Below are positions 1 through 64,000 of a stretch of DNA of 64,000 nt, piece after piece (within the stretch, counting starts at the first letter, position 1; each line of letters begins with the position of its first letter). Location: assembly GCF_014133895.1 (NCBI RefSeq), contig NC_050732.1:620001-684000 (forward strand), in the 5' to 3' direction. The stretch comes from Torulaspora globosa (lineage: Eukaryota; Ascomycota; Saccharomycetes; Saccharomycetales; Saccharomycetaceae). The notes below the pieces were generated by a model. That model was not told where the DNA came from. It saw nothing but the letters and a program-made list of their open reading frames with translations, and searched no databases. Made by a program: the position numbers and the translations under genes.

Positions 1-492
1 TCAAGTGTTTTCTGCAGCTATTCAAGCCATCTCGAAATGAACTAGTGTCGTAATCTTAATTTCAGCTTGCAGACGAAACAAACCCAGGTTGAGATATCCG
101 TCTAAAGCCGCGCCTGAGAAATCACTGTTTTAGCTGTAGCGCCTTGCAAAGATACATAAAGTTTATTGGAATCACTACCAGCGCGTCTCTCAATAGCATA
201 TCCTTTCCTGGTGTCTCTTGTTGCGAAAGCGAGTTGCACCCTAATTTCTGGGTCTACTGTCACAAATGAGATTCCTGAGTAGAACGTCACAAAGTTTAAA
301 ACTGGCGCGTCAAACAGTTACACAAACTAATTTTGCACATCGGTTCCACAAAAGTAGTAACAAAGTATAAATACATCGAAGTTTGCTCATCCGTACTTGG
401 TTCTTACCTCTCACTTTTCTCATATTAGCTTATCTTTAAGAAGATACAGCAAAGTAAGAACTTCGGTAAACACACAATCAATCTTTGAAAAC
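1..492. other. Non-coding leader region, nothing recognised
   Basis: I see no convincing gene here. A 62-codon reading frame on the minus strand (102-290) has no recognisable family and no neighbouring exon. The last part, with TATA-like AT runs near 365-375, is the likely promoter of the ORF starting at 493. That ORF's frame stays open upstream to about 397, but only from a TTG, so I read that stretch as leader. Confidence 0.4.
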
Positions 493-1719
493 ATGTTCAA
501 AAGTACAGTAAATCCCTCCTTTGGGGCACCCGCCCACGCTTGCACTCATGAGAAAGAGCCTAAATTGGGGAAGAGGCAGAGGATAAAAACGGTGTTGATG
601 AAAATGTGGACTAAGAACTGTGCCAAAAATCCTCGAAGTGATGTCTCAATTAGTGAGGGAACAAATGGTAAGAATTATCTGGACTCCACTAAAGGCTGTG
701 TGCTGGAACAGACAAAGTCGTTTGCCTTTCCTGCAGAAGAAGAGGTCCCATCAACTGCTTCATCGCAGGTAACAAATGGCAGCACTCTCACGTTAAGGTC
801 TTTCTGTGGATCATCTGTACTTTCCGAAGACCTTGAAACGCAAAAGGTTAACAGTGGCACAGATCTTCCACGCTCTTCAGCAATACCAGCTGAGCAACAT
901 GCCATACCTTGTTCATCTGCCGCTGAAATGAATAGCTCAAAAGCATTAGACAAGCCTTGCTATTCTACCACTAAGAAAGCAGGACTCTATCAACGGCCAG
1001 AAGCCTATAAGGATGTCAGTGAAACCGCGGTGGACGAGACATGGATAGCGAAATGTTTGAAGGATTACTGCCCTGTTCGATTCAGACGAATTAAGCATCT
1101 GGACTACGAGAGTCCAGAATTCAGGTCGAAACAACTGTCAATGGCGCTACACGCTGTCGCTGACCAGGAAAGGCGCGAAGGCGATTATAAGGTGAGATTT
1201 CGTCCCGAGAGGGGCCGATCAAAGCCCTTCTTACGTGGATTGCTGCATTTTGAGATGGATGAAGACATTGTAGACTCACTTGAAGACTTCATTGCAAGCA
1301 ATCGCGGATTGCCGTCGCTCTTTACAGGAACGGGACCAGCGGTCCGTCGACACTTTTTCAGACGCTGGAAGAATGTTGACAGGGACAAAGCCATAATATA
1401 CGATCATCTGAAACGCATGTGGTCGCTGGATAAACGCTTTGTGAAGCAGCTGAAGATGGCACGCGAGCTGCGCAGCGACGAACTTGAAGACAGGCGGTTC
1501 CTCGAAGAGCTGTTCAACGGGCCTTCAGACAGATTCCCGCCGTTCTCGTTTTTCACCAACAGACTGACCACAAAGCTTAAAAGCCTCAGGACACCAGCAG
1601 AGCAGGAGCAGCGTCTAGATGGAGTACCTCCCGAGAGATCTATTAGCAGCCATCCGTACTTTGCGTTGCAAAAGCGCCGAGCAAAGATATGGATAAAGAA
1701 TCTATTGCTCAGCATATGA
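493..1719 (+). CDS. Unknown 408-aa basic protein, lineage-specific
   Basis: I do not recognise the family. The first ATG of the open frame is at 493. The protein has an NPSFG near residue 7, a basic stretch with aromatic residues at about 27-45 (KRQR...MKMWTK), a Ser/Thr-rich middle of low complexity (about 50-165), and a denser C-terminal half (about 180-408) rich in Arg, Lys and aromatics. That half contains CPVRFRR and YKVRFRPER, where KVRF fits the RVxF docking pattern for protein phosphatase 1. It ends 14 bp before the left arm of the large inverted repeat. The NPxFG and basic-aromatic features resemble those of the repeated ORF at 2271, so the two may be distant relatives. The frame is long and uninterrupted, so it is probably real; the function is unknown. 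Confidence 0.6.
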   Translation: MFKSTVNPSFGAPAHACTHEKEPKLGKRQRIKTVLMKMWTKNCAKNPRSDVSISEGTNGKNYLDSTKGCVLEQTKSFAFPAEEEVPSTASSQVTNGSTLTLRSFCGSSVLSEDLETQKVNSGTDLPRSSAIPAEQHAIPCSSAAEMNSSKALDKPCYSTTKKAGLYQRPEAYKDVSETAVDETWIAKCLKDYCPVRFRRIKHLDYESPEFRSKQLSMALHAVADQERREGDYKVRFRPERGRSKPFLRGLLHFEMDEDIVDSLEDFIASNRGLPSLFTGTGPAVRRHFFRRWKNVDRDKAIIYDHLKRMWSLDKRFVKQLKMARELRSDELEDRRFLEELFNGPSDRFPPFSFFTNRLTTKLKSLRTPAEQEQRLDGVPPERSISSHPYFALQKRRAKIWIKNLLLSI

Positions 1720-1733
1720 AGCAGCTAAGAGCT

Positions 1734-2935
1734 GCATGCGGGACCTAAAAGCAGTGAGCCAAGACACCATGTCAATGATCGATAAGATTAGCGCAGAGGC
1801 GGCAGAAAGATAAGGGAACCGGCCATTTCGTTAATCTGGCTGCCTGCCAAAGCTGCCATATAATCTTCTCTATCATTGCCGTGGTGTCTCGCGTACATAA
1901 TCGCACGTCATTGCTTGTCTGCGGAGCTGCCGAAGCAGCAGGTGGACTTTCAAATAAATTGCTGAAACATTTGTAATTAGTCTCTAGTCTCAAGTTCCGT
2001 AAAGTGAGTCTTCTAGGCCGGTTCTCTGTGTTGCGTTCTGGCCAACGGAGTTAATGCAAGATGAAGTGTCACAAAGTCGAGTTCTGGCGCCAGCTTCAAA
2101 ACAAAAAAAAATATAACGATGTTCTTGTGGGTAAATAACGAGACTGGAACGCTGGAGTTTAGTCCATTTGAATTATCAGGCATATTGAAGTGACCGCTTA
2201 AGCCACCACAGGTTGTTTTTAAACCTTGCATCACCGCATCACCGCATCACAACATCACCACGCAACGCATATGCCAAAAGGTTACAGAGAGAACCCAGAT
2301 TTCGGTTTCTCGGCCATGCCAAGATCCCGACAGCGCCGACTCAATGTCAATGTCTGGGATGCTCAACCTCGCAAGACGAAAAGGCCAGAGGACGGACCAG
2401 AGGACGGACCAGAGGACGGACCAGAGGCCAGCCCCAAGAGGAAGGGAAAGACAGAACGTCTAAAGCTGAAGATGGACGTGATGGCTTCGTGGTTCAGTAA
2501 GAAGGCCAGGCAGATTGCACTAGTGCCCGATGAGCGCCAGCACAAAAAGGGCAAAAGGCATCACCTGCGGTTCTGGAAGAACCGGACGCAAGTAGCAGAG
2601 ACCACGCTCGTGTCTGCCACGGCTCACTCGACATCCGAGGCGCCCACTTCCTCGCATCACAGTTGCTTCAGCATTAACGATTGCCTATCGTCGCCGCCAA
2701 CTTTCGCCCTGTCGCAATCAGAGCTGGAGGACCCATCCTTCGAAGACACCTGCACCGTTATATACAGGCCGCTTATCTCGAGCCTTGATATGGACTCGGT
2801 GGAGCGGATGCAGCTTCGACTGAATACCGAAACAAGCGAAATGCTCCTACGCTGTGCGGACCTCACAGTCTCGCAGGGCGTTTACGCGACTGGATCGCGA
2901 CTGGACCACCGAGGATCAGAAGAAGCTGTCCCGCT
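1734..2935 (+). repeat. Left arm of 1.2-kb inverted repeat
   Basis: This segment reappears in reverse complement at 23089-24290 with the same length (1202 bp) and only about six base differences that I could find (2593, 2607, 2631, 2637, 2657, 2929). The poly-A run near 2103-2111 is also the same length. The arm starts at a GCATGC hexamer and ends just inside the 3' end of the ORF it carries. It contains about 540 bp of non-coding sequence followed by the ORF at 2271. A short GCATCACC-type tandem repeat lies at about 2228-2258, directly before that ORF. Confidence 0.95.
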
Positions 2936-2939
2936 ATAG
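2271..2939 (+). CDS. Unknown 222-aa basic protein, repeat copy 1
   Basis: The family is not recognised. The ATG at 2271 (MPKGYREN) is chosen because the open frame upstream has only TTG and translates a CAT-rich microsatellite. The N-terminal half is strongly basic. It has NPDFG near residue 8, three tandem EDGP units from a 12-bp DNA repeat (about residues 40-51), a MASWFSKK segment (about 71-78) and HHLRFWKN (about 97-104). The C-terminal half is Ser-rich and acidic. The second copy at 23058-23753 differs by a handful of residues and runs 9 residues longer, because the two sequences diverge at 2936. A different frame over the last part of this copy also stays open past the end (RAFTRLDRDW...), so the true ancestral C-terminus is uncertain. 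Confidence 0.55.
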   Translation: MPKGYRENPDFGFSAMPRSRQRRLNVNVWDAQPRKTKRPEDGPEDGPEDGPEASPKRKGKTERLKLKMDVMASWFSKKARQIALVPDERQHKKGKRHHLRFWKNRTQVAETTLVSATAHSTSEAPTSSHHSCFSINDCLSSPPTFALSQSELEDPSFEDTCTVIYRPLISSLDMDSVERMQLRLNTETSEMLLRCADLTVSQGVYATGSRLDHRGSEEAVPL

Positions 2940-3250
2940 CCAATGGTATGGGCCTGTCTTAGCGACCTAGTAACCGGTATGCCGTATTTTTTCCCGATTC
3001 ATTAATCCTGGAATTTTGAGTAATATCCCTGTCGACCCAGATCTTTTATGCGGAGGGCATGAAATTCCGAGTCTGATGATGAAAGGGCATTTAGAGTGCA
3101 CAGCTTGCTGTTCGGAATTGCAGTTGAAGCTTCAATTTAAAGCTTATTTTGATCTAATTCCCTTCATCATCCTGCAGTTTGCACTCTAGTTTCTTTGATT
3201 TGTCGTGTTCGTATATTTCCTGCCTAAGAACTAAAGTGGATGCGCCCGAA

Positions 3251-3910
3251 TCAGTTAACAGATACGTCATTCGTTAACAGGCTTACCGAATCATTAGTAG
3301 CGACTGATGGAAGCCTAAGATGATGTTTACTATTGACTTCCATTACGTTGTCGTCTAGTTCTAGTTCAAGAGCTGAGCCAGGAGGTGAATTCAGTGGAGT
3401 GGCACCGTAATCAGTCGGTTGCTGCTGCATTTGTCTCACTTTATTAACAATAAATTCTCTTCTAAATGCTCCCGGTACGTCTAGACCACTTGCTGTAGAC
3501 TTGCGTCTTCGGTTTTCTCGTCACTAACTATATCAGTGGTGTTTGCGGATTGACGTCTTGTCTTTCATATTTTTTTTGGTCGTAGTATCCTTAGAATAAC
3601 TCTTCTTTTTGTTTTTACTTCGGATCTTTTTATCCACTATCTTCTTATCAAAGTACCTTGCGATATGGTCTGTTTTCCGACAGATGGGGTATTTAATGGA
3701 ACGTAAGCGCCATTCTCTCCCATTTCACTTCTTGCGAGCTCTTTGGACATTGTAGATATATCAAGTCTCTACCAAATCATCACAGATGAATTCTTCTATC
3801 TTACCCGCTTCAATTTCATGTCGAATTCTAGCATATTCGCCTACCAATCCACGGACCAAGAAGCCACATCTTGATGAAATGTTGAAACTCAGGCCGAGAG
3901 ATCCCATCGG
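3251..3910 (-). pseudogene. Decayed retroelement Gag with CCHC zinc-knuckle remnant
   Basis: Reading the minus strand from about 3910 to 3251, one frame gives a long protein-like stretch broken by stops. At 3650-3691 it reads YPICRKTDHIARYF. This has exactly the CX2CX4HX4C spacing of a retroviral-type zinc knuckle, with the first Cys changed to Tyr and the last to Phe, each by one base. It is followed by a Lys-rich tail (KKIVDKKIRSKNKKK), as in many Gag nucleocapsids. Upstream of it, RGLVGEYARIRHEIEAG resembles the helical Gag core. Several stop codons show it is dead. No flanking LTR was recognised. Confidence 0.45.
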
Positions 3911-4864
3911 TCAATTGCTCCTCTTACTCTAGCAAAGTTCACTATGGGACGTACCTACCCGTCATGTATTTCACAACCTAATGCAGGATGCTAGGTGCAT
4001 GATTTACCTCAATTCCCGGGATGACATAATGATGTCCATAATAAACACTCGTCCTCTATTTCTTTCTTGGTTCACGGTGTAACGTTTCCTAGGAAGGATC
4101 CTTGCAGAAGTCTTTCATCCATCTAGTTTTGTAAGGTGAAGGTTCTCTCGCACCGTGTAATATGAATATGAATGTGGTCTATTTCCAAAATGGCTCTAAC
4201 AGATCGGATGTCTGAATATACCAATCGGAGACGAAGTTCCAGACGCTTTTCAGTCACAAACAACCGATGATCTTCGAAAGAAACACATCTCCAAAAGAGA
4301 TATCCAATTCCGGTGGTACAGGCAAAGCTTCCACTCGATCTAGTATCAGCATATGAACCAATCGGCGAATTGAAACGGATGATAGTTCCGACATTATGCA
4401 TAACATTGGTGCCTGAAAGTGAAGCTACTTGGACAAAACAGCCTTATCTTTAAGCTAATGTGGATCCAAAGCAAGACATGCACACTCATACTTGTTCGCT
4501 GCAAATTCGACGCCGTGGAGATTACCCTTTCTTAAAGCAGCATCTCGACATGATAAACGTATAAAAGCGAATTTTAAAGAACAGTCACCAAGATACTCCC
4601 TTGTGGATTTTAAAATCCGTAGATCTCAGCGTATGGTATTTTCTATATTCAGAAATATTATACATATTTCATACCAGTACAACTAGCCTAGTGTTTAATA
4701 CCTGCCACGGTTGAAGTTGATTACATCACCTAACAATTAAGACTCGTAGGCTATCAGAAATCCCAATCTGATCGACCAACTATCTCTTGTGAACAACTCC
4801 CAGTTGTTTTTTTTTTCGATCGGATTGCCGGGTGTCAGTATCCAACTTTGTGACGCTTTGTTCC

Positions 4865-4919
4865 TGAGTCACTATTTGTTTCTCTGTCACCGATAGATCG
4901 AGGAACTGGGATATAAAAG
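4865..4919 (+). promoter_or_regulatory. Gcn4-type site and TATA box
   Basis: TGAGTCA at 4865-4871 is a perfect AP-1/Gcn4 core, and TATAAAAG at 4912-4919 is a consensus TATA box. They lie about 200 and 155 bp before the ATG at 5071, a typical yeast distance. Whether Gcn4 acts here is inference. Confidence 0.5.
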
Positions 4920-5070
4920 GAGGACACAAATCCATCTGCTCTCTTTCTTGATGTTAAATCATCTGTTGCACTTTTTTTTTCTCTTCTAGATGGATAAGAA
5001 AGAAACTTCATTCGAACTATTCTTTCTATTTCATCTTTTTAATTAATCCAATACTTAATTTCCAACAAAA

Positions 5071-7071
5071 ATGTCCGTTTACGAGGTTAAGTACAATACA
5101 TCTGCTTCTGACCCATGGGCACCTTTTAACGAAGCAATCAAAAGAAGGCAAGAGAACCCTGAATCATTCAACGGTCAAGAACAAGTTCCATGGCCATGGA
5201 TAGATGAATCGGAAAATGAAAACGTCCAAATAGTGTTTGAGCAACAGGGATCATTAGCCGATGAAAATCAAGGCAATCAGACTACACAGGAAGAATTCAG
5301 TGGGCAAGGAAATGCATCCGATTCTGAGGACTGCGAAAACCGCGAATCTGAGTCAGACAGCTCCAGGTACGACGACTCTGACACTGATGAGTCCGAATAC
5401 GAGGAATACGATGGACCAGACGATTACATTACTGATGTTTTCGACATCACCAACGTCAATCCTGCCGTTGAAGACGCTATCGCTTATTACAACAAAACGG
5501 GCGCTAACCGCCGCACTCTTGAGCATAAAAAAGAGCTGGCGGCTATTATCAATAAACAAAGAGAAGACTACTACTCTCCACCTTCGAATGATGATACTAC
5601 AGCATCGAATGATTCTGATTCTTCGCAGGAGCTACCTGTGTTTCCATTACCACCTTACAATCCTTTGTTTGATGATATCAGGCAGAAGCGTTCTGAAAGG
5701 AGGCTCCAATTTGGAACAACTAGGGTAATACGATTCAAGAGGAGTGATATTGTTGCTAAGGATGGTTCAACGGTTCCAAAAGATAAATTGCCAGGCAAAT
5801 CAATTCTAAAGAATGAGAAAGATCAGTTTGTGACACCCAATCATGATTTCGAATTGGTGGGCGAAAGCAAACTTTTTACAGCTATTGGAAGGCTATACAA
5901 TCTATGTGACATGCCTTTGGAGTTTCTAAACAAGAATGCGCCGGTTCATTCAACTGAAAATTTGGCCGCCGGTTTTGCAAATGCATTCAAGACTCAGCAA
6001 CTTTGCTGGAAGCGTATGAGCGAGGAAGCAGTCCGCGTTAGAGTTGAAGCACTAAAGAAGCGTAAAACGGAAATAGAAGCGCTCAAGCTTGAGAAAGACG
6101 CTCTAAATGTGGAGGTTGCTGAGCTCAGACAAATGTTGCGGGAAAAAGAGATTAACTTGGAGGATGTGGTAAGGAAAAGCCGCATTGATCTAAGTTTAGC
6201 AGAAGAGAAGAAGCAGGATCTGAAACAAGCCATTGTCCAAATGGAAGCAATAAAACTGGACTTGCTACAAGTTAGGTCAATGGCGGATGAGCTGCAGGTT
6301 GAGAATGACGCTTTGAGGAAGGAACTCAAGAGCTGTCAAAATAATCTGCAGGAACAGAAAGAAGTCAGTAAGCCTCTTCTCATAAAGATCAAAGAACTGG
6401 AGGCAAGAGTACTAAAGGAACAAAAGTACACGGTTGACAGTCAGCAAAAGCTAGCGTTCTTAGAGCGCTACAGGAGGGAAAGTTTCGTGTTGCAAAAAAA
6501 AATTGAAGACCTCGAGGAATCCAACAGGAAGCTTGTTAGTGAAAGTGGAAAGCTTCAGGAGGTAAATGATGATTTGCTTCGCCAAAGCAACCTCTTGAAG
6601 AATTCCCTAACACTTACTGTTGAGAACTTGAAGACGTCAAACAAAAGAGAAGCCGAACTCGCAAAGGCAAACAAAAATCTGGTCAAACAGCTAGATGAGT
6701 CCAATGCGAATGTCAGGCGCCTTGTCGACACGAATACTGCTTATAAGGCAAAATTCCACTTGAAGTACCAAGAGTTCGAAAAAAGGTACGCTCAAGCGTG
6801 GGCGGACTGCAATAATAGACGCAAAGAAATCGAGAAAACCAAACTCGAGATGGAGAAAATGGGTGGGACCCTGAGAGAAACGAGAAAAGAGATGGCCAGG
6901 AAAAGGGGGCATAATACAGTCAGTATTTGTAGCGCAAACATGGTAGTACACGAACCGCCCATTGACGTGTCAACAGCCCAAAGTTCTCACGTCAAGAGGC
7001 GGCATCGAATATTCCAGTCGCTCACAAATAGATTTTATTCTTCCCCTGTGATTAACGCTGGAGAAGTTTAA
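5071..7071 (+). CDS. Coiled-coil protein with possible PP1-docking motifs
   Basis: A 666-aa protein I cannot assign to a named family. The N-terminal third is acidic and low in complexity (about residues 75-120 rich in Asp, Glu and Ser). Next comes a basic linker with RVIRF (218-222) and KSILK (243-247), which fit the RVxF and SILK docking motifs for protein phosphatase 1 (Glc7 in yeast). A conserved-looking segment follows at about 265-310, then a long heptad-rich coiled coil (about 315-620), then a short basic tail. The layout is what one sees in spindle-pole, kinetochore or prospore-membrane scaffolds such as the MPC54/SPO21 and CNM67 groups, but I see no diagnostic match. ATG 5071 has an A-rich context and a good TATA box upstream. 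The frame is intact, so the gene looks functional. Confidence 0.75.
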   Translation: MSVYEVKYNTSASDPWAPFNEAIKRRQENPESFNGQEQVPWPWIDESENENVQIVFEQQGSLADENQGNQTTQEEFSGQGNASDSEDCENRESESDSSRYDDSDTDESEYEEYDGPDDYITDVFDITNVNPAVEDAIAYYNKTGANRRTLEHKKELAAIINKQREDYYSPPSNDDTTASNDSDSSQELPVFPLPPYNPLFDDIRQKRSERRLQFGTTRVIRFKRSDIVAKDGSTVPKDKLPGKSILKNEKDQFVTPNHDFELVGESKLFTAIGRLYNLCDMPLEFLNKNAPVHSTENLAAGFANAFKTQQLCWKRMSEEAVRVRVEALKKRKTEIEALKLEKDALNVEVAELRQMLREKEINLEDVVRKSRIDLSLAEEKKQDLKQAIVQMEAIKLDLLQVRSMADELQVENDALRKELKSCQNNLQEQKEVSKPLLIKIKELEARVLKEQKYTVDSQQKLAFLERYRRESFVLQKKIEDLEESNRKLVSESGKLQEVNDDLLRQSNLLKNSLTLTVENLKTSNKREAELAKANKNLVKQLDESNANVRRLVDTNTAYKAKFHLKYQEFEKRYAQAWADCNNRRKEIEKTKLEMEKMGGTLRETRKEMARKRGHNTVSICSANMVVHEPPIDVSTAQSSHVKRRHRIFQSLTNRFYSSPVINAGEV

Positions 7072-7873
7072 CTCTGCGGTAATCGCTTTCTTGCTTATTT
7101 ACCTCGTCTCTTTGCAGGGTTGCCCATTGAATAAGATCGTTGCTCTATTATTGCAGTTCGTGCAACTCCTGAATATCATAGCTTGGCCTTAACCGCAGTA
7201 ATTGTTCCGCTCACTCTCCTTCAGTTCTTTGATACCTCTTCTGTCTGCTCTCCCTGTAAGAGCTGTAAACTAAAACTTCTCGTTTTCCCGCATCTTTCTA
7301 CCAGTCCTTGGCATGTATATTGGTATACCTTTGTATTTTAAAATCTTTTCTCAACTCTCTATGGGATCCATAGGTTAGGTGAAGCTTGACATACCTTCTA
7401 CAATTTGACGTAGCTCAATTGGCTTGTTAGGCCTGCGACGCTCATATTGACCGGCTAACCAACTTCTCCATAGACTGCAATTTTAATCAGCAAGCTTTTA
7501 CCCTACCACCATAATTTCGCACAGCGGCAAATGCCAATATGATCTGAAATCATAGCGCATCAGATATAACGAAAACGAACGGCCGCTTTCTTTCACCCCG
7601 CTGATAACTCATTCTTTTTTTTGCAATAAGGCTGCCTTCGATACTAGCAATTGAAGCATCTACTCAGCTTGGTGATCCGCCTGCCATATTCTCATACCTC
7701 TGGATGTAGGCTTGATGGTGATAAATCTGCCGCACAGCGCATTTTAATTTCCAGTCACGTACTAGCAATTTCCTAGTAAGCAAAAACCCGAAATTTCTAT
7801 TCGGTTTTCCTGTTTCATTCTTCAGGCCATTTGTCAAAGCCTGAATCACTTCTCAAGTTCATCGCGGGAGCCG

Positions 7874-8430
7874 CTAAAGGGTATCGCTATTGTGTGTGTC
7901 AAACCGTGTCTGCGAGACGTGGAATGATTCTATAAAGCTCAGAAACGAGCACAATTCGTGAATCTTGTTGACGTCATTCACATATGAAGTGCACTCCTTG
8001 TCTCCCAGCGGAGTTGCTTCATCTTCAAGCTTTTGTCGTACCTTCGCAAACTTGTTATGGTAATTGACTGCGTTAGTCCGCAAAAGAGCTCCGAGCCGTT
8101 CCAGCATCATTATGCGCTCTCAGCAAACCCTACCTCTTTTTCTGAGGTCTTTCTTAGCCTGCAGGATTTTATCATTGCAGAAATTGATTAAAAAATATCG
8201 AATCACTCTTTCCACTCTGGGAATCCACTCACTTCCCAGAAAGAATTCGACGCTCCACAGCACTGTTTCTTTCTTCTCTGTTCCTCCGCGACTGCTTGAT
8301 CAGTTTGTCTACCAATGGATACATGTGAGCCAGATTCTTCGTTTGAGGGCTCATATACAACAACTGCTGCTGCTGCTATTTCCGCTATTGCTTTTATTGA
8401 TGATTCATAGCACCCGTCAGTTCTGATTGG
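7874..8430 (-). pseudogene. Broken coding relic, unknown family
   Basis: On the minus strand, about 8430 to 8210 reads as a protein-like stretch (SSIKAIAEIAAAA, then an acidic part with QAVAEEQRRKK). A second frame from 8110 to 7874 opens with an ATG and reads as a helical, charged 78-aa piece (KVRQKLEDEATPLG). The pieces are in different frames with stops between them, as expected for a decayed gene. The family is unknown. The alanine-rich part loosely recalls the C-terminal half of the 365-aa ORF at 21232, but this is not enough to claim homology. Confidence 0.25.
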
Positions 8431-8780
8431 TGCAAGGGATAGCTGAGGATGTTTACTCTTTAGTTCAGTATCTTGTGTGGCTATTAGCGAGGACTACCTT
8501 TTCGTGTGACATGAGCACCAGCTCGGCGGCTAATTCGCAAAGATATCGTAAGATAACTTAATGTAAACGATGCTCGGCTTTTTGGAAAGATGTCAAACTA
8601 CTCGTGGCACCATCTTCTAGGGATTTGTCAACTTACGTTACCTCCTTTAAGTCGCCCTCGTAATCAAAGCGAATCATATGGCCTTCGAGCACATCCCTTT
8701 CTCATTTGAAGGTTGCACTTGGTGAGTTAAGGTCCCGATAGTAATGTGCTAGAATCCTCGAGTGCTTGAGAAACCCAGGT

Positions 8781-8838
8781 TCACAGGCTTGCTGGACATT
8801 AGAGCCGGCGTATAATGCTCCAATTCAGTTGTAGAAAC
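8781..8838 (+). repeat. Short third copy of repeat-arm flank
   Basis: About 57 bp here (from TTCACAGGCTTGCTGGACAT through CCAATTCAGTTGTA) match the reverse complement of about 23026-23082 with roughly four substitutions. In the right-hand locus this sequence lies immediately outside the end of the 1.2-kb repeat, over and just past the 3' end of the 231-aa ORF. In both places one frame reads FT-G/A-LLDIRAGV or LLDMRADV and then a TAA. The match shows that a relative of the repeated locus once extended here. Confidence 0.7.
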
Positions 8839-9576
8839 GAAGACATTCAAAGTCAAGTGTAAGATCATAAACACCATCCAGTACCAATTTCATCTTTTGC
8901 ACTTCTCGTAATTTACTATAAACCTTTCAATCCATTGACAACACAATTAACAGTATTCGTCATTCAGACAAGAGGCCGGAGTGGTTCATGGATATTGATT
9001 GTGCGCATTAACAGTGCGCACTGTATCGCTCACCAAATCAAAGTAGGCTACCGATACCACCACAAAAAAAACAAGTGGGAGGAAAGGGGAAGTCCTATAG
9101 TTCCCTGATCATCAATTTGGCCTTGTGACCTCACAAGATCCAGCAAAATTGAACGTAAATGAGTTGCTACTGAAAATTGTAGCCAACGGCGACCCGCCAA
9201 ACTCACTCCATCAACCACTTCACAAGTAGTGAGGTAGAATAATTGAGAGAGGGGTTAGAAGTATTCCAAAAAGTCTCTACATAATCATGAGATGTTCAGA
9301 TGCGAACAACCCGTAGCTGATCATGAGAAGAAAGGTCGGTTAAAAATTAAATTTCAACCAGCAAAAACACAATCTCGGACGAATCCTCACTGATATGCGT
9401 ATTTCCCTTGCATAAGGATGGTCTTTTTAAAACTAAATACGAGAAAGAAGCATAAAGGCAGCAAGACAATGAGTATAGAGATGGAAAGCATACAAATTTG
9501 TCAAAATTTCTCGCCTTTTATAGGTAAAGAATTTAAAAATGTCATTATTTACGTTGAATTCGGGACGAGATAAACT

Positions 9577-12500
9577 TCAAAAGTCCGAGTCTGAACTCAA
9601 TAAAGAATCCAAATCATCTGCTCCCTTCGCTGGGACATCAGTCATCGTACTATGCCGCGGTTCTGTCGTTTGATAGCAGTCACATTTTACCATTACGGAA
9701 GGTTGTACGTGACTTTGGTTGACAATGCCACTTTGAATGCCTCTTGCAATGCATTTGGTGCGATTCATCTCAATGGTCCTATGTGTTCTATTTTGCCGCA
9801 GTTCTTCAAATAGCTGCAGAATTTTCTGGTTGAGGATACTGTGATCAACTTCTGCGCACTTCGTACTTCGCACGAAATTAGGTATGGTCGCTATAGACAC
9901 AGCGTCATCAGGTGAATAATGTTGCAAAAAGTATTCGCGCTCGGAACTGGTCAACAAACCTCCATGATTGCGTTCATCGGCGTCTTCTAAGGTGTTTCTT
10001 TCAGGTAGCTTGCGATTTGAAAAAGCGGATTTTGTTTCAATAGAGATAGATTTCTGCCTCTTCGATGCCGGCGTACTGAGCCCATCGTCATCTATTTTGC
10101 GACTCAGATTTATGCCATCCGATGCATCACTAGTTACCTTTCCAGTAGGGATTTCGTCATCCTGTTCATCTTTAATCTTGTCGCTTGTTCTTCCGATGAG
10201 TGACGGCAGCTTCATCCTTGTAGCGGGACGGGCGAGCTCGGTAAAGCTAAAATCCTTGGGTTTATCCTTTGCGCTGGATGGTGTTTCGACAGAGGTGCTC
10301 TCATTACGGTCGATACTCTCTTTGCATCTGATATCATCATCTAAGCGATTTTCAGGTAATTTGGTCTTCGTCACTAAATCCATGGCTGTGACAATACCAC
10401 CATCGACGTTATCCGGCATAAAAAACCGCTTTTCTCTTTTAGGTTCCTTCCCCTTAGCCCTTTTCTTTGCTTTCGGTTTCTTACCCAACATGCACTGTGT
10501 GGCGTAACGAATCACCTCTTCAGTGTCCTCCATTTTATTAACCTCCAGAGCTTCCTCATCAAGGTTAATATGCTCTTTGCGACACACTGGCTTAATATTG
10601 GGCGGTATAATTCTATCTGACTTCGTATAAGTTAAGTGATTTTGACAAAGAAGTCTTTGTAGACCATAGTAGTCTTTCAAAGCTTGCTCAAACTTAAGGG
10701 ATTCATTACTGCTGAAAAGCAGAACTATTTTCCCGTCTCTCTTTCTACCAGTTCTCCCCATCCGCTGTATATTCTTTATCGGACTACTGGTTGTGTCGTA
10801 GCAAATAATGAGATCAACCTCACCTATATCCAACCCCTCCTCACCAATCGAAGTGCACACCAGAACATTGTATTCACCAGTTTTGAACTTTTGGATGACC
10901 TCTTTCTGTTGTTTTTGAGTCATGCCTTTTATCTGAGCATCTTCAGAGCTGCCCGTCCGCCTAGCATCTCTTTCTAACTGCTCCTCCTTCTTTTTCTGCT
11001 TCTTTTGTTCTTCAAGTTGTTTATCTTCCTCTTGTCGCTTCATCCTATCTGCCTTTTTCCTTCCCTTGGGTTGATTTTTTCTTGTAAATGTCACCTCGTC
11101 GAAACCTTCTTTCCCTTTCGCTTGTCCAATAAATATATGAGGTCTTATTCTGTAATTGGACCCAGGTCCATTCATTAGATCGACGCATTTGACAATTTCT
11201 AAGGCACTCTCTCTCAGCTCCGTAAAGATAATCACTCTTGAATCTAAACTGTCCTCCGAAAAAAAGTCTGTGAGCTCTTCTCTGACATGACGCAGCTTGG
11301 GATGACTCAAAAATTGGGGGTTTGCCAGAAGAGCTTCACATCTTTTCATCATTGTTATCAAGATAGGATTGAAGTAAAACTCTGCTGCGATCTTGTTCGT
11401 CGATTTACCCAGGCTATACTTTGTGGTAAACTCTCTATACTTATCCATGAAGTAGTTGTAGAAGGTGCTTACTCCGTAAATCTTGATTCGTTTCAACATT
11501 TGCCCCACATGATTCAATAGCTGCAAAATGAAGAAATTCCTCCACTTAACGCCCTCCGGTATGCTGGGATTAGCAATGATCTTTTGACTTTGCTGCATTG
11601 CTTTGAAAGCATTGATCTGGGATGGGTCGCAATCTTCGTAAATATCCAATTCGACGGCTTGCCTGAGAACAGGGAGAACTGCTGCGCCAACTTGCTCTAT
11701 TAAGTCTTCGATTTCCGAGCTGACAGCGACCTCTATCTTTAACCTCTCCTTCTTTCTCATGTACCGCACGATGTCGATGCTCTCTTCTGTTCGTGCCTCG
11801 ACCTTCGATATTTCTAGATTCTTTATAACCTCCTGCACACCTTCCAGGTCTGAACCTGGAGTTGCGGTTAATGCAAGCACTCGATATGAAGTGTTAAACC
11901 TGCTGATGAATTTTATAATGTTGGTGTATGCGTATGAACCGGTGGCCCGGTGTGCTTCATCAAGTACAATACATATAATTTCTTTGGGATGCAAAATGCC
12001 TCTCTTAAGATCATTCTCAACCACTTGTGGTGTTGTAAAAAACACTCTTTTTTCGTTCCAGATTTGCTCTCTGTTCTTCCTTGACTTATCTAACAAGATC
12101 GCAGTTTTATCTTGAGGAATGCCAGTGATGCCCAGGCAAGCTTTAATTTGCTGTGCAACTAATGGCCTCGTAGGAGCCGTGAAAATGATCTTGCCCGATT
12201 GAGTCCACCTGAAAAAATTCAACATCACGGTACTAGCTATGAAAGTCTTCCCCATACCTGTCGGAATAGCACAAAGGACATTTTGAAATAGAGCCTTCCG
12301 GACGATATCAAACTGATATTCTCGTACCTCGAAATTTGTTGGATAAATGAATTGCTGAAGATTCTCATGGCATAACTTGTGATGAGTTGGTCCAAACGTG
12401 ACATCGTTTCGGATCTCTTCGTAAAATGCTTGCTGTCCTTCTATCACTTTGCCATTTAAGTCGGTTTGCAAAGCCTTCGGTTTTCGTATTACTGCTTTTC

Positions 12501-12585
12501 GCACAACTTTATTAACACCTCCAGCGTGTAAACACTCTAACTCCTCATCGTCCAGATCATCGTAATTCTCATCAACTTTTGCCAT
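9577..12585 (-). CDS. MPH1: 3'-5' DNA helicase of the FANCM family
   Basis: Mph1 unwinds D-loops and remodels stalled forks, limiting crossovers in recombinational repair. The 1002-aa product (S. cerevisiae about 993) has an SF2 core: Walker A PTGMGKT at about residues 108-114, DEAH at 209-212, and a C-terminal helicase domain with EEGLDIGEVD and the motif VI QRMGRTGRKR (about 580-620). A helical insert separates the two RecA lobes, as in FANCM/Hef. The C-terminal third is low in complexity and basic, with the Asp/Ser-rich ending LDSLLSSDSDF. The ATG at 12585 is preferred; the frame opens one codon earlier with a GTG. It lies next to SEC3, as expected for an order in which YIR002C and YER008C are interleaved. 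Confidence 0.96.
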   Translation of the reverse strand: MAKVDENYDDLDDEELECLHAGGVNKVVRKAVIRKPKALQTDLNGKVIEGQQAFYEEIRNDVTFGPTHHKLCHENLQQFIYPTNFEVREYQFDIVRKALFQNVLCAIPTGMGKTFIASTVMLNFFRWTQSGKIIFTAPTRPLVAQQIKACLGITGIPQDKTAILLDKSRKNREQIWNEKRVFFTTPQVVENDLKRGILHPKEIICIVLDEAHRATGSYAYTNIIKFISRFNTSYRVLALTATPGSDLEGVQEVIKNLEISKVEARTEESIDIVRYMRKKERLKIEVAVSSEIEDLIEQVGAAVLPVLRQAVELDIYEDCDPSQINAFKAMQQSQKIIANPSIPEGVKWRNFFILQLLNHVGQMLKRIKIYGVSTFYNYFMDKYREFTTKYSLGKSTNKIAAEFYFNPILITMMKRCEALLANPQFLSHPKLRHVREELTDFFSEDSLDSRVIIFTELRESALEIVKCVDLMNGPGSNYRIRPHIFIGQAKGKEGFDEVTFTRKNQPKGRKKADRMKRQEEDKQLEEQKKQKKKEEQLERDARRTGSSEDAQIKGMTQKQQKEVIQKFKTGEYNVLVCTSIGEEGLDIGEVDLIICYDTTSSPIKNIQRMGRTGRKRDGKIVLLFSSNESLKFEQALKDYYGLQRLLCQNHLTYTKSDRIIPPNIKPVCRKEHINLDEEALEVNKMEDTEEVIRYATQCMLGKKPKAKKRAKGKEPKREKRFFMPDNVDGGIVTAMDLVTKTKLPENRLDDDIRCKESIDRNESTSVETPSSAKDKPKDFSFTELARPATRMKLPSLIGRTSDKIKDEQDDEIPTGKVTSDASDGINLSRKIDDDGLSTPASKRQKSISIETKSAFSNRKLPERNTLEDADERNHGGLLTSSEREYFLQHYSPDDAVSIATIPNFVRSTKCAEVDHSILNQKILQLFEELRQNRTHRTIEMNRTKCIARGIQSGIVNQSHVQPSVMVKCDCYQTTEPRHSTMTDVPAKGADDLDSLLSSDSDF

Positions 12586-12779
12586 CACTGTGACCTTCTA
12601 CACCTGACATTGCGTACTTCGAAGAAACAGTGATGTTAGCTGAAACTTGTAGTTCATTTGCAGGTATCAATGTTTTCGATGACCAATAGTTCACGCCTTC
12701 ATCCCGCAACGCGTTAAAAGCAAGCGACGCGTCTATCGTCTCCAATGACCAGACACAAGATTTAAGCGTGAATGAACTA

Positions 12780-15700
12780 TTAGACGTGTTGCTTCTTATA
12801 GCTCTCGAATGCTGTTATGATGTCGTTCTTCGTGAATTTCACGTACGTTCCCTTGTAATGCTTCTCGATCAATGTGTAGAGCCTCAGGTAAAGAGACACA
12901 GTCTGCCCTTGGATGCAGGACCAAATCTTGTCAAACAGAGCTTTTTTGATGGACTCATCAGGCTCATTGGCAAAATGTGCTAGCATATATCCATGCAAAC
13001 GTTTGACCAGAGTGTCAATCTCGTGAGACGTGTAACTTGAGAGAATAATTTCTAGGTTATGCTTGCTATAGGCTGCCCATTTGGAAGGATCAACCATCCT
13101 ATCAGTTGGGGTGCTTGCGATCAGGTTACTAGCGCCATGGATGAAAGAGGTCAGTTTTGGCATCGAATCTCGCAAAAGATAAGATGCGTAATTATCTTTC
13201 TCAACGTCAAAGACACTTTTGGCCTCTCGCAAGGAGTTGTCAAAAATGCCTCTGCTGTTCAACAGAGCCAGTATCTCGAGCAACCAGTGACAATTCATCA
13301 GTAATGTGATTGTCCTGTCAATGTTCCCCGATTCAGAGGGAACGGTTTCTGCGGCCTCAGCAGCATCTAACAAATCCTTCGTGTCATTATTCTTTGTCGT
13401 AAATAGGTCTGCCAAGCAGTTGCTCATTTTAGAACAAGCTGCTTCGAAAATTTTGCGTGTCTCGAAGGCGTCCTCATCGTCCATTTGAAGCTCTAGTTCT
13501 GTTTCCCTGATAAAGTCCTGCGAGTTTTTTATAAATAATGGCAATTCAATCACCGAAGGTAACAAGCTTCTTGAGGAGACATTTATCCTGATTCTTTGCA
13601 TATACATCACTTGGTCGTCAACGTAGTCACTCCATACTTGGATAACTTGAGATAGCAGTCTAGAGAGGGCGCTAACCAAAAATTCAGCATTTGACGACTC
13701 CAGGGATTTTATCTCACGCTCTAACGAAATCATCAGAGCGGGAGCAATTGACCTATCACATTTAAGAACTTCAATAAGCCCTGATGATATGCGCGCGGTA
13801 ATCGGCTGAAATATCTTGGAGACGAGCTGTGTCTCAACCGCCGCTGAGGTTCTGTCCGGTTGCATACCTCTTATTTCAAGCAATTGGGCCGTCCTACTTT
13901 CTGCTGCGGCAAAGCGCGTTAGGAATTCCTCAAAATCGAGTTTTGAACAGATGTGAAAGAAGTTGTCGATGAAATTCTGGTAAACTATGACCCATCTTTC
14001 AAAAGTTTCCATAGCCTTTCTTAAACTTCCAACTAGCTCGCTAGAGGTGGAGACTTTCGTCCTTGGAATTTCCTTGCTCTTGATATGTTTCCATTCTGAC
14101 AGTAGATCCGCTAGGCCAGGTTCTTCATTGATGGTTCTTTTTTCCCTCGAAGGTAAGGTAGCCTTCAAAAGCTCTAGTTCCCTCAACACAGACTGGCACA
14201 TCTTATTATATACCTCGCAAATAGTACCGTTCCACTTCTCGATAAGATACTTGTACGAGTCAGGGGATACATCTTTGCAAAATAGGATGAGAGAGGAAAA
14301 CCTTAATAGACGACTCAAGAAACTAGTCAGATGATCTTCTGAGAGTTCATCTATTGAGATGTTGACGAATTTCCCGACCATTTCATTTACCAATCTTTCA
14401 AGGAAAACCTTGGTGACTTTTTCGTATGTTTCCCTTCTATGCTTCAAAGCCCTCATTTGTCCCAAATTATAATGTTCTTCATCTTCCTCACCATTTATTG
14501 CTTTGAGGGCCTTGAACAAGGCTCTGAGCTGGCCCTCCATTTTGGCGAGATATCTTTCAGCTATGGGGCAGTTCAGAAGCTCCCCGAGACTGTCTTCATC
14601 CAAAGACACCGTGTTAAGCAGTTCGCTTAAGGTATTCCACAGCTGTTTTTTATTCGCACTTTCTACCTGCAGTCCATTGTGCTGACTTTCCACATACTCT
14701 ATATCTCCAGAAACATTACTCATTTCCATGAGGAAAAGAGAGAGTATTGGATTAAGTTTATCACACTCTCGCGCAACATTTTGCTCATATGGCCGTAAGT
14801 CCAAGGCTAGCTTTTCCAAAGATAGCAGAGAATTGTTAAAGTTGTACTCCGCTTCTGCAATTTTTGAGTTCAATCTTTCGATTAAATTATCGGCATCATC
14901 TTCGGCTCCCCAATTGACGTCTGTCAAAATCTCAAGAATCTCTTCATCCTCAATGTCCCAAGCTTTCTTTTTCATTTGCGGACCTTTGCTGTCGGAGGCG
15001 CGGTCAGCTTCAAGAGCTGGGAACATTTTATCTTTGGCGATCCTATCTGTACCGAACTGTACCTCTTCCTGAATAGTTGATACCTCATGGTATGTATGGG
15101 AAGAGCCTGGCTCAAGAACCTGGCTATGACGGACCTCATCCCCTCGTTCAAAAGATAGATCGTTAGTTGTATCGCCTTCGTTGGAAATCGTTTCATTTAA
15201 ATCGAGGTCTTGATCTCCAAAAGCCATCGGCTCATAACGAATATCTTCGACAATAGACTCCACTTTGGCCACAAGGGGTGGGGATTCCTTTGAGAAATCC
15301 TCATGAACAAAAGACTCCTCCTTAGGTCTCAGTGGCCCTGGTTCTAGATTGGAAGCGGCTTCAGAAACATATTGTATTTCTGACGCAAGAACATTATTCA
15401 GGTCCTCCAACAGATGGTCACGTCTGTTACCTGATGCTCCTCCCTGGGATTGGGAGCTGTAGCCATCCTTACTGGGACTGCTACGAGCGGAAGATAAGGC
15501 TTGGCGTTCAACACTAGCTTTTGACATAGCATCCAAATTCTTGTCGATAAACGAAGGTTCATCGGTGGTCACCATATGATTTAAACCATCGCCTTCAGCG
15601 ACTGGCTTCCCCTCGTTTTCATGCTGCGAAGAAGAATATCGCTTACTTGCCTCAGCTATTGTCGGGCTATTGGAGTACGGTGCTCTGTGTAGAAGATTTG

Positions 15701-16574
15701 CTGTTGGTTGTTGGCTTGCATCTGCGTCTCGCATCGAATTAATATTACCGAGTGGAGAGGCAGGTCCTGCTTGGGGCATGGAATGGCCACTAGTTTTGTT
15801 GACGGACGCCGCATCGGTGCCTGATACCCTAGTGATAACGGCTCTCTGGTAACTCCTCTCATCCAAATAGAAAATGGATAAATCCCAATTGATCAATTGT
15901 GGTACATGACCGTCAAAGGCCTGCATGTACGTATTTATTAATGACTTGATAAAGACAGTTCTTTCCTTTGCAGAGTTTGTCTCCCAGTAGTACTTTTTCC
16001 CCATAGTCAAAGCGAAGCCTTCATCGACCTCAGTATCTCGCTCAACTCTTTTAAGTTCCTTTAAATCCCAGGTTCTACCAATCTGAAATGAGCCATCCGT
16101 ATTTTCACGTCCTTTGTGCAGCTGGATAGCGTTAGGACTGTCGGGCTTAGAACTCAAAATTAGAATTCTCTTTTTCTTGTTCTGCAGTTGGGCGTTTGGC
16201 GGTGGTCTCGAGCTTGGTGATTTTGCATCTTCAATAATCCTTACGTGTGTGATGTAGTTATTTGGTGCCCCAGAGTTTCTATCATACATTGTGAAGCAAC
16301 TGCTTATAATGGCCTTCCTATCCCGCTCGTACTGCTCTGCTAAAAAGTTTGAGCTTTGAGAGGACCTTGAAGAGTTTGACGTCGTTCTTCGATGAGAAAC
16401 ATGAATGCCAGACACCGGAGGCGCATTTCCCATACTGTTGCCGCTCACATTACGTGCATGCTTCGCCGAGCCGCTACCTGAGATTATCCTTTTATGGACC
16501 GATGAAGGTTTCTCATCAGTGGAACCTTCCCTGCTGTGTGAAAATTTCTTGAAAGGGGATCTGGAGCTCTTCAT
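12780..16574 (-). CDS. SEC3: Exocyst complex subunit Sec3
   Basis: Sec3 is a landmark subunit of the octameric exocyst that tethers secretory vesicles at the bud. The product is 1264 aa (S. cerevisiae about 1336). An N-terminal Ser-rich part is followed by a PH-like domain at roughly residues 75-235 (KKRILILSSKPDS; KKYYWETNS), known in the family to bind PI(4,5)P2 and Rho GTPases. A variable acidic linker (about 240-560) leads to the long helical exocyst rod to the C-terminus. The first ATG is at 16574; the open frame extends seven codons upstream only from GTG. Divergently placed from NTF2 across about 250 bp, as YER008C and YER009W are in S. cerevisiae. Confidence 0.95.
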   Translation of the reverse strand: MKSSRSPFKKFSHSREGSTDEKPSSVHKRIISGSGSAKHARNVSGNSMGNAPPVSGIHVSHRRTTSNSSRSSQSSNFLAEQYERDRKAIISSCFTMYDRNSGAPNNYITHVRIIEDAKSPSSRPPPNAQLQNKKKRILILSSKPDSPNAIQLHKGRENTDGSFQIGRTWDLKELKRVERDTEVDEGFALTMGKKYYWETNSAKERTVFIKSLINTYMQAFDGHVPQLINWDLSIFYLDERSYQRAVITRVSGTDAASVNKTSGHSMPQAGPASPLGNINSMRDADASQQPTANLLHRAPYSNSPTIAEASKRYSSSQHENEGKPVAEGDGLNHMVTTDEPSFIDKNLDAMSKASVERQALSSARSSPSKDGYSSQSQGGASGNRRDHLLEDLNNVLASEIQYVSEAASNLEPGPLRPKEESFVHEDFSKESPPLVAKVESIVEDIRYEPMAFGDQDLDLNETISNEGDTTNDLSFERGDEVRHSQVLEPGSSHTYHEVSTIQEEVQFGTDRIAKDKMFPALEADRASDSKGPQMKKKAWDIEDEEILEILTDVNWGAEDDADNLIERLNSKIAEAEYNFNNSLLSLEKLALDLRPYEQNVARECDKLNPILSLFLMEMSNVSGDIEYVESQHNGLQVESANKKQLWNTLSELLNTVSLDEDSLGELLNCPIAERYLAKMEGQLRALFKALKAINGEEDEEHYNLGQMRALKHRRETYEKVTKVFLERLVNEMVGKFVNISIDELSEDHLTSFLSRLLRFSSLILFCKDVSPDSYKYLIEKWNGTICEVYNKMCQSVLRELELLKATLPSREKRTINEEPGLADLLSEWKHIKSKEIPRTKVSTSSELVGSLRKAMETFERWVIVYQNFIDNFFHICSKLDFEEFLTRFAAAESRTAQLLEIRGMQPDRTSAAVETQLVSKIFQPITARISSGLIEVLKCDRSIAPALMISLEREIKSLESSNAEFLVSALSRLLSQVIQVWSDYVDDQVMYMQRIRINVSSRSLLPSVIELPLFIKNSQDFIRETELELQMDDEDAFETRKIFEAACSKMSNCLADLFTTKNNDTKDLLDAAEAAETVPSESGNIDRTITLLMNCHWLLEILALLNSRGIFDNSLREAKSVFDVEKDNYASYLLRDSMPKLTSFIHGASNLIASTPTDRMVDPSKWAAYSKHNLEIILSSYTSHEIDTLVKRLHGYMLAHFANEPDESIKKALFDKIWSCIQGQTVSLYLRLYTLIEKHYKGTYVKFTKNDIITAFESYKKQHV

Positions 16575-16821
16575 TTCTGCTGCCCAAGCTCGCACACCGT
16601 AGACCCAAAGCTTAATTCTTCGCAGCCATCAATTCATTGAGTTGCTTACTGTTTACTAGTCCCCTATGGCCGATTTTTCGATCTGAGCAGGGTAAGTTAC
16701 AACCTCGTTCATCAAATTTTCGAATATTATGAAGGTTACGCAAATCTTTCAATTAGATCGAGGCCCATTTACTGCAATTGGCTATCATTGTCTTTCAACT
16801 AGCAGCTCATATTATTTATCT

Positions 16822-17199
16822 ATGTCCCTTGATTTCAACGCTTTGGCTCAACAATTCACCGAGTTCTATTACAACCAATTTGACACCGATAGAAGCCAAT
16901 TGGGCAACCTTTACAGGAATGAGTCCATGTTGACCTTCGAAACTAGTCAATTACAAGGTGCTAAAGACATTGTAGAGAAGCTGGTCTCTTTACCTTTCCA
17001 AAGGGTTCAACACAGAATCACTACTTTGGACGCCCAACCTGCCTCTCCAAGCGGCGATGTTCTTGTGATGATTACTGGCGATCTGCTGATCGATGAGGAG
17101 CAGAACCCTCAACGTTTCTCACAGGTTTTTCATTTGATTCCAGATGGTAGCTCCTACTATGTGTTCAATGATATCTTTCGTTTGAACTACTCTGCTTAA
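16822..17199 (+). CDS. NTF2: Nuclear transport factor 2, RanGDP import carrier
   Basis: Ntf2 carries Ran-GDP from cytoplasm to nucleus through FG nucleoporins. Starting at the ATG at 16822 gives 125 aa, the same length as S. cerevisiae Ntf2 and beginning [17 protein letters not shown]. The frame is open farther upstream (ATG at 16729), but those residues have no counterpart. The whole protein is one NTF2 cone-shaped fold; [10 protein letters not shown], the QRVQHRI strand and the C-terminal [10 protein letters not shown] are hallmarks. No intron is seen. It sits between SEC3 and AIM21, forming the interleaved YER/YIR order. Confidence 0.97.
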
Positions 17200-17430
17200 G
17201 GGCGCAGGGAATGTTTAAAGTTCGAACAAGAGCATGGGAACTACTGCAGCGTTGCAGTTTTTTAATAGATATTTAGCTGTCTCAATGTATTGCTTGAATG
17301 GAGGCCCTTGTTGTTTTCCTTTCGGTTAGTCAATGTGAAGTGCACTGAATCAAACTTAACCAGCCCCTTTACAAAGAAGAACAGAACAAACCGTTACTGA
17401 AGATATATCGAAAGCTTGGCAGCGGTTACG

Positions 17431-19461
17431 ATGTCTTCCGATGACGTCCCAAGAATCCCTGAGAGGCCACAGAGGGTTAGAGGTCATCGTTTGACTGAGG
17501 AGATCAGCCAGGAGAAGTTTCCACTACCATCTTCTGCGGAAGCAGACTTAGCAAAGGCTGAAGGATCGGAATTGCCCAAGATTCCAGGCCACAGGCCCCA
17601 GCGGCTGAAGAACAGCTCATCATCTCCAGTACTTCCAGTCTCAAAACCTCATGAATCCTCTGATCTGAAACCATCAGTCCCAGGGACACGACCCAATCGA
17701 GAAAAGAAGGAGAACATGCGTGAAAATGGTGGCATCACTAAAGATGAGGGATCTCAGAGCCGTCAGGAGAGTTCAGATCATGAACCGACACCACAATTGC
17801 CTGCCGCCCGCCCGCAGCGACTGAAGAGCACACCCGCAACAACGGCGGTGCCCTCAACCGGACCATTAGCTACTCTTAAGACCGTGGCAAGTACTGATGA
17901 AGTGGAGAGGTCAGAAGAACCTCTAGATCAAAGTTTGAAACGAAGCACAACGGAAAATTTAGATATGCTTGTGCAGAATACCAGCGAGCAGTTGAAAGAA
18001 ATGGAAATGCTTTTATCGAAGCGTGAAATGGCTCCGGTGCGTGGAAATTCGCTAATCAAGCCTATAGAAGTTGCTGACGTAAGTTCGGATAGGAGACTGA
18101 TGCCCGAGAATCCGGAACAGAAAAGTACTGGCCCTAATGATGGTTCTAAGACCGAGACTCAAGCCGCTTCGAAATCAGAGTCCGACGAACCGCAGTCATC
18201 AGCGGCAGAGAACGATAGAGAGGAGGTCAACCGAGAACTACTCCGAGAAACGGAACAGAGCGAAAGTACCGCAGAAGAACATCCTGAAGAAGTGCATGTA
18301 ATGGAGGCTACAAATCAGGGCGAAATGAAGGGGACGCAGCCAGAAAGGGAAGTGAGTCCTGATGAGGAGCCGCCGACGACGTATTCAACCAAAGCTCAGG
18401 CAAACCTGAGTTCCCTTGACGAGCAGGAAGTCGCAGAATTCACTAAAGACTTTACGCCAGCTCCAGAGCTCGATCATCTTTCATCAGATAAGGTTGAAGA
18501 GACGAAAGGAGGAGATATTTCTTCGGAACTGGCGCCCTCAGTTTTCGAGGAGACAGAGGTGCTGTCACAAAAGTCAGACCACTCAAGTATACCATCTGCC
18601 AAACGGGCTGCACCGCCAGTCCCCAAAAAACCATCATCACGAATAGCCGCTTTTCAGCAGATGTTGCAGAATCAGCAGCTTGAGCAGCTGCAAGGCTCAA
18701 TTCCTTTCCGACCTCATGAGTCACCTCTATCTATGGAATCAGGCACAGGCGGAGCTCCAAACTACCACAGAAAGGCGTTGAATGATGAAAGAGCTCAGTT
18801 TGGCAAGAATCTGGGCACGTTGTTTGCAAATCCAGATATGGTGACTGGATCCTCGATCTCTACCGATAGAAGAACGGAAGGTAATAAATTGGAAGAACCT
18901 AATGAGAATAGTACAAGAACCCCCTCTGAAAGTCAGCAGCGGAGAGCTCGAGGTCCGCGTGGACGCAAGTTACCATCGCTGGTGGCAAATGTCGAGAAGG
19001 TCAAGACTGAAAATAGCAATGACATTGAGCTATTCCACATGTGGACAATAGTGAGTAATAACCGGGACGACAAAAATACGAAGGAAGTGCTTAAGGACGA
19101 TTCTGGACAGAAATCTGCTCAATTGTCAGAAGGAAGAGGTGCATTCGAGATTTTGAGCGATGGAACGCAGGAGAGGCGTCCGTCTGTACTTGAAGATCCA
19201 AGTCAGCCAATGGTCGGGTCCCAAGAGACTGTGAACGAAAGTGAAGACTTGGCATTCGATGAAACCCCACAAAAGCTCATGACACAAAGTGCTTTTAATT
19301 CGAAGGAGGTTCACCAAGTGAGGTCGAGCGCGAAACAAGAACTCGAAGAGAATCTTGAGGAAACAGCAAATATGAAGCCAGGGCACAAGGAAGCTCAAGA
19401 ACAAAGTATCGATGACAAGAATGGGGCAGACTACTCATTCGACCTGGAGCAGGAACTGTAG
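17431..19461 (+). CDS. AIM21: Cortical actin patch regulator Aim21
   Basis: Aim21 works with Tda2 at actin patches to restrain barbed-end assembly and binds SH3 domains of patch proteins. The product is 676 aa from the ATG at 17431 (S. cerevisiae 679). The N-terminus carries repeated proline motifs of the form IP/LPxxRPQR (RIPERPQR, KIPGHRPQR, VPGTRPNR, LPAARPQR) within the first 145 residues. The middle is acidic and disordered, with VPKKPSSRIAAFQQML near residue 395 and GRKLPSLVANVEKV near 515. Identity rests on the motif pattern, length and placement before DJP1, as in YIR003W-YIR004W. The open frame extends five codons upstream from a TTG. Confidence 0.88.
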   Translation: MSSDDVPRIPERPQRVRGHRLTEEISQEKFPLPSSAEADLAKAEGSELPKIPGHRPQRLKNSSSSPVLPVSKPHESSDLKPSVPGTRPNREKKENMRENGGITKDEGSQSRQESSDHEPTPQLPAARPQRLKSTPATTAVPSTGPLATLKTVASTDEVERSEEPLDQSLKRSTTENLDMLVQNTSEQLKEMEMLLSKREMAPVRGNSLIKPIEVADVSSDRRLMPENPEQKSTGPNDGSKTETQAASKSESDEPQSSAAENDREEVNRELLRETEQSESTAEEHPEEVHVMEATNQGEMKGTQPEREVSPDEEPPTTYSTKAQANLSSLDEQEVAEFTKDFTPAPELDHLSSDKVEETKGGDISSELAPSVFEETEVLSQKSDHSSIPSAKRAAPPVPKKPSSRIAAFQQMLQNQQLEQLQGSIPFRPHESPLSMESGTGGAPNYHRKALNDERAQFGKNLGTLFANPDMVTGSSISTDRRTEGNKLEEPNENSTRTPSESQQRRARGPRGRKLPSLVANVEKVKTENSNDIELFHMWTIVSNNRDDKNTKEVLKDDSGQKSAQLSEGRGAFEILSDGTQERRPSVLEDPSQPMVGSQETVNESEDLAFDETPQKLMTQSAFNSKEVHQVRSSAKQELEENLEETANMKPGHKEAQEQSIDDKNGADYSFDLEQEL

Positions 19462-19693
19462 AAGTGCTCTAGATCTGGTATAAGACCGAAAACTCCACGT
19501 CGTAGATAGTGCTATTCATGTTTATGTTACCCTGTTGATTTCTGTAATCAAAGTATTCCTCCTAGAGCTTCAGCGGAATACCGAAGCTTACGGGACGAAT
19601 GTTCGATCGATGAGTATAATGAGCTTTCTTTGATACAAGTAACTCCTTTCTGATAAATTTGGGAGGTTTACACGAGAGCTTTGTTCTGTTCCT

Positions 19694-20938
19694 ATGGTGG
19701 TTGATAATGAGTACTATGAGCTGCTAGGTATCAAGTCTACGGCTACTGCAGTGGAAATTAAGAAAGCCTATAGGAAGAAATCGATCGAAGAACATCCCGA
19801 TAAAAATCCTAATGATCCAAAAGCTACTGAAAGGTTTCAGGCGATTTCTGAAGCTTACCAGGTGTTAAGCGATAATGAACTACGAGCCAATTATGATAAA
19901 TTTGGTAAGGAGAAGGCAATACCTAAAGGCGGCTTTGAAGATGCGGCCGAGCAATTTTCTGTAATATTTGGTGGAGATGCGTTTGAACCATATATTGGAG
20001 AGTTGACTTTACTTAAGAATTTGCAACGACAAGAGGAGTTGCAAGCCCAAGAGGATGCCGAAAAGGAGAAGGAGAAGAAGAAGGAGGAGCAACAACAAGC
20101 CGAAAGCAGGAAGGCAGCTGAAGCACAACCTTCTGAAGAAGCCTTGAAAGCCCGTATGGATAACTTGAAATTGTACAACAAGGACGAAAATGTGAAGGAG
20201 GCTTCGAAGAAGACAAAACTGGAGGAATTTGAAGAACAGCTGAAAATAGAGAAGGAGAAAAGCGTTGAAATTCTCGCGAACAAGTTAATAGAAAGGCTTT
20301 CAATCCTAACTGAAAGTGTTTACGATGACGCATGTAAAGATTCATTTGCAAGGAAGTTCGAAGAGGAAGCAAACCTTTTAAAGATGGAATCCTTTGGATT
20401 AGATATTTTGCATACTATAGGGGATGTTTACTGTGAGAGGGCGCGGATTTTTCTTGCTTCAAACACGGTGTTCGGTTTTGGAGGTATGTTCCACTCAATG
20501 AAAGCGAAGGGAGGCGTCTTCATGGATACACTCAGAACCGTGTCGGCAGCGATTGATGCTCAAAGCACCATGAAAGAGCTGGAAAAGATGAAAGGTGCTA
20601 GTGAATCTGAGGCACCGCTACTCGATAAAGAAGGTAACGTCATTGCGAAACCTACAGCGGAGGAACTGGCTCATCAGGAGCAACTATTGATGGGTAAAGT
20701 ACTATCTGCTGCATGGTACGGCTCCAAATACGAGATAATGTCTACTCTAAGGACCGTTTGCGATAGAGTTACACATGATAAAACTGTCGATAAAGAGACT
20801 AGATTCAGGAGAGGAGAATCCTTACTTCTTTTAGGAAAGGTTTTCCAAAGAGCATATAGAACGCCAGCTGAGCAAGAAGAAGCCCAAGTCTTCGAGCAGT
20901 TAGTGGCTGAAGCGACGAAAAAGAAGCGTCACATTTGA
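19694..20938 (+). CDS. DJP1: Cytosolic J-protein for peroxisomal import
   Basis: Djp1 is a cytosolic Hsp40 that assists peroxisomal protein import and some mitochondrial outer-membrane targeting. The 414-aa product has an N-terminal J domain (about residues 5-72) with the catalytic HPD at 34-36, then GGFEDAAEQFSVIFGGDAFE. A charged KEKE-rich linker (about 115-200) precedes the conserved X-domain (about 205-390: ERLSILTESVYDDACKDSF, FHSMKAKGGVFMDTLRTVSAAIDA) and the tail ATKKKRH. CAJ1 (YER048C) is the closest relative, but position after AIM21 and the C-terminal sequence favour DJP1 (YIR004W). Confidence 0.95.
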   Translation: MVVDNEYYELLGIKSTATAVEIKKAYRKKSIEEHPDKNPNDPKATERFQAISEAYQVLSDNELRANYDKFGKEKAIPKGGFEDAAEQFSVIFGGDAFEPYIGELTLLKNLQRQEELQAQEDAEKEKEKKKEEQQQAESRKAAEAQPSEEALKARMDNLKLYNKDENVKEASKKTKLEEFEEQLKIEKEKSVEILANKLIERLSILTESVYDDACKDSFARKFEEEANLLKMESFGLDILHTIGDVYCERARIFLASNTVFGFGGMFHSMKAKGGVFMDTLRTVSAAIDAQSTMKELEKMKGASESEAPLLDKEGNVIAKPTAEELAHQEQLLMGKVLSAAWYGSKYEIMSTLRTVCDRVTHDKTVDKETRFRRGESLLLLGKVFQRAYRTPAEQEEAQVFEQLVAEATKKKRHI

Positions 20939-21231
20939 AAGATGGGTCTTCAGGGTATGTAAAAACCTAAACCCGACAATGCATTTACAATTGACAATTC
21001 TTTAACTCACTTTTATATATAAAGTCTTTCATATTGTTTAGCTTCTCGACCCCATGGCTCATGAACAGTACGAATCAGTCACCGTTTCGGTCAAAAAATT
21101 TCCATGTCATCTTAAAGCATTGGATATTTCAGCGTATTTCTCGAGCCCTGCTATCCAATTATAGCTTTTTTGGCAGAGAAAGTATAAACTTTTGCATTAA
21201 TACCATAAACTTCCCTTATAATCTCAAAAGA

Positions 21232-22329
21232 TCACGCAATACTTAGTTGTAATGTAGATGCCCTGCTATGCTGGCTGGTGGATATTCTATCCAGTCGGGT
21301 GCTGTGAAACTTGTAGATGTCATCCTTGCAAGAGGGAGTTGGAATCGCTCTCAGCTTCAAGTGCATCTTGTATGCTGCTGAGTTCCTATCTAGTTGTTGC
21401 ATAGGAATATATTTCAGGCGTCGAAAATAGGTCGGATCATCTTTATGTTTGAAATGCTCATTGAAAACCCTTTGGATTTTCTTATAATCCTGGTTTGCTT
21501 GTGGAGAAATAATAGAAGCTGCCGCTATTGCTTTCGAGCTGTACATAGCAGCATTTGCGATACTTCCATGGCTTGCGTTGATATCCTGCTTTGCTTTATT
21601 AACTCGAGCGAAGGCAGCGGTTGTTGCAGCGACAGCGAATTTCAAAGCTCGAATTTTCCTTCGATATTCACCAAGTCTAGCGGCTTCTACCGCAGCTATG
21701 CCAGCTAGACATCTTGAGCGAGCAATCCGAGTCGTAATTGCAGATTGTCGAATTTCCAGGATGGAATCACTATGTCCATGCCTTTTCTCGTTCAACCAGA
21801 ATCTAACCTTGTGTCGCGGTGGGCGCTGGAAGACAATAGTGTCACTGACGGCACTTCTTGATGATTCAACTTTTCTCTCTTCGTCGAATGTTCTGTTGTC
21901 GCCTTCAGTTGAATTTGACCAAAATTTAAACCGACGTGTTCGAATGGAGGAGTCATTCGAATAACTTGGGCTAAGTTGGCTGTCTGTTTTGGGCAATATT
22001 CCGTGAGCCTCCAGACTATCAACGGAATATCGATCATCGTCGCTAGTCAAATAATAGGCTTCTGTGTCGGAACTGCTAGATTTGGGTGCAGTGCCGCTTT
22101 TTTTGCGAAAGCTTTGGAAATATAGTTTAATACCTCTTCTGAATCTTCTTTTGGAGCGCACCTGTGTGCTAACCGAATTTCTCAGACTTTCTGAGGAGCT
22201 ACAACTGTCTCTTGGAACTCCTGTTGACAATCGCATAGAAAAAGCCGTGCGGCCAGTCGAGAGTTCAAGATCATCTTCGCTCTCAAAACCCGATTTTTGG
22301 ACCTTTATTGAGTGAAGAGCGGGCTGCAT
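21232..22329 (-). CDS. Unknown 365-aa basic protein, lineage-specific
   Basis: The family is not recognised. The N-terminal half is Ser-rich with short basic-aromatic motifs: RSKRRFRRGIKLYFQSFRKK (about 58-77), RRFKFWSNS (132-140) and HKVRFWLNEKRHG (173-185). KVRF fits the RVxF phosphatase-docking pattern. From about 195 to 295 it is alanine-rich and helical (IAAVEAARLGEYRRK, SSKAIAAASIIS). A basic tail follows. It lies between DJP1 and the right repeat arm, where S. cerevisiae has IST3 directly after DJP1, so it occupies a lineage-specific insertion. The RFW-type motif is shared with the repeated ORFs at 2271 and 23058 (HHLRFWKN), suggesting a fast-evolving family. The ATG at 22329 opens the frame. 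Confidence 0.6.
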   Translation of the reverse strand: MQPALHSIKVQKSGFESEDDLELSTGRTAFSMRLSTGVPRDSCSSSESLRNSVSTQVRSKRRFRRGIKLYFQSFRKKSGTAPKSSSSDTEAYYLTSDDDRYSVDSLEAHGILPKTDSQLSPSYSNDSSIRTRRFKFWSNSTEGDNRTFDEERKVESSRSAVSDTIVFQRPPRHKVRFWLNEKRHGHSDSILEIRQSAITTRIARSRCLAGIAAVEAARLGEYRRKIRALKFAVAATTAAFARVNKAKQDINASHGSIANAAMYSSKAIAAASIISPQANQDYKKIQRVFNEHFKHKDDPTYFRRLKYIPMQQLDRNSAAYKMHLKLRAIPTPSCKDDIYKFHSTRLDRISTSQHSRASTLQLSIA

Positions 22330-23057
22330 CCTACCGAATTAATCTGTTTTTGACTTTTGATTGCAATGCGTTGGTACTGTCTTGCTTTCCAAGAATCCTA
22401 GCTTTGACCCTCTCAATGGATATAAGAACCCACTAGAATTCGCTCAATTTTAAGAAGTCCACAGTTCTAAAGCTCTCATTACTTTATTTTACACAAGTCC
22501 AATTACACATTAGCGCCCACCTGCCGCACGAGTTTTCTCGGCGCGTCACAAATTCGAACAATGACGCTGTTTGTACTCCGAGATGATCAAACTGTATAGA
22601 GTTTTCACAAAATTAATCAGCAATCAAAATCAACATCAAAAGACTTGACTGATTGCTTAGTGCAATCTTAGCTAATAAAGAATAAAGACTCCTGGAAAGA
22701 CCTGCAATTTCTATGACAGCATTATGTGACCCATAGAAAAAGCACAAAGCTCTGATATTTGAACGATATCGCCAGAAGCCAGTTTTAAGAGACCTAATTA
22801 CTATCCTGTGGATGATGAGAAGTCTGTATCTGGTATTTGACCCGCATGACCCGCATGAACCGCTCAATCGGCTCACATCAAGCAACACCATGTGTAGCGA
22901 AGAGATACCGGAGTGCCCGTTTAAAATTGTCTCATCGCTACTGAAAGAAAGTTAGGTAGTTTCCTCATCTCTCCATCTTGTCTCAGATTTGTTAAGTAAT
23001 CTGTCTTCGGAAGTCCTTCTGTTTGTACAACTGAATTGGAGCATTATACGTCGGCTC
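22330..23057. other. Spacer between unknown ORF and repeat-borne ORF
   Basis: There is no convincing gene. The first about 250 bp are the likely promoter of the 365-aa ORF. A 92-codon minus-strand frame (22613-22891) has no recognisable family. The part from about 23026 is homologous to 8781-8838. Confidence 0.45.
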
Positions 23058-23753
23058 TCATGTCCAGCAAGGCTGTGAAACTGATGTGAGCGGGGCAGCT
23101 TCTTCTGATCCTCGGTGGTCCAGTCGCGATCCAGTCGCGTAAACGCCCTGCGAGACTGTGAGGTCCGCACAGCGTAGGAGCATTTCGCTTGTTTCGGTAT
23201 TCAGTCGAAGCTGCATCCGCTCCACCGAGTCCATATCAAGGCTCGAGATAAGCGGCCTGTATATAACGGTGCAGGTGTCTTCGAAGGATGGGTCCTCCAG
23301 CTCTGATTGCGACAGGGCGAAAGTTGGCGGCGACGATAGGCAATCGTTAATGCTGAAGCAACTGTGGTGCGAGGAAGTGGGCGCCTGGGATGCCGAGTGA
23401 GCCGTGGCAGACACGACCGTGGTCTCTGCTGCTTGCGTCCGGTTCTTCCAGAACCGCAGGTGATGCCTTTTGCCCTTTTTGTGCTGGCGCTCATCGGGCA
23501 CTAGTGCAATCTGCCTGGCCTTCTTACTGAACCACGAAGCCATCACGTCCATCTTCAGCTTTAGACGTTCTGTCTTTCCCTTCCTCTTGGGGCTGGCCTC
23601 TGGTCCGTCCTCTGGTCCGTCCTCTGGTCCGTCCTCTGGCCTTTTCGTCTTGCGAGGTTGAGCATCCCAGACATTGACATTGAGTCGGCGCTGTCGGGAT
23701 CTTGGCATGGCCGAGAAACCGAAATCTGGGTTCTCTCTGTAACCTTTTGGCAT
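23058..23753 (-). CDS. Unknown 231-aa basic protein, repeat copy 2
   Basis: Second copy of the ORF at 2271. From the ATG at 23753 it reads MPKGYRENPDFGF and carries the same EDGP triplicate, MASWFSKK and HHLRFWKN. Differences from copy 1 are Val/Ala, Leu/Val, Thr/Ala and Glu/Gln in one short stretch, a Val/Ala near the end, and a different C-terminus: this copy continues past the repeat edge into TSVSQPCWT before stopping. Five of the six base changes fall within 65 bp. The equal reading frames argue for recent duplication or ongoing gene conversion, but do not by themselves prove that the protein is used. Confidence 0.55.
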   Translation of the reverse strand: MPKGYRENPDFGFSAMPRSRQRRLNVNVWDAQPRKTKRPEDGPEDGPEDGPEASPKRKGKTERLKLKMDVMASWFSKKARQIALVPDERQHKKGKRHHLRFWKNRTQAAETTVVSATAHSASQAPTSSHHSCFSINDCLSSPPTFALSQSELEDPSFEDTCTVIYRPLISSLDMDSVERMQLRLNTETSEMLLRCADLTVSQGVYATGSRLDHRGSEEAAPLTSVSQPCWT

Positions 23754-24290
23754 ATGCGTTGCGTGGTGATGTTGTGATGCGGTGATGCGGTGATGCAAGG
23801 TTTAAAAACAACCTGTGGTGGCTTAAGCGGTCACTTCAATATGCCTGATAATTCAAATGGACTAAACTCCAGCGTTCCAGTCTCGTTATTTACCCACAAG
23901 AACATCGTTATATTTTTTTTTGTTTTGAAGCTGGCGCCAGAACTCGACTTTGTGACACTTCATCTTGCATTAACTCCGTTGGCCAGAACGCAACACAGAG
24001 AACCGGCCTAGAAGACTCACTTTACGGAACTTGAGACTAGAGACTAATTACAAATGTTTCAGCAATTTATTTGAAAGTCCACCTGCTGCTTCGGCAGCTC
24101 CGCAGACAAGCAATGACGTGCGATTATGTACGCGAGACACCACGGCAATGATAGAGAAGATTATATGGCAGCTTTGGCAGGCAGCCAGATTAACGAAATG
24201 GCCGGTTCCCTTATCTTTCTGCCGCCTCTGCGCTAATCTTATCGATCATTGACATGGTGTCTTGGCTCACTGCTTTTAGGTCCCGCATGC
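23089..24290 (-). repeat. Right arm of 1.2-kb inverted repeat
   Basis: Reverse-complement copy of 1734-2935 with no length difference and about six substitutions. It begins within the 3' end of the 231-aa ORF (after the divergence point at 23089) and ends at GCATGC (24285-24290). The arms face each other across about 20.2 kb that contain MPH1, SEC3, NTF2, AIM21, DJP1 and three unassigned ORFs. Confidence 0.95.
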
Positions 24291-24916
24291 TTTTCGAATG
24301 GTTGTATATTACGGCTTTGTCCGGTGATACCATTCCTGCGTTGTTTGCAATGAACTCTCCAGCTGATTCTAATGCTACAGGACATATAGTTTGTATCGTC
24401 AACTATAGCCTTACCAGCAAAGACGCGCGCGCCAGTTTTTTAGTTTGTGACACCGCCAACAGAGGCCAGATAAATCAACGCGACAAGCTAAAAATTAGCT
24501 CGCAACATTTCCGGGACGGAACCTGTACACGCCTTGGGCTTTAGAGATAGTTAACACTGATTTGGTGTGTCATTATTATGCGCCGTAAGGCATTATTCAT
24601 CGACTAGCGCTGAAGCTAGAGTGGAAACCAGAAAATTATGGCACTGCTTTCTTGATGCGTGGAGAGCTTATTTGGTGCAACAGTATGATCTCCAAAGACG
24701 ATCTTGGGCTCGCCCAAGGCGTCGAAAGGTTCTTCGAGGCTTGATCAAGCTTTGACATTGAATATCACTGAGTACGTTGTTATAGGGGCCTTCATATGTT
24801 GATTCAAAATGGTTGAGAACTCGACCTTTCGATACATTAGATATATGTAGAAAGAACAAACCTTCCTATAACGTGAAGTACCAGCTGCGTCGTGGGCCTA
24901 GTGCTGCATTCTTACG
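24291..24916. other. Upstream region of PAN1, with a repeat-edge reading frame
   Basis: No gene is recognised. A minus-strand frame (24402 to 24211) has an internal ATG at about 24333 and continues across the repeat edge into MRDLKAVSQDTMSMIDKISAEAAER, which is also present in the left arm without the upstream part. It is listed under findings. The remainder should contain the PAN1 promoter; I see no clear TATA or factor site. Confidence 0.4.
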
Positions 24917-27900
24917 ATGTTCAATCCCTATGAGGTGCAATCAAATTCGGGGTCCCAAGCGACGGGTTACTATCAGCAAATGCCGCCTCAACAACGGCAG
25001 CCTCAGCAACAACAGTTAGCTCCCTTCAATCAGACGGAGCAACAAAATGTCGGGTTCAGTAGTGTTCAACAAAACTTGAACTCGTTTCCAAATCAATCGC
25101 AGTCCGTTACACAACAGATGAGTGGTTTCAATGGCACTAATGCGCTATTGAATTCTGCGACTATGGGGCAGGCAAAAGGAAATTACTATGAGCAGAATGC
25201 CAGTATTCCAGCCGGTGCAGCTTTCAATCCCAAAGCCAACCCCACATCTAACCCATCAGCTTTTGAATCTTCTAACAATTTCCAAGCTCAGGCTCAACCT
25301 TTGCAGACTCAAGGAACAGGATTCTACAATATTCCTTTCCAGCAACCTCAGATCCAGCTTGGTGGGCAACCTCAGCAGCAGCAGCAGCAGCAGTACGGAC
25401 AGACTGGCATGCAACCTCAAGTTCAGCAACCATATCAGCAAGCGGGTATGCAAGCTCAGCCTCTGACCCAGCAACCTACTGGTCCTCTGTCCCATCCTCA
25501 ACAGCTGCAGCATCAGGCGACTGGTCCACAAGTTCTTCAATTGCAACAGCAGAGAACTGGTCCTCAGTCCCAATTTTTGCAGCCACAATCAACAGGTTAT
25601 GGACAAATGCAGGCGTTGCTACCACAGCAAACTGGATTTTACATACAATCGCAGCAGCAAACGCCATTGGAACCTTTGAGACCGAATGCAACTGGGTTTG
25701 TCAATTCCTTTGCTAATAACGGCATAAACAACGACGTCAAGATTCCTGCCAGAAGGCTCTCCTTTATCACCGCTAATGATCAGGCGAAATTTGAGAGACT
25801 GTTCCGCTCCAGGGTAGCCAAAGGATCGAACACCATCTCAGGTAACGACTGTAAAGCTATTTTGATGAAGTCCGGGCTACAGCCATCTCAGTTGGCTCGT
25901 ATCTGGGCTTTGTGCGATACGAGCAAAGCTGGTGAATTGCTCTTCCCAGAATTTGCTTTGGCTATGCACCTAGTCAACAACGTGCTACAAGGCGATTCGA
26001 TTCCGTTTGAGTTACAGAGTAAAATCAAAAATGAGGTTTCGAGTTTTATTGATGCTATTAACTTAAGCATCGCATCCGGAAGCCAGACTGATTTAGCCCA
26101 AACAAGGACGCCTTTCGACCAATACTTACCTACTAATGCGCCAAGTTTGCAGCCGCAGCCTACTGCGTCCATGCCACAAACAAGCTTTGGCTTTCCCCTT
26201 CAGTCACAACTTACTGGCGGGGCAGTTTTGAATCCACAGATGACTGGATCACTCCCACAGACAACCTTCGGGATGCCAGCACAAACGACTGGAGGAGTGC
26301 AATTGAATCAGCAAATGACAGGTGGGAGGTTACAGCCCCTGAATACGGGTTTTATGCCACAGACTTCTTTCAACGCGCCTATTCAGCCGCATGCTACAGG
26401 AAATGGCATGCTCCAATCTCAAATGACCGGTGGCTTTGCACCAAACGGGATGAATCAAAATTATAACTCGATCGTCCCCCAAACGACAGGAGGATTCAAT
26501 AATGCTCTAACATCGCAAGGAAATGCTACTTACAACCAACAAATAAACTTGGCTGGCGGTGCTGTTACCTCTCAGCAGGCTAGCATCCCACTTCAACAAC
26601 AGCGCACAGGAGGAACAATACCAAATCTAACGTCTCAATCTACTGGTAGTATCCCCATTCAACAGCCTTCACTTACAGGACTGGCAGCACCAAATGCGAT
26701 GCCGCAAGTGGGAAATGATATTCCTCCACAAGTCCAGCTCTATGGAGGTCTCTCTTCAACACTGCCATCCCAATCAACTGGCAATCTTGCGTCACTGCAA
26801 AACCAACCAACGGGTTATCTGCCACCTTCCGGATTCAACCCAACCATGCCTCTGACTGCTCAGAAAACTGGGTTCGGCAATAATGAGATTTATTCACAGA
26901 GTAATTTTGGATCCGAGTTCACCGCTCAAAACGCAGATTCGATCACTCCTGAAGAAAAATCATTGTTTTACAAGATTTTCGAAACTTATGATACCAATAA
27001 CAGAGGTCTCTTGGATTCCTCATCTGCTGTGGAAATTTTCAGGAAATCGGGCCTGAATAGAAGTGATCTGGAGCATATCTGGAATCTTTGCGATGTGAAC
27101 AATAGCGGGCAATTGAACAAGCAAGAGTTTGCGCTTGGCATGCATCTTGTTTACCGTAAGCTGAATGGCTTTCAATTGCCAAATCGCTTGCCCTTGAGTC
27201 TGATTCCCTCCAGCACCAAGATTATAGACAACGTTAAGAATCAACTCAAGAGTGTCCCCAATAAAGAAAATAAACAAAAATCGAAGATTGATGCTTTGAG
27301 TTATAAAAACAATGATGATGAGGTCTTACCTAGCTTCCGTAATCGCCGAAAGGTGTTCAACAATACGGTAACCTCCAGTCAAAAGACCACTCGACCAGAG
27401 TCCGATGTAAAAAGGGAAAAAATGGTTTCTTTGAGGAAAGCAATCGAAGAAAAAAGAACCATATTGCATTCACTGAGAACTCATGAATTGACTACCTCCG
27501 AGCAGGATGAATTGAGACGTGTTGAAATTTTGAAGTCCGAGCTTAAGAACTTACCACAATTTCCAAATGTAGAGAATGATGCAGTTCCGATCGAGTTAAG
27601 AAACAGATTTGATGATGTCATTTCGAAGTTACCTCGGATCTTTTCCCGAATTGCCGAAGTTGATAACGAAATAACGAATGCCAAGGTCCGTCTATTCAAA
27701 CTCAAGAATCCCTCTTCGTTATCAGGGACGGGAATTAATGGAGAGATTACAGAGGAAGACAGAAGGAAAGCTAAAAGTAAGGCTATACTGAAGGCTAGAA
27801 TGGATGCCTTAACTGGCAGACAGACAGGACCAACGGAATCTTTGGAAGAAGAAGAAAGGAAGTATAATCTGGAAATCAGAAGAATTCAAAATGAGAGTGG

Positions 27901-29122
27901 TAAGAACCAACACATCATAGATGACATAAGAAACTCCATTTCGGAAATCTCTGCCTCCTTGAGATCCAACATGAATGGCGGAGTCTACGGCGGTAATCCC
28001 GCTGATTTCGGCAAATGGGAATTTGGTGCCGGATTACTGCCAGAAGTTCGCAGCTTTATAGAGACTTTGAATTCGAGCAAGGAGACGACCAGTAGAAATG
28101 CTGTCCCGCATTCGCAATATCCCTCTCCTGGTTCTCAATCTGGAGCATCTGTCTCTGATGCCCGTTCTGCCGAAGCTCAGAAGCCCTCAACTTTCGCTAG
28201 TATCTCTGATGTGGAAGATGATGAAGAGGAGAGGCGATTGAGAGAGGAGCTAGCCAAGTTGAAACTCAAGAAGAAAACCGAGAAGGAGAAACGGTTAGCC
28301 GAGCTACGCAGGCAAGTAGAAGAAGCTAAGGTTGATTCTGACGACGATAAAAGCGATTTCGTTCCAGTCGCCAAGCCTGTTGGAAACTCGGCAGCCCCAG
28401 TCGTTAATCAGACGCTAACTCCCTCAGATATACACAACTCCACAAAGCCCGTCGTCCAACATAGTTCTAAAACGCCAGAGGACCCCGTTTCTTCTGTTCC
28501 AGCGGGCGATAGGAATCCTTTTTTCAAGCAAAAGGATCCATCAGGCTCATCATTTGACTTGAAAGCAGCCGAAACGCAAAGAAGACTGCAGAGGGGTTTA
28601 GATGACGATGACGATGGTTGGTCTGATGATGAGCCCCAGACGATCAAGGCTAAAGATCAAACAGGTGGGCAACATGCCTACGCTAAAAAGGAGCCGAATA
28701 TGGAGATTCAAACTATCGATGCTAGGAATGCGAACTCCTTAAGTAGTCCCGCAATGGCGCCCCCGCTACCTTCTTTGGGAGGGACCGTGGATTCTAATTC
28801 GGGCCTCTCAGGCGCCAACAATGAAGCAGTACCTCTTGCTCCACATTTGCCACAAGCAGGAACAGCAGGTGCCCCTCCCGTGCCAATCGCACCTCCTCTG
28901 CCACAGATAAACTCAGGGGCAGGCTTCTCTATGCCTCCTCCGCCAGCCTTGCCTGGTCAGTCTATTGCGTCTGCGGGCCAGAATCAGCTTTCTGTTAAGT
29001 CTCATAATCTGGACCATGGGCAGGACTCTGACGACGTACTATCTATACCTGAGTCTGTGTCCTCGGTGGATGAAGATGGCTCTCAGCCCTCCGGTATTCC
29101 GCCTCCTCCTCCATTGCCCTGA
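24917..29122 (+). CDS. PAN1: Endocytic scaffold and Arp2/3 activator Pan1
   Basis: Pan1 is the Eps15-like scaffold of the Pan1-Sla1-End3 endocytic coat and activates Arp2/3. The product is 1401 aa. It starts MFNPYEVQSN and has Gln-rich repeats with QxTG motifs in two blocks (about 70-270 and 395-665); LxxQxTG is the known target of the Prk1/Ark1 kinases in this family. Two EH domains follow these blocks (about 280-375 and 676-770), each with an EF-hand-like DTSKAGELLF or DVNNSGQLNK loop. A coiled coil spans about 835-1100, with a Lys/Glu-rich helix near 1095-1140. An acidic DDDDDGWSDDE (about 1230) fits the Arp2/3-binding A motif, and the C-terminus is proline-rich (PPPPPLP). Confidence 0.96.
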   Translation: MFNPYEVQSNSGSQATGYYQQMPPQQRQPQQQQLAPFNQTEQQNVGFSSVQQNLNSFPNQSQSVTQQMSGFNGTNALLNSATMGQAKGNYYEQNASIPAGAAFNPKANPTSNPSAFESSNNFQAQAQPLQTQGTGFYNIPFQQPQIQLGGQPQQQQQQQYGQTGMQPQVQQPYQQAGMQAQPLTQQPTGPLSHPQQLQHQATGPQVLQLQQQRTGPQSQFLQPQSTGYGQMQALLPQQTGFYIQSQQQTPLEPLRPNATGFVNSFANNGINNDVKIPARRLSFITANDQAKFERLFRSRVAKGSNTISGNDCKAILMKSGLQPSQLARIWALCDTSKAGELLFPEFALAMHLVNNVLQGDSIPFELQSKIKNEVSSFIDAINLSIASGSQTDLAQTRTPFDQYLPTNAPSLQPQPTASMPQTSFGFPLQSQLTGGAVLNPQMTGSLPQTTFGMPAQTTGGVQLNQQMTGGRLQPLNTGFMPQTSFNAPIQPHATGNGMLQSQMTGGFAPNGMNQNYNSIVPQTTGGFNNALTSQGNATYNQQINLAGGAVTSQQASIPLQQQRTGGTIPNLTSQSTGSIPIQQPSLTGLAAPNAMPQVGNDIPPQVQLYGGLSSTLPSQSTGNLASLQNQPTGYLPPSGFNPTMPLTAQKTGFGNNEIYSQSNFGSEFTAQNADSITPEEKSLFYKIFETYDTNNRGLLDSSSAVEIFRKSGLNRSDLEHIWNLCDVNNSGQLNKQEFALGMHLVYRKLNGFQLPNRLPLSLIPSSTKIIDNVKNQLKSVPNKENKQKSKIDALSYKNNDDEVLPSFRNRRKVFNNTVTSSQKTTRPESDVKREKMVSLRKAIEEKRTILHSLRTHELTTSEQDELRRVEILKSELKNLPQFPNVENDAVPIELRNRFDDVISKLPRIFSRIAEVDNEITNAKVRLFKLKNPSSLSGTGINGEITEEDRRKAKSKAILKARMDALTGRQTGPTESLEEEERKYNLEIRRIQNESGKNQHIIDDIRNSISEISASLRSNMNGGVYGGNPADFGKWEFGAGLLPEVRSFIETLNSSKETTSRNAVPHSQYPSPGSQSGASVSDARSAEAQKPSTFASISDVEDDEEERRLREELAKLKLKKKTEKEKRLAELRRQVEEAKVDSDDDKSDFVPVAKPVGNSAAPVVNQTLTPSDIHNSTKPVVQHSSKTPEDPVSSVPAGDRNPFFKQKDPSGSSFDLKAAETQRRLQRGLDDDDDGWSDDEPQTIKAKDQTGGQHAYAKKEPNMEIQTIDARNANSLSSPAMAPPLPSLGGTVDSNSGLSGANNEAVPLAPHLPQAGTAGAPPVPIAPPLPQINSGAGFSMPPPPALPGQSIASAGQNQLSVKSHNLDHGQDSDDVLSIPESVSSVDEDGSQPSGIPPPPPLP

Positions 29123-29272
29123 AGGCCCTGCAGGCCTTGCAGGACGAGGTTCCTCTGCACAACAGTGTATATTATGAAGCGGAATTATTTACGTGAATTA
29201 TGTTATAATACAAAACTGCTCGCTCTGCATCGCCGAGAAACCTCCTCTGAGGCAAATGCACCTGGTTCTGAT

Positions 29273-29752
29273 TCACACGTTCTGCATCGGGTCCTCAAGT
29301 TCGTTCGTCATCTCTTGTGTAGCCTTTACATGGCGATCCTCTGGCACAATCACCTTGTCCTTATCCAGCTCTTTTTTAACAGCTTCTCGATATTGCGACA
29401 GATCGTCTCTTGGGGTATACCATGCATGGTCAACCTTGATAACTCTTCCTGCAAGTTTTATGCCGTTCAAATTATCGATGGCTAGTACCGTAGACCGCTG
29501 GTCCTCGTACTTAAGATAAGCAAACCCTTTTGAGTCACCAGTCTCTCGGTCTCTGACTAAACAAACATCAACCGGTACCCCATATTGCGCAAACACTGTC
29601 AAGATATCGCCTTCTATCAGCTCTGTATTCAGTCCTCCAATAAATATGTATGCCTGACGCTTGTACTCATCGTGCCAGGATAAATGGGATGACAAAATGC
29701 CATTATTCAATTCGGCCTCGTTGATTTTCTGAATTGCCCTTATCTGATTCAT
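29273..29752 (-). CDS. IST3: U2 snRNP / RES complex RRM protein Ist3 (Snu17)
   Basis: Ist3 is the central RRM protein of the RES (pre-mRNA retention and splicing) complex with Bud13 and Pml1. The 159-aa product (S. cerevisiae 148) matches from the start: MNQIRAIQKINEAELNNGIL, then an RRM at about 31-108 with RNP2 AYIFIGGL and RNP1 SKGFAYLKYED. The tail is short and charged. It converges on PAN1 across 150 bp, as in S. cerevisiae. However, the IST3-PAN1 pair is inverted relative to DJP1. Confidence 0.96.
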   Translation of the reverse strand: MNQIRAIQKINEAELNNGILSSHLSWHDEYKRQAYIFIGGLNTELIEGDILTVFAQYGVPVDVCLVRDRETGDSKGFAYLKYEDQRSTVLAIDNLNGIKLAGRVIKVDHAWYTPRDDLSQYREAVKKELDKDKVIVPEDRHVKATQEMTNELEDPMQNV

Positions 29753-29896
29753 GAACCATGTGTGGATTGTCTAAAGTAGGTTCTTGTAGCCATTCCTTCT
29801 CCATATATGATGGAAACTTTTGGATATGATTGCCCTCGCTGCAACCATTCAAGACTCCTACAAAAACAATCGGCTCTTTAGGCAACGTCTGAGGCT

Positions 29897-30601
29897 ATGC
29901 AGGACTCTGGGGAGGAATTAGCCAAGTTTTCGACTTGTGATGTGGCCGATGGTCTGCTCAATCTTCATTCAATAGTGGACGGAGGATACTTCCCTAACTT
30001 GACACAGTATTCTCAAAGATCGAAGGTATCAGTGGTTGGAAGAGCTTATACAGTACTATTTGCGCCCGTCGATGATCCAAGACCGGCGGTGAACTATATT
30101 GATGCAATCTCGAAGGGCTGTTTCCTTGTAATTGCGCTTTCGAAGGAGTTACAGACTCCATATGCACCTTACGTTAAGGTAACACAGGCATGCTATGGTG
30201 GCCTCATGTCTACGAGAGCAAAGTACCAAGGTGCAGTCGGCTCAGTCATCTTTGGCCGCGTCAGAGATATCGAGGAGCATCGAGCACTCGAATATCCTGT
30301 TTTTAGTTATGGATTAGGTGCTTGTGCTCCGAAGATGGCAATCAAGCCCGTTGCCATCAACGTACCATTGGAAATTTTATGCATTGATGGAGCTGACAAA
30401 ATCATAAAACCGGCTGACTACATTGTCGGTGACGAGCATGGGGTAGTACGGATTCCAGGCGATATGGATATGGCAGCCCTCCTGGAGTACATGAAAACTT
30501 CTGTAGAGGCAGACGAACTGGTTGTTCAAGACATTAATGCCGGTGTCCCGGCCAAGCAGGCTCAGAAGGAGCGCAGGGAAGTTCTCCAAAGATTCTTATA
30601 G
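29897..30601 (+). CDS. RraA-like aldolase/decarboxylase (YER010C type)
   Basis: A 234-aa protein of the RraA/HMG-CHA aldolase fold, the same length as S. cerevisiae YER010C, which has been described as a metal-dependent 4-hydroxy-4-methyl-2-oxoglutarate aldolase and oxaloacetate decarboxylase. Family hallmarks are an N-terminal CDVADGL, the GGLMSTRAKYQGAVG segment (about 101-115), GRVRDIEEH (about 118-126) and the later DYIVGDEHGVVRIP. It diverges from IST3 with 144 bp between start codons. The next genes are TIR-type mannoproteins, matching YER010C-YER011W (TIR1). Confidence 0.9.
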   Translation: MQDSGEELAKFSTCDVADGLLNLHSIVDGGYFPNLTQYSQRSKVSVVGRAYTVLFAPVDDPRPAVNYIDAISKGCFLVIALSKELQTPYAPYVKVTQACYGGLMSTRAKYQGAVGSVIFGRVRDIEEHRALEYPVFSYGLGACAPKMAIKPVAINVPLEILCIDGADKIIKPADYIVGDEHGVVRIPGDMDMAALLEYMKTSVEADELVVQDINAGVPAKQAQKERREVLQRFL

Positions 30602-30771
30602 GAGATAGAACTTATCGAGAATTCTAGCGGACGCCATTTCGAAAAATCTGTGAATATAATAAGATCATAAATGAATATTGCAGCAGGGTTTCTGCAACTC
30701 ATGTATTACTTAACTCGGTATTACGGACGATAAAAGTGTAATAGATGTCAAAGATATCTGATTTTGAAAAA

Positions 30772-31446
30772 TCACAAAAGCATAGCAGCAGCAGCTAGGA
30801 CACCTGCGCCCATGCCAATTGCAGGCTTTGGTGCCGCATTGCTGGTTTGACTTACCTGGTGGCTACTTGTTTGAGATACCGTGCTAGTCGTGGAAGAAGC
30901 CTCTGATGATTTGCTTGACGTCACCGTATTGGATGGTGCTTCGGTTGAAGAAGCAGAAGACGCCTTGGATGAGGAAGTTGCTCCGGATGCACTTGAGGAA
31001 GTTACTCCGGATGCACTTGAGGAAGTTACTCCGGATGCACTTGAGGACGATGCTTGAGAGGTAGCGGGAGAAGAGTTTGTTTGGGAAGTGGGTTGAGAAG
31101 AAGTGCTACCTGTCGCAGTTGGTGTCAAAGTGGCCAGAGCAGAAGAAATGGCTGGCTCCAGTCTGCTTGAGTACCATGGGAGGGCGGTCATCAGGGTACT
31201 AACCTGGTTAAAATCGATCTGAGAGTAGAGTGTGGTGTAGGAGTCATCCGCGGCAGTAGCAATTGCCAACCCAAGTTGAAAAATTTCAGGCGGGATACTC
31301 ACTTGACTGGCAACGCTCATGTATTGCGGCAAGTTGCCTTTGGCATCGTTCAAAATGGCATTAAGTTCTGCTGATTGCGTTGGGTCAATAGCGCGGACGG
31401 CGGAGATGGAAGCGGCAATTAGTAGGATTAAGTTATTGATGGACAT
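30772..31446 (-). CDS. Srp1/Tip1-family cell-wall mannoprotein (TIR1-like)
   Basis: A 224-aa GPI-type cell-wall protein. A signal peptide (about 1-20) precedes a PAU/Srp1-Tip1 domain (about 22-112; LNAILNDAKGNLPQYMSVA, ALPWYSSRLEPAI). A Ser/Thr-rich stalk includes three 24-bp DNA repeats near 30971-31047 (coding ASGVTSSS units), and a hydrophobic GPI-anchor tail (GAGVLAAAAMLL) ends the protein. In S. cerevisiae, TIR genes encode mannoproteins needed in anaerobic growth and are induced by low oxygen and cold. Position next to the YER010C homologue matches TIR1, but paralogues are too alike for a symbol. The ATG at 31446 is used; the frame starts one codon earlier with GTG. A TATAAATA lies about 95 bp upstream. 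Confidence 0.88.
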   Translation of the reverse strand: MSINNLILLIAASISAVRAIDPTQSAELNAILNDAKGNLPQYMSVASQVSIPPEIFQLGLAIATAADDSYTTLYSQIDFNQVSTLMTALPWYSSRLEPAISSALATLTPTATGSTSSQPTSQTNSSPATSQASSSSASGVTSSSASGVTSSSASGATSSSKASSASSTEAPSNTVTSSKSSEASSTTSTVSQTSSHQVSQTSNAAPKPAIGMGAGVLAAAAMLL

Positions 31447-31449
31447 CAC

Positions 31450-32015
31450 GTTTGGCTTTCTTCCAGTTCAGGTATTATACTGAACTGTCGATGATTCATC
31501 AGGAAGGAACGCAGTGGAACCAAGAGACTAGTAGCTGGCGTATTTATAGATTTACGGAAGTGACATCTGATTCTGCTTATGTCCTTGTGGCCAGGTACGA
31601 AATCCTAGCCGCTGGGAGATCCCACTCACTAGAACCGTCCATGTCTCAAAAATTACTACTTCTCAGATGCTAGTCTCAGATATCCTCGTCGTTCAACGCT
31701 GCCTCGCACGACGAAGCTTTATTTGCATTAAACGAAAGTGCCAAGCTTCAATTATTTCCTCATGGGGAAGGATCTGAGCTGCTTAACGACAGCCATGATA
31801 GTCCTGGAAAGGGGCATCTCTGTTGAATTGGGCCCGTACACTAAGTGTGGTAGAGTCAACTGCGAGAATGTTGGGGATGTATTTGGCCTTTGGCTTTAAT
31901 CAGCTATGGTCATTGATATTCTGAGTGAAAGACAATTGGTACATTTTGCACATTTACCTTATGTTCTAGGCTATTATACGTAGTGAGTAAACGAGTAGAG
32001 ATGTGCTGAGTCAGC
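31450..32015. other. Promoter region of the first TIR-type gene
   Basis: There is no gene in this 566-bp gap between two minus-strand mannoprotein genes. It holds a TATA box (TATAAATA, minus strand, 31541-31548) and two near matches to the anaerobic AR1 element TCGTTYAG: TCGTTCAA at 31689-31696 and TCGTTTAA (minus) at 31728-31735. Confidence 0.5.
31689..31735. promoter_or_regulatory. Pair of AR1-like (Upc2-type) sites
   Basis: TCGTTCAA (plus, 31689-31696) and TCGTTTAA (minus, 31728-31735) each match 7 of 8 bases of the AR1 consensus TCGTTYAG. In S. cerevisiae Upc2 and related activators bind AR1 in DAN/TIR promoters. They lie about 240-290 bp before the start of the TIR-type gene. Binding is inference. 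Confidence 0.35.
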
Positions 32016-32684
32016 TCAGAAGAACATCGCAACCGAACCGATGACGAAAATTCCTAATATCGTATTCAGTTCGTTGAGATTGGCAGCAGCGCTATGACTA
32101 GAAGTCTTAGTCGATGATGGAGCACTGGAGGTAGTAGACGACAAGCTAACGGAAGATGTGGAAGAGTCTGCAGATGAAGTAGACGAGACGCTGGTAGTCT
32201 CGCTAGCAGCAGAACTACCACTGCTTGCTGTGACAGTCGATACCGCATTGGATTTACCGCTGCTTGCTGTGGTAGTTGATACCGCGTTCGATGACGAATG
32301 CATTGAAGATGCGGAATCAGTCACTTTTGGTCCAATCGAGGTATCGGTTATACTGTTGGCTTTGAACGCAGATTGTATCTCAGGCTCTAACCGGCTGGAA
32401 TACCAGGGTAATGCAGTCATCACGGCATTTATGCTGCTAAAGTCGAGCTGGCTGAATAACGTAGTGTAAGCGTCATCCGTGTAAGTCGTCATCTGAGTGT
32501 ATACATCCAACACGCCAGATGGTACGGTAAAACTAGGATCGTTAACGGCTAATGAGATGTAGTCACTCAAATGGTTGTTGACATCGCTCAAGATGGCCTG
32601 AAATTCCACAGCGTCTGCATTTGAATCAGCGCTAACCAGAGGTGCGATTATTAGCGCTAGAGCTGTGAGCGTGGAAAAATGCAT
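32016..32684 (-). CDS. Second Srp1/Tip1-family cell-wall mannoprotein
   Basis: A 222-aa paralogue of the gene at 30772. A signal peptide (MHFSTLTALALIIAPLVSA) leads into an Srp1/Tip1 domain (FQAILSDVNNHLSDYISLA; ALPWYSSRLEPEIQ). A Ser/Thr-rich stalk includes two 13-residue SNAVSTxTASSG units (DNA repeat near 32215-32292), and a hydrophobic GPI tail (LGIFVIGSVAMFF) ends it. The ATG at 32684 is used because the two codons before it in the open frame are TTG and ATA. It diverges from the ABC transporter at 33183 over about 500 bp. This matches the TIR2-AUS1 and TIR3-PDR11 neighbourhoods in S. cerevisiae. Confidence 0.86.
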   Translation of the reverse strand: MHFSTLTALALIIAPLVSADSNADAVEFQAILSDVNNHLSDYISLAVNDPSFTVPSGVLDVYTQMTTYTDDAYTTLFSQLDFSSINAVMTALPWYSSRLEPEIQSAFKANSITDTSIGPKVTDSASSMHSSSNAVSTTTASSGKSNAVSTVTASSGSSAASETTSVSSTSSADSSTSSVSLSSTTSSAPSSTKTSSHSAAANLNELNTILGIFVIGSVAMFF

Positions 32685-33182
32685 TATCAAACGTGTATTG
32701 ATATTTTTGCCTCCTACTTCTCTCGAAGATTTGGCCGTTCTCGATTTTATATTCTGAAATAAGGATCAGAACAAATCATATAACACTTGCTGTAGCTAAT
32801 CGTCAAATGATGTAGCAAACGGCACCAGAAATAGCCATGCTCGTTTGGATCAGCAAACGATTGTCATTTGCCAACCGCTCTCGTTAATCGTATCTTAATG
32901 CGACGGACTTGATCTTCGTAAGCCAAATGCAGAAAAAAATAAGCGAGCCAGACTTCTCACAAAATTACAACTGCGCTGCCGATTCCTTATAATTTTATCA
33001 CATAATTGTAATAACTTTACTTCGTTCATTCGCAGAGCCTACCTCGTAAAACGACCACCCCATCGTAAAAACAGGTTTAAGAGATGTTAATTCAGTCTTA
33101 TTAGCGTATTAAATCTATCCTTTGTTCCAAATGCCCATCTTGAAGACCATCGGCAGTGTCCTGTGAAGGCAGTGTAAGCTTA
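32685..33182. promoter_or_regulatory. Shared promoter of TIR-type and sterol-transporter genes
   Basis: A divergent intergenic region of about 500 bp. It contains TATAAAAT (minus, 32744-32751) for the TIR-type gene. Nearer the transporter are TCGTTCAT (33022-33029) and the palindromic TCGTAAAACGA (33044-33054), both close to AR1/sterol-response cores. An inverted pair TCGTTTG/CAAACGA lies at 32841-32860. Joint low-oxygen control of both genes is a reasonable inference from site density and from known Upc2 regulation of this family. Confidence 0.35.
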
Positions 33183-36100
33183 ATGCCCTTATCGACATAT
33201 TTCGCGGCGGTTCCTGGAACTTCATTGACATTTGATGGCGCCAATATTATACTGGATGAGAATTATAAGCTGCCAGGAAATGATGATTTTGAAGCTAATC
33301 TGGGAAATTCGAGAGTACTGAGAGATTTAGTTTTCACAGCAGAGGGAAGTGAAATGGTTTTAGTGCTAGGAAGTTCAAGCTCCTTGCTGCTTGAGGCTCT
33401 TTCTAGTAATCAAAGACAGCGTTATTTTCCAGAGGGATCAGTGAGATTCAAAACAGGAGACTATTGGAGATATCTGAAGGAAAGTTCTCAAGTGATATAC
33501 AGTAATGAGGGAGATGTCCATTTTCCACATCTCACTGTGCAGCAAACAATCGACTTCGCACTTAGTTGCAAATACAATGCTCCAAAAATACAAAAGAACC
33601 AGTTGCGAGATGAATTGTTACAGGAATTTGGATTGTACCATGTCAGGAACACTCGAGTAGGGAACGACTATGTGCGTGGAATCTCGGGAGGTCAGCGCAG
33701 AAGAGTTTCAATAATTGAGACGTTCATCGCCAACGGTTCTGTGTATCTTTGGGACAATTGTACTAAGGGTCTGGATTCCTCAACCGCGCTAGATTTCTTG
33801 ACTATCTTGAGAGATATGACGAAAAGGAGTAAATCAGTAAGTTTAGTGAGAATATCACAAGCCAGCGACGAGATTGTTTCGAAATTTGATAAAATCTTGA
33901 TGCTCTCTGAGGACCATCAAGTTTTCTTTGGGACAATGGAGGAGTGCTTGCATCACTTTGAAAGCACCCTGCAAATTGCTAGAAATCCTAATGATAGTAT
34001 CATAGAATATCTGACATCAATCCTTAGACATTCCTCTGATATCAGCAGGGCGCCTAAGGTCACATTATCCGAGGAGCAGCTGTATAGGGCTTGGGAGAGG
34101 TCCAGGAACTACCAGTACTGGAAATCTAAAGTGAAGTACGATAGTACCGATAACGAAATCATATCGATATCGGCATGTGTTGCGCAAAAGGACGGCGTTG
34201 GGATGTTGGGTCAATTAAGCACCTGTACGAAGCGAGCTTTCCAAAGAATCGCAGCAGATAAATCTTCCATGATAGCAGAATTTATTTCTGTCACCGTGCA
34301 GGCTCTTGTTATCGGATCACTATTCTATAATATTCCTCTGACTACAATTGGTTCATTCTCTCGAGGATCGCTCACTTTCTTTTCTCTCCTATTTTACACA
34401 TTCATGGCTTTAACTAATCTTCCCAATGACTTTCAGAGACAGGGCATTATCAAGAAGCAACTGCAACTTAACTTTTACAGCAGGTGGATCGAAGCTCTGG
34501 CATCAATTATTTGCGACTGCACTTTCAAAATGGTATTGGTGATAACCTTTACTCTGATCCTCTATTTCCTGGCGCATTTTCAGTACAATGCATCGAGATT
34601 TTTCATTTTCCTGCTGTTTCTAGCAGTTTACAATTTCTCGATGGTCAGTTTGTTTTCGTTCATAGCATACATTGCTCCGACTGTCGCTATCGCCAATACA
34701 ATCGCCGGCATACTTCTGTTGGCGATTGCCATGTATGCGTCCTATGTGATTTATTTGAGTGCCATGCATCCCTGGTTCGTTTGGATAGCTTATTTGAATC
34801 CTGCGATGTACGCTATGGAAGCGATCTTGAGTAATGAGTTATTCAATTTGAAACTTGATTGCTCGGAGTCCATTGTACCCAGGGGTTCAACGTACAACAA
34901 TGTGAGTTTCAAGCACAAAGCATGTGCTTGGCAAGGTGCAACTTTGGGGAATGATTTTGTTCGCGGTCGCGATTATTTAAATTCGGGACTTCATTATAGC
35001 TATGATCATGTTTGGAGAAATTTTGGGATTATCCTTGGTTTCTTATTCTTTTATTTGGTGATTTCGCTTGTGGCGGCAGAGTATATTAAACCACTATTCA
35101 CAAGGAGACATGCTGGGGTCTTAAGAAGACTTCTGAATTTTAGAAACATAAAAAAAGATAACTTGGAGGAAAAACGCCCTATCCGCAATGCCGACTCTAT
35201 GACTATGCCTTCTTTGGAATCATCAACATCTTCGGAGTCTACTGATTCAATCACTTACCTGGGCGGTGTGAAGAAATACCAGCCAACCGCTCATGGCAAT
35301 TTCAGCGAAAATGCGCCGGCAGTTCATGTTGTAACCTGGAAAGATGTTAGATTCTCAATTGGAGACAAAATTATAATCAACAACACTTCGGGATATGTAA
35401 GCAGCGGGTTAACTGCGCTGATGGGAGAGTCAGGAGCAGGCAAAACCACCCTACTGAATATTCTCTCTCAAAGAACTAAAGGCGGTAAGCTTGAAGGCCA
35501 AATTCTGGTTGATGGGAAGATCATTAGTGATATTGGTGCGTTCAGAAGAAGCATAGGTTTTGTTCAGCAGCAGGATGTTCTCTTACAGGGACTTACAGTG
35601 CGAGAGACACTGGAAGTTTCCAGCACACTGAGAGGTGATAGTGATATGGAATATATTCATACAGTTGCCGCGATGCTCGATTTATCATTCAATAAACTCG
35701 TCGTGGATCTCTCGCCAACCGAACGAAAGCTTCTTTCTATTGGGGTTGAATTAGTAACAAAGCCATCGACATTGTTGCTTCTAGATGAACCAACCTCGGG
35801 TCTTGACCCTCATGCTGCCCTGACGATTGTCAAGTTTCTGAAGGAGCTCTCTTTACGGGGCCACGCCATCCTATGCACTATTCACCAGCCAAGCAAAAGT
35901 GTTTTCGAGCATTTCGATTCCATTTATTTACTCCAAGGAGAAGGTAAGTGCGCTTATTTTGGTCCTGCAGATCGCGTCTGTAACTATTTCACAACGAAGG
36001 ATCGTCATCTTAAGTATCGTCCAGAGCAAAACCCAGCTGAGTTCATAATTGATGCAGTAGGGAACTCCAGGCGACAACTGGATGACTTACACGATGCTTC

Positions 36101-37250
36101 AGGAATAATGACGGCCAATTACGATTGGTCAACTGTTTGGATGGACTCGAATGAAAATCAACGCGTGCTGAAGATAGCCCAGGATCTCGAAGTGAAGGCC
36201 AATTTATCGGCACTGGACCTTTCCAAAACTTCTCATACAAACAAGCCCTTTTTGAAACAGTTGCTTGTGATCACTAAAAGACAATACTTGTGTATTAGGC
36301 GTGATAAAAGCTATGTGGTTTCCAAGTTCCTTTTGAACGGTGGAGCTGGACTGTTCATTGGCTTTTCATTCTGGAAAACGAAGCATAACATTGATGGGTT
36401 ACGAAATGCTATCTTCTTGTGCTTCATGTCCCTTTGTGTTTCCTCTCCACTCATAAATCAGGTACAGGATAAGGCTTTGGAATCCAAAGAGGTGTATCTT
36501 GAGAGGGAAGCAAGCTCAAACACTTATCATTGGAGTATTCTTCTGTTGGCTCAGCTGCTGGTAGAGATACCATTGGCTATCGCTAGTTCCACCGTTTTTT
36601 TTCTATGCTGCTATTTCTGTTGCGGATACGACTCCTCGCCTCAAATCGCTGGCGTCTTTTACTTCAATTACATCCTGTTTTCAGTTTACTACCTCTCATT
36701 TGGGCTGTGGCTGATCTATTCTGCGCCAAATGCGCAGACGGCTGCAGTCTTTGTGGCATTCCTTTATAGTTTCACTGCCTCCTTCTGTGGTGTCATGCAG
36801 CCATACGACCTTTTTCCAGGATTTTGGAAATTCATGTATAGGGTTTCTCCCTACACATACTTTGTTGATACTTTTGTCAGTTTGCTACTGCATGATAGGC
36901 CTGTTATTTGCGACACTGATGAATTAGTCCCTACATCGCCATCAGATGGACAAACTTGCGGAGAGTTTCTGAAAGCCTTTGTCGAAGAATATGGTGGTGC
37001 GATTAAAAATCCTTCTTCGCGCACCGTATGCGCATATTGCCCTTATAAAGTTGGCGACGATTTTCTGCGGCAACAGCACATGAGCTTCGATAATAGGTGG
37101 CGGAATTTCGGCGTGCAATGTGCCTTCATCTCATTCAACGTTGCAGCAATGTTCGTCGGATTTTATCTGGTACATGTCAAGATTGTTTGGCATGCAGTGT
37201 CAAAATTACCACGAAGAATACTTGGACGAAAAGTTCCCGGAGTCCTATGA
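33183..37250 (+). CDS. AUS1/PDR11-type full-size ABC sterol transporter
   Basis: A 1355-aa PDR/ABCG full transporter with two NBD-TMD halves. In S. cerevisiae Aus1 and Pdr11 mediate sterol uptake in anaerobiosis. NBD1: the Walker A position reads LGSSSSLLLEAL (about 62-73) and lacks even the Gly-rich PDR form; the signature RGISGGQRRR (about 165) and the WDNCTKGLDSST Walker B region are kept. TMD1 spans about 365-640. NBD2: Walker A GESGAGKTT (about 746), degenerate signature LSPTERKLLSIG, Walker B LLLLDEPTSGLD (about 868). TMD2 spans about 1050-1337. The ATG at 33183 is used; the frame extends nine codons upstream only from GTG. The S. cerevisiae orders TIR2-AUS1 and TIR3-PDR11-MNT3 match this neighbourhood. 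Which WGD paralogue it represents cannot be said, since both derive from one ancestor. Confidence 0.88.
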   Translation: MPLSTYFAAVPGTSLTFDGANIILDENYKLPGNDDFEANLGNSRVLRDLVFTAEGSEMVLVLGSSSSLLLEALSSNQRQRYFPEGSVRFKTGDYWRYLKESSQVIYSNEGDVHFPHLTVQQTIDFALSCKYNAPKIQKNQLRDELLQEFGLYHVRNTRVGNDYVRGISGGQRRRVSIIETFIANGSVYLWDNCTKGLDSSTALDFLTILRDMTKRSKSVSLVRISQASDEIVSKFDKILMLSEDHQVFFGTMEECLHHFESTLQIARNPNDSIIEYLTSILRHSSDISRAPKVTLSEEQLYRAWERSRNYQYWKSKVKYDSTDNEIISISACVAQKDGVGMLGQLSTCTKRAFQRIAADKSSMIAEFISVTVQALVIGSLFYNIPLTTIGSFSRGSLTFFSLLFYTFMALTNLPNDFQRQGIIKKQLQLNFYSRWIEALASIICDCTFKMVLVITFTLILYFLAHFQYNASRFFIFLLFLAVYNFSMVSLFSFIAYIAPTVAIANTIAGILLLAIAMYASYVIYLSAMHPWFVWIAYLNPAMYAMEAILSNELFNLKLDCSESIVPRGSTYNNVSFKHKACAWQGATLGNDFVRGRDYLNSGLHYSYDHVWRNFGIILGFLFFYLVISLVAAEYIKPLFTRRHAGVLRRLLNFRNIKKDNLEEKRPIRNADSMTMPSLESSTSSESTDSITYLGGVKKYQPTAHGNFSENAPAVHVVTWKDVRFSIGDKIIINNTSGYVSSGLTALMGESGAGKTTLLNILSQRTKGGKLEGQILVDGKIISDIGAFRRSIGFVQQQDVLLQGLTVRETLEVSSTLRGDSDMEYIHTVAAMLDLSFNKLVVDLSPTERKLLSIGVELVTKPSTLLLLDEPTSGLDPHAALTIVKFLKELSLRGHAILCTIHQPSKSVFEHFDSIYLLQGEGKCAYFGPADRVCNYFTTKDRHLKYRPEQNPAEFIIDAVGNSRRQLDDLHDASGIMTANYDWSTVWMDSNENQRVLKIAQDLEVKANLSALDLSKTSHTNKPFLKQLLVITKRQYLCIRRDKSYVVSKFLLNGGAGLFIGFSFWKTKHNIDGLRNAIFLCFMSLCVSSPLINQVQDKALESKEVYLEREASSNTYHWSILLLAQLLVEIPLAIASSTVFFLCCYFCCGYDSSPQIAGVFYFNYILFSVYYLSFGLWLIYSAPNAQTAAVFVAFLYSFTASFCGVMQPYDLFPGFWKFMYRVSPYTYFVDTFVSLLLHDRPVICDTDELVPTSPSDGQTCGEFLKAFVEEYGGAIKNPSSRTVCAYCPYKVGDDFLRQQHMSFDNRWRNFGVQCAFISFNVAAMFVGFYLVHVKIVWHAVSKLPRRILGRKVPGVL

Positions 37251-37283
37251 ATAAAGAGTAGTGATCCATGCTGGTTGCCTGTT

Positions 37284-39242
37284 TCAGGATTCGTTCCATA
37301 TTGACAGAACTGAGTTGTACTTTTTTAAGGTGGGTTCATCAAATATGGAAATATGACCGGAGACTGATTGCTGAGAATTTGAGACTGGCTTCTCTTCCAT
37401 CGCAGTAGCACAGTATATATAACCCGAGCATTCCTCCAATTGGATCCACCGTTCCTGAGTTTTCGGGATGATCATTCCTTCGAGGTTCAGGGGAGCGTTA
37501 TAGATATTTTGCAACGTAGCGAGATCCCCGTATCTCTCTTTGAAATATTTGGGATCATTCTCAAAATCCAGTTCCGCACCATGATTCCGCTTACAGGTTT
37601 TCAAACCACCGTTTGTCCACAGTAAATCTTGCGACTCATCAGAGTGTGCAATTTGCGAGGCACAAATTTGATAGATGGCACTATCTTTTTCAACTGATTC
37701 TCTCACTGGTCCGATAATAGCCCCATCGACCGGATAGATACTATAGTTCTGACCGGCATATAACTGTCCGAGCCAAAACATCTCTTTATCCCCATAAACG
37801 CATCTTTTCATCTTCGCGTCAAGATTTAGCATGAATGAAAACAGTAGGCCATTGAGATTTCTCACCTTGTTGATCACCACGAGTCCACTATCGACGTGAT
37901 GCAGCAGAAGGTCGTGAGAAAATCTCTGAAAAACAGCAGCTTCTTCAGATTCATCAAAATCTGTGAAGTCCGAGCGGTATTTAATCTTGCTCTTGATCAA
38001 GTTCTTCTCTTGCCACGAGGGTTCCACATCCTTTAACATATCGACGCAATATTGAAATGTGCGTTCCTCGGGCATGAAACGATCTTTGTACATTAGAATC
38101 CCGCTTTCTTTGTAGCTTTTATCCTGTAAGAAACGTTCAATTGGAACGAAAGGAACGGCGTCAACATCCAGCAGAACAGCTTCCTCGAAAGTGTTGAAAA
38201 TTACGGCGAGCCATTTATTTATGACATTCACAATATTCTTCTTCGCGAAAGACGCATCCAGAAGTGGCGAGCAGTTGATTAGGTAAACCTGCTGACTTGA
38301 AATCTCGACTGTCTCCTGCAATTCTTTTCTGAAATCAGCAGAAAACTCATTTCCAGAGGTGATAATTTGAATAGGCAGACGGTTGCCATTGTGCTCCAAG
38401 ACCTTCAATTGCTTGTAGAAAAGATTCTTGCTTGCCTCATTTAGAGTGACAACTATTCCTTTATCTTTAGCAATAGTTTGCCAATTAAGCCAGAAGTCCC
38501 TGCTAAATTCATCAGGCAATTCAGGAACGGGCTCCTTTTCACCGCTTGTCAAGTCTATGACCTCCGGCCACATCGGATCACTGGTCTGATCGCCTGCTTG
38601 CCTGAGAAATGGGAAAACTCGCTTGACGAAATCTTCGGGAGAACTGTTGCTCTTATTATCTGGGTCGATCAAGCTTTCTATTTCGAATACTTTCCGCATA
38701 GAGAGCCCTCCGGCGATAAAACAGTAGTCGAACAACCGTAACCTTTCGCCTAACAAGGAAGCTAGCAAGTCGTCTACTTCTTCGTTGGCATAAAAATCAA
38801 CGATCATATGGTTTGACCAGCCCTTGTCCATCGTATATGTGGCATCGATCATGTACCTGCACTTGTCAGCAAGTGGGGCGTTTTCCCAATTAACCAACAA
38901 CTGCTGTTCGCTATCCTCTATTCCATTCGCATTCACTGAGAAAAATCGCCAGAAGCTGGCGAGTAAACCTTCGGCTGTAGCCGCCTTCCTAAGTGCTTTT
39001 CTTCGACGGTTTTCGATCCAACGGAAGGGAGATGAATCTTTGGCGTCTCTTCCGACTGATCCTGCAGTACTTATTTGTGAGCTCCTACCCTTGGAAGATA
39101 CTGCGATTGAAGCGGCTTGCGTACTGCTTGTTATGACGAGGTATATTAGCAGAATGCAGCTTCCAATAAGGGAGATTCTTCTGATCAGAGACCCTCTTCC
39201 ATGCTTCAGGCTACCAATTACCTGGCGGAACCTCATAGCCAT
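37284..39242 (-). CDS. MNN1-family alpha-1,3-mannosyltransferase
   Basis: A type II Golgi membrane glycosyltransferase of 652 aa that extends N- or O-linked mannan. A short basic cytosolic tail and one signal anchor (about 22-45, ISLIGSCILLIYLVITSS) precede the luminal domain. The DxD motif sits in AVLLDVDAVPFVP (about 358), with the family's HHVDSGLVVINK and GDKEMFWLG following. The size and placement beside the AUS1/PDR11-type gene fit MNT3 (YIL014W, next to PDR11), but the MNN1/MNT2/MNT3/MNT4 family is large, so I leave the symbol blank. It converges on the ABC gene with 33 bp between stops. Confidence 0.88.
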   Translation of the reverse strand: MAMRFRQVIGSLKHGRGSLIRRISLIGSCILLIYLVITSSTQAASIAVSSKGRSSQISTAGSVGRDAKDSSPFRWIENRRRKALRKAATAEGLLASFWRFFSVNANGIEDSEQQLLVNWENAPLADKCRYMIDATYTMDKGWSNHMIVDFYANEEVDDLLASLLGERLRLFDYCFIAGGLSMRKVFEIESLIDPDNKSNSSPEDFVKRVFPFLRQAGDQTSDPMWPEVIDLTSGEKEPVPELPDEFSRDFWLNWQTIAKDKGIVVTLNEASKNLFYKQLKVLEHNGNRLPIQIITSGNEFSADFRKELQETVEISSQQVYLINCSPLLDASFAKKNIVNVINKWLAVIFNTFEEAVLLDVDAVPFVPIERFLQDKSYKESGILMYKDRFMPEERTFQYCVDMLKDVEPSWQEKNLIKSKIKYRSDFTDFDESEEAAVFQRFSHDLLLHHVDSGLVVINKVRNLNGLLFSFMLNLDAKMKRCVYGDKEMFWLGQLYAGQNYSIYPVDGAIIGPVRESVEKDSAIYQICASQIAHSDESQDLLWTNGGLKTCKRNHGAELDFENDPKYFKERYGDLATLQNIYNAPLNLEGMIIPKTQERWIQLEECSGYIYCATAMEEKPVSNSQQSVSGHISIFDEPTLKKYNSVLSIWNES

Positions 39243-39388
39243 GGTAAAAAGCCAAAAACCGAAATCAACTGTCTACGACTATGACTGGAGAGTCTGAGCC
39301 ATGCTAGCCAAAGAAGAATCCCTGATTGGTAAAGAAGAGATGATCTCTTTCTATCAAATGTAGCGGAAATGGCTTGTGGAAAAATAAA

Positions 39389-39461
39389 TGCTTCCAACCA
39401 GAGTCGAACTGATGATCTCCACATTACTAGTGTGGCGCCTTACCAACTTGGCCATAGAAGC
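39389..39461 (-). tRNA. tRNA-Thr (AGT), copy 1
   Basis: The minus strand gives a 73-nt cloverleaf: acceptor GCTTCTA pairing with TGGAAGC, anticodon stem CCACA/TGTGG around CTAGTAA (anticodon AGT, threonine), and a T arm with TTCGACT. The discriminator base is A. There is no intron. It is identical to the copy at 50863-50935, including about seven bases of 3' flank. Confidence 0.95.
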
Positions 39462-40081
39462 TATTGTTGCTTTTTGAGAGCTGGATTATATTATAGATCC
39501 TGTGAATAATGATATTATACACAATAAAGCAGCTCGAAGAATCTCTACTTTATCTTGTTGTCGAAGCAATAGAGGCATTTCGTGTCCTTTGTGCTTTTTT
39601 TTATTAAGATGAGAGCCAAGCTGAACACATAGTTGTGTCAGACCAGAGAACATACGTCGTCGCTATTTGATAATTCAGGCTAAACGTTAACCACTAACGT
39701 CGTAAGCTCTCAGTTTAACGAGGTCTCTTTGAAGGCAATGCTTACCGCCTCGAGTATCAACGAGCGCTCCACGTGATTGATCCCGTGCCAGCCACCACCA
39801 CCACAGTTAAACGACATGATGACAGAAAACTGCAAGCTGGCAGGAGGAAATAGCTAGAATAGTTGAGATTGATCTTGTCAGCCAACATAAAATTCGTTCA
39901 GCAAGGCTGACACACCTTGCTATAATAAAAGTCGAACGAGCCCGAATGGCTAATCGGAAGATTTTTTTGGCTACACTGCTTTTGGTGCCTGGATCTGCCA
40001 ATACCCGAAAGCGGGTTGATGTCTGATTAAATTGTTCCTTTTACAGTCGCCGCCATTGTATAGTAGAGTTACGGTATAGCT
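39462..40081. other. tRNA upstream flank and MET28 promoter region
   Basis: There is no gene in these 620 bp. The first part is AT-rich DNA upstream of the tRNA gene; I saw no clear LTR in it. The second part carries the sulfur-regulon sites listed separately and a pyrimidine-rich stretch before MET28. Confidence 0.45.
39770..39808 (+). promoter_or_regulatory. Cbf1 and Met31/32-type sites upstream of MET28
   Basis: CACGTGA at 39770-39776 is a perfect Cbf1 core. CCACAGTT at 39801-39808 is the reverse complement of AACTGTGG, the Met31/Met32 core. They are 25 bp apart and about 280-310 bp before the MET28 ATG. In S. cerevisiae MET28 is itself controlled through Cbf1-Met4-Met28 and Met31/32, so an autoregulatory arrangement is likely here. 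Confidence 0.6.
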
Positions 40082-40582
40082 ATGTCAGAGATCGGTGGTG
40101 ACGATGTTCTAAAGGAAGAGAGCGAGACTATAGTCAATCTATCACAGGAATTACAGAGCCAGATATCTAAAAATTCTGAGCTGGGCACGAGGCTGTTATC
40201 ACTGTTACTGGTTAGCAGTAGTAACGGGAAGGAAATCATCGGTGCTATCAATAGAGGGGACATTTCTCGAATAAAAAATTTGAATTTCAATGCCAAGGTT
40301 ACAAAGAGCGACATAAAGGAAGACGAAATTGATGTCATTAAGAGGAAGAAAAGTACTGAGGCGTCCGCTAGATTCCGAATTCGTAAGAAGCAAAGAGAGC
40401 AAGAGAGGCAGTCGGAATTGAAGGAGCTGAATATTCGGATCCAGAACCTCAATAAGAGAGTCGACGTTTTGCTGGACGAAAACCGCTACTGGAAACGACA
40501 GCTGGAGAAAGTAAATGACAGAAAATCAGAAGAACTCCTGGAGAGTATCAGGAGACGAAATCAATGCACCCAAGATGGGTAA
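40082..40582 (+). CDS. MET28: bZIP sulfur-metabolism regulator Met28
   Basis: Met28 stabilises Cbf1-Met4 on sulfur-gene promoters. The 166-aa product (S. cerevisiae 187) has an N-terminal helical segment (about 18-75: QSQISKNSELGTRLLSLLL) and a C-terminal bZIP: basic region KKSTEASARFRIRKKQRE (about 90-107) followed by a leucine zipper to about 145. It converges with the YIR016W homologue, as YIR016W and YIR017C do in S. cerevisiae, which supports the name over other small bZIPs. Confidence 0.9.
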   Translation: MSEIGGDDVLKEESETIVNLSQELQSQISKNSELGTRLLSLLLVSSSNGKEIIGAINRGDISRIKNLNFNAKVTKSDIKEDEIDVIKRKKSTEASARFRIRKKQREQERQSELKELNIRIQNLNKRVDVLLDENRYWKRQLEKVNDRKSEELLESIRRRNQCTQDG

Positions 40583-40663
40583 TTTTCCCGCCCTAGATTA
40601 TTAAGCATTACAAAATATTTTTCTTTTATTAGCGAATACTCTGTAGCTCTGGTCTGGCGAAGA

Positions 40664-42775
40664 TCAAGAATCCAATTTGTTTTGGTAAAACGAGATTCTT
40701 TCCGCCCATTTCTTGCTAATCATAACTCTCTTTTGTTTTAAATTCATCAAGTCGTCATTGGAACACCAACCGGAATCTCTGAAATTTTTCTCCACGACGG
40801 CCAGCCTTTCATCCTCAATTTGCTGCTGTCTCATGAGTATGCCCGTGTATTCACTTAGAGTCATCATCTCAGGTTTTTTCGATTCGTCATGCTTATCACG
40901 CGTACCACCAATATATCGTTTATCATTTTTATAGTTCTTGCCCTTGTAGACTTCATCAAGTATTATATTTGATTGCAATTGAACCGCCGTGTAATCGTTT
41001 GAATTTAACTTATCTGTGACGGTGATGACCGGTATCGATTGCGTAAGTTTATCCAAATCTACCGTTATGTCATTTTCTATTGCTTCTCCAACGTCTTGAT
41101 CCTTATCCTTTTGGTTTATCCTTTTCTCCTCCGTCGTTTCTGTTATCGCACCTGCTGCCGCCAGCGAACCCGATTCTGGATTCTCATAACCTCTTGCCCC
41201 GTTCGATTGATCGAAATAGTCCATACTACCAGGCCTGGCCACACCGTGGCTCCACTGATCTGTTATTTCACCCTGCTGTTGTGTCTTTGACGTTGTCGGT
41301 GTCATCGCCGTGGAAGTAGATATAGGCGTTACCAACGGGTTACTCACGCTTCTTCGTGCCTCTATGGGGGACGAATTTTTTGACGAGCCAAACGAATTGC
41401 GGCCCAGTTCAAACTTTGCATGAGTAGTGTTGTTTGCGGAGGTCGACAGCGGCGCGATTCGACTGGAATCTATTTGCTCGGGTTCATGCCCCTGTGGAAC
41501 GTCCCTCAAGTTGCTTGCCGAAGAGGCCACCCTCCTTACTGAGCCGCTGCTGCTTATTATCCTGGAGAACCCTCTCCTTACCCTTGATCGTATCGATGGA
41601 TTTCTGAAAGGCCCCTCGGGCGTCCCGTTGAGTGGCGTAACATACAGGAGCTCATCATCGGACTCCAAGTTGTTCATTATCGAAGACCCGCCTTCGAGCA
41701 GCGACCGCGAGCTCGTTGCGTTCCTGCAAGGCGTCTTCACGGGCATCCCGCAGTCGAAAACGGGCCCGTTATGAAGAATCGGAGTAGCCGACGCGCTTGA
41801 GCTACGCGAGACCTCCTTGCCGGCGCTACTTCGGAGCGAAGTCTTACGCAGGATAGCACTAGACGCCCTTCTCAACAACGGTACCTTCCTGGGACTCGAA
41901 TCGGCCTCCAGAATCGAAGAATTCGGCGTGTTCATACCCTCCAGCGGCGCATTGTTGAGCGGATTGGAGCCCGACCTGGACCTCTGGCCGCCCAACATCG
42001 GCGGCGGCGCCCTATACAGCATCTCAGTCTCGGACAACGAGTTGCTAGAAGTGCAAAGACTGCTACTATCGCCGAAACTGAACTTCCTAATCAGCTTTTT
42101 GTCCGCGGCTTGCGGCTGCTGGTACGCGCCGGCCTCTATGGCCATATTCAGCGTGGGTAAAATGTGCTGGAAAGCCGCCACGTTCGAATTGCTCCTATTC
42201 CGCACGCTGCCGTGCGCTCTTGTCTCGCAGCCGTCGCTAGGCGATCCCTCCGGCGTCACCGTAGAGAACTTCTTCTTGAGCGACAGCTTGGGGCTCGTGA
42301 TCAGCGGCGTCAACGACAGCGACGAGTCGCTATGACTACCCGTATTGTTGATCGTGCTCGTCTCGTTGTTCGCGGCGCTGAACGACACCGGGATCTCAAG
42401 CGCCTTGGACAGATCGAACTGGCTCGCCGCATCGGGCACCACCGTCGCCTGCGGCTCTGCTGCCACAGAACTGTTTGTCTGCTCCTCCGCGTCCTCCCGC
42501 TCCACCACACGCTCGATCGTATTCGGAAGCGGTGGCAACAGAGACAAATCGTCTCTGCTCCCGCCGCCGCTCTCCACCACCGCCACCTCCTTCTCCACAT
42601 ACTGCTGCTTCTCCTCTGCCACGAGCGTACCGCTGCCAGACTGCCGCGGCTCGCTGCTGCCATCACTGTCCAATCGCGTCAGCTCCACGTCCTCCTCCTC
42701 CTTGATATCCTGCAGCTGCATCACTGCCACACCTGCCACGTCACCGGCGCCCGCAGATCGAGCCTCCAACATCAT
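40664..42775 (-). CDS. YIR016W/YOL036W homologue, function unknown
   Basis: A 703-aa largely disordered Ser/Thr-rich protein. The C-terminal 150 residues are the conserved part: NDITVDLDKLTQSIPVITV, then ILDEVYKGKNYKNDKRYIGG, then a helical SEYTGILMRQQQIEDERL, DSGWCSNDDL and the end RISFYQNKLDS. S. cerevisiae has two copies, YIR016W and YOL036W, of unknown biochemical role; this single gene is their pre-duplication counterpart by position (between MET28 and RPR2/PRE6). Two adjacent ATGs start the protein. The 5' half is markedly more GC-rich than the 3' half. Confidence 0.85.
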   Translation of the reverse strand: MMLEARSAGAGDVAGVAVMQLQDIKEEEDVELTRLDSDGSSEPRQSGSGTLVAEEKQQYVEKEVAVVESGGGSRDDLSLLPPLPNTIERVVEREDAEEQTNSSVAAEPQATVVPDAASQFDLSKALEIPVSFSAANNETSTINNTGSHSDSSLSLTPLITSPKLSLKKKFSTVTPEGSPSDGCETRAHGSVRNRSNSNVAAFQHILPTLNMAIEAGAYQQPQAADKKLIRKFSFGDSSSLCTSSNSLSETEMLYRAPPPMLGGQRSRSGSNPLNNAPLEGMNTPNSSILEADSSPRKVPLLRRASSAILRKTSLRSSAGKEVSRSSSASATPILHNGPVFDCGMPVKTPCRNATSSRSLLEGGSSIMNNLESDDELLYVTPLNGTPEGPFRNPSIRSRVRRGFSRIISSSGSVRRVASSASNLRDVPQGHEPEQIDSSRIAPLSTSANNTTHAKFELGRNSFGSSKNSSPIEARRSVSNPLVTPISTSTAMTPTTSKTQQQGEITDQWSHGVARPGSMDYFDQSNGARGYENPESGSLAAAGAITETTEEKRINQKDKDQDVGEAIENDITVDLDKLTQSIPVITVTDKLNSNDYTAVQLQSNIILDEVYKGKNYKNDKRYIGGTRDKHDESKKPEMMTLSEYTGILMRQQQIEDERLAVVEKNFRDSGWCSNDDLMNLKQKRVMISKKWAERISFYQNKLDS

Positions 42776-42920
42776 ACCGTGCTGCGTTTCGCCCAGATCT
42801 CTCCATCTTGCTTCCTCAGCTCCCGCACTTTTTTAATCCTCGAGCCGATCTGCCATCGCGCCCAACTGGAGCGGGTAACCGCCTTTCTTACTGCCAATCT
42901 GTATAACTGATTAAACCTAC

Positions 42921-43691
42921 TTAAGCGCCCGAGGGCCTCCTCTTCTTGCTGTGTTCCTCCTGCTGCTGCTGCTTCTCGCGCTCGATCTCCTCCACGTACC
43001 TGCCGATCTCCTCCGCAGAGAGCGCAGAGATCTTGGCGCCGGGCTCCACCACCGTGATCTCGATGTTCTTGGCTCCCGTCTGCACCACCTCCAGCAGCGC
43101 CCGCACGGTCAGCTTGACGCAGTCCTCGACCGCCGCAGGCGGCTCGCTGCGGTCGTAGTTCTTCTCGAGAAACTCCCTCACGGTCTTCGAGTTGCGGCCG
43201 ATCGTCTGTGCCGCCCACGCGGAGTAGATCCCGCTGGGCTCCGTCTGGTACAATCTCGGCGTCTCGTCCCGCGGATCGAACCCGGCGACCAGCGTCGCCA
43301 CCCCGAACGGTCTCACGCCGCCGGACTGCGTGTACCGCTGCTGCACCCCGGCCACGTACCGCGTCAGATACTCCACCGTGACGGGGTCCTCCAGAGTGAG
43401 CCGGTGGCTCTGGGCCTCGACACGCGCCTTCTCGATCAGGATCCGCGAGTCGGCGTTAAGCCCCGAGAACGACAGCACCACATGCGAGTCGATCTGCGAG
43501 ATCTTCGACGGCGTGATCCGCGGGTCCTGCAGCTTGAGCGTCGATCTCCGCTCGCATCCCAGCACCACACACCGCTGGCCTTTGATCCCCACCGCGCAGG
43601 TACCCCTCTTGACCGCCTCCGCGGCATACTCCACCTGGAAGATGTGACCGTCGGGCGAGAAAATACTCAGTGCTCTGTCGTAGCCGCTCAT
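42921..43691 (-). CDS. PRE6: 20S proteasome alpha-4 subunit
   Basis: Pre6 (alpha4) forms part of the outer ring of the 20S proteasome. The 256-aa product (S. cerevisiae 254) begins [26 protein letters not shown], the proteasome alpha signature, and carries [29 protein letters not shown] and a charged Gln/Lys-rich tail. GC content and codon use are much higher than in the flanking genes. A Rpn4 PACE element lies 36 bp upstream. It corresponds to YOL038W, in line with its YOL026-036 neighbours. Confidence 0.96.
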
Positions 43692-43726
43692 CTCGCCTGG
43701 TTGGGTCGCTGGCCGCTGCTGGGCTC

Positions 43727-43735
43727 GGTGGCAAA
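43727..43735 (+). promoter_or_regulatory. PACE element, Rpn4 binding site
   Basis: GGTGGCAAA is the exact proteasome-associated control element bound by Rpn4. It lies 36 bp before the PRE6 start in the 180-bp promoter shared with MIM1. Regulation of PRE6 by Rpn4 is the obvious reading; an effect on MIM1 is possible. Confidence 0.8.
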
Positions 43736-43871
43736 ACGCAGCGGCGGGCCTTTTATATCAGTTGGCGGCGCGGGCGCCGCGCACCGCGTACGGGCCGCGG
43801 CCAGCGCACACTTAAAGCTTGCTCGCCACCGGTACGGTGTCCCGCAGCAGCAGCAACACCACACTGCACCG

Positions 43872-44141
43872 ATGGACGACCCCGCTGTTGTGGATATAGG
43901 GGACGACGAGTGCGCGGAGCGCCAGGAGCGGGCCGGGTTGCGGTCGCTGGTGCGGTTTGCCGGATCGTGCGCCGTGAACCTGGTGCTGCCCTTTGTGAAC
44001 GGCCTGATGCTCGGGTTCGGCGAGCTGCTGGCGCACGAGCTGGCGTGGAGGAACAACCTGTTTGACCGGGTCAGGAACCGCGGGTACCGCGTGTACCCGC
44101 CGCGGCGGGTGCAGGCGGCTCGGGAGAAGACGTTCTTATAG
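43872..44141 (+). CDS. MIM1: Mitochondrial outer-membrane import protein Mim1
   Basis: Mim1 with Mim2 inserts alpha-helical proteins into the mitochondrial outer membrane. The 89-aa product starts at the ATG at 43872, the first that gives the expected small protein. An acidic N-terminus precedes a single transmembrane segment (about 36-58) with the conserved CAVNLVLPFVNGLMLGFGEL, then HELAWRNNLFDRV and a basic tail. The Gly-spaced helix (GLMLGFGEL) is typical of the family. It is shorter than in S. cerevisiae (113 aa) at both ends. It diverges from PRE6 and converges with RPR2 (34 bp between stops). Confidence 0.9.
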   Translation: MDDPAVVDIGDDECAERQERAGLRSLVRFAGSCAVNLVLPFVNGLMLGFGELLAHELAWRNNLFDRVRNRGYRVYPPRRVQAAREKTFL

Positions 44142-44175
44142 CGTACGTAGCGTATGTAGTAAGCGAGCGTTGCGC

Positions 44176-44523
44176 TCAGCGGAGGTTGCCCGGTTTCTCG
44201 TAGAAGGTCTTGTGGTCGCGGTCGAGGCCGACCGCGAACCGCTTGGCGCTGCCGCAGCGGCAGCGCAGCACGAGCGAGTCGCTGGCGTCGAGCCGGCACT
44301 CGACGGTGCGCTGCGGGAGCAGCAGCCGGTGGCAGCGCTTGCACAGCGTCCGCTTGAGCTGCGGCAGCAGCTTGGCGCGGGTGCGTTTCGCGACCAGGTC
44401 GAGCGTGCGGGCGTGCGCCCGGGCGAGCGCCTGCTCGCCGTCGTGGCGCGCGAGCGCCAGCGTGTGCCACGCAGACAGCTGGTACAGGTAGTTGAGCCGG
44501 CGGAAGTGGTCGTTGCTAGCCAT
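44176..44523 (-). CDS. RPR2: RNase P subunit Rpr2
   Basis: Rpr2 is a protein subunit of nuclear RNase P, which matures tRNA 5' ends. The 115-aa product starts MASNDHFRRLNYLYQLSAWHT and has the Rpr2/Rpp21/SNM1 helical N-terminus, then a zinc ribbon with CKRC (about 74-77) and CRCG (about 98-101). S. cerevisiae Rpr2 is longer (144 aa). SNM1 (RNase MRP) is a relative, but adjacency to VLD1 (YIR014W-YIR015W) supports RPR2. Its start codon overlaps the end of VLD1. Confidence 0.88.
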   Translation of the reverse strand: MASNDHFRRLNYLYQLSAWHTLALARHDGEQALARAHARTLDLVAKRTRAKLLPQLKRTLCKRCHRLLLPQRTVECRLDASDSLVLRCRCGSAKRFAVGLDRDHKTFYEKPGNLR

Positions 44524-45136
44524 GGGCGCGGGCGTCCGGCGGCTCGGTCGCTGTCGCGGTGCTCCCGTACCGAGTTGTAGGCTTGGCGACCACGCTGAGC
44601 TCGGGCCCGTCACGACACACGGCGGGCGACCACGTGTCGAAGCGCAGCAGAGCGAGGATCCCGTAGCGGTGGGTCTGCAGCTGCGGCAGCGCCAGCCGGC
44701 GGCCGGCGTACTCCGGTCGCAGCGCCTCCGAGATGAGCGCGAGCTCCAGCAGCGTGACGGCGAGGTCGAGCGCCCACAGCTGCCACGAGCCCTGGCGGTC
44801 GCGCTCGTCGATGATGCGCAGATCGACAAACCCGTGCGGCTGTGCGAGGGTCGCGTGGTACGGCAGCAGGTACGCCGTCTGGACAAGCAGCAGCACCTGC
44901 AGGTAGCGGAGCGCCTTGAGCACGATGGCGCGCACGACGGGGGAGTCGGTCGGAGTGAAGCTGTCGTGGTGCGGATGCGAGTTGTGTTTCAGGTACGTGG
45001 TGGTGAGCGTTGCGAGGAAGTCTGCGAGCGAGACGACGACGGCGGCGAGTACCGCCAGCAGCAGCGAGCCGTCCTTCATGTAGCGCAGATACACGCAGGT
45101 GTAGCACACCAGCGTGAGTTGTTCGGCACTGTTCAT
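44516..45136 (-). CDS. VLD1: DUF1746 membrane protein Vld1 (Dsc complex)
   Basis: Vld1 directs the Dsc E3 ubiquitin ligase to the vacuole in S. cerevisiae. The 206-aa product starts MNSAEQLTLVCYTCVYLRYM. DUF1746 membrane segments lie at about 20-45, 75-95 and 125-145; the YLRYMKDGSLLLAVLAAVV region is characteristic. The frame is open far upstream in GC-rich DNA antisense to MDM38, so I chose the first Met with family-like sequence. Its TAG stop lies within the first codons of RPR2. It diverges from MDM38 over about 207 bp. Confidence 0.85.
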   Translation of the reverse strand: MNSAEQLTLVCYTCVYLRYMKDGSLLLAVLAAVVVSLADFLATLTTTYLKHNSHPHHDSFTPTDSPVVRAIVLKALRYLQVLLLVQTAYLLPYHATLAQPHGFVDLRIIDERDRQGSWQLWALDLAVTLLELALISEALRPEYAGRRLALPQLQTHRYGILALLRFDTWSPAVCRDGPELSVVAKPTTRYGSTATATEPPDARAHG

Positions 45137-45343
45137 CTGCCCGCGCAATCGGTGTTCGTTGCGGGGCGGACTCGGGGCTGGTCCTAGAAGGCTGATTTTG
45201 TAGTGTATGCGAAAAATGGATCGGGATGTTGGGTGTTGGTCGTGGGAGGTGATGTGGAATTCGGTCGGTGTAGGCTGGGATAAAAGATTGGCGTAGACAG
45301 TGGGCAATAGAGGAGTGGTTGGAGGTGGTGAAGCGGTCAAGAG

Positions 45344-46909
45344 ATGCTGAATTGCGGTAGGAGTGCGGCGATTGCCCGCGGAACGGTTCGGAGGGCGCAT
45401 TGGGCGCCGGTCGGGTACGGTCGCAGATTTTATGCGGGTGGCAGTGAGGGTTCTGGTGAAGTGCCTTCTTCGAAGGTGAAGAGCAAGGAGCCTCTGATGC
45501 AGAGAATTAGACATGAGGTGAAGCACTACGTTAATGGGACAAAGTTGTTGGGGTACGAGATCCGAATCTCGACCAAGTTGCTGGTCAAGTTCGTCCAAGG
45601 TTATGAGTTGTCGAGGCGGGAGACGAACCAGTTGAAAAGGACGATGGGGGATATATTCCGGTTGGTGCCGTTCTCGGCGTTTCTGATCATCCCGTTTGCG
45701 GAGTTGTTGCTGCCAGTGGCGCTCAAGATCTTCCCCAATCTGCTGCCTTCGACGTACGAGTCGGGAACGGACAAACAGAAGAAGCGGAACAAGCTGAATG
45801 AGATCCGCAGGAAGACGTCTGATTTCTTGCACGAGACGTTGGAGGAGTCCTCGCTGCTGAGTTACAATGCGATTGACAATACGGAGACGAAGAAGAAGTT
45901 TTACCACTTCTTCAAGAAACTGTACTCGCCCAAGGACGGCAAGACGAATGTGTTCACGCACGACGAGATACTGTCGGTGGCGCAGATGTTCAAGAACGAC
46001 ACCGTGCTGGACAACCTGTCGAGGCCGCAGTTGGTGGCGATGGCCAAGTTCATCTCGATCACGCCGTTCGGCAACGACAACATGCTGCGTTACCAGATCC
46101 GCCACAAGCTGAAGCAGATCATGGAGGATGACAAGGTGATCGACTACGAGGGCGTGGGCGTTCTGTCGACCGAGGAGCTCTACCAGGCGTGCGTGTCGCG
46201 CGGTGTCAAGGCGTACGGTGTCAAGCGGGACGAGCTGGTCGACTACTTGCGGGTGTGGTTGGACTTGAGATTGAGACACAAGGTTCCGTCGGTTCTGTTG
46301 GTGCTGAGCTCCACCTTCACCTTTGGCGGCCTCGAGAAGAGACGCGAGGCGGACCGGAAGGTCATCAGCCCGGAAGCCGAGGGGAAAGAGGTGAAAAGCA
46401 GGTACGACGAGCTGCTGGATCTGTACTACGACGCCATCTTGCAGGTTTTGAGCTCGATCCCCGACCCGGTGTACAACGTTACAAAGTTGGACGTGTCCGA
46501 GGCCAAGGCGGCGCCCTCTGAGACCGAGACGAAGAAGGAACCAGCTGAACAGCCCGCTGAGGCGGCTAGGGAGACCATCGCCCGTGGCGTCGCCGAGGCA
46601 GAGGCCGGCGTCGAGCCTTTCAAGAAGCAGGTTCCGCACGTTAGCGAAACCACGACCGCAGAGCAGGAAACCAAGACTGAGAAGAAAGAAGAGGAGGAAG
46701 AGGAGCCTCCGAAGACTGACGAGAACGAGTTCAAGCTCAACGTGTTGAAAGAACAGGAAGCACTGATCAAGAAGGAACAGGAAGAGGCGAAAAACAGAAC
46801 TTCGACGGCCCCCATCTCAGACGATATCACCCTGGATGAAGATGATCAGCCCCGTCCGCCAGTCCCCGCGGATCAAGCGGCTGAGACATCCGTGACCAAG
46901 AAGGACTAA
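45344..46909 (+). CDS. MDM38: Mitochondrial inner-membrane LETM1 protein Mdm38
   Basis: Mdm38 supports mitochondrial K+/H+ exchange and binds mitoribosomes for membrane insertion of translation products. The 521-aa product has an Arg-rich presequence ([20 protein letters not shown]), one membrane segment (about 105-132, [26 protein letters not shown]) and the LETM1 domain (about 130-365; FITPF-type [41 protein letters not shown]). A Glu/Lys-rich C-terminal coiled region follows. It matches YOL027C between MIM1 and YAP7 homologues. GC-rich throughout. Confidence 0.94.
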
Positions 46910-47233
46910 CATCCCACTGAAATTTTTTTCTTTATATATTCACCACCGAAATGCACAAGCATCAACCCACCAAAAAGCACAAGAATTTATACTATTATAC
47001 TACGAGTTTGCCAGCGGTGAACGGACATCTTACAATGCATTTTCATCGGATTCATTCTAGGTTTCGCTTCTTGTTAATGCTGACTGCATTACCCGAAGTT
47101 TCGATTGTCTAATGCAACACTAATTAAAGTTATCGGATGTACAGAGTCATCGGGACATTGTTGAAAGTTTAAATCGACAGCGATCTACTACATCACTTGA
47201 CGTTGTCGTCTTGGATACATGCATCTCTGACAG
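46910..47233. other. MDM38-YAP7 intergenic region
   Basis: 324 bp where GC content drops sharply back to the window norm. I see AT-rich terminator-like DNA after MDM38 (poly-T and TATATA near 46925-46940) and no recognisable factor site before YAP7. Confidence 0.4.
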
Positions 47234-48508
47234 ATGTCCATTGACCGTGAGCAAGATGTCGCCAAGTATGCCGAGTTGAAACCCAAGAGCTCGGCCGATG
47301 CCCAACTGGCAATGTCAAAAGTGTATACTTCGAGAAGCTGGAACTTGCCCCCGAGAAGCAAGCCGGGAAGGAGGCCGACGTTTAGAAACGGCACTGTGAG
47401 CCAGACTAGTACGGACCAACAATCTCGAGCTGAAGGGTCTGAGGAAGAATCATACGACCTGGAAGAGAGAAAGAAGAGACAAAACCGTGATGCCCAACGT
47501 GCCTATAGGGAAAGAAGGGCTAATAGGTTGTTGGAACTGGAAGGTGTCGTGGAAACCTTGCAAAATTTAGTGAAAACTTGGCAAAGAAAATATAAAGCTG
47601 TGGAATCGGAGTTGAATGAGAGCAAAAGACGGGTGGCAGTAGTCGAGGAAGAGAATGCATCTTTGCAGAAAAAACTGGGGGAGATTTTAGCGTCTGCCCA
47701 GTCAACCAACCTCGTTCGTCATGAAGAAGCGGACACTATGCTTTTAGATCCGCTCTTGCAAGGCATGATTCATAACTTCAAGCCGATGAAAGCTGTCGCT
47801 TTGAAGAAAAGGAAGCTCTCGGAAAATGCGAGAATTAATGCTCGAGACTCTTCTGATGTGCCCGGAGGACTTGATTTGACACCGGCGTCGGCAAGTTCAG
47901 TAGACTGTGGTTTCTGTTCGGGCGACACAGCATGTGTTTGCGAGGAACTCGCCAATGGCAATAGCGAGAGCAATGTGAGCAATAGGTGTACAGAGGATAC
48001 CGCAACATGCACTAAATGCTCTAACATTGAAGAGTCCTGTATCAAACCTCAGGCATTTAAAGAAGCGATTGTTCAGACGGCCGTTTCTCGTAAGCGATGC
48101 ATCTCTGCGCCTCAAAGCACCGGCATGCCCGCGTTGTTTGATAAAGCAACTGTCTCGTTACAAACCAGCGTTAGTCTCGGAAGCGCCGAGAGTTTAGCGG
48201 CGGATGGCGGCCACTATCCCAATTCCCGCCGCACGGCGTGTGGCTGCAAAGAGAAGTCCCCCGCAGGTACCAAATATGTCCCAATGATAGCAAAGGATTC
48301 TGACTTGAAGTTGCTCGGTCTAGACCACGGTGAACAGCCAAATACTATGGATCCCAATTTTGTTCCTGGTTCTTGCACAAAGTGCCAGAGGGACCCACAA
48401 AGGAAAGCGTTTTGCCAAGCGATTTTTGGTCCTCCAACAGAGCAGAACTGTGACGGCAAAAAGAGCTCCTGCTGTGGTGAAGGATCCTGCTCGAAAGCAG
48501 ATCAATAG
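47234..48508 (+). CDS. YAP7: Yap5/Yap7-type bZIP factor with HapX-like features
   Basis: A 424-aa AP-1-like factor. SWNLPPRSKPGRRP (about 35-48) fits the Hap4-like motif by which HapX/Yap5-type factors contact the CCAAT-binding complex. The bZIP follows directly (about 77-150): KKRQNRDAQRAYRERRANR, then the zipper. C-terminally there are cysteine clusters: CGFCSGDTACVC (C225, C228, C234, C236), the same form as the iron-sensing CRD of Yap5/HapX, a second group at C252-C269, CGC at 336-338, CTKCQ...FC (381-394) and CCGEGSC. By position it is the pre-duplication counterpart of YAP7 (YOL028C) and YAP5 (YIR018W); the symbol follows the YOL neighbours. It may serve iron sensing, as Yap5 does. Confidence 0.88.
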   Translation: MSIDREQDVAKYAELKPKSSADAQLAMSKVYTSRSWNLPPRSKPGRRPTFRNGTVSQTSTDQQSRAEGSEEESYDLEERKKRQNRDAQRAYRERRANRLLELEGVVETLQNLVKTWQRKYKAVESELNESKRRVAVVEEENASLQKKLGEILASAQSTNLVRHEEADTMLLDPLLQGMIHNFKPMKAVALKKRKLSENARINARDSSDVPGGLDLTPASASSVDCGFCSGDTACVCEELANGNSESNVSNRCTEDTATCTKCSNIEESCIKPQAFKEAIVQTAVSRKRCISAPQSTGMPALFDKATVSLQTSVSLGSAESLAADGGHYPNSRRTACGCKEKSPAGTKYVPMIAKDSDLKLLGLDHGEQPNTMDPNFVPGSCTKCQRDPQRKAFCQAIFGPPTEQNCDGKKSSCCGEGSCSKADQ

Positions 48509-48621
48509 GACTAATTTAATCTTGTCCGTGCTATTGGAAGGACTGTCTCTTGAATTTTTGCTGAACATATTCTAGAAAGTATAAAATGAAACCTTTAACT
48601 ACAAATGTATAAATAACTAAC

Positions 48622-50052
48622 TTAGATGATCATGGTAAACAACTGAGCAATCATCTGTAGTCCTCTAGGGATCTCTAGGACCGCGCCGGATCCCTTCGAT
48701 TTCGAGGAAGAAGATGAGGAAGTAGAAGAGCTAGATGTTGCGCTCGATGTTGCGCTCGATGTAGAGGAGCTTAATGTGGAAGAAGTGGAATCCGTAGATG
48801 AAGCATCTGCAGATGAAGAAGAAGTGATCGTTGACGAATCACTTGAACTGTTGTCGATGCTATCGATGCCATCGGAGTCACACTGTTGTTGAGTTGTAAA
48901 CCCTGTTCCCATTGGAGCACCGGCACCGCTCTTGAAGAAAGCCGATGCAGCACTTGGCATTTCGGGCAAGGTGTTATTAGCCTCCCAGACACCTGCTTGG
49001 TAATCGGGACAAGTGGAATGGTTGTTGGAAGTGGAGTAGCCACCAGAACCTGTTGGATCTGGATGTTGGCTGTACTGGTTCTTCAAATTGTTGAAATCGT
49101 CAAGTTTTGTAACTTCAGTTGGGCTGTCGATTTGGACAAGGCCGTAATTGTTAGTTTCATTGGAGTATTCATAAACCAGCCCCCCGGAAAAGACACTGGA
49201 CATTTGAGTGGAGTAGATGGAACCGATTTCCTGGAAAGGTCTGGAACCACTCACCTGGTTACAACCAAATTCACTTAGAAAGATTGGTATGGAGTAGCCG
49301 TTGTACAGCTTCATCTTTTGGCTGTATCCGGAGGTCTGGAAAGATGATTGGCCGCACCACGAGTAATCATTGACACCGAACATATCAATTCTCGCGTCAG
49401 AGTCATTGCCACAGTTAAAATATTCAGCAGCTAGCAATCTGTTGGATTCAATGTCGGCGGCGGAATATCCGACTGGGATCTCTCTATAGTTTCTGGCCCT
49501 GATGTACTTTTTCAAATCTCTAACGACAGCCTTGACATAAGTCGCGGTGAAAGTGTTGTTCGCCATATTGATAACCTCATTACCGGCGAAGAAACCTAGC
49601 AAATTATCGTATTGAGCAAAAACATCGACCGTGGCAAAGATGCTTTGCAAATAATCAGCATTGTACGAACAAGCTGGGTCGTAACGAGAGATTGAGGCTT
49701 CTGGAGTGTTGACATCCAAAATCAGATAAATACCAGCATCTTGCAACATTTGCATACATTCCGCATGATCCAAACTGTTGTCCACGGTGTAAACTCTGAT
49801 CGTATTGATACCTAAATCTTGGAACACAGGAATATCTCTCTTACAGGTCTCCACATCAGCAAGAGGATCGGTCAAATTCGAAGATCCGCCTGGCTGGTAA
49901 TCCACACCTCGAATATAGAATCTGTCGCCGGTCTTGCTGTTGAAAAATGCATTACCGGTGATATTGATCGTAGCGATCTCAGAGCTGTTACCATTTTGGC
50001 CATAGACTAAGGCTGCCAAAAGCGAAAGAAAGAGTATGGCAAACGAGACCAT
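48622..50052 (-). CDS. GAS5: GPI-anchored beta-1,3-glucanosyltransferase Gas5
   Basis: A GH72 enzyme that elongates cell-wall beta-1,3-glucan. The 476-aa product (S. cerevisiae 484) has a signal peptide (about 1-18), the GH72 domain with the acid/base Glu in AGNEVIN (about 156) and the nucleophile Glu in LSEFGCN (about 257), and YIRGVDYQPGG near residue 46. There is no Cys-rich CBM43 module, as in Gas3-Gas5. A Ser-rich stalk and a hydrophobic GPI tail end it. It converges on YAP7 with 113 bp between stops; the S. cerevisiae gene YOL029C that lies between them is absent here. Confidence 0.93.
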   Translation of the reverse strand: MVSFAILFLSLLAALVYGQNGNSSEIATINITGNAFFNSKTGDRFYIRGVDYQPGGSSNLTDPLADVETCKRDIPVFQDLGINTIRVYTVDNSLDHAECMQMLQDAGIYLILDVNTPEASISRYDPACSYNADYLQSIFATVDVFAQYDNLLGFFAGNEVINMANNTFTATYVKAVVRDLKKYIRARNYREIPVGYSAADIESNRLLAAEYFNCGNDSDARIDMFGVNDYSWCGQSSFQTSGYSQKMKLYNGYSIPIFLSEFGCNQVSGSRPFQEIGSIYSTQMSSVFSGGLVYEYSNETNNYGLVQIDSPTEVTKLDDFNNLKNQYSQHPDPTGSGGYSTSNNHSTCPDYQAGVWEANNTLPEMPSAASAFFKSGAGAPMGTGFTTQQQCDSDGIDSIDNSSSDSSTITSSSSADASSTDSTSSTLSSSTSSATSSATSSSSTSSSSSSKSKGSGAVLEIPRGLQMIAQLFTMII

Positions 50053-50259
50053 ATCGGATAGATAGCAAACTGATCCTGCGATAGGTTTTACCGGAAATCA
50101 AATCAATTAAATGAATTAATGCAAATGAAAGATCCTATTGTTAACCATACTACTTATCTTTTTTTTCCATTTTTTTTCACCACTATTTACACAACAATGA
50201 ATGAAATGTGGAAATCGATGTTGACCACCAAAACATAAAACTGGTCAACAGAGAGCAAA

Positions 50260-50727
50260 TCATCTAACAACAAGCCCTTGGTCCAACATTGAGTCGTCCT
50301 GGTCACCAAGTAAGTCTGATTCGTTGTTATCCTGTTGATCACCCAACTCTTGCTGTCTATTTTGCCATTGTCTGTGTCGAAGTTCTCGAAACTTTGCGGT
50401 TTGCGAGTCGTTGATGGCTAGTCCCTTCTTAAGCTGGAAAAGTTGCCTGCACATCGGACATAGTCCTCTGGACGTAGTTGTATCTAGCCACTTGTAGATG
50501 CAATGCACATGGAAATTGTGATTGCATTCTCCAACCACCAGCGGACATCCGTCTCCGGGGAATTTACAGCCAGGGCAAGTTGCATTGTAACTAGCTCTGC
50601 AGATACCACACACATCATCGTCTCCATCGTCATCAGCAATCGGTTCGATGTTATCGTCCTGATTGTCCTTCGGTATATGCCATGTCCACGCAAAAACGCT
50701 GTGTACCTTATTTACCGTCACCTTCAT
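50260..50727 (-). CDS. APC11: Anaphase-promoting complex RING subunit Apc11
   Basis: Apc11 is the RING-H2 catalytic subunit of the APC/C and recruits the E2 enzyme. Starting at MKVTVNKVHSVFAWTW (50727) gives 155 aa (S. cerevisiae 165). The RING-H2 spans about 36-100: CGICRASYNATCPGCKFPGDGCPL, then CNHNFHVHCIYKWL, then CPMCRQLFQL. An acidic tail follows. The frame is open for six more codons upstream, but these lack counterparts. The neighbour in S. cerevisiae is different (YDL008W), so there is a synteny break between this gene and GAS5. Confidence 0.95.
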   Translation of the reverse strand: MKVTVNKVHSVFAWTWHIPKDNQDDNIEPIADDDGDDDVCGICRASYNATCPGCKFPGDGCPLVVGECNHNFHVHCIYKWLDTTTSRGLCPMCRQLFQLKKGLAINDSQTAKFRELRHRQWQNRQQELGDQQDNNESDLLGDQDDSMLDQGLVVR

Positions 50728-50862
50728 GTTACAGAAGCTTCGCAACCAACTACAGACCCAGAGACACTTCTACAACGTCAAAAAGGGCCTTTGTTGACCG
50801 TTGAACAGCCAGTTTTAGCGTAAATCCTTTACTTTTGTGGTTTTGTGGAGTTCAAAAATAAA

Positions 50863-50935
50863 TGCTTCCAACCAGAGTCGAACTGATGATCTCCACATTA
50901 CTAGTGTGGCGCCTTACCAACTTGGCCATAGAAGC
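50863..50935 (-). tRNA. tRNA-Thr (AGT), copy 2
   Basis: Identical in all 73 positions to 39389-39461 (anticodon AGT, intronless). A Ty-like LTR and Gag fragment lie immediately upstream of its 5' end, the position that Ty elements prefer near Pol III genes. Confidence 0.95.
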
Positions 50936-51412
50936 TGTTATTTTGTGATGAATTTTCCTTTCTAGATTTAATACAGGCATCAGTTCTAGCTAAACCATAC
51001 ACGATAAGGCGTCAGCAACAGGATTGATAACAAAGTGGATCAACCAATCAAGAGAATCATACAATCGCATCTGATGATCATACGATCCATTAACGAAGAA
51101 TCAAGGCCCAATAAGATTGGTCAATGGTGATCTAACAACTATGAAACGATTATGTGCAACATAATCTAACGTTGAAATTAGAAAGTTCAGGTGGAATACA
51201 GATAGGCTAATCGAATGGTAGAATTGAGCCGTATAAATAAGAGGCCAGTCAGCTTAGATCCAAGTTGTGCTTCGATATTTAGCTTGGGGTTAGAAAATAA
51301 GGAAGCAGTAATAGATTCATTTCTCATCTTGACAACTTTGGTTAAGAGGTTGCTCAAGATACACATTCTGATCTATTAAGTTAATCTGGTAATACCGTCC
51401 CATACTACAACA
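50936..51412 (+). mobile_element. LTR of a Ty-like retrotransposon (probable)
   Basis: AT-rich DNA upstream of the tRNA gene ends in CTACAACA at 51412. Two bases later comes TGGTAGAGCC, matching 9 of 10 bases of the primer-binding site complementary to the 3' end of initiator tRNA-Met (TGGTAGCGCC in Ty elements). A TATAAATA at 51222-51229 would be the LTR promoter. The 5' edge is uncertain: TGTTA right at the tRNA (50936) is a candidate, giving a 477-bp LTR. No second LTR was seen downstream. Confidence 0.5.
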
Positions 51413-51427
51413 TCTGGTAGAGCCGAA

Positions 51428-52095
51428 ATGACCCAAACGGACGTTGGAGTCCTGGATATTGATCTTCTGCGATCTCAAGTAAAAGATACCCTTGGCCTAG
51501 AACTTGGTTACACTGATGAAAGAGAACGTTTCGCTTATAACTTCTGCGGAACTGCCCTAATAGGGCCCAAGCCAGGTATGTGGAGGGGCCGCTTCGATCA
51601 GAATCTTGAGAGCCTTTATTCATATACTGCGACCCAAAGGTTGGACTAGCTGATGTTGACGAAGCATGAGTGGAAGTTTTTGAAGCTCTGCCGGTTGTAG
51701 CAGAGCATGCATCGCAGCAAAATGCGCCGGAAGCTGAACAACTGTTGCACCCGCTCGAATCAGCCAGACGTGCGTCTGCAATCACTCCATCAGTAATAGC
51801 CCACCTTGCAAAGATACGCAAAGCGCTGCTGGACCTGTGTAGAGATCCACAAGCTGTCCTGCAGGACGCACGACTGCGTGGATCCAAAATTTCAACGTTC
51901 TGGCTCCGAATTGAGGGTGATCTTACGGACGAGAAGGAAGCGGAGACTGCACCGCAAGTCGTGGAAGACCACGAGGAAGGCCGCCACGAAGGCGGCCAAG
52001 AAGAACGCGTGCTCGCATCCGGGCCGTTGGGGAGGGAAGACCTCGCACTCGTGCAGCCACTCATGCTAATCCACAAGCTACATCGGCTCAACTGA
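51428..52095 (+). pseudogene. Dead Gag-like fragment after the LTR
   Basis: An ATG at 51428, 15 bp after the LTR end, opens a 73-codon frame. Coding-like sequence then shifts to another frame (about 51670-52095), so the gene is broken by at least one frameshift and a stop. Near 51980-52065 a third frame reads CSHPGRWGGKTSHSC, which could be a zinc-binding Gag tail. No protease, integrase or reverse transcriptase follows, so only the 5' end of the element remains. Assignment rests mainly on position after the LTR and primer-binding site. Confidence 0.45.
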
Positions 52096-52537
52096 TGCTT
52101 GCATCAGATCTAGATACAACAAAGAAAGAGGACGAGAAAGCATAATGAGTTCGTAATAATTTAATAGAGTATAGCTCTCAGCAGTTATCGAGGGTCTCCA
52201 AATAATATTTTTCCTCATGGCAATACTGGGGACAGAGATGTCAGCTCGGCGAAAATGTGAATATCCATATATTACGGTGCGGGAAGAATTCTAGAGATGT
52301 TAGAAATACAGTTCGCTTTTGATCCTCCTGTTGTTTACAATAAACCAGAAGCGTCAGCCATGTCTCCTAGCGTCTCAAACAACAGGTGAGTTTTTACTCA
52401 ATAAATAATCATTAATATTATTCGCGGCGCCACAATTTAGTGACGCCGAAGCGAAGTCCAACGACAGTCCGCTAAAAGCGATAAATACGGGAGCTCTTCA
52501 AACATCATAAGATCGTGGAGCCAACCAGCATCTTACC
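52096..52537. other. Region between Ty relic and ADI1
   Basis: There is no gene. A 9-bp perfect inverted repeat, CTGTTGTTT (52328-52336) and AAACAACAG (52377-52385), encloses 40 bp. GCCACAATTT near 52429-52438 is one mismatch from a Met31/32 site; ADI1 is a methionine-salvage gene, but the match is weak. Confidence 0.4.
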
Positions 52538-53074
52538 ATGGTTCAAGCCTATATTCACGATAACAACTACGAGACAGATTTCAGAGAGGCACACGATAGT
52601 GGCGTTCCCGTGACATTGGAGCAACTAAGTAAGCTCGGTGTCTTCTACAAGTATCTCGAAACGCAAGAAGCCGTCGATGCCCTCGCCGAGGAGAGAAATT
52701 ACAAGAACAGAGATATCGTAAACATCAGCCGCGCCACATTTCCTGACGAGCAAAGTCTTCTCAATAAGTTAAGCATTTTTTTCACAGAACACCTCCACGA
52801 GGATGAAGAGATCAGATATTGTTTGGACGGTGAGGGATATTTCGATGTAAGAGACCCGATATCGAACGACTGGATCCGTATCAAATTCGAACCCAACGAT
52901 CTCATCATCGTACCAGCAGGGATCTACCATAGGTTCACGCTCACGAGCAAGAACTATGTTAAAGCATTGAGATTATTCCAGGACGAGCCAAAATGGCTGG
53001 CGATCAACAAACCAGAGGGTGACAGCAGCACAGCATACCAGAACTACGTTCAATGGGTCGCAAGTCGTCAATAA
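52538..53074 (+). CDS. ADI1: Acireductone dioxygenase, methionine salvage
   Basis: Adi1 oxidises acireductone to the keto-acid precursor of methionine in the MTA salvage pathway. The 178-aa product (S. cerevisiae 179) is a cupin with metal ligands in EHLHEDEEIRY (two His and one Glu, about 84-90) and IYHRF (His about 130). It starts MVQAYIHDNNYETDFREAHDSG. It is followed in tandem by the YMR010W homologue, as in S. cerevisiae. Confidence 0.96.
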   Translation: MVQAYIHDNNYETDFREAHDSGVPVTLEQLSKLGVFYKYLETQEAVDALAEERNYKNRDIVNISRATFPDEQSLLNKLSIFFTEHLHEDEEIRYCLDGEGYFDVRDPISNDWIRIKFEPNDLIIVPAGIYHRFTLTSKNYVKALRLFQDEPKWLAINKPEGDSSTAYQNYVQWVASRQ

Positions 53075-53231
53075 TCTCGTATTTATATAGTTTAGGCAGT
53101 ATTGAAGAGTGTCGTGCTTGGTGACGTCTGGATCTTATACGGTTGAAGCTCGAGAGCTCTTATTGCGAGGTCCCATCACTACAAGAGGGCACTCGGTCTG
53201 CCATTAAGTGCCGTTAGTTAGCTGATGCATC

Positions 53232-54383
53232 ATGGGGGATGGGACTGGTATTGACCCCATTGAAAACAGTCCCGTCGGAGATACGCTTTCCTCGTATCTA
53301 CCGAGAGTGGATCAATTCTATATACCTGAATGGCTAACGGTGCAATTCATAGCGAATAACCTGATCAGCTTCACGCCACTGTTTTCTTATGGGTCGACAA
53401 TCATAAGTATAGAGCGATCCAAAACTGCCCTGGGATTTTCGATTGATATTTGCGCAACAATGCTGATAGCAAGTATTCTCAGAGTTTCTTATTACCTGAT
53501 AACACCATATGAGATCACTCTACTTAGGCAGTCGCTGGTCATGATATTTATTCAATTGATACTGTTGAAGACTACGCTAACATACAGGCCGGAAGAGTAC
53601 AAATACCATAATTTGCATGATGTGGAATCACTTTCGCAACTGTTACATGATGTGTGGTTTGAATATTTTGCCTGTGCTAGGCCTCCAATATTTAGCGATG
53701 ACTGGAAATTGATGTTGAAGTCACTGTCTTTGAAGAACATGGTTGGGTTCATCAATAAAATTCTGTTGGTCTTCCTATACAAGTTTTTGAAATTCTTCGA
53801 TCCCAGCTACAAAAGGTTCGGATCGTTTTGGCAATGGGACGACAATCGGAAGTTCTGGAGATTTCTGATTTTTTTTGCAGCTTTCCAGTTGCTCTTGACC
53901 TTTTTAATCTCGAAGGTGTTTAACTGGGCGACTTTGACAGATTGGATGGGTTCTGCTGTTGGAACTCTGGGTTTGTTGGTTGAATCGCTGCTACCATTAC
54001 CACAAATAGCGATTCTTTATAAGCTGAAATCTGTGCAGGGCTTCAAGTTGATTCTGCTTGTCAGCTGGCTTTGTGGTGATACTCTAAAGATTAGTTACTT
54101 GATCTACGGCGCCAAGAATATATCGATGATATTCTTAACATTTGCACTTTTCCAGATGAGTCTGGATTTTTACATTGGTGGGCAGTACATATACTATCGA
54201 TTCTACTACCATTCGTTGAGAAACGAAGGTTCGATGCCGGCCGATAACGATACCAACAGCGAATTCGCTAGGGAGTCATTCGAATTACAAGATTTCAACA
54301 TCAAGACATTAGATCAGTACAACAAAAATACCCCTCCACCAGATCAACATACTAAAGGCAGGGCGTACACACTAACGGTATAA
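53232..54383 (+). CDS. ANY1: PQ-loop membrane protein of the Any1 type
   Basis: A 383-aa multi-pass protein homologous to YMR010W (Any1/Cfs1), which affects phospholipid asymmetry and antagonises flippase loss at Golgi/endosomes. Two PQ-loop repeats are visible: about 38-85 (FTPLFSYGSTIISIERSK) and about 240-290 (ESLLPLPQIAILYKLKSVQGF). More membrane helices lie between and after them (FFAAFQLLLTFLIS, ISMIFLTFALFQMSL). The C-terminal tail is polar. The order after ADI1 matches YMR009W-YMR010W. Confidence 0.9.
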   Translation: MGDGTGIDPIENSPVGDTLSSYLPRVDQFYIPEWLTVQFIANNLISFTPLFSYGSTIISIERSKTALGFSIDICATMLIASILRVSYYLITPYEITLLRQSLVMIFIQLILLKTTLTYRPEEYKYHNLHDVESLSQLLHDVWFEYFACARPPIFSDDWKLMLKSLSLKNMVGFINKILLVFLYKFLKFFDPSYKRFGSFWQWDDNRKFWRFLIFFAAFQLLLTFLISKVFNWATLTDWMGSAVGTLGLLVESLLPLPQIAILYKLKSVQGFKLILLVSWLCGDTLKISYLIYGAKNISMIFLTFALFQMSLDFYIGGQYIYYRFYYHSLRNEGSMPADNDTNSEFARESFELQDFNIKTLDQYNKNTPPPDQHTKGRAYTLTV

Positions 54384-54469
54384 GTTATTTTTGCATTTAC
54401 AACTTGATATGATCTTTAAAATTCCTCTATAGACTTTGTACAAGCTCGCTCTATATAATTGGTATGCAC

Positions 54470-56758
54470 TCATCCGGCCTGTGAGACCTGACCAATTCGC
54501 TGTCTTTCCAAAGCATCCATATGCTTTCTTCGAATCATTCCTTTCTTCGCATAGGCTCTTAGCTTGGCTTGAAACTGAGAGGGAGCATCCGCCGCTGATT
54601 GATCGCATTTCAGATCTTGGGACTTCCGGTTATTTGAAGTACACACGATTTTCAACCTTTGCATTATCGCTTCTCGCTCGTTGGGCTTGGTGGCAGTTTC
54701 CTTTACGATTGTCTGATCCCTTAGAGACTGCAATTTTTCATCTAGCAGCTCGTTGTACAGCTTTTTCAAATCACTCTTAATCTCAATGTCTCTGAATTTA
54801 CACATTGTTCTCCAGGTTTGAACATCTTTTGCGTGGAAAAAGCTTGGGTTCCTGTATTTCCTTGGGTCTTGGTAATAATCCTCATAAAGCTTTGATGAAA
54901 TCATGTGGCATGTCTTCACATCCAAAACATTATTCTCTACTCTGGCGAAAGCAGGTAGATGAACACTATCAGGGTGACTTTTGTAGAAATGATCGACCCT
55001 GACTTCGAATCCTATCATAGAATCCAGTTGCGACGTCGATAATTCTTCGTTGTACTTTTGTATCGCATCAATTTGCTCTAGTATCTCCTCTTGAGTCTTG
55101 TTTTTTGTAACCAATGGCATGTCAGCGTAGTTTGATGGCAAAGCCAGTGCCATTACCTTCATTACAGGAAAGTTGAATTGCTGCCCATTGGCTCTCGTCT
55201 TGGTGACCTCTTTGGTTTTCATCATTATCTTGCACATTTTCCAGTCCTTAACGTTGTGCGACTTCAGCTTATCTTCAATATAAGTGAGGATGTTTTTCAA
55301 CAGTATTATGGACATCTTGAACTCGGCATCGGCGACTTGGGAGGCAATCTTACGTTCTTTTCTTTGATAAGACGTGATAAAGCTCTCATCGCCATAAATT
55401 TGCCTAAAGGTTTCGTTACGCCGTTCCAGAGCGCGCCAAAATGCCGAGTCATGACTAGAATGGATGATGTAATCGATCTCATCCAAGGGCAGGTACTGGA
55501 ATCCAAACATCCTGGAAATGTTATGATAAGCAACAAATATCCCATCCATCTTACCAATCCTGGCCTGCAGCGAGTACTTCAACAGTGTGCTCCTTATCAA
55601 CTCAAAAAATTCACGCTCCAGGGACTCAAACTCACCATAAACCTTGTCAATTTCATAACCGGTATGATTGTTATTTTTTTCGACATATGACAAATCATGT
55701 CGAACAGCTGCTACCGCCCTAGTTTTCAAATCAAAGACACCAGTGCCAGGCAGATTATCATCGTATGCATCCAACTGTGACCTTAGAACGAACTCATCAA
55801 TTTTTGAGTAGTGATATGATTCCTCCTGCTGTGGTGTTTTCTCTGTGAGAAATTCCTCCAATGAATGTCCCAAAACAGAGAGAATAATCTCCCTGTCCAA
55901 ACTTCGGTCAGAGTCTATTGACCTGACCTTCCTGTTCAATTTCCGCAATATTATGGTCGCAGGAAACTGGGCTCCTTGAGTAAACCGACAGTTCTTCTGC
56001 GGAAAGTGCTTTGATATGGGAGAGTTGACTATATTCAGCGGTCGGAAATTGGACAAAAGAAAATGCAAATGCGACAGCGCCGAAGTCATTGAACTGGTGG
56101 ACGAAACATACTTTCTCTCAAACTTCCGAGCTAGCTCCAGCAGTCTTTGATCCTTGTAAGGTGTCACGAATCCGTTGGAGTCTTGCTTGGACTCGAGATA
56201 GTCGGGCGTTATCTTTTCCAGGCTGGAATCGAAATTATATACGCCAGTCCTCGAGTCCCTCAAGGAATGTAGCGTAACAGGTTGATACAGAACCCTATTG
56301 AGTCCACTAACCAGTCGAGCGGGCTTTACCTCGGGAGCCACTTTGGCATTACTGTCATTCACCAATGATCCATCGCCATTGATAGTCACGTGCCTAGATC
56401 GCTTAGATGACAGACTGAATGCTGTTTCTTTGTATTTCTTCCGTTTCTTGCTTAGTCGAGCACCCTGTATCGATGGCGGTATCTTGAGATGTTCCGCCAG
56501 TGCGTTCTCCTTCTTGCGCTTTGCCTCGATAGCAACTTGGCTTTGCGATACTGCCTTCTCTATAATCTCGCTGGAGTAGCTCAACGCATCTGCAAGCTCA
56601 GTTTGAAGATCAGCAGTGCCTTTCCGCAGCCCATCTGCGTCCGTCGGCTTAAAAAGATTGCTCTTCGGCCGTTCAGTTGTTGATAACTCACATTTCCGGT
56701 AAACGTACTTCAGCCGACCCAAACTGTGGTGGGCACCACCTCTATAGCATGCGTACAT
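54470..56758 (-). CDS. PET127: Mitochondrial RNA-processing protein Pet127
   Basis: Pet127 is a membrane-associated mitochondrial protein for 5' processing and stability of mitochondrial RNAs. The 762-aa product (S. cerevisiae 800) has a basic N-terminus, then a long conserved core from about 235: NFRPLNIVNSPISKHFPQKN, DSDRSLDREIILSVLGHSLEEF, then FVLRSQLDAYDDNLPGTGVF and DLKTRAVAAVRHD, a pattern consistent with the PD-(D/E)XK-like nuclease fold suggested for this family, and RIGKMDGIFVAYHNISRMFGFQYLPLDEI. A basic tail ends it. The ATG at 56758 is used; the frame begins one codon earlier with GTG. In S. cerevisiae ERP4 and PET127 are neighbours (YOR016C-YOR017W); here AIM17 and SPO11 lie between the corresponding genes. 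Confidence 0.9.
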   Translation of the reverse strand: MYACYRGGAHHSLGRLKYVYRKCELSTTERPKSNLFKPTDADGLRKGTADLQTELADALSYSSEIIEKAVSQSQVAIEAKRKKENALAEHLKIPPSIQGARLSKKRKKYKETAFSLSSKRSRHVTINGDGSLVNDSNAKVAPEVKPARLVSGLNRVLYQPVTLHSLRDSRTGVYNFDSSLEKITPDYLESKQDSNGFVTPYKDQRLLELARKFERKYVSSTSSMTSALSHLHFLLSNFRPLNIVNSPISKHFPQKNCRFTQGAQFPATIILRKLNRKVRSIDSDRSLDREIILSVLGHSLEEFLTEKTPQQEESYHYSKIDEFVLRSQLDAYDDNLPGTGVFDLKTRAVAAVRHDLSYVEKNNNHTGYEIDKVYGEFESLEREFFELIRSTLLKYSLQARIGKMDGIFVAYHNISRMFGFQYLPLDEIDYIIHSSHDSAFWRALERRNETFRQIYGDESFITSYQRKERKIASQVADAEFKMSIILLKNILTYIEDKLKSHNVKDWKMCKIMMKTKEVTKTRANGQQFNFPVMKVMALALPSNYADMPLVTKNKTQEEILEQIDAIQKYNEELSTSQLDSMIGFEVRVDHFYKSHPDSVHLPAFARVENNVLDVKTCHMISSKLYEDYYQDPRKYRNPSFFHAKDVQTWRTMCKFRDIEIKSDLKKLYNELLDEKLQSLRDQTIVKETATKPNEREAIMQRLKIVCTSNNRKSQDLKCDQSAADAPSQFQAKLRAYAKKGMIRRKHMDALERQRIGQVSQAG

Positions 56759-57514
56759 CACCGGGCTGGAGCCTATTGCCGTCTCTTGCGCGATGGTTAA
56801 TCGTTAAAGGCCTACAGGCCTACTGGTCTAGCAATTATCAGGTTTTAAAAACAAATCATCTTGCACGAACAAACACCCAGACTAAAACCTAAGACAGACA
56901 GTAACTTTAACGCAACTTTGAGTCTCGAGGGTCCTCGGCGATCAATTGGGCGACGGTTCCGGCAGCCTAGGCTTCGAATCCACTGGTTATTAGGATTTTG
57001 TCCCTCCTGGAGCACTTATTTAGGGTTCCTGATGGTCAGTGGATCAACATCGAATGCGGCGCGAAGCTCCTGTTCTTTAGCAGTAAGTACCATTCCTTAC
57101 GCAAGCTACACTGGCTCGTAGACTTATTCAATGCCCAAAGAACACATTTGACGTAACCTCCGCCGATCAATTCTCAGCCGTGCGACTGCCGAGGCGGGAT
57201 ACCACCAACAGCAACCACGACCCCCCCGGTATTCCATCAAGGCTTCCTCAACGATCGCCACAGCCGATCGTGGTATCGTGTGGCAGCGCCAGCATCCACT
57301 TTCGTTCCACTTAACCCTTATCAATCGGCATGATCAAGAGCTACCCGGAAGAGTAAGAGCGCCGACCCCCTTGAACAGCCTTGCTTGCACGTCTTGACGG
57401 TTGTTCGACGCTCGAGGAACCAGACCAGCGGTCGTTCAGTATTTAAGTCAGTGTCTTGCTGATGACCGGCTAGGGAATATGATATTAGAAGCTGAATTGT
57501 ATAAGAAAAGTTAG
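56759..57514. other. Divergent PET127-AIM17 intergenic region
   Basis: 756 bp with no recognised gene, tRNA or LTR. Small open frames on both strands have no family features. A C7 run at about 57222-57228 and generally higher GC stand out. The final 100 bp should contain the AIM17 promoter. Confidence 0.4.
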
Positions 57515-58888
57515 ATGTCATTACAAAGAACAATTGCAGGTCGCCGCTTGTTGCCAATTGGCAGGTTTGTTAGGAACTATTCAGATGTTAGAGATGCAGC
57601 TACAGCTATCCAAGGTGGAAAGATTTTGAGGACAAAATTTGACAACGATTCTACGACAGTGACTTTTATCACTAAGGATTCACCCAAGCATGAACCGTTC
57701 ACCGTCACCTTCAATAACCTGTTTTTGCGTGATTCATCGAAATCACCCAAATCTGTGGACCTAAAATCCGGCCAAAAGCTATTCACCACTGGATATTTAG
57801 CTTCAAACCCGTCTTCTACGGTTCCGACGAAGGTCGAGGTCTCACCGGACTCCCAGAGCGTTTTAATCGATTGGAAGGATGGAGACTCGTATAAATATTC
57901 GCTTGAGTTCATTTACAAGTTTAAAGGTTCAACCTTTGTCACAGATGCACTGAGGAACTCGATTTCGAAGCATAAGCCTGTGCTGTGGGATAGAAAGACA
58001 CTCAAGGGCAACATTGCTGACTTGAACTCGGTCAATTACGAAGGTTTCATGAACGAGGAGCAAAAGCTGTATAAGGCGCTCACCATCTTGCAGAAGTACG
58101 GTCTTACTTTCATCAATGATGTGCCTAAGGGCGATCACGACGCTGTGAGGAAAATATGCGAAAGGATAGGGCCCATAAGAAACACAATATATGGCGAGAC
58201 GTTTGATGTCAAGAGCGATGTTACTACCACTTCTAACATTGCCTACTCGAACTTCTCCCTTCCGCTTCACATGGACCTTCTGTATCTGGAGAATGTGCCT
58301 GGCTTTCAGCTGCTGCACAGCATCAACAACTCTCCAGCCGAGAGTGGGGGCGCAAACATATTCGTCGATGCCTTTAGCGCTGCGAGACACGTACGGGAGC
58401 AGGATGCTGAGGGCTACGAGGCAATGCAACACGTCCCAGTCAACTACCAATACGTGAGGGACGGGAACTGCTTCTACCAGTCAAGGCCAATGATCGAACA
58501 GTACGACAGTAACGAGTCCAACACGTTGATGAGCAACTATGAGTATTTGATCAAGCGTGTGTACTACTCACCACCATTCCAGGCGCCATTCACTCTCGGC
58601 ATATACGAGAAGACTCCAGATACAAACACATCGCCTGCCAAGCTGACGGAGAGGTTCCTGTTTAGGGACTTTGTGCATGGTCTTGGCGTCTTTGACCAGT
58701 TCATCAACAGGCCAGAGAACCAGTTCAAGCTCAAGTTGCCGGAGAACACCTGCGTGATCTTCAACAACACTCGAATCCTGCATGCTAGGACAGCGTTTAA
58801 GAGCACAGACAGATGGCTAAAGGGCTGCTACTTGGATAGAGACTCCTTCAGCAGCAAGCTGAAGTATCTAGAACAGAAATATATATAG
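57515..58888 (+). CDS. AIM17: Mitochondrial gamma-butyrobetaine-hydroxylase-like dioxygenase
   Basis: A 457-aa Fe(II)/2-oxoglutarate dioxygenase-like protein, homologue of YHL021C. A mitochondrial presequence (MSLQRTIAGRRLLPIGRFVRN) is followed by an N-terminal domain of the GBBH type (about 40-130) and a TauD/CAS-like catalytic domain. That domain holds the HxD iron ligands in LPLHMDLLYLENVPG (about 250-253) and the distal His in RILHARTAF (about 422), with Arg nearby for 2-oxoglutarate. Substrate in yeast is unknown. It runs in tandem with SPO11, only 16 bp apart, as in S. cerevisiae (YHL021C-YHL022C). Its stop codon is part of a URS1 element. Confidence 0.93.
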   Translation: MSLQRTIAGRRLLPIGRFVRNYSDVRDAATAIQGGKILRTKFDNDSTTVTFITKDSPKHEPFTVTFNNLFLRDSSKSPKSVDLKSGQKLFTTGYLASNPSSTVPTKVEVSPDSQSVLIDWKDGDSYKYSLEFIYKFKGSTFVTDALRNSISKHKPVLWDRKTLKGNIADLNSVNYEGFMNEEQKLYKALTILQKYGLTFINDVPKGDHDAVRKICERIGPIRNTIYGETFDVKSDVTTTSNIAYSNFSLPLHMDLLYLENVPGFQLLHSINNSPAESGGANIFVDAFSAARHVREQDAEGYEAMQHVPVNYQYVRDGNCFYQSRPMIEQYDSNESNTLMSNYEYLIKRVYYSPPFQAPFTLGIYEKTPDTNTSPAKLTERFLFRDFVHGLGVFDQFINRPENQFKLKLPENTCVIFNNTRILHARTAFKSTDRWLKGCYLDRDSFSSKLKYLEQKYI

Positions 58889-58895
58889 CCGCCGA
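58886..58895 (-). promoter_or_regulatory. URS1 (Ume6) site overlapping AIM17 stop
   Basis: TAGCCGCCGA on the plus strand is the exact complement of the URS1 core TCGGCGGCTA bound by Ume6, which represses early meiotic genes in mitosis. The TAG is the AIM17 stop codon. SPO11 starts 9 bp later (or 54 bp later if its second Met is used). Confidence 0.85.
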
Positions 58896-58904
58896 CGATT
58901 TTTA

Positions 58905-60023
58905 ATGAAGTTATCAGACAGTTATGACTCTACAGGACAACAGCGAGCGATGCCCAGGACGCTGAGCGAGTATATGGAATGTTGCAGCACCAAGAGCGAT
59001 CTTTCCGACGCTTTGAAGCCCAATCCTCGCAATATTCGTTTCACTTCCGCCAACACGAGCCTTGCAGACACATTGAGGACGATAATCTCCCTCACAAGGC
59101 ACTCGATTGAGCAACATCAGCAGCCAATCAGTATCATTCAAGATTTCGGAACGACGCTGTGCTTCCCAGATATCAACGACTCCAGCTCAACCGCCGGTAA
59201 GATCGCTATTCTGCTTTCGTTGGCCCGCACTATTCAGTCCACCCTGAGCACTGGCCAGACAAGGACTATCCGGGATGTTTACTACTCTAATGTCGAGCTC
59301 TATGGCAGTCAGCGGAAGGTCGAGTACTGGCTCTCCAGCATCACCAGAAACCTGCGTCTGGAATCGAGAGATTGCCTTCATATCCTGCCCGCACAGAAAG
59401 GCCTATGCTACACTCCATGCGATATCCGGATTCAAACTGCGGGCAAAGAAACTGTGATCGCGGCTCACACGTCCTCAATGGTGCCTTACATTGCTCGGGG
59501 CTCGAGCGTGCAGATACTACCACCTGCGGATCAGGATCTAAAACTGAGGTTGGTTGTTCTGGAGAAAGAAGCGGTCTACCATACGGTAGTCAAGACTTGT
59601 CCACCTCCAAACACCATCTTCGTTACTGGCAAAGGCTACCCCGATTTTTTAAGTCGACTATTCCTTCAGCTGCTGGAACGCAACGATTGTATAGCGGACT
59701 GGAGGCTGTACACCGATGCTGATCCGCATGGGATCGACATTGCCTTGAAGTACATGCAAAATGAGGACCACAAACAGTACATGTGCAAGAGCCTCGTTTA
59801 CAAGGGTGCTCTGCTCACCAAGTTGCTCAAGAGAAGAAATGTGCAATTCCTTCAGTTGAATCACAGGGACATCTCCTTAGCAATCGGTTTGATCAAGCGG
59901 CTTTCACAGCCGTCGAGCCACCCGTCTAACATTGGCTGTCTGAGGGTTCAGCTACAAAGGCAGATGTTTTTTCTGAAGAAAGCTGAGATGAATTCAATGG
60001 CCATAGACGAGTACGTTCTTTAG
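58905..60023 (+). CDS. SPO11: Meiotic double-strand-break transesterase Spo11
   Basis: Spo11 makes the DNA double-strand breaks that start meiotic recombination. The 372-aa product (S. cerevisiae 398) has the winged-helix catalytic Tyr in IRDVYYSNVEL (about 122-131) and the Toprim metal-binding region with GKGYPDFLSRLF (about 245-256) and TDADPHGIDIAL (about 270-281). The N-terminus compared with S. cerevisiae suggests that Met16 (58950) may be the real start. That would place the URS1 at about -55, a more usual distance. The gene is complete, so the species probably has a normal meiosis. Confidence 0.95.
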   Translation: MKLSDSYDSTGQQRAMPRTLSEYMECCSTKSDLSDALKPNPRNIRFTSANTSLADTLRTIISLTRHSIEQHQQPISIIQDFGTTLCFPDINDSSSTAGKIAILLSLARTIQSTLSTGQTRTIRDVYYSNVELYGSQRKVEYWLSSITRNLRLESRDCLHILPAQKGLCYTPCDIRIQTAGKETVIAAHTSSMVPYIARGSSVQILPPADQDLKLRLVVLEKEAVYHTVVKTCPPPNTIFVTGKGYPDFLSRLFLQLLERNDCIADWRLYTDADPHGIDIALKYMQNEDHKQYMCKSLVYKGALLTKLLKRRNVQFLQLNHRDISLAIGLIKRLSQPSSHPSNIGCLRVQLQRQMFFLKKAEMNSMAIDEYVL

Positions 60024-60172
60024 CTGGCTTTAGTTGAAATATGGCGCGAGAACGCGAACTACCATTTTTGCCCGAGGTGTTCAAAGTTGAAAGAGTTCGA
60101 CCGTATTGATTCATCAACATTATAATTGAGATCGAGACAATCCAATTAGCTCATACGGGAAGTGACTGAGAT

Positions 60173-60817
60173 ATGTATTCAATTCAGACTTTTTGTCAGC
60201 TGGCGATTGCCAGTTTCATTCTGCTGTGGTCGGGTCAAGTTTCAGCTTCCACGTCTAATTACGCTCCAATTGCGATCAATCTACCGGCTTTTAGCAAGGA
60301 ATGTTTTTACTACGACTTGATTTCTCATGACGATTCCTTAGTGGTCAGCTATCAGGTTCTCACCGGTGGAAATTTCGAGATCGATTTCGAAATCACTGCA
60401 CCGGATGGATCCCAAATTGTCAGTGAGAAGCAAAAGAAATACTCTGATTTCCTGTTGAAGTCGTTTGGTTTGGGCCAATACTCCTTCTGCTTCAGTAACA
60501 CTTATGGAACTGCATTGAAGAAGGTGGAGATTGTGCTCGAGCTGGAAAAGGGAGCACTGGGTGACGAAGCATCGTCACCAAAGGATGCGGTCGCTAACAA
60601 CGCCATCGAAGAGATCGATAGAAGTCTGACCAAGATAAGTAAAACGATGAACTATCTGAGAGCCAGGGAATGGAGAAACATGTCGACCGTGGAGTCCACT
60701 TACTCGAGGTTGACATGGCTATCTCTGCTAATTATGGGCATCATGGTCGGAATCAGCGTTGTGCAGGCCGGAATCATACAGATTTTCTTCAAAAGTCGCT
60801 CTAGAAACTACGTTTGA
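60173..60817 (+). CDS. p24-family COPII cargo receptor (ERP2/ERP4 type)
   Basis: A 214-aa p24 protein of ER-Golgi vesicles. A signal peptide (about 1-26) leads to a GOLD domain (about 35-125, with the two Cys in ECFYYDL and YSFCFSNT), then a coiled-coil neck (about 140-175), one membrane span (about 180-203) and the short tail FFKSRSRNYV with the FF COPII signal. It converges on FUN14, which matches ERP2-FUN14 (YAL007C-YAL008W); ERP4 (YOR016C) is the duplicate. One pre-duplication gene would be co-orthologous to both, so no symbol is chosen. Confidence 0.92.
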   Translation: MYSIQTFCQLAIASFILLWSGQVSASTSNYAPIAINLPAFSKECFYYDLISHDDSLVVSYQVLTGGNFEIDFEITAPDGSQIVSEKQKKYSDFLLKSFGLGQYSFCFSNTYGTALKKVEIVLELEKGALGDEASSPKDAVANNAIEEIDRSLTKISKTMNYLRAREWRNMSTVESTYSRLTWLSLLIMGIMVGISVVQAGIIQIFFKSRSRNYV

Positions 60818-60886
60818 TTGCCTTGTAGAGCCTTAGGGACCATTGCGTCCGTAGAGGAGTGCATACATCTACATATTGTACGTCAA

Positions 60887-61474
60887 TCAAATATTCGCTG
60901 CCGCTAGCAGAAATGTTAATAAAAATGAGATCTTGAAACTGGGTCTTTCCCAAACTAGCGTGTTGAAGTCGATAGTCTCACGGCCGGTCTTGACGATGTA
61001 TCTGGCAAAGATAGATCCTGTCATGTCCTTGTCAATCATGCCTCGATTCTGCAGCCATTGGATGCAAAGAAAGCCCACGGCTGTTACATAGACAAGCAAC
61101 GTGGAGATCTTGCCGACAACAACCCCGAGCACCAGACCGAAGATCGATCCGATACAGAGCTGTCGGTAGTCAAGCTTGCCACCAAATCTTGATCTTGGCT
61201 TGACTGGCGTCTCTGTGGCACGTTCAGTTAGGGATGCCACAGCAGCCGTTGGGTTCCCGTTAGCATCGACCACAGCATCATTGTAAATAATGCTACCGAA
61301 TTTGTAAAGCCAAGGAGCTGCAATACCTACAGAAGTTGCTATGGTCAGACCTGTCGCCCTGGCTGTCAACTTAGGGGACAGAAAGAAACTTCGAGACGCA
61401 GTAGAGCTCAATCTTTTGCCAACTGTGTTCCTGATGCCATTGAATAGCATACGGTGAGCAGTAAAAGGTCTCAT
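60887..61474 (-). CDS. FUN14: Mitochondrial outer-membrane FUN14-domain protein
   Basis: A 195-aa homologue of YAL008W (198 aa), related to mammalian FUNDC proteins. It has a basic Ser/Arg N-terminus of mitochondrial type (MRPFTAHRMLFNGIRNTVGKRLSSTASR) and a FUN14 domain with hydrophobic segments at about 40-58, 108-128 (CIGSIFGLVLGVVVGKISTLL) and 178-195. RFGGKLDYRQL precedes the second segment. Role in yeast is poorly defined. The convergent pairing with the p24 gene is conserved. Confidence 0.93.
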   Translation of the reverse strand: MRPFTAHRMLFNGIRNTVGKRLSSTASRSFFLSPKLTARATGLTIATSVGIAAPWLYKFGSIIYNDAVVDANGNPTAAVASLTERATETPVKPRSRFGGKLDYRQLCIGSIFGLVLGVVVGKISTLLVYVTAVGFLCIQWLQNRGMIDKDMTGSIFARYIVKTGRETIDFNTLVWERPSFKISFLLTFLLAAANI

Positions 61475-61723
61475 AATGCCGGCAGATCCTTGCTTTCTAT
61501 GAGTTCTTTTCTGTTAGTCGGTTTGGCAATTTCCCTTGAATTAGGTTGCAATCTACGGGCAATAGTTGTATAAATACAATACAGATCAGTTGATCTGACA
61601 CTTGATATGCTTTATGTCATGACTTGTAATATAAAAATATCAGAGCTTGTATATGGTAGATGCGAGGGTGAATAAGATGGTACTCTTGCTTCGCATCCTT
61701 GGGGTATCGAGACGGCAAAGTGT

Positions 61724-63964
61724 TTATTGGATTGGGTTTAGCTGCGCCAAACTATGATCTGCGCTCTGGCCTTCAAGGTTAAAATCACTGTTTCGTGGGA
61801 CTCTTTCGGAGTCATTATTGCTCTCACCTATCTTAAGCTTTCTCACATACTCTTCTAATTTTTGCCAGTTTTCTTCTCTCTGAACTTTACGTTTATGGGT
61901 CTCCTTGACGCTGGATAGATAAAGCGAGTTACAGTTCTCGTAAAGGACAGGGTTTGTCTCCAAGAAGATCTTGAGGGCCTTGAATGCCATTGCGTGTATG
62001 GCTCTATTCCACGAACCGGAGTTGATAGCCTGCTCAACGAGCATGTAGGGATCCGATGTTCCGTCATCGCCGTTAACACCATCGAGCTCTAGTTGAGAAG
62101 TTAGCTCGTATAAAGCTGGGAAAATGATAGGAAGAATAACCTCCGCGTTCTCGATGCATAGATTTAGGAAATATTCGTTATTCCAATAACTTAGTACTTT
62201 TTCAGCCACTTGGAAATGAGGTGATGAGATGCATTTGGCTAGCTGAACAAACAGAGGTACTTCCACTTTTATGAATTCTAATGGTTCGATAACCTCAAAG
62301 ATATCTTCGATCTCGTTCAAAAACATGATTTCTTTCGTCGAGTTGATCTTGGGCCAATAACGGAGTAAACCCATAGTCACTTCTTCTGTAAGCAGCGGCT
62401 CCTTCTCCAGAAATTGGACGATACAATATGCTAGCTGTGGGTGATACAACGATAGGCAGCGAACTTTATGCAATGGAATTAGCACTCTAACCAGGAAAAC
62501 CTTGTGTTCCTCCTTTAAGGGTAATGCGAATCCGTTTATGATTGATCCGAGGATCTCTAGGAGTTCTGCCACACCGTTAAACCGTTCAGTCTCGTAGACG
62601 AACTGTAGAAAAATGTTATTGATGGAACGACGGATGAAACTTCTCAGGCTCAAGAACTTGCCATATATCCTATGCAGTGTTGTCTTCAAGCAATCTCTCT
62701 CCCTAACATCTTCGCTATCAAAAAGTTCCAGAAGCTTCAATATGAAATCTTGATCGATGTATTGTTTCGCGATCTGATGATTGAAATCCGGACTCTCAAC
62801 GAACCTCAGGAAAAACTCGTAAACCAATTGCATATGGGGCCAGGCCAGCTCGTTAACGGGCTCATCCTCGTCGGGGTCATAAATATCTCCGATGGGATTC
62901 ACTGGTGGTGGGATGGGTCTGAATAAATTAATCTTGAACATCGCAACAACATGCGAGTACATCTCATGAGTGTAAGTGAATCTGTTGGTCACTATGAATT
63001 CGATAAGCTCCTGCAAAGTGATCCGTTTAATTTCTTTACCCTGTATATCGAAGCTGGGATCATTGAAATCAAACATTGTATTGCACTGATCTACTTTCGC
63101 AATAAACAACGGGATCGTTTCTTCCGGCGACACGTCATCGAAGCTGGCAAGTTTTGTCAACTGTGCGTATCTCGAGGGCTCAAACCTTGAAGATGAATGG
63201 CGCTGTGGGATCTTTATCATATCTAGTTCTGTATCAGCATTCAGTTTCGTTGGAGTAGGCAGTTTCTCAAAAGAGTGCGATAACCTGGGTATATCTATCC
63301 CGGATGGAGAGATGGGGCTACCGTGGGGCGAACTATCGCTCTGTGTATTAGCTGAAACGGACGTCGAGCTACGTGTAGCCACGGAATAATCCTGAGCCGA
63401 TTCAACATTGATCCCTAGATTTGGCGAAGTCGGTGGCACCGCAGCCGCAGCCCCAATCAGTGTAGGCTGCGATCTACTGTGTGGGTGATCGTCCACGCGT
63501 TGCAGCGAGTCTAAAGACGACCCGTCCTTAGTCACCATCACCGCCGGCGTGCCTGCCGCATTATTTGCCATGCCTGATCCGCTATCGCTTCTGTTCTGAT
63601 CCGTTGCCACATATCCTGCAGTCGGCGTCGCGTTTCTCACGCTCTTTGCGCTTTCGCCATGACTGCCACTGCTACTCCTGGATTTCGACGATGAAGAAAT
63701 CTTACCGCTCTTTCCCGAAGACCCGCTGTGGTGTTTGCTCGCCCCAGAAGGAGCACTACCATTTCTCCCCTTCTCTAACGAGCTCCTGCTGCTTCCACCC
63801 CCGTTCCCGGAAGACGATCCTATCGTGCTTCCGCCCGCGACTGCCGCGGTCCCGCTCTTCTTATGATCTACAGCACCCTCCTTCTCTTTTTCCTTCCTCT
63901 TCCCATTAGCTGATGAAGAGCTACTAGCTTTCTTCATCAGCTTCTGCTTAAAGCCACGCATCAT
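61724..63964 (-). CDS. RTS1: PP2A B' (B56) regulatory subunit Rts1
   Basis: Rts1 directs protein phosphatase 2A to centromeric cohesion, septins and cell-size control. The 746-aa product (S. cerevisiae 757) begins [15 protein letters not shown], matching the S. cerevisiae start, then a long Ser/Gly-rich disordered part (about 10-235). The B56 HEAT-like domain spans about 255-690: [59 protein letters not shown] variable tail follows. Together with the p24 gene and PET127 it matches YOR014W-YOR017W. Confidence 0.97.
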
Positions 63965-64000
63965 CTTTCCGGCCTCTTGGATGCAACCACACTTCTAAAC

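Follow-up and report, generated by a model that had tools for sequence, protein, structure and literature searches.

An inverted gene pair near a probable centromere of Torulaspora globosa, probably homogenised by gene conversion

Two near-identical copies of a small gene lie in inverted orientation around 20 kb of mainly conserved genes in the yeast Torulaspora globosa. We consider it likely that they represent an old gene pair, probably expressed during sporulation, which lies near the probable centromere of its contig and has been repeatedly homogenised by gene conversion. The pair is found in a stretch of 64,000 nucleotides, here called the window (positions 620,001 to 684,000 of contig NC_050732.1, referred to as C6, in assembly GCF_014133895.1), and the DNA of the locus was examined in this one genome sequence. 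The repeat itself is organised as follows:

1734–2935, + strand: left arm of the inverted repeat, with the promoter and the 222-aa ORF as far as the final base of codon 222, while the stop lies outside
2271–2939, + strand: arm gene, left copy, 222 aa, with its stop codon just past the insert junction; relatives in strain HG537 are 63–64% identical
2593–2657, + strand: 65-bp island with five of the six differences between the arms, read as an unconverted patch
23058–23753, − strand: arm gene, right copy, an ORF of 231 aa
23089–24290, − strand: right arm, with the promoter and the 231-aa ORF minus its last 31 nt

The initial annotation had described the arms as reverse complements of equal length with about six differences and, in line with this, alignment within the window gives 1202 nt for both, exactly six substitutions (at 2593, 2607, 2631, 2637, 2657 and 2929) and no gaps. 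Five of the six alter the protein, and each arm contains nearly the entire small, fast-evolving gene together with its promoter. Chance was rejected as the origin of the similarity, and tRNA-based repeats were ruled out, since ARAGORN detects no tRNA in the arms and no Rfam family reaches its gathering score there. As to further copies, for which a whole-genome search had been proposed, the 9.28-Mb genome queried with the left arm and some 100 bp of flank per side yielded at least two places, which are the two arms; a third copy was not found among the best candidates, which alone were scored, so that copy counts from these searches are lower bounds.

The interval between the arms measures 20,153 nt. 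Pfam domains, and for MPH1 also named relatives, bear out the earlier assignment of its genes as MPH1, SEC3, NTF2, AIM21 and DJP1. Together with the flanks, the annotated features are:

493–1719, + strand: 408-aa ORF, separated from the left arm by 14 bp
5071–7071, + strand: 666-aa coiled-coil-like ORF, a dispersed gene with copies on contigs C2 and C3
9255–9419: U4 snRNA gene, within the interval
9577–12585, − strand: MPH1
12780–16574, − strand: SEC3
16729–17199, + strand: NTF2
17431–19461, + strand: AIM21
19694–20938, + strand: DJP1, with DnaJ and DnaJ-X domains
21232–22329, − strand: 365-aa ORF without a Pfam match, found once in the genome search and preceded by a sporulation element
24917–29122, + strand: PAN1-like gene (EH domains, from Pfam), in the right outer flank

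The 666-aa ORF, the 365-aa ORF and the U4 snRNA gene were absent from the original list for the interval. Possible relatives of the arm gene also lie close by on C6. The C-terminal part of the 408-aa ORF is 44% identical to a 565-aa ORF at C6:586610-588307, which in turn shows weak similarity to the arm protein (E 2.7e-4; hhalign probability 48) and whose AlphaFold model is uninformative (mean pLDDT 35.7). The 365-aa ORF gave no significant hhalign match to the arm family (probability 6.7); a short motif in it resembles the family by eye.

The left copy is interrupted by inserted DNA, and its severed 3′ tail can be recognised on the far side:

2936–8775, unstranded: mosaic insert of 5.84 kb splitting the left copy; similarity to contig C1 starts at 2936 and similarity to contig C3 stops at 8773
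2936–3264, unstranded: insert part, 66% identical to C1 sequence some 24 kb from that contig's left end
3367–3518, unstranded: insert part, a 152-bp fragment 98% identical to part of a 713-aa ORF on contig C4
4738–8773, + strand: insert part, 96.6% identical to C3:564767-568808
8776–8842, + strand: the left copy's 3′ tail, separated from its arm by 5.84 kb and 91% identical to the right tail
23016–23083, − strand: 3′ tail of the right copy, still joined to the right arm across a 5-nt gap

The start of the C1 similarity at exactly 2936 was reproduced with the query extended 936 bp leftward. Read from its sequence by eye rather than by a family scan, the C4 ORF looks like a transporter gene. The two tails differ by five mismatches and one gap over 68 columns, and they form a second, small inverted repeat that prolongs the inner end of the right arm. 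This pair was missing from the initial annotation and is the key to the history of the locus.

The near-identity of the arms halts at the edge of the insert, while the severed tail just beyond is still 9% different. Within the arms, five of the six differences fall into 65 bp (P about 2e-4 under random placement), leaving a single difference in the 1137 bp outside this island (0.09%). The difference density of the tail resembles that of the island (5/65), a density biased upward since the island is delimited by its own differences. The insert has 96.6% identity with its counterpart in the C3-like part, against 0.09% difference between the arms outside the island, so the arms were probably homogenised after the insertion. 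Their near-identity is best read, from this pattern, as recent gene conversion. We infer a history in which duplication of the arm gene would predate the split of HG536, taken to be the strain of the window, and HG537; the copies would then have diverged to roughly 8–9%, after which the 5.84-kb mosaic would have inserted into the left copy close to its 3′ end, severing the tail. A recent conversion would finally have run from the outer end of the homology to the insert edge, sparing one patch of 65 bp. Mechanistically, a break in one arm would be mended from the other, making the arms alike.

Comparison with strain HG537 points in the same direction. A word-based protein search, blind to distant relatives, gave two matches to the arm protein at E ≤ 0.001, both from T. 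globosa. The HG537 relatives carry the tags 0F03760 and 0F03830 and are 80% identical to each other and 63% identical to the right-copy protein of the window. One is tagged beside MPH1 (0F03770) and the other six tags beyond; if tags advance in steps of ten, as the observed ones do, five are left between, which SEC3, NTF2, AIM21, DJP1 and the 365-aa gene would fill. For the HG537 pair the comparison covered proteins and locus tags, and an inverted arrangement there is putative. Across the two genomes, the proteins are thus 98% identical within the window, 80% within HG537 and 63–64% between genomes, as expected under concerted evolution; between strains the arm gene retains 63% protein identity, against 88% for MPH1. 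Since the HG537 proteins differ by 20%, homogenisation has not been equally recent in both genomes.

The initial annotation had also proposed that the arms are substrates for recombination that flips the interval, leaving its orientation polymorphic. The arms are indeed suitable substrates; the polymorphism did not appear: by tag order HG537 has apparently the same orientation as the window, and the inverted isomer was seen in neither of these two assemblies. The gene names of S. cerevisiae presumably imply this orientation there too. Inversion of the 20-kb interval is nevertheless plausible, as a minority of repairs between the arms might end in crossing-over and so occasionally flip it. A working flip/flop, in which crossing-over occurs often enough to keep both orientations segregating in T. 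globosa, seems to us possible while falling somewhat short of probable: the size and identity of the arms suit it, but the two genomes apparently agree in orientation, the arms, at 1.2 kb, are shorter than in Saccharomyces, and the corresponding Saccharomyces region showed no flip over some 53,800 mitoses and 950 meioses, according to PMC9731477.

Other accounts of the arms fare less well. Had the arm lately been copied to a second site, its six differences would be young mutations, in agreement with the 99.5% identity, the sharp ends and 233-bp outer flanks without residual similarity (score 18, against a shuffled mean of 16.9 and maximum of 25). Such a recent duplication, the first of the two explanations offered in the initial annotation, is unlikely, because HG537 has diverged relatives at matching tags, beside MPH1 and six tags beyond. 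It also sits poorly with the tail past the insert, 9% diverged though its partner is continuous with the right arm, and with the clustering of five of the six differences. Gene conversion, the second of those explanations, finds support in the patchwork of the window. A second arm created in assembly, by collapse or duplication of one repeat, would account for the near-identity and is very unlikely, since there are six differing sites (five of them protein-changing), flanks that differ on both sides and a two-copy counterpart in another assembly, that of HG537; the separate tail repeat also argues against it. We rejected a large mobile element that would carry the interval and have the arms as its terminal inverted repeats, suggested by inverted ends of equal length and hardly credible, because the outer ends show no direct target-site duplication between 3 and 12 bp long, the genome search found no third arm copy, the interval consists mainly of conserved housekeeping genes and possible relatives of the arm gene lie nearby on the same contig.

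The homogenised pair lies 12.7 and 35 kb from a centromere-like site at C6:608907-609063, which on its sequence is the probable centromere of C6. The site sits between a TRAP-alpha (IRC22-like) and an RRM (SGN1-like) gene, an arrangement that, going by gene names, would be syntenic with S. cerevisiae. Centromere patterns showed no excess over backward controls (10 versus 9 places and 10 versus 11). Among all 20 places, the sites on C6 and C4 are set apart by an AT content of 0.71 and 0.78, compared with 0.46–0.64 for the others, and both measure 157 bp; the C6 site escapes a scan with a stricter AT threshold, and the site on C3 lacks a CDEI-like element. On C2, the 30 kb surrounding that contig's copy of the 666-aa gene revealed no centromere-like site, and a pericentromeric position of this copy is therefore not established.

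Both arm promoters carry a sporulation-type site matching eight of the nine places of gNCRCAAAW, short of the full motif:

2068–2075, + strand: sporulation-element-like site GTCACAAA, 203 bp upstream of the left ATG
23949–23956, − strand: the same site, GTCACAAA, in the right arm

We compared six promoters of unfamiliar genes near centromeres, one of them the arm promoter, with the promoters of 74 further ORFs (150 aa or longer, largely non-overlapping) from 181 kb of DNA. The candidates were set before the controls were widened to this number, with nine promoters reduced to six because the two arms, and likewise the three copies of 664–666 aa, entered as one each. Between −400 and −81, the Ndt80-type core GNCRCAAA occurred in 6/6 candidates and 1/74 controls, and the full gNCRCAAAW in five of the six and again 1/74. 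Over 600 bp upstream, the counts were 5/6 versus 2/74 (full motif) and 6/6 versus 5/74 (core), and none of 2000 shuffles of the six candidate promoters at this length reached either count. In the first control set, 39 C6 ORFs with a length of 220 aa or more, no promoter had the full motif and three had the core within 600 bp, while the bare CRCAAA is common (21 of the 74 controls). The six genes are not fully independent, as they belong to about three families (arm/408/565 aa; 365 aa; 666/560 aa); counted by family, the core contrast is 3/3 versus 1/74 (P 5e-5). The candidate promoters have only stretches of 14–24 bp in common. From these sites we infer that the arm gene is probably expressed in sporulation.

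A literature search on Torulaspora, in the library covered, returned no published report of this repeat, and among the titles listed PMC9731477 was the sole relevant paper. According to that source, the arms of the flip/flop region on Saccharomyces chromosome XIV hold YNL018C/YNL034W (Centroid) and YNL019C/YNL033W, and the orientation of the region is polymorphic between strains. The C6 locus of T. globosa appears by analogy to resemble this region and to work like it. Here too, long near-identical inverted copies surround unique genes, and the arm gene shares with Centroid-type genes a distribution restricted to Saccharomycetaceae (judged from two matches, both T. globosa), fast evolution and duplication. 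Given the predicted C6 centromere, it also lies within about 60 kb of a centromere, as the Centroid family does. The inverted pairs lie 28 and 58 kb from the centromere in Saccharomyces and 12.7 and 35 kb from the probable one in T. globosa, around intervals of 24 and 20 kb, respectively (PMC9731477). In both, a fast-evolving gene lies in the arms with its promoter and ORF (sporulation-specific in Saccharomyces, with a sporulation-type promoter site in T. globosa), the arms are closer within than between genomes, and one arm is split by inserted DNA, in Saccharomyces in three strains (PMC9731477). Compared with that description, the T. globosa locus occupies another chromosome region with other neighbours, has arms of 1.2 kb with one gene each rather than 4.2 kb, yielded no tRNA or transmembrane-protein partner in the arm, and contains an insert not recognised as a Ty element; the likeness described here is one of layout and promoter sites.

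Two further systems invite comparison. A mammalian case of 2007, as cited in PMC9731477, likewise has inverted repeats kept alike by conversion around an interval that may toggle; it concerns other genes, and toggling was shown there, unlike in T. globosa. In the mating-type inversion of Ogataea (Hansenula) polymorpha, reported in PMC4238957 and cited in PMC9731477, a yeast interval between inverted repeats can be flipped. Unlike in that yeast, nothing at the T. globosa locus indicates regulated switching, and no mating-type-like Pfam match was found among the 20 window proteins scanned, a subset of the window ORFs. The O. polymorpha interval is similar in size to that of T. globosa.

Tentatively, and at somewhat less than even odds, we suggest that Centroid-type genes may repeatedly and independently form homogenised inverted pairs beside centromeres, which would make the C6 locus another flip/flop region, not syntenic with the first. 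PMC9731477 leaves two questions open, namely the reason for the homogenisation of the repeats and that for the position of Centroid genes near centromeres. A second case, in another genus and among other neighbours, would make both comparative. The insert would serve as an internal clock, placing a tail out of the reach of conversion beside an arm still within it. If the suggestion holds, pairing and homogenisation would be inherent in sporulation genes of this class, or in meiotic pericentromeric chromatin, rather than an accident of Saccharomyces chromosome XIV.

The arms at 1734-2935 and 23089-24290 align in inverted orientation over 1202 bp with no gaps and 6 substitutions, so that the repeat described in the initial annotation holds at the same coordinates and length, with exactly six differences. 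The window corresponds to C6:620001-684000. A search of the 9.28-Mb, eight-contig genome for further copies, as that annotation had proposed, matched the arm at a minimum of two places, namely these two in the window. The window's first 30 kb holds, besides the arms, a single inverted repeat of at least 60 bp, a small satellite pair (8776-8838 and 23021-23083; by BLAST 8776-8842 and 23016-23083). Almost the whole of a small ORF, the arm gene (222 aa left, 231 aa right), lies in each arm, preceded by about 540 bp of upstream DNA. The right-copy protein matched no Pfam family, and among about 5.8 billion proteins (E <= 0.001), a collection that did not list the window's own arm copies, its sole matches were 0F03760 and 0F03830 of HG537, the second T. 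globosa assembly, which show 63% identity to the query and 80% to each other. The only further match scored in the window's genome was a weak one, to the N-terminal portion of an ORF of 565 aa (C6:586610-588307); the C-terminal portion of that ORF shows 44% identity to the 408-aa ORF that stops 14 bp ahead of the left arm. These similarities suggest that the arm gene may be a member of a small, fast-evolving local family.

The differences between the arms are strongly clustered. Five of the six, four of them protein-changing, fall inside 65 bp (2593-2657; P about 2e-4), whereas the remaining 1137 bp hold a single difference (0.09%); the ends of the island are set by the differences themselves, which tempers both this comparison of densities and any dating drawn from it. 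The satellite pair extends the right arm's inner end past a 5-nt gap, and its left counterpart lies 5.84 kb away from the left arm in the same direction. This cut-off tail is about 9% different (5 mismatches and 1 gap in 68 columns), similar to the 65-bp island. Between the left arm and its tail, a similarity to C1 (66%, near the left end of that contig) starts exactly at 2936, also with a query reaching 936 bp further left; 3367-3518 corresponds to 152 bp of an ORF on C4 at 98% identity, lying in non-coding DNA and perhaps a templated insertion scar; and a 4-kb stretch with 96.6% identity to C3:564767-568808, ending at 8773, holds the 666-aa ORF, one of three dispersed copies, 93-95% identical, of a coiled-coil-like gene (about 665 aa):

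Window 5071-7071, copy between the left arm and its tail
C3:565109-567100, copy
C2:1148781-1150772, copy
C3:585442-586749, relative at 29% identity

The DNA between the left arm and its tail thus looks foreign to the locus, and the simplest reading is that a mosaic insertion split the left copy. Since the inserted DNA is about 3% diverged from its C3 relative, against 0.09% for the arms outside the island, the last homogenisation of the arms was probably younger than the insertion, assuming comparable rates. An old inverted pair would then have had its left copy split by mosaic DNA, and later gene conversion would have homogenised the arms. Near-identity had initially been ascribed to either conversion or a recent duplication. 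Conversion is well supported by the clustered differences and the 9% tail, while recent duplication fits poorly with a pair that appears older than the HG536/HG537 lineage split.

This apparent age comes from the layout of HG537 locus tags. MPH1 is 0F03770, directly after 0F03760, and five tags are left between MPH1 and 0F03830 if the step is ten, as in the tags seen; these would be accounted for by SEC3, NTF2, AIM21, DJP1 and the 365-aa gene. No tag for the 666-aa gene lies between 0F03760 and MPH1. Its HG537 relatives among the matches listed are 0B06180, 0F03570 and 0G04590 (chromosomes B, F and G), from a collection clustered at 90% in which close copies may be hidden. The layout therefore suggests that the arm pair is older than the separation of the two lineages and that the insert is confined to the lineage of the window. 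With a tag spacing of 1.85 kb, taken from C2, the arm tags would be expected at 337-349 if numbered in the window's direction and at 162-174 if reversed; the actual 376 and 383 are nearer the former, so that the interval appears to have the same orientation in both, a rough fit for which tag order is the sole HG537 evidence. A polymorphic flip of the interval is plausible.

The arms lie close to a candidate centromere. A point-centromere pattern matched at 10 places, against 9 for the backward control, and a second pattern at 10, against 11. Two 157-bp sites, C4:765827 and C6:608907-609063, were the AT-richest in both searches (0.78 and 0.71, the other eight 0.46-0.56; then 0.78 and 0.72, the rest 0.48-0.64). 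The C6 site, some 11 kb beyond the window's left edge and bounded by CDEI- and CDEIII-like ends at a distance of 157 bp, is 12.7 kb from the left arm and 35.2 kb from the right arm's outer end. It is flanked by IRC22-like (TRAP-alpha) and SGN1-like (RRM) genes, with YIL001W-like (BTB/ankyrin) and INP51-like (phosphoinositide phosphatase) genes also beside it; by their S. cerevisiae names, these genes mark the neighbourhood of CEN5 and CEN9. A long ORF for the IRC22-like gene reaches into the site solely with the N-terminal residues that precede its second methionine, a stretch that is probably spurious.

PMC9731477 describes the Centroid genes of Saccharomyces as expressed in middle sporulation, and we therefore searched T. 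globosa genes for the Ndt80 element gNCRCAAAW at -80 to -400, the range used for this element in PMC1326232. The candidates were the arm gene and the 408-, 565-, 365-, 666- and 560-aa ORFs, none of which reaches a Pfam cut-off. The core GNCRCAAA was found in 6/6 candidates and 1/74 control ORFs (Fisher P 2e-8) and the full motif in 5/6 and 1/74 (P 1.5e-6), the arm gene alone lacking its last base. Counted by about three families, the contrast is 3/3 against 1/74 (P 5e-5); over 600 bp upstream it is weaker but persists (full motif 5/6 against 2/74, core 6/6 against 5/74). Expression of these genes in sporulation is thus a prediction from promoter sequence.

The element also occupies the same upstream place in the three close copies of the 666-aa gene, and those on C3 and C6 lie near centromere-like sites, the C3 one (about C3:574473, with no CDEI-like element) falling between the copy and the 29% relative; none was found in 30 kb around the C2 copy. 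The gene is a candidate Centroid-like family. Its C2 copy adjoins a REC8-like gene and an ORF of 913 aa (C2:1152039-1154780) that carries a hAT transposase dimerisation domain. Window positions ~7890-8430 (minus strand) match an ORF of 213 aa (L017:2345-2986, on a stretch of C2) whose frame is intact next to the C2 copy. In the window this ORF seems degraded, because all three minus frames contain stops; it apparently travelled with the 666-aa gene when that was copied. Elsewhere in the window, two tRNA-Thr genes lie inside identical 83-bp stretches (39380-39462 and 50854-50936), and a stretch beside the second (~51209-51362), perhaps a solo LTR, recurs beside a C3 tRNA-Arg and at ~C6:585618-585856.

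The nearest known system is the flip/flop region of Saccharomyces chromosome XIV (PMC9731477), where inverted repeats of 4.2 kb with Centroid genes enclose 24 kb near CEN14; the region is homogenised within species, and its orientation is polymorphic. The same paper puts the number of Centroid genes in T. delbrueckii at three and gives the members as mostly singletons of 212 to 1,291 aa that tend to lie near centromeres. That region and the T. globosa arms have in common their location, layout, rapid evolution, homogenisation and sporulation-type promoter site, but differ in neighbours, size and content. From these shared features we suggest that the T. globosa repeat works like the flip/flop region and do not claim Centroid membership; it is most likely an independent, new case of the flip/flop kind.
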